A stretch of 27,466 nucleotides of DNA, from positions 1 through 27,466 of the IMG/VR virus record IMGVR_UViG_3300025146_000409; one strand, given 5' to 3'. Source of the stretch: a virus. The position numbers and the translations under genes are program-made. How positions within the stretch are numbered: the stretch's first letter is position 1; each line of letters begins with the position of its first letter. A model generated the notes under the pieces. It made no database searches. It was not told the DNA's origin and saw nothing but the letters and a program-made list of their open reading frames with translations. Below are positions 1 through 27,466 of this stretch, one piece after another.

Positions 1-2
1 CC

Positions 3-179
3 ATACCCGCAGCTCTATTCAATAGCAGCGCCGATCTCGAGGTTGGGTCTTATAATATTGCGACTAATCCGATGGATGGCCGCGCCAGTCATTGCTTTTT
101 GTGCGCCGATGATCTCGAAGACTATTTTATCAAGGCCCTGTTCTGGCATTCCTGTCCCCTGGTGGGGGTTAAACCATAG
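3..179 (+). CDS. 3' end of a phage structural-type protein (5' truncated)
   Basis: An open frame enters from the left edge and stops with TAG at 177-179, giving 58 residues. Ordinary coding-like composition and a stop 16 bases before the next Shine-Dalgarno-led gene make this the natural end of an upstream gene. The tail contains NIATNPMDGRASHCFLCADD and ends SCPLVGVKP. I do not recognise the family. Its position, upstream of a small membrane protein and on the strand of the structural genes, suggests a late gene, but that is inference. A different frame is also open here but lacks its own start signal. Confidence 0.5.
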   Translation: MPAALFNSSADLEVGSYNIATNPMDGRASHCFLCADDLEDYFIKALFWHSCPLVGVKP

Positions 180-195
180 CAAAAGGATAACGTCA

Positions 196-537
196 ATGAC
201 CAACACACCCCAAAAAATAGATAAAGATATCTTACAGGAAAAGATATCGCGTTTGTTGGAGACTAATGGTACAATGCCGGAAACGCAACGCAATCAATTG
301 ACCACCTATCTGATCCTGGACATGCGTGAAGATATTAAAAAGGTGATGGAGTTAATACAACGTGTGGAGAAGCTGGAGGCCACAAGTATTGTCGCCTGGA
401 TCAAAAAACACCCCAAAATGACGTCCTCGATATGCTGGGCTTTCTTTATCAGCGCCACGTTCTGGTTTATTTTTGTGCATGACATCTTGCCCTGGCTTGT
501 CAACAACCTCAAGATATTATCGGAATTGAGGCTTTGA
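196..537 (+). CDS. Small single-span membrane protein with N-terminal coiled coil
   Basis: 113 residues. The ATG at 196 follows AAAAGGA at 8 bases; the frame is open further upstream but without a start signal, so 196 is chosen. Residues 1-65 are polar and helical (KISRLLETNGTMPETQRNQL, then DIKKVMELIQRVEKLEA), followed by a basic stretch WIKKHPKMTS and one hydrophobic segment at about 80-100 (ICWAFFISATFWFIFVHDIL). This layout, a soluble coiled coil and then one transmembrane helix, is like XhlA-type lysis accessory proteins and small phage membrane proteins. That link rests on layout only. It is the last gene before the terminator at 579-609. Confidence 0.7.
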   Translation: MTNTPQKIDKDILQEKISRLLETNGTMPETQRNQLTTYLILDMREDIKKVMELIQRVEKLEATSIVAWIKKHPKMTSSICWAFFISATFWFIFVHDILPWLVNNLKILSELRL

Positions 538-578
538 TAACCCCCGCAAGGGGCGTATTCGGAATTACTACCATAATT

Positions 579-615
579 AAGATATCCTCGAAATTATCGA
601 GGATATCTTATTTCA
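579..615. terminator. Hairpin terminator after the left-end + operon
   Basis: A perfect 12-bp inverted repeat (AAGATATCCTCG 579-590, complement 598-609) has a 7-base loop and is followed by TATTTC. A smaller hairpin with four C, a GCAA tetraloop and four G lies at 542-553, immediately after the stop codon at 537. Together they should end + strand transcription before the pentamer array; the T-run is weak. Confidence 0.6.
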
Positions 616-1345
616 ATCTGTGCCGAACCTCAAACTGCCGTGCCGTGCCGAACCTCAAACTGCCGTGCCGAGCCGCACCGTGACATACCGGGCCGAACCT
701 CGCCCTGTTTTATAAATAAGGCATAATTCATCCATGCCTCGCCCATCCTCGCCACGCTCCACCAGACCAGGCCTTACTCCGCCGAACCGTACTCGACCCC
801 ACCATGACATACCCCGCCCTATTTTACAAAATAGGCATAATTCATCCATGCCATACCGCACCAGACCCTACCGGACATAGGCATGCCCCACCGGGCCGAG
901 CCTAGCCCCACCATACCGTACCAAACCCCACCCTATTTTATAAACAAGGCATAATTCATCCTTGCCCCGCCTTGCCAAAACAAACCCCACTCCACCTAGC
1001 CTTTCCGCACCTCACCCTGCCCTGCCTAACCATATCCTATTTACAAATCAGGCATAAATTCATCCATGCCTTACCTCGCCGGACCTCGCCTAGCCTCACC
1101 GCAGCAGACCTTAACAAACACCACCGCGTCAGACCTCACATCGCCCGACCCTATTTACAAATCAGGCATAATTCATCCATGCCTTACCATACACGGCACC
1201 ACCAGAACACACCCTACAATACCCCACCGCACCGAACCGCATCGTACCCGACCGAACCCTGCCTTACCAGACATTGCCTCGCCACATTGTACCAAGCCCG
1301 ACCCCGGCTAACCTGACCGGACACGACCCAATCTCGCCCTGTCGT
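615..1345. repeat. Degenerate pentanucleotide (CCNNN) array with five embedded hairpin repeats
   Basis: About 730 bp with no credible gene. The + strand is a near-continuous run of 5-base units starting with CC (for example CCTAG CCTTT CCGCA CCTCA), so the - strand reads as GG tracts separated by 3 bases. Five copies of a 35-36 bp AT-rich repeat interrupt it at 703-738, 817-852, 931-966, 1036-1070 and 1149-1183. Each contains GGCATAATTCATCCATGCC or a close variant, an inverted repeat able to form a 5-6 bp stem with a 9-base loop. From the CCATG inside one copy to the start of the next there are exactly 17, 17, 15 and 17 pentamers, a 114-bp (once 104-bp) higher-order period. It lies between convergent transcription units. 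Function unknown. Confidence 0.85.
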
Positions 1346-1350
1346 TGAAG

Positions 1351-1925
1351 TTACGTCTCCAACTTTGTAACCACAAACCTTCCATATTGCGGACGCCAGT
1401 CACCGATCCCGACCTGAGTTCCGGCAGCTTCCAGCCATGCTGTTACCCGCGCCGCATTTACCAGAGTATCCTCGTATTGAAGCGTGATGATTGTACTCCA
1501 GTCCTTGAAGATTGGGCGCATACGCTGAACGCTGGATTGACCGATTCGCACCTTGGCGCTAAAGTGAAATTCCTCATCATCCCATAATTCTTTAGCCGTG
1601 CGCGGGCCTTCGTAGTCCAGCCTTGAATGTTCCAAGCAGAAACACCCCGACTTGGCTTGCATCCCCTCTTTTGACTTCTTGGCCCCATTGATCACCACCG
1701 CATCGACATATAAGACGGGAGAATCGGGCCATTCGCATCCAGATACAGACCCGCCATGAATTCAAGCCGCGCCATTTCCTCATAATCGGATTCGACCTTG
1801 TTGCGCTTCGATGAAATCTCCTTGATCGACTTCGACCATTTGTTTAGAGGATCGGCTGTCTGCCCGTTGTGCATTAAGACCGGGGCTGATGCACTCAACT
1901 TGTACTGAACCTTTTGCCATGCCAT
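1351..1925 (-). pseudogene. Conserved phage protein, broken by a one-base frameshift
   Basis: Two overlapping frames give one continuous protein of about 190 residues: the first half starts at 1925 (MAWQKVQYKLSASAPVLMHN, with GAAAGGA upstream), the second ends at 1351 (WRPQYGRFVVTKLET). They join around 1692-1705, where the sequence reads SYM|VDAVVINGAKKSK only if one base is added (ATGTCG for an expected ATGGTCG). The pattern of an LMHNGQTADPL motif, KR..K...DYEEMARLEF, KKSK.G and a C-terminal GDWRPQYGRF is one I associate with an unnamed conserved phage family; the function is not known. The break may be a real mutation, a sequencing deletion or, less likely, -1 frameshifting; no classic slippery heptamer is present. 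Confidence 0.7.
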
Positions 1926-2229
1926 GACACACATCCTTTCGTTCTTGAGAAACATTTATGATAGGCTCAATTTCGTATTCACGCCGTCCATACCTATCTT
2001 CACGGATAGCGGAAGTAATTAACTCATGACACCGTGAACATAGCGTCACAAGATCGTACTCAACAGACTCGTTAGGTATTTTTGTATAACTCGATGGGCG
2101 ATGATGCACCTCCAATTGAAACTGTGTACCATTCTCGTCACATAAGCGGCATTTATACCCATCTAATTCTAAACGGGCTAGACGTTTCTTGCTCCACTCA
2201 TTTGACGCAATGTATGTTGAATAATCCAT
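1780..2229 (-). CDS. HNH endonuclease
   Basis: 149 residues from the ATG at 2229. HNH core with zinc-binding pairs: CRLC at 27-30, the catalytic-type HH at 42-43, and CSRCHE at 64-69. The family makes nicks or double-strand breaks in DNA, and in phages is often a free-standing homing endonuclease. Start choice: the frame stays open to an ATG at 2319, but that part lies inside the structured leader, so 2229 is preferred even though no Shine-Dalgarno is visible in front of it. Oddity: the last 48 codons run 146 bases into the next gene in another frame and look like out-of-frame reading, so the original stop may have been lost. Confidence 0.85.
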   Translation of the reverse strand: MDYSTYIASNEWSKKRLARLELDGYKCRLCDENGTQFQLEVHHRPSSYTKIPNESVEYDLVTLCSRCHELITSAIREDRYGRREYEIEPIINVSQERKDVCHGMAKGSVQVECISPGLNAQRADSRSSKQMVEVDQGDFIEAQQGRIRL

Positions 2230-2349
2230 TTTGCAAACAAAAGCCCGCCATCTTGCGTTTTGCCGATTTCCTGTCAGAGACACCGGGCGGTTCGCAAAAT
2301 AGCGGGCCTTTGCTGGCAAAATAAAACCGCCGCTGTCTCTGACAATTTG
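2230..2349 (-). ncRNA. ABCABC-pseudoknot leader RNA, copy 1 (before HNH gene)
   Basis: Read on the - strand: A TGTCAGAGACA (2344-2334), B TTTTGCC (2321-2315), C CAAAGGCCCGC (2312-2302), then the complements in the same order: A' (2282-2272, 11 bp), B' (2264-2258, 7 bp), C' (2248-2238, 11 bp with one G-U). A further 7-bp pairing (2331-2325 with 2292-2286) lies inside the A/A' arms. C' runs into TTTTGTTTG and then the ATG at 2229. A begins about 6 bases after the -10 box at 2350-2355, so it sits at the transcript 5' end. The helices are seen in sequence; regulation is inferred. Confidence 0.7.
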
Positions 2350-2358
2350 ATTATATCA
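2350..2358 (-). promoter_or_regulatory. Extended -10 promoter for the HNH leader
   Basis: TGATATAAT on the - strand, a perfect TGN-TATAAT extended -10 element. No convincing -35 is seen, which extended -10 promoters do not need. Transcription should start near 2343, at the first base of helix A. It is back to back with the + promoter at 2376-2384, so the two probably interfere. Confidence 0.7.
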
Positions 2359-2375
2359 TATAAATATATTTTTGG

Positions 2376-2384
2376 TGATATAAT
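2376..2384 (+). promoter_or_regulatory. Extended -10 promoter for the holin/lysin operon
   Basis: TGATATAAT, identical to the elements at 20606 and 25187 on the + strand and at 2350-2358 on the - strand. Predicted start is near 2391, and the first gene begins at 2431 after a strong GAAAGGAG. Confidence 0.7.
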
Positions 2385-2430
2385 CTTTATAATACTGGGG
2401 AGCAACATTGATATTTGAAAGGAGTCTACT

Positions 2431-2799
2431 ATGATTGCAGTTGCTTATATTTTATTGATTTTGTTTCTCGCCACCGTGGTTGAATCGCTGACGGAGGCAC
2501 TTTTTGGCGAGCCCCTCTCGACCATCGGCAACCAGACCCTGCTCAAGTGGAAGCCCTACATCCTCCGTTATATCGCTATGGCGGTTGGCGTGGGATTGTC
2601 CTTTCACTACACGCTTGACCTGGTATCCCTGACCTGGCAGCTACTGGCCGAACAGTTACAGATGGCGTTACCCGCGATTTCAGCATCCTCTATCGGTTAT
2701 ATTTTGACCGGTCTTGGAATTGGACGCGGTGCGTCGTGGTTGCACCAACTACTCAAAACTATACTGCCGAACCTGGGGGCGCGGCTAGGAGGCACATAA
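2431..2799 (+). CDS. Putative holin (multi-span membrane protein)
   Basis: 122 residues; ATG preceded by GAAAGGAG at 6 bases. Three hydrophobic segments: about 2-17 (AVAYILLILFLATVVES), 44-62 (YILRYIAMAVGVGLSFHYTL) and 85-103 (SSIGYILTGLGIGRGAS). Only one base separates its stop from the start of a cell-wall-hydrolase-like gene, the usual holin-endolysin arrangement. The YIAMAVGVGL and ILTGLGIGRGA segments resemble phage holin-like membrane proteins. Holins form membrane lesions at lysis that release or activate the lysin. The role is inferred from topology and neighbour; no enzymatic motif exists to confirm it. Confidence 0.65.
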   Translation: MIAVAYILLILFLATVVESLTEALFGEPLSTIGNQTLLKWKPYILRYIAMAVGVGLSFHYTLDLVSLTWQLLAEQLQMALPAISASSIGYILTGLGIGRGASWLHQLLKTILPNLGARLGGT

Positions 2800-2800
2800 G

Positions 2801-3667
2801 ATGATCCCGCAAGGCAAATTTATGTTTTTGTGGCAATTACGAAACGTTGAGGGCGGAAACCCAATCAAGATCGCCGATACCGCCGTCGCCCTTGGCCTTG
2901 CGGGAGTTTCTATCAAGGTCGCGCAAGGGCGGGGCAAATATAATTTGCGTTGGGACGGCAAGCGTTGGATAGATGACATTCTCAGGCCAGCGGTGAATGC
3001 TCTGCACCAAGTGGGCTTGAGGGTGCACGGTTGGCAGTGGGTAGACGGAGACGATCCTACCGGCGAGGCCCTATGTATTCTTGACCGCATCCAGCAAATG
3101 GGTTTGGACGGGCTTGAGGTAGACGCGGAGGGCACGTATAAGGGCAAACCCAAGTCGGCGCGCATCTACATGAGCATACTCAAAGATAACGTACCCTCCG
3201 GGTTCCATATCGGTCTAACCAGCTACCGCTATCCCACACTGCATCCTGAATTTCCGTGGCAAGCGTTTTGCCAGTATGCAGATTACCACATGCCACAGAT
3301 TTACTGGAATCCACCCTACCCCCCCAATTATGGGCCTGCGCCTGAGCTGAACCGGTCCGTAATGGAATTACGCGCGGTCAAGGACTTGCCGATTATACCC
3401 GCTGGCCGCACCTATATCGGGGACGGACATCCTGATCCCACTCCCGCCGAAATGAACGAATTCATGCAACGATGCAAGGATTTAGAATTACCTGGTTTCA
3501 GTTTTTGGGCGTATGATTTTCTGTATCTACATGCGAATGGCAAGGCCCGCTCCGACGCAATTGCCGCGTTTCAATGGGGCGTTATTTCCCCTCCCCCGCC
3601 TGTTCCCCTTACACTTGAGGAGCGAGTACGGGATTTAGAAATCCGAGTTACCAATCTGGGCGGTTGA
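2801..3667 (+). CDS. TIM-barrel glycoside-hydrolase-like protein, probable endolysin
   Basis: 288 residues. Beta/alpha-barrel signatures of the glycoside hydrolase superfamily: LAGVSIKV at about 33-40, VHGWQWVDGDDP at 73-84, GLDGLEVDAEGTY at 102-114 with acidic residues at a strand end, GFHIGLTSYRYP at 134-145, YHMPQIYW at 163-170 and FSFWAYDFL at 232-240. A proline-rich linker (SPPPPVPLTLEER) leads to a short C-terminal coiled coil (VRDLEIRVTNLGG) that could oligomerise it. It follows the holin directly, so cleaving host peptidoglycan at lysis is the likely role; a virion-bound hydrolase is the alternative, since tail-fibre genes follow. Confidence 0.7.
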   Translation: MIPQGKFMFLWQLRNVEGGNPIKIADTAVALGLAGVSIKVAQGRGKYNLRWDGKRWIDDILRPAVNALHQVGLRVHGWQWVDGDDPTGEALCILDRIQQMGLDGLEVDAEGTYKGKPKSARIYMSILKDNVPSGFHIGLTSYRYPTLHPEFPWQAFCQYADYHMPQIYWNPPYPPNYGPAPELNRSVMELRAVKDLPIIPAGRTYIGDGHPDPTPAEMNEFMQRCKDLELPGFSFWAYDFLYLHANGKARSDAIAAFQWGVISPPPPVPLTLEERVRDLEIRVTNLGG

Positions 3668-3668
3668 T

Positions 3669-4355
3669 ATGCATAACATTTTCGGGCGCTCGTTTTGGAT
3701 AGGCTCGGAGGCCGAGAGATCGGCCTTTGAACCTACCCTTATCGGCACGCGCTTTTATACTGAGGATACTGACAGTCTCTATATCTGGGACGCGGGTTGG
3801 GTATTGATTGGACCCAGCGGGGGCGGGGGCGGTACGCCTTCAGGCACAGTTGTCTCCGAGATAAGCTACGGCCAATCGCCAACCGCGGGAATAGCCGCAA
3901 CTTTCCAACGCGGAGACCATACCCACGGTACTCCCCCTCTCCCTACCATTGACCACGCGGACTTAACCGGAGTTACAGCGACTCAGCACCACACCAACGC
4001 CAATGACCCTGTGGCAGGTGAAAAGGCAGCGCTTGCGGGCACAAGCGGGACGCCGGGGAGTGGAAATAAATATGTTACCGATGCCGACAGCCGCAACACC
4101 AACGCCCGCACGCCTACGGCTCATGGACATCCTGAATCGGAAATAACGAATCTAGTAACGGATCTGGCTGGGAAAGAACCCGCTAACAGCAATATTCAGA
4201 CGCACATCGCCAGCACGGCCAACCCGCACTCGACCACCGCCGCACAAGTGGGAGCGCTTGCGACTACGGCATTTGTCGGGCTGAGTAAAATAACGGTCGC
4301 CAGTAGCGCACCGGGATCACCGTCTACAAATGACTTATGGTGTGACATCAGCTAG
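3669..4355 (+). CDS. Tail/head fibre-like protein with histidine-rich repeats
   Basis: 228 residues, starting right after the lysin stop. N-terminal part (TRFYTEDTDSLYIWDAGWVL) is of the kind seen in phage minor structural proteins, followed by a glycine-rich hinge. The middle and C-terminal parts carry short fibre repeats: GDHTHGTPPLPTIDHADLTG, ATQHHTNANDP, PTAHGHPESEITNLV, QTHIASTANPHSTTAAQVGA. Such low-complexity Gly/Ala/Ser/Thr/His-rich repeats with HxH and PHxTxAxQVGA patterns are typical of trimeric phage fibres used for host attachment. Adsorption is the likely role; the exact virion position cannot be told. Confidence 0.7.
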   Translation: MHNIFGRSFWIGSEAERSAFEPTLIGTRFYTEDTDSLYIWDAGWVLIGPSGGGGGTPSGTVVSEISYGQSPTAGIAATFQRGDHTHGTPPLPTIDHADLTGVTATQHHTNANDPVAGEKAALAGTSGTPGSGNKYVTDADSRNTNARTPTAHGHPESEITNLVTDLAGKEPANSNIQTHIASTANPHSTTAAQVGALATTAFVGLSKITVASSAPGSPSTNDLWCDIS

Positions 4356-4363
4356 GAGTTATT

Positions 4364-5149
4364 ATGGCAATCGCATCCAATGACAACTATATCGCATCGG
4401 TAAAGCAATACATTACCTGGTTCAAAACTGCCTCCCGCACTGCGGTAGCGGCAATCCCGTTTACAAATTTCGATCAGGCCGGTGTTCCTGGGGCGGGCAC
4501 ATTAGCCGTGGGCAATACCGCCAATGGGATTGTACCTACCGATACATTGGCCGGATACCCACTGATCAACACTATCAGCGGAACCGGCTATCTGGGTAAG
4601 ATCGATTTCGGCTGGACGGTTGTGGGGCGCTTGCATCTATACGATTGCCTGTTTAGCGCGGGCGCGTATACATTCAATGCGGACGTAACCCTGACGAGTC
4701 AACCGTCATTTGCCGGACGCGTACCAGGCGGCAACTATAATGGCTTGGAGTTGTGGCTCGAGGCGGTGACGGCCTTTACTGGCAGCCAGACTTGCCAGAT
4801 CAACTATCTCGATCAGGGTGGGGCGGCTGGCGATACCGGCGCTATTGCGACCGCGGTTGCGCCTATCATCGGTCGCAAGTTCCGTATGCCCCTCGCGGCA
4901 GGCGATAGCGGTATCTCGCAACTGGTACGGGTGCGCAGCTCAGTCTCTACAGTTGGCACTTTCAATGTGCATATCATGCGCCCGCTCTGGACTGGTCGCG
5001 TCATCGTGGCAAACGGCGGTGATACTCGCGATTATCTAAGCACCGGACTTAAGCAGATTTATGACACATCGGCATTGCGGGTGATAGTACAGCCTGATTC
5101 AACCGCAACTGCCCTGCCGCAACTTTATATTCAGGTGTGCGATGGCTAG
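4364..5149 (+). CDS. Phage structural protein, probably virion appendage
   Basis: 261 residues; ATG after AGGAGTT. No catalytic motif, transmembrane segment or signal. The composition is typical of a beta-rich virion protein: many Gly, Ala, Thr, Val and few Lys. Segments such as GTLAVGNTANGIVP, GGNYNGLELWLEAVTAFTGS and AGDSGISQLVRVRSSV suggest repeated beta strands. It lies between a fibre-like gene and a small Trp-repeat protein, with an 8-base overlap with the latter, so it is probably an adsorption-apparatus or decoration component. The family was not recognised. Confidence 0.6.
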   Translation: MAIASNDNYIASVKQYITWFKTASRTAVAAIPFTNFDQAGVPGAGTLAVGNTANGIVPTDTLAGYPLINTISGTGYLGKIDFGWTVVGRLHLYDCLFSAGAYTFNADVTLTSQPSFAGRVPGGNYNGLELWLEAVTAFTGSQTCQINYLDQGGAAGDTGAIATAVAPIIGRKFRMPLAAGDSGISQLVRVRSSVSTVGTFNVHIMRPLWTGRVIVANGGDTRDYLSTGLKQIYDTSALRVIVQPDSTATALPQLYIQVCDG

Positions 5150-5402
5150 TAGTTTATTTCGGCATACGCCACGATTGACGCTCTCGGATATGATCGATAA
5201 AGGGGGCGTCAGTCAACTGGTGGCTGACGATTTCTTCGAGACTGGAACAGGCCCGACATATGATGGAGTATTACGGCGCTGGAACGGGGCAAGCTGGGTA
5301 AAGGCAAAGTTGCGGCGTTGGACGGGCGCGGTTTGGGCAGATGCAGTTTTGAAATTTTGGGACGGATCGCAATGGGGATTGGTGGATACGACAGGAGTAT
5401 AA
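5142..5402 (+). CDS. Small virion protein with three tandem Trp repeats
   Basis: 86 residues, overlapping the previous gene by 8 bases. The C-terminal half has three repeats with the pattern L-R/K-x-W-x-G-x-x-W: LRRWNGASWVKAK, LRRWTGAVWADAV and LKFWDGSQWGLVD. Short WNGxxW repeats are common at the ends of phage fibre or tip proteins. Last gene of the late + operon, ending in the bidirectional terminator. Function beyond a structural role is unknown. Confidence 0.65.
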   Translation: MASSLFRHTPRLTLSDMIDKGGVSQLVADDFFETGTGPTYDGVLRRWNGASWVKAKLRRWTGAVWADAVLKFWDGSQWGLVDTTGV

Positions 5403-5432
5403 AAAGCCCCTCGTGATGAGGGGCTTTCGTTT
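5403..5432. terminator. Bidirectional intrinsic terminator
   Basis: A perfect 10-bp stem AAAGCCCCTC (5403-5412) / GAGGGGCTTT (5418-5427) with loop GTGAT, preceded by an A-run and followed by TTTCGTTT. It lies between the convergent + operon (ends 5402) and - operon (ends 5449) and can serve both. Confidence 0.9.
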
Positions 5433-5448
5433 CGGCGTGGTTTTGTTT

Positions 5449-5961
5449 TCAGTCTGCTTTGAATGCGTCCGCGATCTCATTGCGAATAATGCGGCGAAGG
5501 CGGGTTTCGTCAATTTCATTCAATATAGGTTTCTGCTGGCCGTCTTCACGCCTTACAATTTTCAGGATAACTTCATCTTCCCATTCAGGCAGGTGATCCG
5601 GTTTGGTAATGGTATTTGCCGCTTTTTCAAGCTCTTGTCTGTGGTGAAGCAGATCATAACGGAATCTGGAATACATGCAGGAAAAACATGCCATTCCATC
5701 GTAATCGTTCCATAACGCCCGCAGCGCCCGTTTCATGGCCTGTTTCGCGTGTGGATAATAATCATCGGAAATGGGGTCTTGGGGATGCCGCACCGTCATG
5801 CCGGCGTAGAATGCCAGCGGTTGCGATTGGGTAATGCGGCAAGTTATGACCTCGCGCAAGCCCTGATCTCGTAGGACTTGCAAGGTATCGACGGCGAAGG
5901 CGATGTAATAGGTTTTGCCGTCAAATTCGGTTTCGAAAGCGGGAACGCTGGATAGTTTCAT
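5449..5961 (-). CDS. Unknown early phage protein
   Basis: 170 residues from the ATG at 5961, chosen because AAGGAG lies just upstream; an in-frame ATG at 6024 lacks such a signal and falls inside the previous gene. Begins MKLSSVPAFETEFDGKTYYI and has a Cys pair in ACFSCMYSRFRYDLLHH, which could bind metal but has no clear partner ligands. The C-terminus is charged and helical (ETRLRRIIRNEIADAFKAD). Last gene of the long leftward operon that carries the exonuclease and SSB-like protein, so a role in early DNA metabolism is possible, but nothing shows it directly. Confidence 0.65.
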   Translation of the reverse strand: MKLSSVPAFETEFDGKTYYIAFAVDTLQVLRDQGLREVITCRITQSQPLAFYAGMTVRHPQDPISDDYYPHAKQAMKRALRALWNDYDGMACFSCMYSRFRYDLLHHRQELEKAANTITKPDHLPEWEDEVILKIVRREDGQQKPILNEIDETRLRRIIRNEIADAFKAD

Positions 5962-5969
5962 GTTTCTCC

Positions 5970-6686
5970 TTATTCGTAAATCCAACGCAAAAAACCCTTG
6001 CGCTGGCTCCGATTTTTGGCCCACCGCCCCCGGTCGTCATATTCGCAGATTTCGGCGACGGTCAATAACTGGCACGGCATTGCCGTATTGCCACTAAAGC
6101 CTACAAAACTCATGACGCCGGTGTTCGCGATAACCCGCGCCAGTTCCAGGGGCTGCGAAACGTCACCTTTGAGATAGGCGAGAACCGCGTCATACTCGCC
6201 CTGTTGCCATAAAACAGGCGCTTTGGATCCGTGCATATCCGTCAATTTCTCGCCGGTTGTGAGCGTAACTTCGTGAACCTTGCCTGCCACACCCGATCCC
6301 GCCAATGCTTTATCAAGCCCCAGGAAGTGGCCGCGCTGCGCATAAACCAAAAACATCATATCGACGTGATTTAAGGCCAGCTCGGCGCATTCCTTAGCCA
6401 TCTCGCTTTCGATGGCTAAGACCTGAAAATCGAATTGCGCCCCGTTCCATGTCAGCAGGGTTTGGTGCTTGGCGATATCCTGTAAATCCTTGACCATAGC
6501 CCGGGCGGCGTGGCGGTCAAGGCATGGGCGCGGTGTTGACCAGAACTGGGTGTAATCGTCACAGGCTACCGCCGCGCAGGAGATGCCCAATGGGGTCTCT
6601 GCCAGCCAGTTGTTCATGTTCGTGACGGATTTATAGATTTCGAGATCGAAGGCAGCGTATTTGCAAGATTTGATTTCGGGGAGCAT
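5970..6686 (-). CDS. DnaQ/PolB-type 3'-5' exonuclease (DEDDy)
   Basis: 238 residues; start supported by AAAGGA 8 bases upstream. Carries the RNase H-fold exonuclease motifs: Exo I AAFDLEIYK (Asp14, Glu16), Exo II LLTWNGAQFDFQ (Asp86) and Exo III YLKGDV, with Tyr171 and Asp175 in the Y-x3-D spacing of the DEDDy subclass. The family removes nucleotides from 3' ends using two metal ions. No polymerase domain is attached, so this is a stand-alone exonuclease, as in PolB-exonuclease-like phage proteins. Likely roles are recombination, proofreading or end processing during phage replication. It shares a leftward operon with the SSB-like gene. Confidence 0.85.
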   Translation of the reverse strand: MLPEIKSCKYAAFDLEIYKSVTNMNNWLAETPLGISCAAVACDDYTQFWSTPRPCLDRHAARAMVKDLQDIAKHQTLLTWNGAQFDFQVLAIESEMAKECAELALNHVDMMFLVYAQRGHFLGLDKALAGSGVAGKVHEVTLTTGEKLTDMHGSKAPVLWQQGEYDAVLAYLKGDVSQPLELARVIANTGVMSFVGFSGNTAMPCQLLTVAEICEYDDRGRWAKNRSQRKGFLRWIYE

Positions 6687-6721
6687 GGTTATTCCTTTCT
6701 AGGTTTGAGTAGGGTTCAGGT

Positions 6722-7102
6722 TCAAATATTACGGAGGCTACAGCTGGGCTCGCCCTCTTTGCGGAAGGCAACGATTTCGGGATGGGCTATCATGAAGCCA
6801 TCCAGGCCCTTGTTGTCCCAAGACACGCGCCCTTTCATGAAAATGGCGTGTAGATACGCGCCTTTGACGGACTGGCCGTGACTGATTATTGCCTGTTTGA
6901 TCTCGCCCTCAAAGTTGGAGGATTTCTCGCTTGCCGTCGCAACTTTCTCAACAAACTCAGCTTCAATATCCGCTATTTTGGCCTTAATATCAAATGGGAT
7001 AACGAGATCAATAAGTTCCTGTTTCTGGAGAGTCAGGGCATCGCAGGCAGCGCGTAAGTTTACAAGTTCGTCAAGCTTTGATTTTATTTCGTGTTCGTCC
7101 AT
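6722..7102 (-). CDS. Conserved phage protein with N-terminal coiled coil
   Basis: 126 residues; AAAGGAA precedes the ATG. Residues 1-70 are strongly helical and charged (EIKSKLDELVNLRAACDALT, then IEAEFVEKVATASEKS). The C-terminal part, IKQAIISHGQSVKGAYLHAI, then MKGRVSWDNKGLDGFMIAHP and a final FRKEGEPSCSLRNI, is a motif set I have seen in unnamed early phage proteins; no function is established. Overlaps the upstream gene by 19 bases, so translation is probably coupled. A recombination-accessory or nuclease-modulating role would fit the neighbours but is speculation. Confidence 0.7.
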   Translation of the reverse strand: MDEHEIKSKLDELVNLRAACDALTLQKQELIDLVIPFDIKAKIADIEAEFVEKVATASEKSSNFEGEIKQAIISHGQSVKGAYLHAIFMKGRVSWDNKGLDGFMIAHPEIVAFRKEGEPSCSLRNI

Positions 7103-7326
7103 GATATTTCCTTTCCGTTTTTAGGCACAATTTTGAAAGCATAGTTACCCTGGAAGGGCCAGGGCGTGGCGGCGGCAAAGTCCTCGCGCTTGTAGATCAC
7201 GAATAGCGCCGCCTCCCCCGCCAGGCTTGCGCGCTCGGTCATGACCCGCGCCGGGCCTATGGTGGTCTGTATAATAAGGGGTGTGGAGGCGGGAAGACCC
7301 GCCTCCGTTAGTTTGGTGTCGGTCAT
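7084..7326 (-). CDS. Small unknown early protein
   Basis: 80 residues, starting in an ATGA overlap with the previous stop at 7323. Contains STPLIIQTTIGPARVMTERA and ATPWPFQGNYAFKIVPKNGK. No recognisable domain, membrane segment or metal site. Tight packing with both neighbours argues it is real and co-transcribed with the exonuclease and SSB-like gene. Confidence 0.6.
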   Translation of the reverse strand: MTDTKLTEAGLPASTPLIIQTTIGPARVMTERASLAGEAALFVIYKREDFAAATPWPFQGNYAFKIVPKNGKEISWTNTK

Positions 7327-7775
7327 TGCGATTGCTGAAATTCTTGGGTGCTTTTCAGCACATCTTCGAAGGCAGCACGTGCTTTCTCGCCTTCAAGTTC
7401 TGGCACGAAGTTTTCAAGGATATGATCAAACGCCGCGTCTACGGCGAAGCGTGAAAATTTGGTTGAGACATCAGCGGCGCGCACAGCGGCAACGGTCTCT
7501 TGCAGGCTGGTTGTTACCCTGTCCTTGACCAGCTTGTCCAGCTCGTCCAGGCGGGCTTTGAGGGCCTTGATATCTCCCCGCTCCTCGGGAGCGATATCGG
7601 CCCACATCGACACCTTTTTGGATGCGCTTTCGTAAGGCCGGTGTTTAGAGATGGTTTCGAGATTGATCTTGCGCTCGTACTCGATACAGACTAGTTTGAC
7701 TTGAGCCGTATTGAGTTCGGGCAGCGGGGCGGCTTCCACTTCTGATTCCAGAGCGGTGGTTGTTTTCTTGGTCAT
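7323..7775 (-). CDS. Unknown helical early protein next to the SSB-like gene
   Basis: 150 residues. Mostly charged helices: MWADIAPEERGDIKALKARL, then DELDKLVKDRVTTSLQETVA and FVPELEGEKARAAFEDVLKS. N-terminal 20 residues are low complexity (TKKTTTALESEVEAAPLPEL). The length and its place right behind the SSB-like gene would suit a replication or recombination accessory protein, but I recognise no family. AGGCGGTG upstream of the ATG may act as the ribosome site. Confidence 0.65.
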   Translation of the reverse strand: MTKKTTTALESEVEAAPLPELNTAQVKLVCIEYERKINLETISKHRPYESASKKVSMWADIAPEERGDIKALKARLDELDKLVKDRVTTSLQETVAAVRAADVSTKFSRFAVDAAFDHILENFVPELEGEKARAAFEDVLKSTQEFQQSQ

Positions 7776-7785
7776 GGGTCACCGC

Positions 7786-8613
7786 CTAGAAAGGCACTGT
7801 ATCTTCGGGCGGATAGTTGTCGGGGGGCTGCATTGGCCCCGTCTCTTTGCCTTCTGCCTGTGCGTCCTCGCGCTCGTTCCAGTACTCGGCCCAGGCCAGG
7901 GAGAGCTGGCGGTACTCCGCACACTGCGCCATTAAGTCGGACCCGATAAAGCGCTTCGCCACAAACTCAGGCAGAGGAATCTTGTCATCGAGCAAGTAGA
8001 ATTCGCAGGGCGTGATCGGGCTGGTGTTTGCGCCCTTGCCGCGTTGTTCGGTGTAGATGTCGGCACGCATGGTTCCAAGCGTGACCCAATGCGCCCAGAT
8101 CGGGAACTTGTCGTGATCGGTGATGACCGGGGCGATCTTGCGCTTCCACTGCGACAGGGCGATGATCACGGCCAGACCCGAGAACGAGGAGCCGGTGAGC
8201 AGGACCAAGCCCCAGGGCGTGAAGGTCTTGGTCTTGGGATCGGGCGCGGCAGCGTAAGCCAGGATTTGGTGTGCGCTGTACTTGCGCCCCTGGTCGTTGG
8301 TGAACCAGCCCACCCGCTTGAGAAATGGCGCAACCGTGACCTGGCGTGAAGCTAACACCTCATAGGCTTTGCCTTGGCGGTTCTTCATGGTCAATGCCTT
8401 GAAGCCCGCGGGTATGTCATTGCCCATTGCGGCCAGCGCTTCCTCGGCCTTTACCTTATCAGCGCACCAGCCGCCGTAGTAAGCCACGCCCTGCTCAGGA
8501 GCGTGGGCGGAGCTGCCATTCTTCCAGTACACACGGAATACAGGGAAGTCGAGCTCGACCGTGCCGGTGGTGGAGAAGGGATCGTACTTGTTGGATAAGT
8601 TATTGGTAGACAT
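7786..8613 (-). CDS. Probable phage single-stranded DNA-binding protein with SSB-like tail
   Basis: 275 residues; AAGGAA upstream of the ATG. The protein ends PPDNYPPEDTVPF: an acidic, proline-rich tip finishing in Asp/Glu-x-x-Pro-Phe. This is the hallmark of bacterial SSB C-terminal tails (DDDIPF in E. coli), which recruit replication and repair proteins. A linker rich in Glu/Gln/Gly/Pro (REDAQAEGKETGPMQ) precedes it, again SSB-like. The body (MSTNNLSNKYDPF, ASRQVTVAPFLKRVGWFT, ALSQWKRKIAPVITDHDKFP) is not a classic OB-fold SSB by eye and is longer than usual. Binding of ssDNA is therefore inferred from the tail and from the operon with an exonuclease. Confidence 0.65.
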   Translation of the reverse strand: MSTNNLSNKYDPFSTTGTVELDFPVFRVYWKNGSSAHAPEQGVAYYGGWCADKVKAEEALAAMGNDIPAGFKALTMKNRQGKAYEVLASRQVTVAPFLKRVGWFTNDQGRKYSAHQILAYAAAPDPKTKTFTPWGLVLLTGSSFSGLAVIIALSQWKRKIAPVITDHDKFPIWAHWVTLGTMRADIYTEQRGKGANTSPITPCEFYLLDDKIPLPEFVAKRFIGSDLMAQCAEYRQLSLAWAEYWNEREDAQAEGKETGPMQPPDNYPPEDTVPF

Positions 8614-8653
8614 TTGAAATTCCTTTTTTGTGAAAGTTAGTAATAGGATAGGA

Positions 8654-9121
8654 TTATTGGGTGTCGGTGTTGAGCAATATCGATATCGCCGTTCTCATGG
8701 CCTCGGCGTAAGTCAGGCTTCGTGCTTCTCGCAATGCCTTGAAAGCGTCGTGTTGGGCCCGAGTTGTGCGCCAGGGGCCTAAAGAACAACTGTAGGGCAG
8801 TTCCTCCTTTCCTTCGTAGTCGGGGCTTTCCAATAGCAGGGCAACGGCTGCGCGCAGGCCCTGCGTCAGATTCCAGCGTCTGCCAATGCAGTATTCGTCA
8901 AAGCTGGTGTACTGGGTATCATTGGTGAAGAAGCTGCCGTGGCGGCACTCATATTTAGGGCGGGCCTGCTTTTGCAGCTTGATGTCCAGGCGCAGGATGA
9001 TGGCAGACACACGCGCCCGGCTCAGGCCGTATTGGTAGGCGATCTCAGTCAATACGCCATAAGAGCGGCTGCAAGCGTTGGCGGCGTCATAAATTGCGAG
9101 GTTGCGGGCTTCGTAGGTCAT
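8654..9121 (-). CDS. HTH DNA-binding protein, putative early regulator
   Basis: 155 residues. N-terminal helix-turn-helix: VLTEIAYQYGLSRARVSAII at about 23-42, with the Gly at the turn and a polar recognition helix, like sigma-type or MarR-like HTH units. The C-terminal part (RTTRAQHDAFKALREARSLT, then YAEAMRTAISILL) has the strand-helix-helix look of a ribbon-helix-helix domain. It sits in the leftward operon whose promoter carries an operator-like repeat, so it is a candidate regulator of the phage switch. No target is shown by the sequence. Confidence 0.65.
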   Translation of the reverse strand: MTYEARNLAIYDAANACSRSYGVLTEIAYQYGLSRARVSAIILRLDIKLQKQARPKYECRHGSFFTNDTQYTSFDEYCIGRRWNLTQGLRAAVALLLESPDYEGKEELPYSCSLGPWRTTRAQHDAFKALREARSLTYAEAMRTAISILLNTDTQ

Positions 9122-9122
9122 G

Positions 9123-9425
9123 CTACCATCCCAATTCTGGGTCGGGCTTGCGCAATTCTAATAGCGAATCAGTCTTTTCAATAATATCTTGCGAGGCGGG
9201 ATCGAGTTTGCTTTCTGGCATATAATATTCGTGAGCATGTTCAAGCGCATTAATACGGCTATCAAAAGAAAGCAGGAGTTGTTCTTTCTCGCCCCCATTG
9301 AGATAATGAATTCTGGCGGCTGCGTCTTCGCGATGACTGTGATCACTTTCGCCATGCCAGGAGCCATCGGGGGCATAAAATCCCACCGTCCAAAGTTCTG
9401 ATTCAGTTTGAATGTAAACCCACAT
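9123..9425 (-). CDS. Small conserved phage hypothetical protein
   Basis: 100 residues; AAAGGA before the ATG. The start MWVYIQTESELWTVGFYAPD followed by GSWHGESDHSHREDAAARIH and YLNGG is a pattern I recognise from many short phage and prophage proteins of unknown function. Trp-rich, soluble, no metal site. It overlaps or abuts its neighbours and is part of the early - operon. Confidence 0.7.
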   Translation of the reverse strand: MWVYIQTESELWTVGFYAPDGSWHGESDHSHREDAAARIHYLNGGEKEQLLLSFDSRINALEHAHEYYMPESKLDPASQDIIEKTDSLLELRKPDPELGW

Positions 9426-9437
9426 ATTGAGTCCTTT

Positions 9438-9953
9438 CTAAACTATCTCTGCCCGGTGGTCGCAGATTCTGAACTTGCGACCCCGAGCCTTAGCCGCCAC
9501 TACCAAGTTAGCCTCAGGGTAATCGCGCTTGTAGGCCTCGATCTGGCCTGGGATGGCGAAGATGTGCTCAATCCATTTCGAGCGCGTATACTGCTCGGCC
9601 AGGTTGATTTCGTCCGACGTGTGTTGAGTCCAGTACTTGCCGCCGAGTCGTTCGGTATTGGCCTTTGCTTGTAGTTCCCGCCCCTTACGCTCCTCCACGA
9701 TTCTGACCAAAATCATGAGGGCGATCATGTGTTTACACTGAAATTCAGGATGCCGGTTGTGGTCGGGGCAGGAACATGATTTCAGGGTCGTGGCGTAGTC
9801 GTTGCGCTCCAGGCGTTGCAGCCAACCCAGGCTGTTGCGAACCCGCTGCTCATTGAGTTTGCCCTGGTGTGCGCTGGCGATGGCCTTATTGAACCAGCGC
9901 CAGATTTCGGGCTTGGTCGGATGTACGGTTTCGGGGGTGAGGCGGGTCAACAT
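9438..9953 (-). CDS. SWIM zinc-finger protein
   Basis: 171 residues; first gene after the promoter at 9976-10004, with GAAAGGAAA at its ribosome site. The SWIM signature C-x-C-x(n)-C-x-H is complete: Cys60, Cys62, Cys73, His75 in KSCSCPDHNRHPEFQCKHMI. SWIM domains bind DNA or protein. They occur in transposases, SWI2/SNF2 proteins and many small phage proteins. The rest is helical and basic near the end (ARGRKFRICDHR). Being promoter-proximal, it is probably made very early. A specific role is not known. Confidence 0.8.
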   Translation of the reverse strand: MLTRLTPETVHPTKPEIWRWFNKAIASAHQGKLNEQRVRNSLGWLQRLERNDYATTLKSCSCPDHNRHPEFQCKHMIALMILVRIVEERKGRELQAKANTERLGGKYWTQHTSDEINLAEQYTRSKWIEHIFAIPGQIEAYKRDYPEANLVVAAKARGRKFRICDHRAEIV

Positions 9954-9975
9954 TGTGCATTTCCTTTCTATCTAA

Positions 9976-10004
9976 ATTGTAGCACAATCATAGTACAATG
10001 TCAA
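9976..10004 (-). promoter_or_regulatory. Early leftward promoter PL1 with operator-like repeats
   Basis: On the - strand: TTGACA (10004-9999), a 17-base spacer, TACAAT (9981-9976). Near-consensus sigma70 promoter. The spacer has TGTACTA and TGTGCTA 11 bp apart, one helical turn, shared with the promoter at 11462-11490 (24 of 29 positions identical). This suggests one regulator acts on both. Confidence 0.85.
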
Positions 10005-10011
10005 TAGGCAA

Positions 10012-10230
10012 TTATGCCATATCTCCAAACGCGTCATCGTCGGCATAATTTTCGTACTCGCCGTAAGCTTCAGAATCAAGGCTGAACCAGGTCACATTAT
10101 CCAGCACCCAGCTCATGTACTCGATGTCGTGGGCGATCACCCACCGCACGGTTTCGTCCTTGTATTTCCCGAATCCCATGCGGTCGCTGAGGCGGCGGGG
10201 CTTATTGTGAGACAATGGATCATTGGTCAT
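10012..10230 (-). CDS. Small protein with FGKYKxxT motif (ExoX C-terminal/DUF3820-like)
   Basis: 72 residues from the ATG at 10230, which follows GGGAAGT; the longer in-frame start at 10398 lies inside the previous gene and gives non-protein-like sequence. The core MGFGKYKDETVRWVIAHDIE and YMSWVLDNV matches the small motif M-x-F-G-K-(Y/H)-x-G-x-x-(hydrophobic), then D-x-x-Y-(L/M)-x-W, found at the C-terminus of ExoX-type exonucleases and in DUF3820 proteins. It ends in a very acidic tail (YADDDAFGDMA). Possibly a nucleic-acid or polymerase-associated accessory; the biochemical role of the motif is not established. Confidence 0.7.
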   Translation of the reverse strand: MTNDPLSHNKPRRLSDRMGFGKYKDETVRWVIAHDIEYMSWVLDNVTWFSLDSEAYGEYENYADDDAFGDMA

Positions 10231-10231
10231 T

Positions 10232-10732
10232 TCAGTACTTCCCATAAGCGGCCAGCTCCAGCAGCAGCTTATTTTTCTGAGCTTGCACGGCGCTGTGCTT
10301 GACCAATTCGATGTCTGCGCGCGCCCGGGGCCAGGCCTCGTCCAGGACTTGCGTCCAGACACCGGGGATAAACAGATTTTCTTCGGCAGCCCGGTCATTG
10401 GCCCAATTCAAAAGACGGTCCCCCATAAACGGCCGGCGGTCGTTGCTAGCGCTGATGATGAGACGCTCCTTGATGCGCCATTCATTGGCTTTGGTGTCAT
10501 AGACATCGATATAGCGATAGTAAGCAATCTTGACGAATGCCCCCAGGGCTGCAGGGTGAGGGGCCGCATAGCACCAGCATTCCCAGGACTCACGACGCCT
10601 GAGCCTGAATGCTTCGCCGAGATGGATAGCGACAAGCGAGGCCTGTAAATAGCGGTTCTGAACTAGACCGGCCAACGCCCATTCAACTTTTTGGGTCTGC
10701 AATTCGGATAGGGATAGTTCTGAGAGTTCCAT
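10232..10732 (-). CDS. Unknown early phage protein
   Basis: 166 residues; AAAGGAAA before the ATG. Begins with an amphipathic helix (MELSELSLSELQTQKVEWAL); the middle has RRRESWECWCYAAPHPAALG and DVYDTKANEWRIKERLIISA; the end is helical. No family recognised. Its stop lies one base from the start of the FGKYK protein, so the two are probably translated together. Soluble, no metal motif apart from an isolated CWC. Confidence 0.6.
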   Translation of the reverse strand: MELSELSLSELQTQKVEWALAGLVQNRYLQASLVAIHLGEAFRLRRRESWECWCYAAPHPAALGAFVKIAYYRYIDVYDTKANEWRIKERLIISASNDRRPFMGDRLLNWANDRAAEENLFIPGVWTQVLDEAWPRARADIELVKHSAVQAQKNKLLLELAAYGKY

Positions 10733-10744
10733 GTTATTTCCTTT

Positions 10745-10981
10745 CTATTCGGATAATATTGGTTTGGTATTGGCGATTTTCGCCAATCGCTGTTCTTTCA
10801 AGAAATGCCGCATCACAATGATGTAAACAGCCTTTCTGGTTTCAGGCGTCTGCCGCAGCGACCACCGCAGCAATTGTTTTTCGTCCTCGATCCCGCCCTC
10901 TTTGAAACAGCGCAGTAGGGCTTGAGCGGCGGTTCTGGCTTCGGGGTCAACGATCTTGCCGTTCTCTATGATGGTTGCCAT
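10745..10981 (-). CDS. Small basic unknown protein
   Basis: 78 residues, overlapping the upstream gene by 16 bases. Mostly helical: ARTAAQALLRCFKEGGIEDE, then KQLLRWSLRQTPETRKAVYI. Could be a small regulator or inhibitor of a host protein, as many early phage proteins are, but no motif supports a specific call. GGAG in the upstream gene may be its ribosome site. Confidence 0.55.
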   Translation of the reverse strand: MATIIENGKIVDPEARTAAQALLRCFKEGGIEDEKQLLRWSLRQTPETRKAVYIIVMRHFLKEQRLAKIANTKPILSE

Positions 10982-11157
10982 ACCTGGATGTGCTCCACGT
11001 CTTTCCAGAGTATGATGGCGGTTACGGGGATGTCGCCGTCAAAGTGAATGCTTACGCCCGAGCGCAGTATGCCCAGCACAACGCCGTAGTCACTGGGGTC
11101 GTTATCGTACATCAATTCCTGGCCGGGCTTGAGGCGGCGGGCCTGCTGTATAGTCAT
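10966..11157 (-). CDS. Small unknown protein (KOW-like fold possible)
   Basis: 63 residues. The ATG at 11157 overlaps the preceding stop by one base (TAATG), which marks the start better than an upstream in-frame ATG at 11199. MTIQQARRLKPGQELMYDND, then DYGVVLGILRSGVSIHFDGD looks like a small beta-barrel of the type seen in KOW/SH3-like proteins (PGQ..., followed by strands). Function not known. Confidence 0.6.
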   Translation of the reverse strand: MTIQQARRLKPGQELMYDNDPSDYGVVLGILRSGVSIHFDGDIPVTAIILWKDVEHIQVWQPS

Positions 11158-11432
11158 TAGAACCTCAATTCCTGAATGCGGTTGACTACGACATTGCATT
11201 GAACGGGGTCGCCGTTTTCGTTGAAATGTTCCGCGATCCCGTAAACGTAGGCCTGGCGCTCAACCTCGGCGATCCAGGCTATGGCCTGTGAAGACGTGAG
11301 CATATTTTGATGGGTGGGTACAGAGAAAATATTGTGTCCGCCCTCAAGCCAACACTCAAAAACGCGGTTATTGGGCTGGCTGTCTTCGGTTTCTTTGATA
11401 TGCATATCCGCGGTGTAGGTTTTGGTTTCCAT
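11157..11432 (-). CDS. First gene of the second early leftward operon, unknown
   Basis: 91 residues. First ATG after the promoter at 11462-11490, with GAAAGGAAA upstream. Sequence METKTYTADMHIKETEDSQP, then SQAIAWIAEVERQAYVYGIA and NGDPVQCNVVVNRIQELRF. No known domain. Highly expressed promoter-proximal genes of this size in phages often counter host functions, but that is only context. Confidence 0.6.
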   Translation of the reverse strand: METKTYTADMHIKETEDSQPNNRVFECWLEGGHNIFSVPTHQNMLTSSQAIAWIAEVERQAYVYGIAEHFNENGDPVQCNVVVNRIQELRF

Positions 11433-11461
11433 GTCAATTTCCTTTCTGAATTATTGTACAT

Positions 11462-11490
11462 AGTATAGCACAGCTATAGTACAATGTCAA
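11462..11490 (-). promoter_or_regulatory. Early leftward promoter PL2 with operator-like repeats
   Basis: On the - strand: TTGACA (11490-11485), 17-base spacer, TATACT (11467-11462). Spacer carries TGTACTATAGC followed directly by TGTGCTATACT, an 11-bp direct repeat, and GTACAAT follows downstream near 11458. Same pattern as the promoter at 9976-10004. Start expected near 11455. Confidence 0.85.
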
Positions 11491-11512
11491 TAAGCAATAT
11501 TGAGATTGGGAG

Positions 11513-11541
11513 TTGACAAGTGATGAAAAATAATATAAGAT
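11513..11541 (+). promoter_or_regulatory. Rightward promoter of the replication operon (PR-like)
   Basis: TTGACA (11513-11518), 17 bases, TAAGAT (11536-11541); an overlapping TATAAG at 15-base spacing is an alternative. It diverges from PL2, with 22 bp between the two -35 boxes, so a regulator bound here could set the direction of transcription. It lacks the extended -10 TG found at the other leader promoters. Confidence 0.75.
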
Positions 11542-11547
11542 AATGGT

Positions 11548-11710
11548 AGTTACATCATAAATCGCTGGCAGAACAAAATACCAGCAAGGGCCGTGGCAAG
11601 CCCAATCAGACAGAATAATAAGCCGCTTCTTTTGGGCTTGTGGTCTTAACCTATCTGTCTAGGTAATCGCCACAGGCCGCAGGTCCAAAAGAAGCGGTTT
11701 GTTTTATCTG
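11548..11710 (+). ncRNA. ABCABC-pseudoknot leader RNA, copy 2 (before HicA operon)
   Basis: Intergenic 11542-11729 holds no gene. Helices: A CAAGCCC (11597-11603) with A' (11634-11640), 7 bp; B AGACAGA (11608-11614) with B' (11654-11660), 7 bp; C AAGCCGCTTCTTTT (11620-11633) with C' (11687-11700), 14 bp with one G-U. C' is followed by GTTTTATCTG, so C/C' resembles an intrinsic terminator. Extra elements: a hairpin GCTGG/CCAGC at 11564-11585, B' placed in the loop of a 5-bp hairpin (11649-11664), and 11636-11643 able to pair instead with 11670-11677. That last pairing excludes A/A', so this copy could switch between two folds. Confidence 0.65.
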
Positions 11711-11729
11711 AGAAACAATAAGGAGCGCC

Positions 11730-11900
11730 ATGACTAAAAGCCTAAAGATTGTCTTCAACGACCCCATCACAACCGAGCTCGAAAATGAATTGGTGGATGT
11801 AATACTGGCCTGGGTCGAGGCCCACGATCTGACCGTCGCTATTATTCCGAGCGAAGAATCCGAAAGCGAGGAGGCCGGCGATGTCCAAGAAAACCAGTAG
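11730..11900 (+). CDS. Short acidic protein upstream of HicA-like gene
   Basis: 56 residues; AAGGAG before the ATG. MTKSLKIVFNDPITTELENE, LVDVILAWVEAHDLTVAIIP, then an acidic tail SEESESEEAGDVQENQ. Overlaps the HicA-like gene by 20 bases. A small acidic protein translated just ahead of a basic toxin-like protein would fit an antitoxin, but it does not resemble HicB. It may equally be an unrelated early protein. Confidence 0.65.
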   Translation: MTKSLKIVFNDPITTELENELVDVILAWVEAHDLTVAIIPSEESESEEAGDVQENQ

Positions 11901-12117
11901 TTATTACATCGGCGTTGCCCGCAAGAGCGGCTTCAGCATCCGCGAGGGCGGCAGCCACACCAAGATTTATGCCCCCGGCTCAGGGCGTCCGATGGTGATA
12001 CCCCGGCACCGCGATCTGTCACCGGGTGTGGAACACGCTATTGTAAAATGGCTTTTGAAGATGGGCGTGATATTGGGGATAATGCTGGCGATGTGCCGCA
12101 TTACGGGTGCGTTATGA
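11881..12117 (+). CDS. hicA: HicA-family protein (mRNA interferase-like)
   Basis: 78 residues. The sequence YYIGVARKSGFSIREGGSHT and KIYAPGSGRPMVIPRHRDLS follows the HicA layout: an N-terminal helix ending in a Gly-hydrophobic pair, the conserved G-S-H with the catalytic His (His26), a beta hairpin, P-x-H/R, then a C-terminal helix. HicA proteins have a dsRBD-like fold and cut mRNA when free of their antitoxin HicB. No HicB-like gene is next to it; flanking genes are a 56-residue acidic protein and a 55-residue unknown. The last 20 residues (ILGIMLAMCRITGAL) are unusually hydrophobic for the family. Confidence 0.75.
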   Translation: MSKKTSSYYIGVARKSGFSIREGGSHTKIYAPGSGRPMVIPRHRDLSPGVEHAIVKWLLKMGVILGIMLAMCRITGAL

Positions 12118-12281
12118 CAAAACACGATGTTTACGAGGCCTTGAGAAATGCCGGTATCAGGCTTGGGTCTAAGTCCTGGATTGATTACGAAAAGTGCAAG
12201 CAGTTATTGTTAAGCGATGGCGTGACACCGGAGCAGTACCAGGTCATTCTCCACGCCATTGTAGAGTATGTGGGGGTTTAA
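12114..12281 (+). CDS. Small unknown protein after HicA
   Basis: 55 residues. ATG overlaps the HicA stop (ATGA), indicating coupled translation; an upstream in-frame ATG at 12048 lies in the HicA coding region and is less likely. MTKHDVYEALRNAGIRLGSK, then SWIDYEKCKQLLLSDGVTPE and QYQVILHAIVEYVGV: a compact helical protein. It has a vague helix-turn-helix look but no clear family. Confidence 0.6.
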   Translation: MTKHDVYEALRNAGIRLGSKSWIDYEKCKQLLLSDGVTPEQYQVILHAIVEYVGV

Positions 12282-12282
12282 G

Positions 12283-12387
12283 GTGGACGGCATATTTTCT
12301 AAATTAAGATTGATTGTTCTGGCCTGGCAAATCAAGCGATTACAGCGGGAGCGAAATCGATTGAGAAAGGCATTATTCTATGATTGA
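12283..12387 (+). CDS. Very short basic peptide (34 aa, GTG start)
   Basis: GTG at 12283 follows GGGGG at about 7 bases and lies just after the previous stop. The peptide (VDGIFSKLRLIVLAWQIKRL and QRERNRLRKALFYD) is an amphipathic, basic helix and overlaps the primase start by 8 bases. Tight packing and helix-like pattern support a real gene; its size makes this uncertain. Confidence 0.4.
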   Translation: MDGIFSKLRLIVLAWQIKRLQRERNRLRKALFYD

Positions 12388-13420
12388 CACCGAAGCCCTG
12401 CGCAAAAATATCGACCTCCGCCAGACCATCGAGAAGATAAGCGGAGCAGCGGGGGGTAATACAAAGCGGCTTTACTGCCCCATATGTCAGGTTGGCAAGC
12501 GCACGATCCCCGCCCTCTCGATTAGAGACGATTATTATTTTTGTTTTGGGTGCGGGGCCAAGGGTGACGCAATTGACCTGATTCAGGCTTTGCATCACCT
12601 TTCATTTATTGAAGCCTGCAAATACCTGGGTTGGGACGGACGCCCCGGCGATGATGCCGATATCGAGAAAATAAAGGCGGAGCGCATTATCGGCCAAGAA
12701 CTGGCCGAGGGGCAACGCCTGGCCCAACTCGATATAATGCTGTCCGAGTTTACAGCGGACGAGATCTGGATGGCGTATCAGCGCCGCCTCGACGAAGATT
12801 CGAGGCAGTGGTGGCGTAACCAGGGCGTGCCCGATGACTGGCAAAATTACCTCAGATTGGGATACACCAACGATAAAGCCTATTACGATAAAGGCGGGAA
12901 CTTATGCCATAGCCCCGCTTTTACGATTCCATACTTCCATGCGGGCTGGCAGTTTCAGAACATGCAGTACCGCCTCGTCGATCCCGCCAATCCTAAAGAC
13001 CGTTACCGATTCCAGCCCGGACTCAGAACCACGTATTACATGACCGAGCCCAGCCAATCCATGCAGGACTGCGCCGTTATTTGCGAGGGCGCTAAGAAGG
13101 CGATGGTTGCTAATATCATGGGCGATACCGGCGACAAAGTTTCGGTGTTGGGAGTGCCATCCAAAACCGACAGCGGGGGCGTGGCCGAGGCTGTAAAAGA
13201 CTGCCGGCATGTCTGGATTGCGTTGGACCCCGATGCCTGGGATAGGCCCGCCAACGCAAGCTCGGATTGGCTGCCTGCCCCAGTTAAGTTGGCGCAACAG
13301 ATCGGGAAGGCGGCGCGGGTGGTGCGGTTGCCTGCCAAGTCAGACGATATGTTTTTGCAGTACGGCATGAGCTGCGACGAATGGAAATCGGCATTGAAGG
13401 CGGCGGGGCGGGCGGGATGA
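12380..13420 (+). CDS. DnaG-type DNA primase (zinc finger + Toprim)
   Basis: 346 residues; GAGAAAGG precedes the ATG. N-terminal CHC2-like zinc-binding domain with Cys33-x2-Cys36 and Cys55-x2-Cys58 (YCPICQVGK, YFCFGCGAKGDAIDLIQ). The C-terminal Toprim domain has CAVICEGAKKAM (catalytic Glu236) and VWIALDPDAW (Asp283, Asp285), the metal-binding E and D-x-D set. It would make RNA primers or, as in many phage versions, act as a primase-like replication protein with the helicase at 14379. Shorter than bacterial DnaG (about 580 residues): the helicase-binding C-terminal domain is absent. Ends 30 bases before the next promoter. Confidence 0.88.
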   Translation: MIDTEALRKNIDLRQTIEKISGAAGGNTKRLYCPICQVGKRTIPALSIRDDYYFCFGCGAKGDAIDLIQALHHLSFIEACKYLGWDGRPGDDADIEKIKAERIIGQELAEGQRLAQLDIMLSEFTADEIWMAYQRRLDEDSRQWWRNQGVPDDWQNYLRLGYTNDKAYYDKGGNLCHSPAFTIPYFHAGWQFQNMQYRLVDPANPKDRYRFQPGLRTTYYMTEPSQSMQDCAVICEGAKKAMVANIMGDTGDKVSVLGVPSKTDSGGVAEAVKDCRHVWIALDPDAWDRPANASSDWLPAPVKLAQQIGKAARVVRLPAKSDDMFLQYGMSCDEWKSALKAAGRAG

Positions 13421-13449
13421 TTTACCGTGTCGTGGTTTCCTTAATGCGG

Positions 13450-13458
13450 TGGTATAAT
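13450..13458 (+). promoter_or_regulatory. Extended -10 promoter for the replication initiator
   Basis: TGGTATAAT, perfect TGN-TATAAT. No clear -35 upstream. Start expected near 13465, which is the first base of helix A in the leader RNA. Confidence 0.7.
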
Positions 13459-13570
13459 AAAAGCGTCACAGAAAACAGCGCTTTTTATTTGCCAATAGAG
13501 GCCCCTTATCCTGCAAGCGTCTGTTTCTGTGACAAGAACTGGCAAGGCAGGATGAGGGGCTTCTGTTTAG
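13459..13570 (+). ncRNA. ABCABC-pseudoknot leader RNA, copy 3 (before replication initiator)
   Basis: A GTCACAGAAAACAG (13465-13478) pairs with A' (13521-13533; 13 bp with one bulge). B TTGCCA (13489-13494) pairs with B' (13540-13545; 6 bp). C GAGGCCCCTTATCCTGC (13498-13514) pairs with C' (13547-13563; 17 bp including two G-U). C' runs into TTCTGTTTAGG and the Shine-Dalgarno AGGAG of the gene at 13578. A local hairpin (13459-13465 with 13479-13485, 7 bp) encloses most of A and could compete with A/A'. No coding sequence lies between 13421 and 13577. Confidence 0.75.
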
Positions 13571-13577
13571 GAGCATC

Positions 13578-14378
13578 ATGAGCGTAAAAATTATGACCCT
13601 GGTTTTTGAAGCCTCTATACCTGATCTAAAGTATACAAAAAAAGATAAAAAAAGGATAGCAAAAGCATCTACAATAAAACTTTTGCTTTTGGCCTATGCA
13701 GATCACGCCAACGACGAGGGGGAGGCTGCCTATCCAGGCTATACTCGCCTCGAACTAAAAACAGCATTAAGCCGGCAAGGAATATCCGATACACTAGAAG
13801 CCATTCGCCAACATGGTTTTATGGTTCATAAAGGGAAAAGCAAGCGCCATACCGGGATATATGAATTCAATATCAAAATGCTAGAAGCTCTAGTCAAGCC
13901 CCTTGACCGGTCAAGCCACTTGACTAGTACTAGTCAAGCCACTTTACCAGTACCGGTCAAGCCACTTGACTTAAATCATCCTTTAACCATCCTTGAATCA
14001 TCCTCTTATGGCGAAAAAGAACTCGCCATTGAAAAGCCTTCTGAGAAGGCAAACGGCAAACGAGATGTTAAGGCTGATCTTCTCCCCTCTACGGAGGGAG
14101 GAAAGTTAATTATGCTTAAGCTCACACAAGAGCAGAACGCGAAGGGGCGGGGGGCGGTCAAATACTTCGAGTCGCTGGCGCAAAAGCAAACCCTGGAGGC
14201 GGCTGAGGCCAGGCTAGGGCAGGCTGAATTCGAGAAGGCGCTGCAAAAGGCTTTAGAGACTGGGATCACGCAGAGGGCGCGTATAGTCAATTACATCGTG
14301 AAGTGGAACCCCAACCGAACCTGGACGCAGCCCACGCTTGACAACGGGCAGCCGTGTCTAATCAGAGCGAGGGACTAA
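13578..14378 (+). CDS. Replication initiator-like protein (winged HTH) with internal origin
   Basis: 266 residues; AGGAG before ATG. N-terminal winged-helix domain typical of phage O/DnaD-like replication proteins: IKLLLLAYADHANDEGEAAY, then PGYTRLELKTALSRQGISDT and LEAIRQHGFMVHKGKSKRHT. The middle (about 105-160) is a linker encoded by the iterons (VKPLDRSSHLTSTSQATLPV). The C-terminal domain (KGRGAVKYFESLAQKQTLEA, then FEKALQKALETGITQRARIV) probably contacts the helicase. The gene lies between primase and helicase, and the DNA repeats inside it mirror lambda O, whose gene contains ori. The initiator role is inferred from domain, location and origin repeats. Confidence 0.75.
   Translation: MSVKIMTLVFEASIPDLKYTKKDKKRIAKASTIKLLLLAYADHANDEGEAAYPGYTRLELKTALSRQGISDTLEAIRQHGFMVHKGKSKRHTGIYEFNIKMLEALVKPLDRSSHLTSTSQATLPVPVKPLDLNHPLTILESSSYGEKELAIEKPSEKANGKRDVKADLLPSTEGGKLIMLKLTQEQNAKGRGAVKYFESLAQKQTLEAAEARLGQAEFEKALQKALETGITQRARIVNYIVKWNPNRTWTQPTLDNGQPCLIRARD
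13891..14003. other. Probable phage replication origin: iterons plus AT-rich repeats
   Basis: Four 17-bp iterons begin at 13891, 13908, 13931 and 13954, with consensus YRGTCAAGCCACTTGAC. Each is palindromic (GTCAAG, 3 bases, CTTGAC); copy 1 has CCC in the centre and copy 3 has TTTAC at its end. They are followed at 13971-14003 by three tandem 11-mers, TTAAATCATCC, TTTAACCATCC and TTGAATCATCC, which look like a DNA-unwinding element. Iterons plus an unwinding element inside the initiator gene is the lambda-type layout. Confidence 0.75.
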
Positions 14379-16628
14379 ATGGATACGATGAAAAATGTTT
14401 TTGACCCCGGCATGGTCAGCCAGGCCACGGTTCAGCTTTTACAGGATCGCAAGCTCAGGCTGGGCGAGAGCATCAAGACCGGGATCGCCGACCTGGACGA
14501 AGTCCTAAACCCGTTGCGCCCAGGTGAGCTTATTGTGGTGTTAGGCTATACCCGCAACTACAAGAGCGGACTCATGAATTTTATCAGTCGCTATCACGCG
14601 ATGCGTCTGCGCGATGCGGGGGCCATGAATCAGGCCGTGATTACCTTCACCTGGGAGCAGTCTATCGAGGAGCAGGGGATCATCGATATTGCCCAGCTCA
14701 CCAGCCTTGACTCCAACAGGATGATGCGGGGTCAGCTCAGCGAGGACGAATGGAATCTTTTACTTTTAGGCGCGATGCGGCGTGGTACTCTGCCGTGGTG
14801 GCTGGTGGGGCATAGCGCCTGCATCAACGAGAGACGGCCTCGCCTGAATATGTCGGAGGTCGCGGAAGTGCTGGCCTGGATCGTGGATTACCAGGAGATC
14901 GAGCCTGTGCTGGTGGTGCTTGACTATTTGCAGCGCATCAAGCGTGAGCGTGGTGATACCTTGCGCGAGCAGTTCATAGCGATTGTCGATCAGGCTAAAG
15001 ACCTGGCGTTAGCGTTTCACTGCCCCGTTATTTTGGGCAGCCAGGCGGGGCGAACGGTGGTCAATACGCCGTCGCGGACGTGGCGGCTTCCGCACGTGGA
15101 TGAAGGGCAGGAATGTTTAGCCGGAGATGTTGTTTTGGTTAATGCCAAAACGGGAGATACTAAATCTGTCCGAGAATGGCACGAAAAAGGGAGCGATCTT
15201 TACTTACATACTATGCAGGAAAATTGGCATTTTTGTGTTCAGAAATCTTGGCCTATAAGATTAGCGGCAATTCAAGATATTTATAAGATTTTGACAAAGG
15301 ATAATAAGTTTATTCGTGTATCCGGGAATCATCCTTTTTATACGCCTCAGGGATGGAAAAAAGCTGATCGGCTAAAATCTGGGGATTATGTAGCTTATGC
15401 TCGTTGTTTAGATGTGATTGATGCGAAACAATTAAATAAGAGCCGAGCTCTAATTCTGGGTTTATTACTTGGCGATGGATCGTATACTAATGGTTCTACC
15501 CCAACTTTATCGTGTGGGCATAGAAAGGAAATTGGTGATATTGCAGCACGGATTGTTCGTGAAGAATTCAATTTATCTACTACATATAATGTGGCTAAGG
15601 ATGGGAACATAGAAGTTTATTTTACCGGACCGCAGAATGTTGGACCTGGGAAAAATACTTTAATCGATTGGTTACGAAAAATTGGGCTATATGGGCAGCG
15701 ACATAATAATGCTGAAATACCCCAATTAGTATTTCAGTCGTCTAATGAATCTATAGCGTCTTTTTTGTGTGGTTTGTACACTGCTGACGGTTGTTATTCT
15801 CGGCCCTCCAAAAAAATAACTTCACCGGTTATTTCGTTTTGTTCGGCCAGTATTTTGATGGCTCGACAAGTAGTTGATTTATTATTAAGATTGGGTATTC
15901 ATTCAAGTAGTAGAATTCAACTTCCTGGAAAAAGAACAGTTCTACCAATGAATATAATTAATATAACGGGAATGGAAAATGTGGGGAGATTCATGAATAT
16001 CGTAGGATTTTTAGGTACAAAGCAAAAAAAAGCAAGAGAACGGTTTGATATTGCTGTTTCATTGAGAAGCAAATCCAAAATAAAACTTCGATCTTCTGAG
16101 ACACTCCCTCCAGAAATTTCATTAGAATTTATTGAGATGGTAAAAAAATATCACATGAGAGCTCGGTACGCGATGGTAAAGGGGAGAGGCATAAGTTACT
16201 CTAAGGCTATTTGCGCTGCTCAAGAAATGGGGGAAAATCATTGGCCGGAAAGATTGAATGGAGATATTGTTTGGGTTAGGGTAGAAGAAGTGATATTAGA
16301 TGGACGCGAACAAACATATGATATTTCTATTCCGCCTGAACATAATTTTATTGCTAATGGGTTTGTTGTGCATAACACATCAAATCTTGAGCAAAGCGCA
16401 GATAAATTGATCTCGGTATGGATGCCTAAAAACGACAACCCAACCGGAACTGTGCTTGAATACGCCAATAAGACTTACCGCGTGACCGACAATTTGTTGA
16501 TCCTGGGTGTGATGAAACAAAAATTCGGCCCGTCCCCGCGTGTCATGGAATTGACTGTTTATCCCGAGACCAACGATATCACTTGTGTCAAAACGATTGA
16601 ATTGAATCATTACGCCAGCGATCGCTAG
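14379..16628 (+). CDS. DnaB-like replicative helicase interrupted by an intein
   Basis: 749 residues as translated: 245 N-extein, 421 intein, 83 C-extein, so 328 after splicing. The RecA-fold ATPase has Walker A at 56-63 (GYTRNYKS), a catalytic-type Glu in FTWEQ (93) and Walker B VLVVLDYLQRI (Asp182), followed by VILGSQAGR. After the intein comes TSNLEQSADKLISVWMPK, the DnaB H4-type motif (S-G-x-I-E-Q-D-A-D). There is no DnaB N-terminal domain. The Walker A has Tyr where the Gly before Lys is usual. It follows the initiator immediately and should unwind DNA at the origin within it. Confidence 0.85.
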   Translation: MDTMKNVFDPGMVSQATVQLLQDRKLRLGESIKTGIADLDEVLNPLRPGELIVVLGYTRNYKSGLMNFISRYHAMRLRDAGAMNQAVITFTWEQSIEEQGIIDIAQLTSLDSNRMMRGQLSEDEWNLLLLGAMRRGTLPWWLVGHSACINERRPRLNMSEVAEVLAWIVDYQEIEPVLVVLDYLQRIKRERGDTLREQFIAIVDQAKDLALAFHCPVILGSQAGRTVVNTPSRTWRLPHVDEGQECLAGDVVLVNAKTGDTKSVREWHEKGSDLYLHTMQENWHFCVQKSWPIRLAAIQDIYKILTKDNKFIRVSGNHPFYTPQGWKKADRLKSGDYVAYARCLDVIDAKQLNKSRALILGLLLGDGSYTNGSTPTLSCGHRKEIGDIAARIVREEFNLSTTYNVAKDGNIEVYFTGPQNVGPGKNTLIDWLRKIGLYGQRHNNAEIPQLVFQSSNESIASFLCGLYTADGCYSRPSKKITSPVISFCSASILMARQVVDLLLRLGIHSSSRIQLPGKRTVLPMNIINITGMENVGRFMNIVGFLGTKQKKARERFDIAVSLRSKSKIKLRSSETLPPEISLEFIEMVKKYHMRARYAMVKGRGISYSKAICAAQEMGENHWPERLNGDIVWVRVEEVILDGREQTYDISIPPEHNFIANGFVVHNTSNLEQSADKLISVWMPKNDNPTGTVLEYANKTYRVTDNLLILGVMKQKFGPSPRVMELTVYPETNDITCVKTIELNHYASDR
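15114..16376 (+). mobile_element. Intein with LAGLIDADG homing endonuclease domain
   Basis: 421 residues, helicase positions 246-666. Starts with Cys (CLAGDVVLVNAKTGD; block A), has block B as RVSGNHPFYTP, two LAGLIDADG helices (LILGLLLGDGSY and ASFLCGLYTADGCY) and ends with FIANGFVVHN followed by Thr. The terminal His-Asn and downstream Thr nucleophile are all intact, so splicing is expected. The DNA is much more AT-rich than the flanking helicase sequence, a sign of separate origin. The site is directly before the conserved H4 motif of the helicase, a typical choice of a highly conserved active-site target. Confidence 0.92.
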
Positions 16629-16640
16629 AAAGGATAGCTA

Positions 16641-16895
16641 ATGCTCGAGCCTCACCACATCCAGATGCGCCTCATCGATCACGGCGGCTTCAGCTTTCAG
16701 CAGGTTGCGCTTTATGACGCCACAGACGGCGATTACTGGCGTGACGGCCTGGGCTGCGTCAGGACGTGGATGACCGGCGTCACCGCCGCCGCTTATTTGC
16801 GGCACTCAAAAGAAACTTACGGCAGGCCGTTTGTTTTGAACACATTGGCCGGGAATGTGATATATATTCGCTGTGAGAGGGAAGTCGAACAGTAG
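16641..16895 (+). CDS. Small unknown protein after helicase
   Basis: 84 residues; GAAAGGA before the ATG, 12 bases after the helicase stop. MLEPHHIQMRLIDHGGFSFQ, then VALYDATDGDYWRDGLGCVR and TWMTGVTAAAYLRHSKETYG. Rich in aromatic residues and His, no known domain. It is followed closely by the DUF5131 gene. Confidence 0.6.
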   Translation: MLEPHHIQMRLIDHGGFSFQQVALYDATDGDYWRDGLGCVRTWMTGVTAAAYLRHSKETYGRPFVLNTLAGNVIYIRCEREVEQ

Positions 16896-16905
16896 AAAGG
16901 TATAA

Positions 16906-17682
16906 ATGCAAATGGGCGATAAAACTGGAATATCTTGGACCGATCATACGTGGAATCCATTTATTGGTTGTACTCGCGTTAGCGCCGGTTGCCGTATTTG
17001 TTATTTTTACAGAGATGCCGAGCGTTATGGGTTCGATCCCAGAGTGGTGCATTTAAGCAAAACTATGCGCCAACCTTTGAAGTGGAAGGAACCGGCGCCG
17101 GTATTCACTTGCTCCTGGAGCGATTTTTTCCATAACGATATCAAGCCGGAATGGCGAGAGGCGGCGTGGCAAATTATACGCCAGACCCCGCACTTGACTT
17201 ACCAGATCTTGACCAAGCGGCCTGAAAATATCCGGGCCTGCCTCCCCAAGGATTGGGGCCAGGGATGGCCGAATGTGTGGTTGGGTGTTACGGTCGAGAC
17301 TGCCAAATATATATGGCGGCTCGATGAGGTGTCCAAGATTCCCGCGGTGTTGCGTTTTGCCAGTTATGAGCCTGCCCTAGGCCCAACGATCAATGTGCCT
17401 ACGGAATGGGCCAGTACGATTCGGTGGTGGATCGCTGGCGGTGAGAGTGGGGCTGGATTCGTTCAGCCCAAGGCGCTATGGTTTCAATGGATGCGAGATG
17501 AATGTGCGGCCAATAAGATTCCCTTCTTCTTCAAACAGTGGGGCGGCACGCGCAAGATTGACGGTGTGTGGGGCGGCGATAAATTGGACGGTATTCAATA
17601 CCATGAATTTCCATTCCTGAAAAACTTTGTTCCCGATCCCTTATTTGTGGAGGAAATCAATGCCAGAACACAACCTGTCTGA
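16906..17682 (+). CDS. DUF5131 (phage Gp37/Gp68) family protein
   Basis: 258 residues; AGAAAGG upstream of the ATG. Begins MGDKTGISWTDHTWNPFIGC, then TRVSAGCRICYF: the DUF5131 signature I-x-W-T-D-x-T-W-N-P-x-x-G-C with three Cys (22, 29, 32). Further family motifs: FTCSWSDFFH, YQILTKRPENI, PNVWLGVTVE, LRFASYEPALGP, WWIAGGESG, and PFFFKQWGG at the end. The fold and Cys set recall radical-SAM-type [4Fe-4S] proteins, but no reaction is established for the family. Common in phage early regions. Full length, no truncation seen. Confidence 0.85.
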   Translation: MQMGDKTGISWTDHTWNPFIGCTRVSAGCRICYFYRDAERYGFDPRVVHLSKTMRQPLKWKEPAPVFTCSWSDFFHNDIKPEWREAAWQIIRQTPHLTYQILTKRPENIRACLPKDWGQGWPNVWLGVTVETAKYIWRLDEVSKIPAVLRFASYEPALGPTINVPTEWASTIRWWIAGGESGAGFVQPKALWFQWMRDECAANKIPFFFKQWGGTRKIDGVWGGDKLDGIQYHEFPFLKNFVPDPLFVEEINARTQPV

Positions 17683-17964
17683 TTCGCCTATTTGCAAATA
17701 CTGCGGCCTCCCGATTGTTCCCCCCAAATCCCAGCGCTTTTACCTGAAGGGGAAAGCGGAGTTCGCCCATTCCATGTCAATACTTGCTTCGTGCTGCTTA
17801 ATCAAGCGATAGCGTATAAGGACGCCGAGATCGGGCAGTTACGGCAACAACTACAGGCCAGCAATGACAGTTTGAGATTGTTTGTGGATCAGAACGATAA
17901 AATAATCTCACTTGAAAAAGAGATTGATTATTTACGCGAGCATCCAACGGTAGAGTTTACGTAG
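17660..17964 (+). pseudogene. Zinc-binding small protein with a frameshift
   Basis: ATG at 17660 after GGAGG. The first frame (MPEHNLSDSPICKYCGLPIV, then PPKSQRFYLKGKAEFAH) runs to a stop at 17812; the second frame supplies FHVNTCFVLLNQAIAYKDAE and a coiled coil (IGQLRQQLQASNDSLRLFVD, then LEKEIDYLREHP) to 17964. Joined near 17770-17780 they give one protein of about 100 residues with a C-x2-C ... H-x3-C zinc site and a helical tail. One extra T in the TT run at 17775-17776 would restore it. The break could be real, a homopolymer sequencing deletion or a frameshift event. Overlaps the DUF5131 gene by 23 bases. Confidence 0.6.
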
Positions 17965-17976
17965 TCAGGAATTGCT

Positions 17977-18720
17977 ATGAATGAATTAGTTTTATCATTA
18001 TTTCCAGGTATAGGCTTGCTGGATATGGCTTTTGAGGAGCAGGAATTCTGTGTTGTACGTGGGCCTGATAAGTTGTGGGGAGGCAATATCAAAAACTTTC
18101 ATCCACCGGTCGCCAAATTTGACGGGATTATAGGTGGCCCACCCTGTCAGTGTTTCTCACAATTGCGATATGTAAATCTGGCGGCCGGTGTTGAGCTTGC
18201 CGAAAACTTGATACCGGAGTTTGAGCGGGTAGTATTAGAGGCGTTTCCGAAATGGTTCCTTATGGAAAATGTAGCCAATGCCCCGGAGCCAGGCCTTGAG
18301 CCATATTATCACGTGCGTTCTATTTTACTCAATGCGCGCTGGTTTGGAGCTGAGCAGGAGCGCAAGCGCAGATTTTCATTTGGGACACAAGTTGCATTTC
18401 ATTCTGCCATTGATCTGAGTCGGTATCTTGATGTAAATGTATTTGAGGATATGAATTGGTCGCCTGCGGTTTGCGCCAGTGGCGGTATAAAGCCCGGAGT
18501 TACAGGCGACAGAAAAACACGCCTTAAATATATGGGATGGAAAACGGCGACGGCACTAAAAGAGAGTATTCGTTTACAAGGGCTGCCTGAGGATTTTTTG
18601 AGGGATGCGCCCTTTACTTTGGAGGGCAAGCATAAAGTTGTGGGAAACGGAGTGCCTCTCCCGTTGGGGCGCGCCATAGCCCAAGCGGTAGCAAAAGTAG
18701 TTAGATTGGAGGCTTTATGA
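17977..18720 (+). CDS. DNA (cytosine-5) methyltransferase
   Basis: 247 residues. Class I m5C methyltransferase motifs: I LSLFPGIGLLDMAFE (SAM binding), IV GGPPCQCFS with catalytic Cys57, VI FLMENV (97-99), VIII QERKRRFSF, and X VVGNGVPLPLGRAIAQAVA. Short compared with typical 300-400 residue enzymes: the target-recognition segment between VIII and X is small. No restriction endonuclease partner is adjacent, so it is an orphan enzyme that most likely protects phage DNA from host restriction. The next gene starts in an ATGA overlap. Confidence 0.9.
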   Translation: MNELVLSLFPGIGLLDMAFEEQEFCVVRGPDKLWGGNIKNFHPPVAKFDGIIGGPPCQCFSQLRYVNLAAGVELAENLIPEFERVVLEAFPKWFLMENVANAPEPGLEPYYHVRSILLNARWFGAEQERKRRFSFGTQVAFHSAIDLSRYLDVNVFEDMNWSPAVCASGGIKPGVTGDRKTRLKYMGWKTATALKESIRLQGLPEDFLRDAPFTLEGKHKVVGNGVPLPLGRAIAQAVAKVVRLEAL

Positions 18721-19325
18721 AAGTCTACGACCCCGACACCATTCGCAAATCGTGCCTGCGCAACGCCGCGCTTCAACGCCCAACCGAGTTCAGCCAGAAG
18801 GCGAAAGGCGCGGTGCGCGTGGTCTACAACGCCGAATTGTCAAAACTACCGGGTATGCTTGATGTAGACGAAGCCCGAACCCTGGTGTGGGGCTACGTCC
18901 TGTGTCCTGAAGACGAGCCGTTTCACCCCCTGCACAGTCGCGACTTGACGCCCCAGCAGTTCAACGCCCTGGGCTTGTGGGCTACGGAGAGGGGCGGAAA
19001 CGGATACCAGATGCGGGAACAATTCCCGCAAGAGCTGGCGTGGGCATTGACGAAGGCGCGTATGGTCATGGCTGGGCAGCAGGTTGCGGCGGGGCAGTTG
19101 ACCTTTGGCGATTTATTGGGACGGTATCAAACCACTACCGGCCCCATCGACATCAACGGTGAGAGTGATCGCCAGCCCGATAAATTATCGGATGTCGTGG
19201 CGGAGGCGCTCAAACAGGGCGGGGCCGTAACGGCGGTATATGACGGGCAGGTAGCGCCGGCACAGACATTGGCGGGGGCCTTAATTGGCCCGGAACCGGA
19301 GGAGGCCTATGACCTGGGATTCTAA
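18717..19325 (+). CDS. Unknown phage protein coupled to the methyltransferase
   Basis: 202 residues; starts inside the methyltransferase stop. MKVYDPDTIRKSCLRNAALQ, then a central part (LVWGYVLCPEDEPFHPLHSR, LTPQQFNALGLWATERGG, QFPQELAWALTKARMVMAGQ) and an acidic Gly/Ala/Pro-rich end. No known domain was seen. Reads as a soluble helical protein. Confidence 0.6.
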   Translation: MKVYDPDTIRKSCLRNAALQRPTEFSQKAKGAVRVVYNAELSKLPGMLDVDEARTLVWGYVLCPEDEPFHPLHSRDLTPQQFNALGLWATERGGNGYQMREQFPQELAWALTKARMVMAGQQVAAGQLTFGDLLGRYQTTTGPIDINGESDRQPDKLSDVVAEALKQGGAVTAVYDGQVAPAQTLAGALIGPEPEEAYDLGF

Positions 19326-19530
19326 GGCTACTGTAATTGTCAATAATAGCCGCGGATCTTACACCGAGGACGCCGCCCCCGCCCTGGATCCGCCCCAGGG
19401 ATGGCGCAGAATCGACCGCGCTAACCTGAACCCACGATACGAGTATGAGCCGTTTGTGTGGATAGACCAGAATGGAGACCCGCTTTATGATCCAAATTGC
19501 CAAGACCGACGCGAACCATACCAGCATTAA
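19309..19530 (+). CDS. Small unknown protein
   Basis: 73 residues. ATG at 19309 lies behind GGAGG, with a 17-base overlap of the preceding gene; an upstream ATG (19285) has no such signal. MTWDSKATVIVNNSRGSYTE, DAAPALDPPQGWRRIDRANL, then EYEPFVWIDQNGDPLYD. Charged, low complexity, no domain recognised. Overlaps the nuclease gene by 44 bases. Confidence 0.55.
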   Translation: MTWDSKATVIVNNSRGSYTEDAAPALDPPQGWRRIDRANLNPRYEYEPFVWIDQNGDPLYDPNCQDRREPYQH

Positions 19531-19786
19531 GCAGCATCTTATCCGCAATGGATACCGGACGTATTCACTCCATAAAGCCGGCGATGGCATCCCCGATTTA
19601 TTGGTGCTGGAACCAACCGCGTTAATCTGGGTGTTGCTGGAAGTCAAGATGCCCGGCGAGGGTCTGCGCGGCAAGCAGATCGAGTTTTTCGCAGAGACGG
19701 CGGGCGCGCCCAGGCATGTGGTGTCAAGCCAGGATGAAGCCATAAAAATTATGGCGCAATATAAACCGCGAAAGGGCAGATGTTAA
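19487..19786 (+). CDS. VRR-NUC-like / PD-(D/E)XK nuclease
   Basis: 99 residues from the ATG at 19487, which is spaced 8 bases from GGAG. Core motif: GYRTYSLHKAGDGIPDLLVL, then IWVLLEVKMPGEGLRGKQIE. This gives Asp37, Glu52-x-Lys54 and a downstream Gln64, the VRR-NUC arrangement G-x-P-D-(hydrophobic)4 ... E-x-K ... Q. VRR-NUC proteins are structure-selective endonucleases or Holliday-junction resolvase-like enzymes. Small stand-alone versions are common in phage replication regions. It could resolve branched replication or recombination DNA before packaging. Confidence 0.82.
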   Translation: MIQIAKTDANHTSIKQHLIRNGYRTYSLHKAGDGIPDLLVLEPTALIWVLLEVKMPGEGLRGKQIEFFAETAGAPRHVVSSQDEAIKIMAQYKPRKGRC

Positions 19787-20520
19787 TGGGCGCTAAAGCT
19801 TTCTTACTCACCGTTATCGATTCCGACATTCAAGATCGCTTGATATTCCTGGGCCGTGTTGCGTCAGATGCCTATATGGAGGTGGGCACAATCGCCCTGC
19901 GCATCTGCAACAGGCTGGATGAAATCAAGCGTGACAGCATCACAGGTAAACTCTACTTGCCCCCCGGCCAGGCCGATACCCTGAAAGAAACCGGGTATAT
20001 GGATGTGTATCGCGTGGTCGGCGAGCTGTTCGGCAAGTCAGGGCGTCGTGTTCGTGAGTACGCCCAGGCAGTGCAATTCTATCCCGCCCAGGCATGGACT
20101 GAGTTCGAAGTCCTGCCCTTCTCCCACTTCGAGTTTGCGCTTACGTTTGGGGAGAAGTGGCGCACGGTTCTCGAGGCCTCGCTTTTGCATATGGACAGGA
20201 ACGGGGGCAGGCCGCCGAGCGTGGATTGGTTGCAAGCGAATTTTTCTGGAGCGTGCCAAGTCGGTGTTGATGTAAACCGCATAGATGCACAGAATGAGCT
20301 TGAAGACGCGAGAATTTACGATAATGATGTCCTATCCCCTGATTTCCCCACGGCAGTTGAGATAGATCCGAAGGAGCGGTATGCGCTGAGGCTAATCGCT
20401 AAAATGGCAGCCGCGCTTGAAAAACTTATGAATACGGCGTCGCTGCCGCCGCGGGTATGTAGGGCCATTTCGGAATTGGCGGACGCGCTGCGGGAATGCT
20501 TGACAGTCGATCCAAGGTAA
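19786..20520 (+). CDS. Unknown phage protein, possible DNA-binding regulator
   Basis: 244 residues. ATG at 19786 overlaps the previous stop (TAATG) and lies 9 bases after AAAGGG; an ATG at 19780 is only 3 bases from it. FGKSGRRVREYAQAVQFYPA, then WTEFEVLPFSHFEFALTFGE look like the helical core of a ParB/RepB-type HTH protein, which I hold weakly. C-terminal half is helical (YALRLIAKMAAALEKLMNTA). The last 20 bases carry the -35 box of the next promoter. Role unknown. Confidence 0.6.
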   Translation: MGAKAFLLTVIDSDIQDRLIFLGRVASDAYMEVGTIALRICNRLDEIKRDSITGKLYLPPGQADTLKETGYMDVYRVVGELFGKSGRRVREYAQAVQFYPAQAWTEFEVLPFSHFEFALTFGEKWRTVLEASLLHMDRNGGRPPSVDWLQANFSGACQVGVDVNRIDAQNELEDARIYDNDVLSPDFPTAVEIDPKERYALRLIAKMAAALEKLMNTASLPPRVCRAISELADALRECLTVDPR

Positions 20521-20528
20521 TGTACAAT
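20500..20528 (+). promoter_or_regulatory. Strong promoter before the packaging genes
   Basis: TTGACA (20500-20505), 17-base spacer ending in TG, TACAAT (20523-20528): near-consensus sigma70 plus extended -10. The start near 20535 is followed by the GC-rich hairpin at 20558-20587, so the product could be a short RNA of about 60 bases or an attenuated packaging operon. Confidence 0.8.
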
Positions 20529-20557
20529 TTACGCAATCCTAGCCCCCTCCACGGGCG

Positions 20558-20596
20558 CGCCCTCGCCGTTCAATCGCGGCGGGGGCGTTGTATTTG
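20558..20596 (+). terminator. GC-rich intrinsic terminator (or cos-like site)
   Basis: 11-bp stem CGCCCTCGCCG (20558-20568) / CGGCGGGGGCG (20577-20587) with one T-G pair, loop of 8 bases, then TTGTATTT. Good terminator form. Just upstream, GGGCGCGCCC (20553-20562) is a palindrome overlapping the stem. A GC-rich inverted repeat right before the terminase small subunit region is also where cos sites are often found, so it may be a packaging site instead. Confidence 0.6.
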
Positions 20597-20605
20597 CGGT
20601 TATTG

Positions 20606-20614
20606 TGATATAAT
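20606..20614 (+). promoter_or_regulatory. Extended -10 promoter for packaging genes
   Basis: TGATATAAT, identical to those at 2376 and 25187. Transcript would start near 20621, only about 15 bases before the ATG at 20636, with GAGAGG as ribosome site. Confidence 0.7.
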
Positions 20615-20635
20615 TTCATATAGAGAGGCGTCAAT

Positions 20636-20929
20636 ATGAGCCAGAAGGCCAAAGCGGAGAAAGGGAAAGCCATTGCCCAAATCCAATTCTATGCCAGCTT
20701 GCCACCAATTCAGTCCGCGCTCAAAATCAGCGGCGACGGCGACAATTTAAGGGTACAGCTCGATATCCCGATCCGAATTAGCCCCGATGGCCTGAAACTG
20801 GCTTTGTTCACACAGAAGCGGCTTTTAGTGACGGTGATCGAATTACCGGAAAACGATGAGCGACCCATCCCACGAAAACGCATTACCAAATATCCAACCT
20901 ACGCCAAAGCCTCTGAGACCAAAGCATAG
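20636..20929 (+). CDS. Small unknown protein before terminase
   Basis: 97 residues. MSQKAKAEKGKAIAQIQFYA, then SLPPIQSALKISGDGDNLRV and QLDIPIRISPDGLKLALFTQ, ending basic (RPIPRKRITKYPTYAKASET). Predicted mixed alpha/beta with a strand-rich centre. It overlaps the terminase small subunit by 74 bases, so it may work in packaging, but nothing recognised. Confidence 0.6.
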   Translation: MSQKAKAEKGKAIAQIQFYASLPPIQSALKISGDGDNLRVQLDIPIRISPDGLKLALFTQKRLLVTVIELPENDERPIPRKRITKYPTYAKASETKA

Positions 20930-21530
20930 AGTCTTTGTCGAGGAATATCTGCGGTTATGGAACGCCACGGATGCTTATCGTTTGGCGTATCCGAAGTGTT
21001 CACAGGAAAGTGCGCGCCGTAAAGGCTCGTTGTTGTTGACAAATGTTGACATCAAAGATGAAATTTCGCGTCGCTTGACTGAGCGGGCGATGGGGGCCGA
21101 CGAAGTACTTGACCGATTGGGGAGATGGGCGCGGGGTAGTCACCAACCTTTCATAAAGATAAGCGATAATGGTTTTATCTATTTTGATTTTTCTAACCCT
21201 GAAGCATTGAAGCATATTGACCTCATCAAGAAAATAAAGACGAAACGCACGCGCCGGCTCGAGGGCAGGGGCGAGAACGCGGAAGAATGGGAGGATGAAT
21301 GGGTAGAGGTCGAGTTATATGACGCCAAAGATGCAGCGGCTTTAATTGGCAAGCATCATAAATTATTCAATGAGCGCGTGGAGCATACTGGGGCTGGCGG
21401 CGGGCCTATCCCAATAGCGGTGACCAATGACAGACTTGATCGAGCAATATTTACTCTTGCTGATGCCCTCCGAGAAGCGGTACCTGGCGCGGATTCAGGA
21501 AAGGATAGTACTTTGGGTTCCCCAAAGTAA
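20856..21530 (+). CDS. terS: Terminase small subunit
   Basis: 224 residues. The N-terminal DNA-binding part follows the small-terminase pattern: RPKHRVFVEEYLRLWNATDA, then YRLAYPKCSQESARRKGSLL and LTNVDIKDEISRRLTERAM, i.e. an HTH 'F...Y....N.T.A...A.....S....G..LL....V...I' layout. The middle includes ADEVLDRLGRWARGS. Recognises the packaging site and loads the large subunit. Overlaps the large subunit by 104 bases; the start at 20856 has only a weak GGAAAA site. Confidence 0.85.
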   Translation: MSDPSHENALPNIQPTPKPLRPKHRVFVEEYLRLWNATDAYRLAYPKCSQESARRKGSLLLTNVDIKDEISRRLTERAMGADEVLDRLGRWARGSHQPFIKISDNGFIYFDFSNPEALKHIDLIKKIKTKRTRRLEGRGENAEEWEDEWVEVELYDAKDAAALIGKHHKLFNERVEHTGAGGGPIPIAVTNDRLDRAIFTLADALREAVPGADSGKDSTLGSPK

Positions 21531-22902
21531 GCCACAATGGCTGGCATTTTTATCGAGAGCCGATGAAGTATTTTATGGCGGAAGCGCTGGCGGGGGTAAA
21601 ACTGACCTCGGAATCGGGCTTGCGATTGAATGCCATAAACATTCTGCTATCTTCCGCCGCGTCTATCCCAACTTGTCCGGGATCATGCAGCGGGCGCGTG
21701 AGATTATTGGAGAGACGGCGCATGAAAATAAAGCCGACAAGATATGGACTTGGAGTGACGCTCGTACACTCGAATTCGGGGCGGTGCAGTACGAGGATGA
21801 TAAAAAGAACTGGCAGGGTCGCCCCCATGACTTTTTATTCTTCGATGAAATCACCGAATTTACCGAGACTCAGTATGTGTTCATATGCGGATGGAATCGC
21901 ACTACCGACGCTAATCAGCGTGTGCGCGTCATTGTTGGCGGTAACCCCCCGTTTGACGAATCGGGTTCTTGGGTGGTCAGGCATTGGGAGGCATGGCTTG
22001 CCCCCAAACATCCAAGACCCGCCAAGCCCGGTGAATTGCGCTGGTACGCCACGGTGCAGGGCAAAGAGCGGGAGTTTCCCAATGGTAGCCCGGTTGAGAT
22101 CGAGGCCGAGATCATATATCCACGCTCACGCACATTTATACCGGCCAGGCTTAACGATAACCCATTTCTTACCCATGACTCCAGGTATCGCTCTGTTATT
22201 CAGTCCATGCCTGAGCCGTTGCGGTCAATGCTTCTTTACGGCGATTTCACGGCCACAACCAAGCCCGATCCGTTTCAGGTTATCCCCACAGAGTGGGTCA
22301 GGCTTGCGCAAAAGCGAGGGATGGAGCGCAATAGGCCGGCTATACCCTGTACTGGCGCGGGGCTTGATGCAGCCAGGGGCGGTGATGACTACATGGCGCT
22401 AGCGCGGCGTTACGATGATTGGTTTGCCGAGGTCAAGAAATGGCCCGGTGTTCAGGTCCCCGATGGTCCCACGGCTGCAACGCTGGTACATTCGGAATTA
22501 GGCAATGAAAAGCCCGGTTATATCAATGTGGACGTGATTGGGATTGGGTCATCTACTTTTGATCACATTGTGCCTCTGTACGATAAAGTAAATCCAGTCA
22601 ACGTATCTGAGAAATCAGAATACCACGATAAATCGGGTAAGCTCAAGATGACCAATATCCGCGCCGAGATTCATTGGCGGATGCGGGAGGCCTTAGACCC
22701 ATCTCAGGGCAGCACGATGGCATTACCGAATGACCCCGAAGTGTTGGCGGATTTATGCGCGCCGCGCTACCGCATAACCTCAGCCGGGGTTATAATTGAG
22801 AAGAAAGAAGAAATCAAGGCGCGCATAGGCCGTAGCCCCGATGTAGGCGAAGCCATTATGCTTTGCAACTACATTAGCGATGGTGGCGGCTGGACGTGGT
22901 GA
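21427..22902 (+). CDS. terL: Terminase large subunit (ATPase-nuclease)
   Basis: 491 residues. ATPase: Walker A GGSAGGGKT (51-59), adenine-region VPQSKPQWLAFL (31-42), Walker B DFLFFDE with catalytic Asp140-Glu141, coupling motif VGGNPP. C-terminal RNase H-like nuclease: GAGLDAARGGDDYMAL (Asp314, Asp320/321), VDVIGIGSSTFDHI, and RSPDVGEAIMLC near the end (Asp). All motifs of a complete packaging motor are present. It cuts concatemers and pumps DNA into the prohead through the portal encoded at 23491. Confidence 0.93.
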   Translation: MTDLIEQYLLLLMPSEKRYLARIQERIVLWVPQSKPQWLAFLSRADEVFYGGSAGGGKTDLGIGLAIECHKHSAIFRRVYPNLSGIMQRAREIIGETAHENKADKIWTWSDARTLEFGAVQYEDDKKNWQGRPHDFLFFDEITEFTETQYVFICGWNRTTDANQRVRVIVGGNPPFDESGSWVVRHWEAWLAPKHPRPAKPGELRWYATVQGKEREFPNGSPVEIEAEIIYPRSRTFIPARLNDNPFLTHDSRYRSVIQSMPEPLRSMLLYGDFTATTKPDPFQVIPTEWVRLAQKRGMERNRPAIPCTGAGLDAARGGDDYMALARRYDDWFAEVKKWPGVQVPDGPTAATLVHSELGNEKPGYINVDVIGIGSSTFDHIVPLYDKVNPVNVSEKSEYHDKSGKLKMTNIRAEIHWRMREALDPSQGSTMALPNDPEVLADLCAPRYRITSAGVIIEKKEEIKARIGRSPDVGEAIMLCNYISDGGGWTW

Positions 22903-22914
22903 AATGGAGGACAC

Positions 22915-23469
22915 ATGATTACTCGCAGAAGCTTCTTTAAAGTAATAGGTGCTGGATTGGTTGCGCTAGTCGCAGGCAAATTGGTGTTGCCAGAGAATGC
23001 CGAAGGAACAGACGCGTTCTTCCTGGATGACATTGATCCGGTTGTGGATGGTGTGTTGGATTGGTCTAAAGCTGTATCAGACGAAACCAATCCAGATATT
23101 ATCAAAGCTTTGCAGCAATTGGCAGATGATGCTCGTTTCCGGTATCAGCATATGGGGGAACAGACAACAAAGGGTGTTTTTAGTGGGCTGAAAGATAGTA
23201 TTAGCACCGGAGTCTATGATTCAATTGTGGTGGATTGGAAAGAAAACGTGCTGCCCGAAGGCGAATCGATGACCGAGATCGCAGTACCATTATCTCGTTG
23301 GCCCGCCGAAGACGAGAATATTTGGGAAAGCGCTGTTGGACCCGTTAATGTTTCTGATGATGGGGGTAAAACCTGGCGAGGCGTTAAAGTGGAAGATGTC
23401 AAACTCATGGAATATCTAAGTAAACTGAAATGCCCTTTTGAGTTATATTATACCGATCGAGTCGAATAG
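22915..23469 (+). CDS. Protein with a twin-arginine (Tat)-type signal, between terminase and portal
   Basis: 184 residues; strong GGAGG before the ATG. MITRRSFFKVIGAGLVALVA is an almost textbook Tat signal: T-R-R-x-F-F-K followed by a moderately hydrophobic, Gly/Ala-rich segment. The mature part (DPVVDGVLDWSKAVSDETNP, YDSIVVDWKENVLPEGESMT, DDGGKTWRGVKVEDVKLMEY) is acidic with no known domain. Tat substrates are exported folded, unexpected in the packaging cluster. Alternatives: a virion protein with an N-terminal helix that fortuitously matches, or an acquired host gene. No enzymatic motif is visible. Confidence 0.65.
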   Translation: MITRRSFFKVIGAGLVALVAGKLVLPENAEGTDAFFLDDIDPVVDGVLDWSKAVSDETNPDIIKALQQLADDARFRYQHMGEQTTKGVFSGLKDSISTGVYDSIVVDWKENVLPEGESMTEIAVPLSRWPAEDENIWESAVGPVNVSDDGGKTWRGVKVEDVKLMEYLSKLKCPFELYYTDRVE

Positions 23470-23490
23470 TTGCGGGAGCGGGAGTTAGCA

Positions 23491-25137
23491 ATGGCAAAGA
23501 CAACCTCGAAACAACCCCGATTTACTGAAAAAGAAGTTGACGGCATTATGGTCGATTTGCTGTCGTGGGCGCAAGACCTTGAAGACGCGCCCCCATACAG
23601 GCCCGACACGCGATACCGTGATACCTGGCTGGCCGAGTTCTGGCGCAAGGAGCCGCACCTGCAAGGCGTTATACATTCGATGGTCAGCATCGACGCCAAC
23701 CGGGGCTGGACACTGACGGGCGGGCGCAACCAAGTGTTGAGATATACCGGGGTCTTGCACGACTGGACGGTGGCCTGGGGCCTCAAGGGCTGGCGACCGG
23801 GCACGGCGGCGCTGTCCACCGCTTATCATACCTCGGACTTCGGCGGCATTGCCGAGATAGGCAGGGACGGCAAGTCAGGCCCAACGCGCCAGTTCTTCCA
23901 CCTCGACCCCACGCGTTGTTACTTGACCAGCAAGGAAGAATTCCCGATCTCCTACGTGCCTAAAGTGGGGCGCAGTCACAAGATTATACCCTACCGCGAA
24001 ATGGACATGATTAGAGTCGCATCCATGCCCGAGATTCGCGAGGAGTACAGGGGCGCGGGCTGGTGTTTCTTGAGCCGTGCCGAAATCTTAATCCGTCTCA
24101 TGATTGCGGTGTGGCAGCACGACCTGGAAGCGTTGGGCGCGGCGGCTCCGCGCGGTATCCTGCTTATCCTGGGTATCAGCGAGAAACAGTGGCGGGATGC
24201 GATGGTCGGCAGAAAAGCCGACCGTGAGGGCGCGAATGTCAGGTACTATGACGCCATTCAAGTTCTGTGCGGCAACGGCCCAAACGTGGATGCCAAGTTG
24301 ATCGCGCTGTCCCAGCTCCCCGCCAATTTCAATTTGCGGGACTTTATCGCTATGTTCATGTATGGCCTGGCATTGATCGCCGGATATGACCCCAGCGAGT
24401 TCTACCCCGTTCAGTTCGGGTCGTTGGGGCGTGGGACAGAGATGGAAGTTCAGCACGAAAAAGCAACGGGCAAGGGCGGGCGTAATTTCATTCTGGCTGT
24501 CCAGGAACAGTTACAACGCCCTGACGTGTTGCCGGAAGCCCTGCACTTCGAATACGACGAGCGCGACGAAGCTGCCGAGATCGAAGCCGCCAATGTGATG
24601 CAGGCGTGGGCGAATGTGTTCAAGACCATGCGTGAAACCGGTATGCAGTTGGGCGTAGGCGGGGCCATTACCGACCAGGAAACGCGCCAGCTCTACGCCG
24701 AGAAGGGCATGATTGCGCCGGAGTGGGTGGATACTGAAATCCCCTCTACTTCCAGCGATGAAGACGAAGCCGGTACGGATGAGGAAGCGGTGACGGAGGC
24801 GCGGCAGCTACGTATCAGGCGTGACATGCTGCTGGCCCAGCCCCACATCTGGCGCGCTGTTCGCGCTTTCCCCGATGACGCTTTAGTTCGTTACCAATGG
24901 CCTAAAGATCGGGTACAGGTGTTGTGGAGTTCGGGTTCGAGCCTGATAAAGCGTGTGTACCAACCCGCCGCGCGCATACGGAGACAGGACGAGTCGGCGG
25001 TATTGTATGAGAAGGGCGAGGTCAAGATCACGGCTGATATGGTCACGCAAGCTATCAACCAGGGCATAAAGAGGACGGGGGCTGAGTTCGGGCAGCTTCT
25101 GGACAATGAGCCGATTACAGAAGGGGAAACGATTTGA
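23491..25137 (+). CDS. Phage portal protein
   Basis: 548 residues from the ATG at 23491, chosen because GGGAG lies 7 bases upstream; a TTG at 23470 is possible. Portal-type features: RDTWLAEFWRKEPHLQGVIH, then SMVSIDANRGWTLTGG, DEFIAMFMYGLALIAGYDPS-like helix region, YPVQFGSLGRGTEMEVQHEK and FILAVQEQLQRPDVLPEALH, an order typical of Mu-gp29/DUF935-like or SPP1-type portals. An acidic segment near 440-450 (SSDEDEAGTDEEAVTE) precedes the C-terminal part. Forms the dodecameric DNA entry ring at one capsid vertex. It follows terminase, as usual. Confidence 0.85.
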   Translation: MAKTTSKQPRFTEKEVDGIMVDLLSWAQDLEDAPPYRPDTRYRDTWLAEFWRKEPHLQGVIHSMVSIDANRGWTLTGGRNQVLRYTGVLHDWTVAWGLKGWRPGTAALSTAYHTSDFGGIAEIGRDGKSGPTRQFFHLDPTRCYLTSKEEFPISYVPKVGRSHKIIPYREMDMIRVASMPEIREEYRGAGWCFLSRAEILIRLMIAVWQHDLEALGAAAPRGILLILGISEKQWRDAMVGRKADREGANVRYYDAIQVLCGNGPNVDAKLIALSQLPANFNLRDFIAMFMYGLALIAGYDPSEFYPVQFGSLGRGTEMEVQHEKATGKGGRNFILAVQEQLQRPDVLPEALHFEYDERDEAAEIEAANVMQAWANVFKTMRETGMQLGVGGAITDQETRQLYAEKGMIAPEWVDTEIPSTSSDEDEAGTDEEAVTEARQLRIRRDMLLAQPHIWRAVRAFPDDALVRYQWPKDRVQVLWSSGSSLIKRVYQPAARIRRQDESAVLYEKGEVKITADMVTQAINQGIKRTGAEFGQLLDNEPITEGETI

Positions 25138-25220
25138 ACGCAACCCAACCGCAACTGCTACAGATACCGCTTGCCCAAGGTGATTGTGATATAATGACCA
25201 CGCTGAGGGCATACCTATGA
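25134..25220 (+). pseudogene. Truncated methyltransferase-like N-terminus
   Basis: TTG start in a TTGA overlap with the portal stop, 28 codons to TGA at 25218. NATQPQLLQIPLAQGDCDIM, then TTLRAYL: the start matches the N-terminus of the methyltransferase at 25745 (QPQLLQIPL in both), and the second half (QGDCDIM.TL) resembles the opening of N6A/N4C methyltransferases such as the one at 27081 (LHCGDCLAWLPTLP). The extended -10 promoter and helix A of leader copy 4 lie inside it. It looks like the remains of a methyltransferase gene interrupted or overwritten by the HNH cassette. Confidence 0.45.
25187..25195 (+). promoter_or_regulatory. Extended -10 promoter for the HNH/AP2 cassette
   Basis: TGATATAAT, same as at 20606 and 2376. 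Start near 25202, at the first base of helix A. Confidence 0.7.
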
Positions 25221-25293
25221 TTGATAATAAATAGCCGCTCTCTACTGGTATCCCTCAGCAAGATATCAATCTGTAGAAGGCGGCTATTTATTT
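25202..25293 (+). ncRNA. ABCABC-pseudoknot leader RNA, copy 4 (before HNH/AP2 gene)
   Basis: A GCTGAGGG (25202-25209) pairs perfectly with A' (25252-25259; 8 bp). B GATTGATA (25219-25226) pairs with B' (25264-25271; 8 bp). C ATAAATAGCCGC (25227-25238) pairs with C' (25280-25291; 12 bp), extended by TCTAC/GTAGA (25241-25245 with 25273-25277) across a 2x2 internal loop. C' ends in TATTTATTTGAGG, which includes the ribosome site of the gene at 25303. The smallest and cleanest of the four copies. It has no single-base mismatch in A, B or the main C helix. Confidence 0.78.
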
Positions 25294-25302
25294 GAGGTCA
25301 AA

Positions 25303-25752
25303 ATGAAAAAAATAATGTTAACGCAAGGTCGGTTTGCTATTATAGACGACGAGGATTACGAATTGATAAATAGGCATAAGTGGCAATTTATGAAAACTGG
25401 TTATGCGGCGATGGATAGCGGTAAAATATTAATGCATCGATTAATTATGGGCGCGGGCCAGGATGACGAGATAGATCATATTAATAGGAATCGACTTGAT
25501 AACCGGCGTGGAAATTTACGCTTTTGTACTCACGCTCAAAACATGCAGAATGCCATTATAAAGAGTGATAACACAAGTGGATATAAAGGCGTGAGTTTTG
25601 ACAAGGCCCGCAAAAAATGGGAGGCCTATATAAACATCAATGGAAACAAGAAACACATAGGAAGATTTACAACGTCCAAGGAAGCCGCTCAGGCATACGA
25701 TTGCGAAGCCTGTAAATTATTTGGAGAGTACGCCAGGTTGAATAATGCATAG
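25303..25752 (+). CDS. HNH endonuclease with C-terminal AP2 domain
   Basis: 149 residues; GAGG 5 bases before the ATG. HNH part: KWQFMKTGYAAMD, LMHRLIMG (His45), DEIDHINRNRLDNRRGNLRF (Asp58-His59 and the N-N/R-x-x-N-L-R motif). AP2/ERF DNA-binding part: SGYKGVSFDKARKKWEAYIN, then INGNKKHIGRFTTSKEAAQA. This two-domain layout is typical of phage homing endonucleases. It lies between a remnant methyltransferase start and an intact methyltransferase, overlapping the latter by 8 bases, as expected for a mobile insertion into the methyltransferase region. Confidence 0.88.
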   Translation: MKKIMLTQGRFAIIDDEDYELINRHKWQFMKTGYAAMDSGKILMHRLIMGAGQDDEIDHINRNRLDNRRGNLRFCTHAQNMQNAIIKSDNTSGYKGVSFDKARKKWEAYININGNKKHIGRFTTSKEAAQAYDCEACKLFGEYARLNNA

Positions 25753-26248
25753 CACACAACCCCAGTTATTGCAGATTCCGTTAAATCCATCAGATGTCGT
25801 ATACACACCAGATTGGGTAGCCCGCGACATGGTGGAGTATTTCAAACCATCGGGCCGCATCCTGGAGCCTTGCGCGGGTGATGGTGCGTTTCTCAAGTAC
25901 CTGCCGGGTGCGGATTGGTGCGAGATTACGAAGGGACGGGACTTCTTTGCCTGTCATGAGCATTATGATTGGATTGTGGGAAACCCGCCGTTTAGTCTAT
26001 TCGATTTATGGCTTTATCATAGTTTCGAGATATGCGATCACGCCTTATATTTAGCGCCAACCAGTAAAACATTTAATAGTCATGCTATGTTAAAGATTAT
26101 CTATGCCTGGGGTGGTATACAAGATTTAGTTGAGTATGGAACAGGGAGCAGCCTTGGCTTTCCGATTGGCTTCTCTGTTGCAGCTTTGCATTTCCGCCGC
26201 GGCTATACCGGCCCGATCAATGTCGTATTCAGGGAAAGGACAAAATAA
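25745..26248 (+). CDS. DNA adenine methyltransferase-like protein
   Basis: 167 residues. SAM-binding motif I ILEPCAGDGAFLKYL (about 40-54) and catalytic motif IV VGNPPFSLF (N-P-P-F) mark an N6-adenine-type amino-methyltransferase. VYTPDWVARDMVEYF before motif I is also typical. Short (Dam-like enzymes are about 270), lacking an obvious target-recognition domain. N-terminus HSTQPQLLQIPL matches the remnant at 25134. Likely an orphan antirestriction methyltransferase. Confidence 0.75.
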   Translation: MHSTQPQLLQIPLNPSDVVYTPDWVARDMVEYFKPSGRILEPCAGDGAFLKYLPGADWCEITKGRDFFACHEHYDWIVGNPPFSLFDLWLYHSFEICDHALYLAPTSKTFNSHAMLKIIYAWGGIQDLVEYGTGSSLGFPIGFSVAALHFRRGYTGPINVVFRERTK

Positions 26249-26484
26249 TGGACATCGTTACAATTTACGATGACGAAGACAAATGTACCAAATGCGAGGG
26301 TTGGAAAAGGGTAGACAGTGTGAGCGGCGATACCTGGAAAGCATGGGCGGAATTGACGCCGCCCTCCAATATAGCAGTAACGTTGGGTCTGGTCGAGCCT
26401 GTGGAGTGCCCGCGCTGTCACGGCACCGGCGTTGAGCCGTGCTGCGGTGATGACTGCAAGTGTGGGGATAGCTATGAACATTGA
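26248..26484 (+). CDS. Small cysteine-rich zinc-ribbon protein
   Basis: 78 residues; GAAAGGA before the ATG, which overlaps the previous stop. Cys pairs: CTKCEGW at the N-terminus, CPRCHGTGVEPCCGDDCKCG at the C-terminus, similar to DnaJ-type C-x2-C-x-G-x-G zinc ribbons. Probably binds one or two zinc ions. May assist the methyltransferases or bind nucleic acid. No direct evidence. Confidence 0.7.
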   Translation: MDIVTIYDDEDKCTKCEGWKRVDSVSGDTWKAWAELTPPSNIAVTLGLVEPVECPRCHGTGVEPCCGDDCKCGDSYEH

Positions 26485-27088
26485 TCCCTTCCTCGAAATC
26501 GAGCACCGATTCCGTTATGACTTCAAGGGCAAGAAGGCCGCTGACTTGCTTAGAACGGGCGCGGAGCTGGTTGGTGCTCCCCCCGGTGTTGACCTTACTG
26601 CCTTTGAATTATTTGAAGTCAATCCCGCCAGTTATCACGAATATGATCTGGCATTGATGCGGGACTTCGGCATTGATGATGTGGAATCGTGGTCAGCGCT
26701 GGCCTGGCGCTTGCTCAAGCCCGGAGGCTGGTTGTATGTAGGCTCAGTGGGCAGCGTCAAGCCCAAGTGGGCGGGGTGGCAGCCCTTCACCTGGGACGCT
26801 TCGGGCTTTGAGCTGCACTCAATTTATGTCAAAACTATTCCCGACGGCTTCCCTTTTCATGTTGGCACGAACCAGGACAAAGCGCTGTTTACCATCCTGA
26901 AAACGGATAGAAAAACGAAGCGCAAGCCTGAGGAAATAGGGAAGGACGGCCACGGCTTGATCGTGAAATGGTATCTAATGGATTGCACCCTATACCTGAG
27001 ACGGCCCAACGTTTACAGCCCCTACGCCGTGTTCGATATCGGGCCTCGGGAAATCGTGGCGAAGGCGAGGGAGGCGGTACATGCCTGA
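26474..27088 (+). CDS. Methyltransferase-like protein lacking a clear motif I
   Basis: 204 residues from the ATG at 26474 behind GGGGA; an upstream ATG at 26432 is less likely. The segment LALMRDFGIDDVESWSALAW, then RLLKPGGWLYVGSVGS resembles the strand 4-5 region of class I SAM methyltransferases (LLKPGG). A SAM-binding G-x-G motif I is missing or degenerate (PASYHEYD at the expected site). It may be a divergent or inactive methyltransferase. Sits between two other DNA-methyltransferase genes and overlaps both neighbours. Confidence 0.55.
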   Translation: MNIDPFLEIEHRFRYDFKGKKAADLLRTGAELVGAPPGVDLTAFELFEVNPASYHEYDLALMRDFGIDDVESWSALAWRLLKPGGWLYVGSVGSVKPKWAGWQPFTWDASGFELHSIYVKTIPDGFPFHVGTNQDKALFTILKTDRKTKRKPEEIGKDGHGLIVKWYLMDCTLYLRRPNVYSPYAVFDIGPREIVAKAREAVHA

Positions 27089-27466
27089 GGTTACTTTGCA
27101 TTGCGGGGACTGCCTAGCTTGGCTGCCAACGTTGCCCGCGCAGTCGGTGGACTTGATAGCGACAGATTTGCCTTATGGTATTACCGCATGTAGCTGGGAT
27201 GTGGTGATCCCATTTGTGCCGATGTGGGCGGCGGTCAAGCGCATACTGAAACCGCGCGGCGCATTCATAACCACCGCAAGCCAGCCGTTTACCGGCGCAT
27301 TGGTGATGAGTAATTTGGAGTGGTTTAGACAAGAGGCGGCTTGGAATAAAGTATTGCCCGTTGGTTTTCTTGATGCTAACCGCCGATTGATGCGTGTTCA
27401 CGAAAATATAGTGATATTTTCGCCTGCAGGTTACACTACCTACAACCCGCAAATGATTACCAGGGG
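27081..27466 (+). CDS. DNA N4-cytosine/N6-adenine methyltransferase (3' truncated by window)
   Basis: ATG at 27081, overlapping the preceding stop by 8 bases; open to the window end (128 codons). PEVTLHCGDCLAWLPTLPAQ, SVDLIATDLPYGITACSWDV: the D-x-P-Y-type motif IV (here DLPYG) comes first, as in beta-class methyltransferases, and is followed by WAAVKRILKPRGAFITTASQ. MRVHENIVIFSPAG follows. Expected to continue with motif I further on. Probably modifies phage DNA against restriction. Confidence 0.85.
   Translation, partial: MPEVTLHCGDCLAWLPTLPAQSVDLIATDLPYGITACSWDVVIPFVPMWAAVKRILKPRGAFITTASQPFTGALVMSNLEWFRQEAAWNKVLPVGFLDANRRLMRVHENIVIFSPAGYTTYNPQMITR

Follow-up and report, generated by a model that had tools for sequence, protein, structure and literature searches.

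The analysed window, a 27,466-nt stretch of phage DNA, harbors leaders in which three short segments are followed by their pairing partners in the same order (A-B-C-A'-B'-C'), in front of endonuclease, replication, and HicA-like genes (Table 1). The Pfam HNH match of the endonuclease ORF behind copy 1 was under the family cut-off, and no Shine-Dalgarno sequence was found before this ORF. The HicA-like ORF matched PF07927 with an E-value of 1.3e-5 and 25.6 bits, the cut-off being 27.

Table 1. Leader copies and associated features in the window; paired helix segments are separated by a slash.
Feature	Position	Strand	Remarks
Extended -10 promoter-like element of copy 1	2350..2358	-	TGATATAAT, read from sequence
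Leader copy 1	2236..2344	-	Window top score 92; covaries with copy 3, L094, and L116
Helices of copy 1	A 2344-2334/2282-2272; B 2321-2315/2264-2258; C 2314-2293/2257-2236	-	
HNH endonuclease ORF downstream of copy 1	1780..2229	-	PHROG HNH families, E down to 1.2e-9
Leader copy 2 (variant)	11597..11703	+	0/200 shuffles match, relaxed span
Helices of copy 2	A 11597-11605/11632-11640; B 11608-11614/11654-11660; C 11617-11631/11689-11703	+	
56-aa ORF and HicA-like ORF (11881-12117) downstream of copy 2	11730..12117	+	
Extended -10 promoter-like element of copy 3	13450..13458	+	TGGTATAAT
Leader copy 3	13464..13567	+	Score 86.5; covariation
Helices of copy 3	A 13465-13474/13524-13533; B 13489-13494/13540-13545; C 13494-13514/13547-13567	+	
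Shine-Dalgarno AGGAG of copy 3	13569..13573	+	1 nt downstream of C'
Phage replication initiation protein downstream of copy 3	13578..14378	+	phrog_1032, E 9.5e-13
Extended -10 promoter-like element of copy 4	25187..25195	+	TGATATAAT
Leader copy 4	25202..25292	+	Score 71
Helices of copy 4	A 25202-25209/25252-25259; B 25219-25226/25264-25271; C 25226-25238/25280-25292	+	
Shine-Dalgarno GAGGT of copy 4	25294..25298	+	1 nt downstream of C'
HNH_3 and AP2 homing-type endonuclease downstream of copy 4	25303..25752	+	PF13392 E 3.7e-8, PF00847 E 2.2e-8

A scan of the window returned copies 1, 3, and 4 as the top three A-B-C-A'-B'-C' sites, where a preliminary description had placed them. The best unrelated site scored 65 and the peak of one shuffled genome was 61. 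For each of these copies, none of 200 dinucleotide-shuffled versions of the sequence scored as high. Copy 4 scored 71 on its reverse strand as well. Since single shuffled scores reached 71 and 78.5 in larger GC-rich sets, the assignment of copy 4 also needs its promoter register and anatomy. With G-U pairs counted, the helices had 11/7/22, 10/6/21, and 8/8/13 bp in copies 1, 3, and 4, C/C' being longer than first proposed.

Copy 2, initially described as one of four copies, is a real relative but atypical. No -10 element lies in register with its helix A, and it was absent from the sites listed by the window scan. In the triple originally claimed, A and A' span just 44 nt and the long C arm overlaps A'. 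A free search preferred another, very uneven triple (5/30/6 bp), and targeted scoring under strict span limits gave no structure. When a shorter span was permitted, helices of 9/7/15 bp were obtained, and none of the 200 shuffles gave any structure. The leader is not general in the window, since three other promoter-like sites (2376+, 20606+, and 9984-) have short ordinary leaders behind them.

More copies emerged when seven records of related phages were scanned without regard to sequence, and when IMG/VR loci (L numbers) were searched for the helix A pattern. This pattern occurred at 82 palindromic sites, and crossing helices B and C were present at 30 of them, always on exactly one strand; no site had them on both, and the 52 sites with neither are what would be expected if the pattern also turned up by chance. 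The base of helix A (TGTCTAGG/CCTAGACA) recurred in L003, L093, and L094, copies that had been found without using it. A promoter-first pattern (TG-n-TATAAT, 5 nt, TGTCTAG) had at least 122 matches among those listed, 12 of which, duplicates counted, had a structure scoring at least 60, and promoter context alone therefore does not predict the leader. For the pattern TGTTCAGG...CCTGAACA, 4 of 240 strand-specific matches among those listed scored at least 60; L108 and L374 were accepted among these listed matches, while L345 and L430 are one and the same site, lack a promoter, and were rejected.

A geometry-limited scan with shuffled controls (shuffled maxima 71, 78.5, and 67.5) superseded an unconstrained scan, many hits of which in GC-rich loci were false (up to 85.5 in L072). 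The sites in L004 and L005 were rejected as chance occurrences in a coding region, high-scoring sites without a promoter were dropped (L181:2393, L106:2976, L196:8962, L183:6314, and L214:1764), and L149 was set aside, its high score coming solely from a palindromic repeat array. DNA similarity searches of cultured phages gave no match or short, chance-like ones, and the nearest cultured terminase was 46% identical. The pattern was present in one of 400 bacterial genomes, from the phylum of an Anaerolineae MAG, and ABCABC was absent at this sole site. None of three further MAGs contained the pattern, and no such leader was seen upstream of the TnpB relatives in Anaerolineae MAGs (L059-L061).

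The preliminary description had named, as one refuting outcome, a lack of related copies in which A, B, and C covary; this outcome was not observed. All three helices covary across genomes, which also backs the covariation noticed earlier within this genome. Alignment A2 consisted of four sequences (copy 1, copy 3, L094, and L116), and its structure was derived from one member. Both sides were changed in 17 of 40 pairs (A 3/11, B 3/7, and C 11/22), and 90.2% of the cells were paired, compared to 41-51% in slid controls; 0 of 500 shuffles reached the alignment on any of the five measures. For alignment A1, this was also the case for four measures, with 7/500 on one, and about 61% of the B and C cells were paired, partly owing to misalignment. 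In the pairwise comparison, pairing was not kept in 70 of 165 changed pairs, 56 of them in five more distant comparisons. The mismatches within the helices (29 parsed of 32 copies) comprised 32 G-U, 1 A-C, and 10 others. Since they were mostly G-U and hardly ever A-C, we concluded that the structure is selected as RNA. Judged by these comparisons, the leader is a pseudoknot of the ABCABC class, with three mutually crossing helices, each showing covariation.

From a TG-n-TATAAT-type element, it is about 6 nt to the start of the leader, which extends as far as the ribosome-binding site. A TAnnnT motif ended 4-6 nt upstream of helix A in 30/32 copies (raw count); in copy 1, 5 nt separate the hexamer from the TGTC of helix A. 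The earlier proposal that helix A lies at the start site of an extended -10 promoter held for copies 1, 3, and 4 but not for copy 2. The distance from C' to the start codon was ≤30 nt in 32 of the 33 listed copies with an ORF. A minority (L100, L132, L141, and L118) have the Shine-Dalgarno sequence within C'. In most copies it is found just downstream of C', outside the helix, so that occlusion would be partial. In 27/27 copies, adding up the stacking of helices A, B, and C gave an energy 12-50 kcal/mol lower than the nested optimum, with pseudoknot loop costs left out and, in some copies, a nucleotide shared by B and C counted twice. L146 has long helices that consist almost entirely of Watson-Crick pairs. 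Where C has about 20 bp and B 6-7 bp, there may not be room for every helix at full length at the same time.

Endonucleases or TnpB accounted for 18 and replication initiators for 7 of 43 leader-gene pairs, and no ORF was directly behind the leader in three (L138, L161, and L374). Related leaders were conserved while the gene behind them differed, and sequence homology between relatives stopped near the leader end. This exchange of genes behind a constant leader makes autoregulation by the encoded protein unlikely, and disfavours the T4 gene 32-like mechanism suggested at first. According to the available text of PMC3014915, the gene 32 leader of T4, T2, and RB69 is likewise a pseudoknot in a phage mRNA leader, formed by two stacked helices upstream of the start codon and acting in translational control. 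However, it is a two-helix (ABAB) knot to which the product of its own gene binds, whereas the leaders described here have a third crossing helix, B, which covaries, and precede varied genes. The same text, as far as available, describes structured RNA at the translation start of the homing endonuclease genes I-TevI, Aeh1 mobE, and T4 segB, which lowers initiation; for mobE, the title of a reference therein names an RBS-sequestering hairpin. Our leaders are similar in placing structured RNA before homing endonuclease genes. Those RNAs are, in that text, plain helices over the start region, which in the case of I-TevI act against read-through transcripts, whereas the leaders begin at their own promoter and are common to replication genes too.

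These data support the initial view of an ABCABC leader RNA that reaches from promoter to ribosome-binding site on potentially harmful or dosage-critical genes. The leaders appear to represent a new gene-independent class of 5' leader RNA, which probably gates dosage-sensitive genes. That this family of about 100 nt acts as a portable gate on harmful or dosage-critical genes is our preferred reading, and we consider it a good possibility, if slightly short of an even call. Transcription is predicted to begin at the first base pair of helix A. A/A' would form a hairpin with strands B and C inside its large loop, and B' and C', located 3' of A', would pair back into this loop. A and C would adjoin as the stems do in an H-type pseudoknot, with B linking both loop strands. 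The 3' end of C' is usually located no more than 30 nt upstream of the start codon, beside or over the Shine-Dalgarno sequence. The folded leader may lower or delay ribosome entry, perhaps also transcription, for replication initiators and mobile endonucleases. The 5' end, paired from its first nucleotide, may be shielded as well. More tentatively, the leader may combine a new RNA fold and a novel type of phage control element, as a pseudotrefoil with plausible triple-helix contacts that serves as a portable, gene-independent gate common to replication genes and to mobile nucleases of unrelated kinds (HNH, LAGLIDADG, and TnpB). Such contacts could plausibly involve a U-rich strand next to C', which is often purine-rich, and an A-rich strand next to helix A.

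Alternatively, the leader could chiefly stabilise the mRNA, its paired first nucleotide resisting 5'-end-dependent RNases, and perhaps also stall 5'-to-3' exonucleases, much as exonuclease-resistant RNA does in other viruses. The fixed promoter register and the mostly free Shine-Dalgarno sequence directly behind C' agree with such a shield, but a plain hairpin would be sufficient, as stability needs neither three crossing helices nor Shine-Dalgarno adjacency; we regard this explanation as doubtful. It is unlikely that C/C' and a U-rich tract function as an intrinsic terminator closed across the pseudoknot, so that little RNA would reach the gene unless C/C' is blocked. The T-rich stretch first ascribed to every C' was confirmed as a tendency (T 37-59% at positions 1-8 in 27 hand-picked non-redundant copies), but is not universal. 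Runs of 5-6 T directly follow C' in L132, L107, and L374, and the three leaders without an ORF directly behind would suit attenuation, but several copies lack a good U-tract (L133, L109, L123, and L108), and no mutually exclusive antiterminator helix was noticed in a non-systematic look.

An antiterminator like HK022 put RNA, which suppresses termination through the beta' zinc-binding domain, seems very improbable to us; in this reading, the nascent RNA would bind RNA polymerase, which would then ignore terminators. The available text of PMC9378689 describes put RNA as a structured RNA of about 70 nt that binds RNA polymerase, with putL directly following an early promoter of the phage; position at the transcript start and gene independence are shared, and put RNA also contains a triplex. 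Yet put consists of two stem-loops without ABCABC topology, the word pseudoknot is absent from that text, the helices A, B, and C of our leaders cross, and their terminator-like end fits poorly. Finally, inverted repeats acting at the DNA level by binding protein or recombining, with an incidental RNA fold, might explain the recurring helix A base and the end of homology near the leader end, but are strongly disfavoured, as good as dismissed, by the strand-specific G-U mismatches and the single orientation of B and C at 30/30 positive sites.

A search of the window against Rfam 15 gave no match at gathering scores and two weak matches in E-value mode, neither at a leader. The leader of L003 had six matches up to an E-value of 5, all under gathering scores, and 13 other leader-bearing loci had just tRNA and int-alpA RNA, away from the leaders. 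Searches of the PMC literature, where subscription papers are mostly absent, brought up no account of a leader of this kind. The ABCABC arrangement is known as the 'pseudotrefoil' class, represented by 51 RNA sequences versus 1688 with an H-type pseudoknot in the RNA STRAND survey, as given in the available text of PMC3390330. Natural examples on record are few. The class has the same crossing pattern as the leaders, but denotes a topology and not a family.

At the leaders tested, this phage RNA appears to lie outside the Rfam families, and its conserved three-helix knot probably controls the use of its messages. With its strong covariation, dozens of diverged copies, and highly stable helices, a family of this kind in phages would make ABCABC accessible to structural work. 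That a constant leader is kept before changing genes is a rule that can be put to the test, and one shared expression element joins replication initiators with mobile endonucleases, TnpB among them, two kinds of genes usually studied separately.

The preliminary description had assigned four leader RNAs of the window (copies 1-4) to an architecture of three mutually crossing helices in the order A B C A' B' C' (ABCABC). A purpose-written scanner for this order was run on these stretches and on the whole window. Copies 1, 3, and 4 had the structure where it had been claimed, each scored higher than all 200 dinucleotide shuffles, and they held ranks 1 to 3 when both strands of the whole window were scanned. 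In the same scan, the opposite strand of copy 4 also reached 71; the best score at an unrelated site was 65, and the maximum in one shuffled genome was 61. For copy 2, the first scoring returned a different, uneven triple, and targeted scoring gave no structure under strict limits. Crossing helices of 9/7/15 bp were recovered with a shorter A-A' span, and under the same limits 0/200 shuffles were structured. Since copy 2 lacks the promoter register, we treated it as a variant. Elsewhere in the window, three promoter-like sites are followed by short leaders that lack ABCABC, so the element is selective.

Coordinates of leaders and other features (L numbers are phage loci or pieces scanned, followed by the position; other positions refer to the window)
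Feature	Location	Strand	Score	Remark
Copy 1	2236-2344	-	92	HNH endonuclease
Copy 2	11597-11703	+		HicA-like operon
Copy 3	13464-13567	+	86.5	replication initiation protein
Copy 4	25202-25292	+	71	HNH_3 + AP2 endonuclease
New structure	L003:11807-11905		96.5	records G001 and G012; upstream of TnpB gene
New structure	L094:5176			record G003; upstream of HNH_3 gene
New structure	L093:14823			record G002
New structure	L100:4373			record G006; HNH_3
Copy with other helix-A start	L108:1830			further scans
Copy with other helix-A start	L116:3994			further scans
Copy with other helix-A start	L151:3735			further scans
Copy with other helix-A start	L212:3763			further scans
Copy with other helix-A start	L206:15121			further scans
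Copy with other helix-A start	L210:3162			further scans
Extra copy, less sure	L210:9588			no -10 in register
Leader	L111:4296			treble-clef protein gene downstream
Leader	L138:1855			no ORF directly behind
Rejected as leader	L149:4-160			TGTCTAGGCCTAGACA palindromes in tandem array
Promoter-like site	2376	+		short leader
Promoter-like site	20606	+		short leader
Promoter-like site	9984	-		short leader
DnaB-like helicase ORF	14379-16628	+		749 aa; presumably an intein with LAGLIDADG-type insert, apparent from the translation
Low-complexity region	655-1316			repetitive-looking; ORFs overlap on both strands; parts have a second match (~71%) in the identical record
int-alpA RNA (RF02996)	L107:3240-3305	+		same phage contig as a leader

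Starting from the window, an IMG/VR virus record, terminase relatives led to seven related records, which were scanned piecewise with no constraint on sequence (shuffled controls up to 71). One of them (G010) carries copy 4 and is 100% identical to the window across the overlap; others contained the new structures in the table. Three of these have TGTCTAGG at the start of helix A in common. The pattern TGTCTAGG-N42..72-CCTAGACA was run on IMG/VR and matched 93 stretches. In the 80 loci listed, 33 of 170 strand-specific matches scored at least 60, of which three belong to the repeat array L149. Without this array, B and C were present in exactly one orientation at 30 of 82 palindromic sites (near-duplicates from related contigs included), in both at 0, and in neither at 52; the pattern had preselected A and A', but neither B nor C. 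Loci L229, L245, L309, and L374 hold more copies among the matches listed. Further scans, which covered the 93 loci as well as 11 records in 20 pieces, added the copies whose helix A starts with a different sequence; because shuffled maxima were 78.5 and 67.5, the weaker of these copies lean on promoter and anatomy too. Several phages have at least two copies each, with differing sequences.

The pairing covaried. When the structure of copy 1 was placed on an alignment of copies 1 and 3 with the L094 and L116 leaders, 90.2% of cells paired, compared to 41-51% with partners slid along the alignment. Both sides had changed in 17 of 40 pairs, so that alignments across genomes agree with the covariation initially proposed within one genome. 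For eight diverged leaders and the structure of L107, the values were 78.9% and 35-45%; helix A was 94.5% paired; for B and most of C, in a part in which the alignment slips, the figure was about 61%. No shuffle out of 500 matched the four-sequence alignment on any of five measures, and for the eight leaders 0/500 were as good on four measures and 7/500 on one, although kinship by itself can beat such shuffles and a structure from one row favours that row. Placed on copy 1, the copy 3 structure left 28 pairs unchanged, 3 kept with one-side and 6 with both-side changes, and 0 broken; the reverse gave 26, 3, 6, and 2, with 3 gapped. Over 22 directed comparisons, compensatory changes made up 45/165 changed pairs versus 60/1232 in the slid control, and all kept changes 95/165 versus 536/1232. 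Of the 70/165 broken pairs, 56 fell in five more distant comparisons.

Helix-internal mismatches were counted from Watson-Crick-only seeds in 29 copies parsed of 32 tried: 32 were G-U, 1 was A-C, and 10 were others. An A-C mismatch is what a wobble of the opposite strand would look like. Judged by these mismatches, the ABCABC element is maintained as RNA and not as DNA.

Helix A begins 4-6 nt after the end of a TAnnnT hexamer in 30/32 copies (exceptions L100 and L114), and TG usually stands one nt ahead of this hexamer; the first G of helix A is therefore the predicted +1. Two strands are often biased in composition: the loop leading into C is rich in U, and the strand that follows A' in A. 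Stacking energies of the three helices summed to -41 to -100 kcal/mol, pseudoknot loop costs not yet counted; the best nested fold (-28 to -55 kcal/mol) sacrificed A or C in 27/27 copies. Of the 33 listed copies that have an ORF, 32 had no more than 30 nt between the end of C' and the chosen start codon. The list includes some near-duplicates, and the starts chosen for L116:320 and L172 are probably a few codons too early. In L175, L146 (CGCTC-CTTTTT-GAGCG, by eye), and L120, a small extra hairpin directly follows C', over part of the region up to the start codon.

The genes behind the leaders were diverse. Among 43 hand-listed leader-gene pairs, near-duplicates dropped, 18 encode an endonuclease or TnpB (HNH, HNH_2, HNH_3, LAGLIDADG, OrfB_IS605, DUF559; the HNH matches of copy 1 and L125 are under Pfam's cut-off). 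Replication initiators or DnaD-like loaders follow in seven, N6_N4 methylases in two, and a HicA operon, DUF4379, DUF6876, and LPD29 in one each; nine genes are without a named family, and three leaders have no ORF directly behind. Related leaders are 75-94% identical up to +100 to +120, about the leader end or start codon, where the homology breaks off (L133/L180, L172/L151, L132/L150, L111/L138, L107/L130, L133/L108, L158/L123, and L175/L125, the last beginning at -2 with the promoter outside). Since flanks are alike upstream in L132/L150 and L111/L138 and on both sides in L133/L180 and L172/L151, the leader persists where the gene, in whole or in its 5' part, has been exchanged. Pairwise comparison revealed no significant similarity of the L107/L130 and L133/L108 proteins; those of L133/L180 have only the C-terminal part in common, and the other three pairs compared just short HNH or zinc-motif similarity. 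The leaders and upstream flanks of L111:4296 and L138:1855 are closely related, and the latter is possibly an emptied or decayed site. We concluded from the sequences that a conserved ABCABC RNA lies at the predicted transcript start and ends at the ribosome-binding site, independently of the gene.

Rfam 15 matched nothing at the leaders tested, and the literature searched described no such leader. According to one survey (PMC3390330), the ABCABC topology is a known rare class with 51 sequences. We file the element as a structured phage mRNA leader, known in kind and new in architecture. The Shine-Dalgarno sequence usually lies just beyond C', which speaks against simple occlusion. Precedents are phage homing endonucleases held down by RNA structures and, for leader control, the gene 32 pseudoknot (PMC3014915). 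The ABCABC leader may act as a gate on the expression of dosage-sensitive genes, and a protected 5' end would be a by-product of this gate.

What the first reader, a model, noticed from the sequence alone, without database searches (positions are those of the whole stretch)
11881..12117. HicA-like toxin gene without HicB, next to a small acidic protein and behind the pseudoknot leader
The catalytic GSH motif is present but no HicB-type antitoxin is encoded nearby. Candidates for control are the 56-residue acidic upstream protein, the 55-residue downstream protein, or the structured RNA leader itself. It could be a novel toxin-antitoxin arrangement or a phage RNase that attacks host mRNA.
Basis: partly seen in the sequence, partly recalled or inferred. 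Interest (0 to 1): 0.6.

Follow-up and report, generated by a model that had tools for sequence, protein, structure and literature searches.

The report
Orphan phage HicA-like RNase gene
A virus of bacteria carries a lone copy of a known RNA-cutting toxin gene, HicA, in the same gene cluster as its DNA-copying genes and without its usual antitoxin beside it, an arrangement already known from other phages.

Summary
[quoted passage not shown] The active-site signature (R21, G23/G24, H26) is intact.

No HicB lies beside it. All 20 relatives fetched by the two HicA scans have HicB directly downstream. The 56-aa and 55-aa neighbours show no HicB similarity.

The genes form one tight, overlapping set: structured leader, ORF56, hicA, ORF55, ORF34, primase, RepO, DnaB. 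The leader therefore belongs to the replication operon, not to hicA specifically.

The window is part of a phage of about 64 kb, completed by IMGVR_UViG_3300025314_000854. It is not operonic with hicA.

Orphan HicAs in phage DNA-metabolism regions have precedents. LeBron gp82 was non-toxic in a published screen; DuncansLeg, Cheetobro and Eponine also lack detectable HicB.

Most likely this is an orphan HicA RNase used during infection, a new member of a known kind. ORF56 as an unrelated antitoxin remains possible but untested.

The parts
11462..11490 (-). Promoter-like site of the leftward operon (TTGACA-17-TATACT, extended -10)
   Evidence: Consensus scan, 11 of 12 matches; inference only
11513..11541 (+). 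Promoter-like site of the rightward operon holding hicA (TTGACA-17-TAAGAT)
   Evidence: Consensus scan, 10 of 12; only 7 such sites on both strands of the 27-kb window; inference only
11548..11729 (+). Structured 5' leader of the whole replication operon: helix 11597-11605/11632-11640 with crossing pair 11607-11613/11655-11660, exclusive with a long hairpin 11617-11703 followed by TTTGTTTT
   Evidence: z -6.95, inverted repeats, stepwise folding and shuffle test; no Rfam match
11730..11900 (+). ORF56: 56-aa acidic protein (charge -12), overlaps hicA by 20 nt
   Evidence: ORF, AGGAG at 11721, coding-like codon usage 0.37 bits/codon; no relatives; not HicB-like
11868..11874 (+). Shine-Dalgarno GAGGAGG of hicA, inside ORF56
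   Evidence: Sequence
11881..12117 (+). hicA: 78-aa HicA-family protein; domain about residues 5-61, hydrophobic C-terminal tail about 62-78
12114..12281 (+). ORF55: 55-aa protein of unknown function, ATGA overlap with the hicA stop
   Evidence: no relatives; not HicB-like
12283..12387 (+). ORF34: possible 34-aa basic protein (GTG start) overlapping the primase start; weak coding signal
12380..13420 (+). DNA primase (CHC2 zinc finger), next gene of the operon
   Evidence: Pfam 2.9e-8, PHROG_47 4.3e-13
13578..14378 (+). Replication initiation protein (O-like) containing three 23-bp iterons at 13906-13971
   Evidence: PHROG_1032 9.5e-13; tandem repeats
14379..16628 (+). DnaB-like helicase; middle section looks like an intein
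   Evidence: PHROG_19 3.4e-19 on residues 29-229 of 749; intein inferred from the sequence

Best explanation
hicA (11881-12117) encodes a HicA-type RNase that has been recruited without HicB into the early replication operon of a roughly 64-kb tailed phage. Shown: the family, the intact active-site signature, the operon packing, and the lack of adjacent HicB. Inferred: it is made early with primase, RepO and DnaB from a sigma-70-like promoter through translational coupling, and it cleaves or binds RNA (host or phage mRNA) through His26 during infection. Its dose and toxicity would be limited by coupled translation and its position in the operon, rather than by a dedicated antitoxin.
For: HicA profile matches. 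The five best Foldseek hits of the model are all HicA chains (4p78, 6hpb, 6g26), though at E 0.3-0.9. R21, G23 and H26 align with residues R26, G28 and H31 of Adephagia gp91: H31 and G28 are the predicted active-site residues, and R26 and H31 were hit by mutations in recovered lysogens of the antitoxin-less phage. Coding signal and ribosome site. Overlaps on both sides and a downstream primase. All 15 IMG/VR and 5 bacterial relatives keep HicB directly downstream, so its absence here is a real difference. Four actinophage genomes show the same orphan state near SSB, RNA ligase or DnaQ genes, with no HicB found by profile. LeBron gp82 is a published non-toxic orphan HicA.
Against: No activity data. 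Only one genome carries this region, so conservation under selection cannot be measured. The Pfam score is just below cut-off, and the C-terminal tail has an ambiguous coding signal, as in a drifting gene. A HicB-like domain does exist in the phage. ORF56 has the charge, order and overlap expected of an antitoxin.
Confidence: 0.55

Rival explanations
1. ORF56-hicA is a toxin-antitoxin pair whose antitoxin is an acidic protein unrelated to HicB, with class-2-like gene order (antitoxin first, overlapping). Its acidic C-terminal tail would cover the basic RNA-binding face of HicA.
For: ORF56 charge -12 against HicA +9, 20-nt overlap with the hicA ribosome site inside ORF56. Adephagia has the same order, with an acidic 65-aa antitoxin gp90 followed by HicA.
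Against: No HicB similarity by hhalign, HMM or shuffle test. No second case of ORF56 beside a HicA. Small acidic proteins and overlapping genes are ordinary in phages.
Confidence: 0.18
2. hicA is a decaying remnant of a hicAB pair whose HicB was lost, tolerated because its product is inactive.
For: Every close relative has HicB. Pfam score just below cut-off. Unusual 17-residue tail with ambiguous codon signal. The LeBron orphan was non-toxic.
Against: Active-site residues intact, strong ribosome site and coding signal over the domain, tight packing inside an essential operon.
Confidence: 0.17
3. The distant HicB-like protein (G010:33162-33419, opposite strand) is the trans-acting antitoxin of this HicA.
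For: PHROG_9151 'HicB-like antitoxin' E 6e-8 to 1.3e-9 in the same phage, and no other HicA there.
Against: About 19 kb away on the other strand. The first 17 profile positions are missing from its frame, and the codon signal switches frames there. HicBs beside the close HicA relatives fit a profile that scores this one only E 0.22.
Confidence: 0.06
4. The structured leader is an RNA antitoxin in a type III-like arrangement (promoter, pseudoknot RNA, terminator-like hairpin, toxin).
For: Pseudoknot-capable leader with a terminator-like hairpin and T-rich tail upstream of hicA.
Against: No tandem repeats. ORF56 intervenes. The leader precedes the whole replication operon. HicA is not a ToxN, CptN or TenpN fold (own knowledge). 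No relatives of the leader.
Confidence: 0.03

Closest known systems
Mycobacteriophage LeBron gp82 and other cluster L HicAs (DuncansLeg gp85)
   Same: HicA-family protein without HicB by profile search of the complete genome, beside DNA-metabolism genes (SSB gp81; RNA ligase in DuncansLeg), overlapping the next gene. LeBron gp82 is published as an orphan.
   Different: Divergent HicA (27% identity to ours), actinobacterial host, no acidic overlapping gene upstream, no structured leader known.
Fionnbharthvirus HicA (Cheetobro gp59, Eponine gp61)
   Same: HicA overlapped by an upstream small gene that is not HicB, near a DnaQ-like gene; no HicB found in the complete genome.
   Different: Upstream protein is 69 aa, near-neutral and unrelated to ORF56.
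Adephagia gp90/gp91 (class 2 hicBA)
   Same: Small acidic protein gene upstream of the HicA gene; same predicted catalytic His and Gly.
   Different: gp90 is a HicB; ORF56 is not detectably one. gp91 is strongly toxic and gp90 neutralises it (PMC11373665).
Canonical hicAB of Moraxella phages and relatives
   Same: Closest HicA sequences found, 31-39% identity, REGG-HTK-Y and IPRH motifs.
   Different: HicB directly downstream in all of them.

Membership tests
HicA (PF07927 / PHROG_353) | Profile match | tested here: met
   PHROG_353 9.8e-8; Pfam E 1.3e-5 but 25.6 bits against cut-off 27; independent HMM 1.5e-11
HicA (PF07927 / PHROG_353) | Conserved catalytic His with preceding Gly | tested here: met
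   H26 invariant; G23 aligned with a column at least 90% Gly
HicA (PF07927 / PHROG_353) | alpha-beta-beta-beta-alpha dsRBD-like fold | tested here: inconclusive
   Predicted from a single sequence with that order (pLDDT 74, pTM 0.35); five best PDB hits are HicA chains but E 0.3-0.9
HicA (PF07927 / PHROG_353) | RNase activity or toxicity | not testable with these tools
   Needs expression
HicAB toxin-antitoxin module | Adjacent hicB gene | tested here: not met
   No PF15919 or PF05534 match in window; neighbours not HicB-like; only HicB-like domain is about 19 kb away
HicAB toxin-antitoxin module | Neutralisation by a partner | not testable with these tools
   Needs co-expression
Class 2 hicBA (Gerdes 2024) | Small HicB upstream, overlapping or closely linked | tested here: not met
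   ORF56 has the position and charge, but no HicB similarity
Orphan phage HicA (LeBron gp82 type) | HicA with no HicB in the whole phage | tested here: inconclusive
   No adjacent HicB, but a frame-split HicB-like domain elsewhere
Type III toxin-antitoxin | Tandem-repeat RNA antitoxin upstream of toxin | tested here: not met
   No tandem repeats in the leader

The most novel reading that the evidence does not exclude
ORF56 is a new, non-HicB protein antitoxin (or regulator) of a HicA RNase inside a phage replication operon, tying toxin expression to replication under control of a switch-like structured leader.
Probability: 0.12. Interest if true: 0.6.

Novelty: new member of a known kind. Interest (0 to 1): 0.3.

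Why it matters
HicB-less HicAs in phages are known but unexplained. This is another instance in an unrelated phage, this time next to the primase, which fits the idea that phages reuse HicA as an infection-stage RNase rather than as an addiction toxin. If ORF56 neutralises it, it would be a HicA antitoxin outside the HicB family.

Tried and rejected
ORF56 or ORF55 as divergent HicB: rejected by hhalign (probability 0.2% or less), by HMMs of HicB including actinophage class 2, and by shuffle tests, where the best cases (z 2.6 and 3.1, against one sequence) are unremarkable among 18 comparisons. Leader as type III RNA antitoxin: no repeats. Leader relatives by exact 17-mer: five matches with no similarity beyond 18 nt, so taken as chance. 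Sister phages through primase, helicase, RepO or ORF56: none except the second record of the same phage. Terminase relatives share little besides the terminase genes within the stretches fetched, and their records have no HicA. Rfam: nothing. Fold of ORF56: only one helix predicted, not useful. Tyrosine integrase in the phage: none found, so no support for a lysogeny role.

Full report
Observation. The ORF at 11881-12117 is real and is a HicA-family protein. It matches PHROG_353 (toxin) at E 9.8e-8 and Pfam HicA_toxin at E 1.3e-5, slightly under Pfam's own cut-off. An HMM built from 11 other HicAs, without this sequence, finds it at E 1.5e-11 among 1,866 stop-to-stop frames of the whole phage; the next frame scores E 1.3. 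A profile of alignment A4, which includes this sequence, reaches solved HicA structures (6hpb 1.8e-16, 1whz, 5yrz). The single-sequence model has the alpha-beta-beta-beta-alpha order with a long last helix. Its five best Foldseek hits are HicA chains, at weak E-values. G17, H26 and G35 are invariant over 12 HicAs. Codon usage and a GAGGAGG ribosome site support translation.

No adjacent HicB. Profiles of both HicB Pfam families find nothing in the window. ORF56 and ORF55 give hhalign probabilities of 0.2% and 0.1% against a HicB alignment, and further tests against actinophage HicBs agree. In contrast, all 15 IMG/VR relatives and all 5 bacterial relatives found have a recognisable HicB directly downstream.

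The phage. The window is a complete IMG/VR record but only part of a phage. Record IMGVR_UViG_3300025314_000854 (50,294 bp) is 100% identical to window 14249-27466 and, at its other end, to window 1-897, so the two records together cover a genome of about 64 kb. In the part outside the window there is one HicB-like domain (G010:33240-33389, PHROG_9151, E 6e-8 and 1.3e-9). It lies about 19 kb beyond hicA on the opposite strand. The first 17 profile positions are not in its frame, and the codon signal moves from the upstream overlapping frame to this frame at that point, so it is either disrupted or expressed unusually. My HicB profile scores it only E 0.22, so it appears to belong to a different HicB subfamily from those beside the HicA relatives.

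Context. hicA sits in a tightly packed rightward gene set: promoter-like site, a 182-nt structured leader, ORF56, hicA (20-nt overlap), ORF55 (ATGA overlap), ORF34, primase, an O-like initiator with three 23-bp iterons, and a DnaB-like helicase. The leader folds far better than shuffles (z -6.95). During stepwise folding an early helix gives way to a long hairpin followed by a T-rich run. This looks like a switch or attenuator for the whole replication operon, not for hicA in particular. That reading is inference from one sequence.

Precedents. Gerdes (PMC10865869) lists 14 HicA contexts, all with HicB, a viperin gene or a fused domain. LeBron gp82 is described as an orphan HicA that was not toxic when overexpressed, while the related Adephagia gp91 is strongly toxic (PMC13148394, PMC11373665). 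I checked complete genomes: LeBron, DuncansLeg, Cheetobro and Eponine each carry a HicA and no HicB that my profile or PHROG_9151 detects, while the controls Adephagia, Powerball, Peanam and a Moraxella phage give strong HicB hits (all controls except Peanam contributed to that profile, so they are partly circular). In all four orphan cases the gene lies by DNA-metabolism genes. The window's gene fits this pattern.

Conclusion. The best reading is an orphan HicA RNase used in the infection cycle, co-expressed with replication genes. Decay and an ORF56-type antitoxin are the main rivals. Nothing here measures activity, and the region is known from a single genome, so selection could not be tested.

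Noticed in passing
window 11548-11729: Leader with two mutually exclusive folds (pseudoknot-capable early helix, then a long hairpin with T-rich tail), at a divergent promoter region; looks like an attenuator or switch of the replication operon; no relatives found.
   Followed up: partly
window 13906-13971: Three 23-bp iterons with an inner palindrome inside the O-like initiator gene; likely lambda-style replication origin.
   Followed up: no
L059:12861-13419 (G010:32861-33419): A PHROG_29525 gene overlapping a HicB-like domain; codon signal switches frame between them, so the HicB-like gene is disrupted or expressed unusually.
   Followed up: partly
window 1-1300: Imperfect short repeats (25-bp unit at 620-679 and diverged copies to about 1190); the other assembly of this phage breaks within this area.
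   Followed up: no
window 14379-16628: DnaB-like helicase gene of 749 codons with an intein-like middle section.
   Followed up: no
L059:2471-3247: ORF of near-identical repeats (NTAITALPEGLSVGG) in the same phage, unusual for a phage gene.
   Followed up: no
L095:2280-2707 and L101:438-865: Cheetobro and Eponine: an orphan HicA overlapped by an upstream 69-aa protein that is not HicB, beside DnaQ-like genes; a second possible non-HicB partner.
   Followed up: partly
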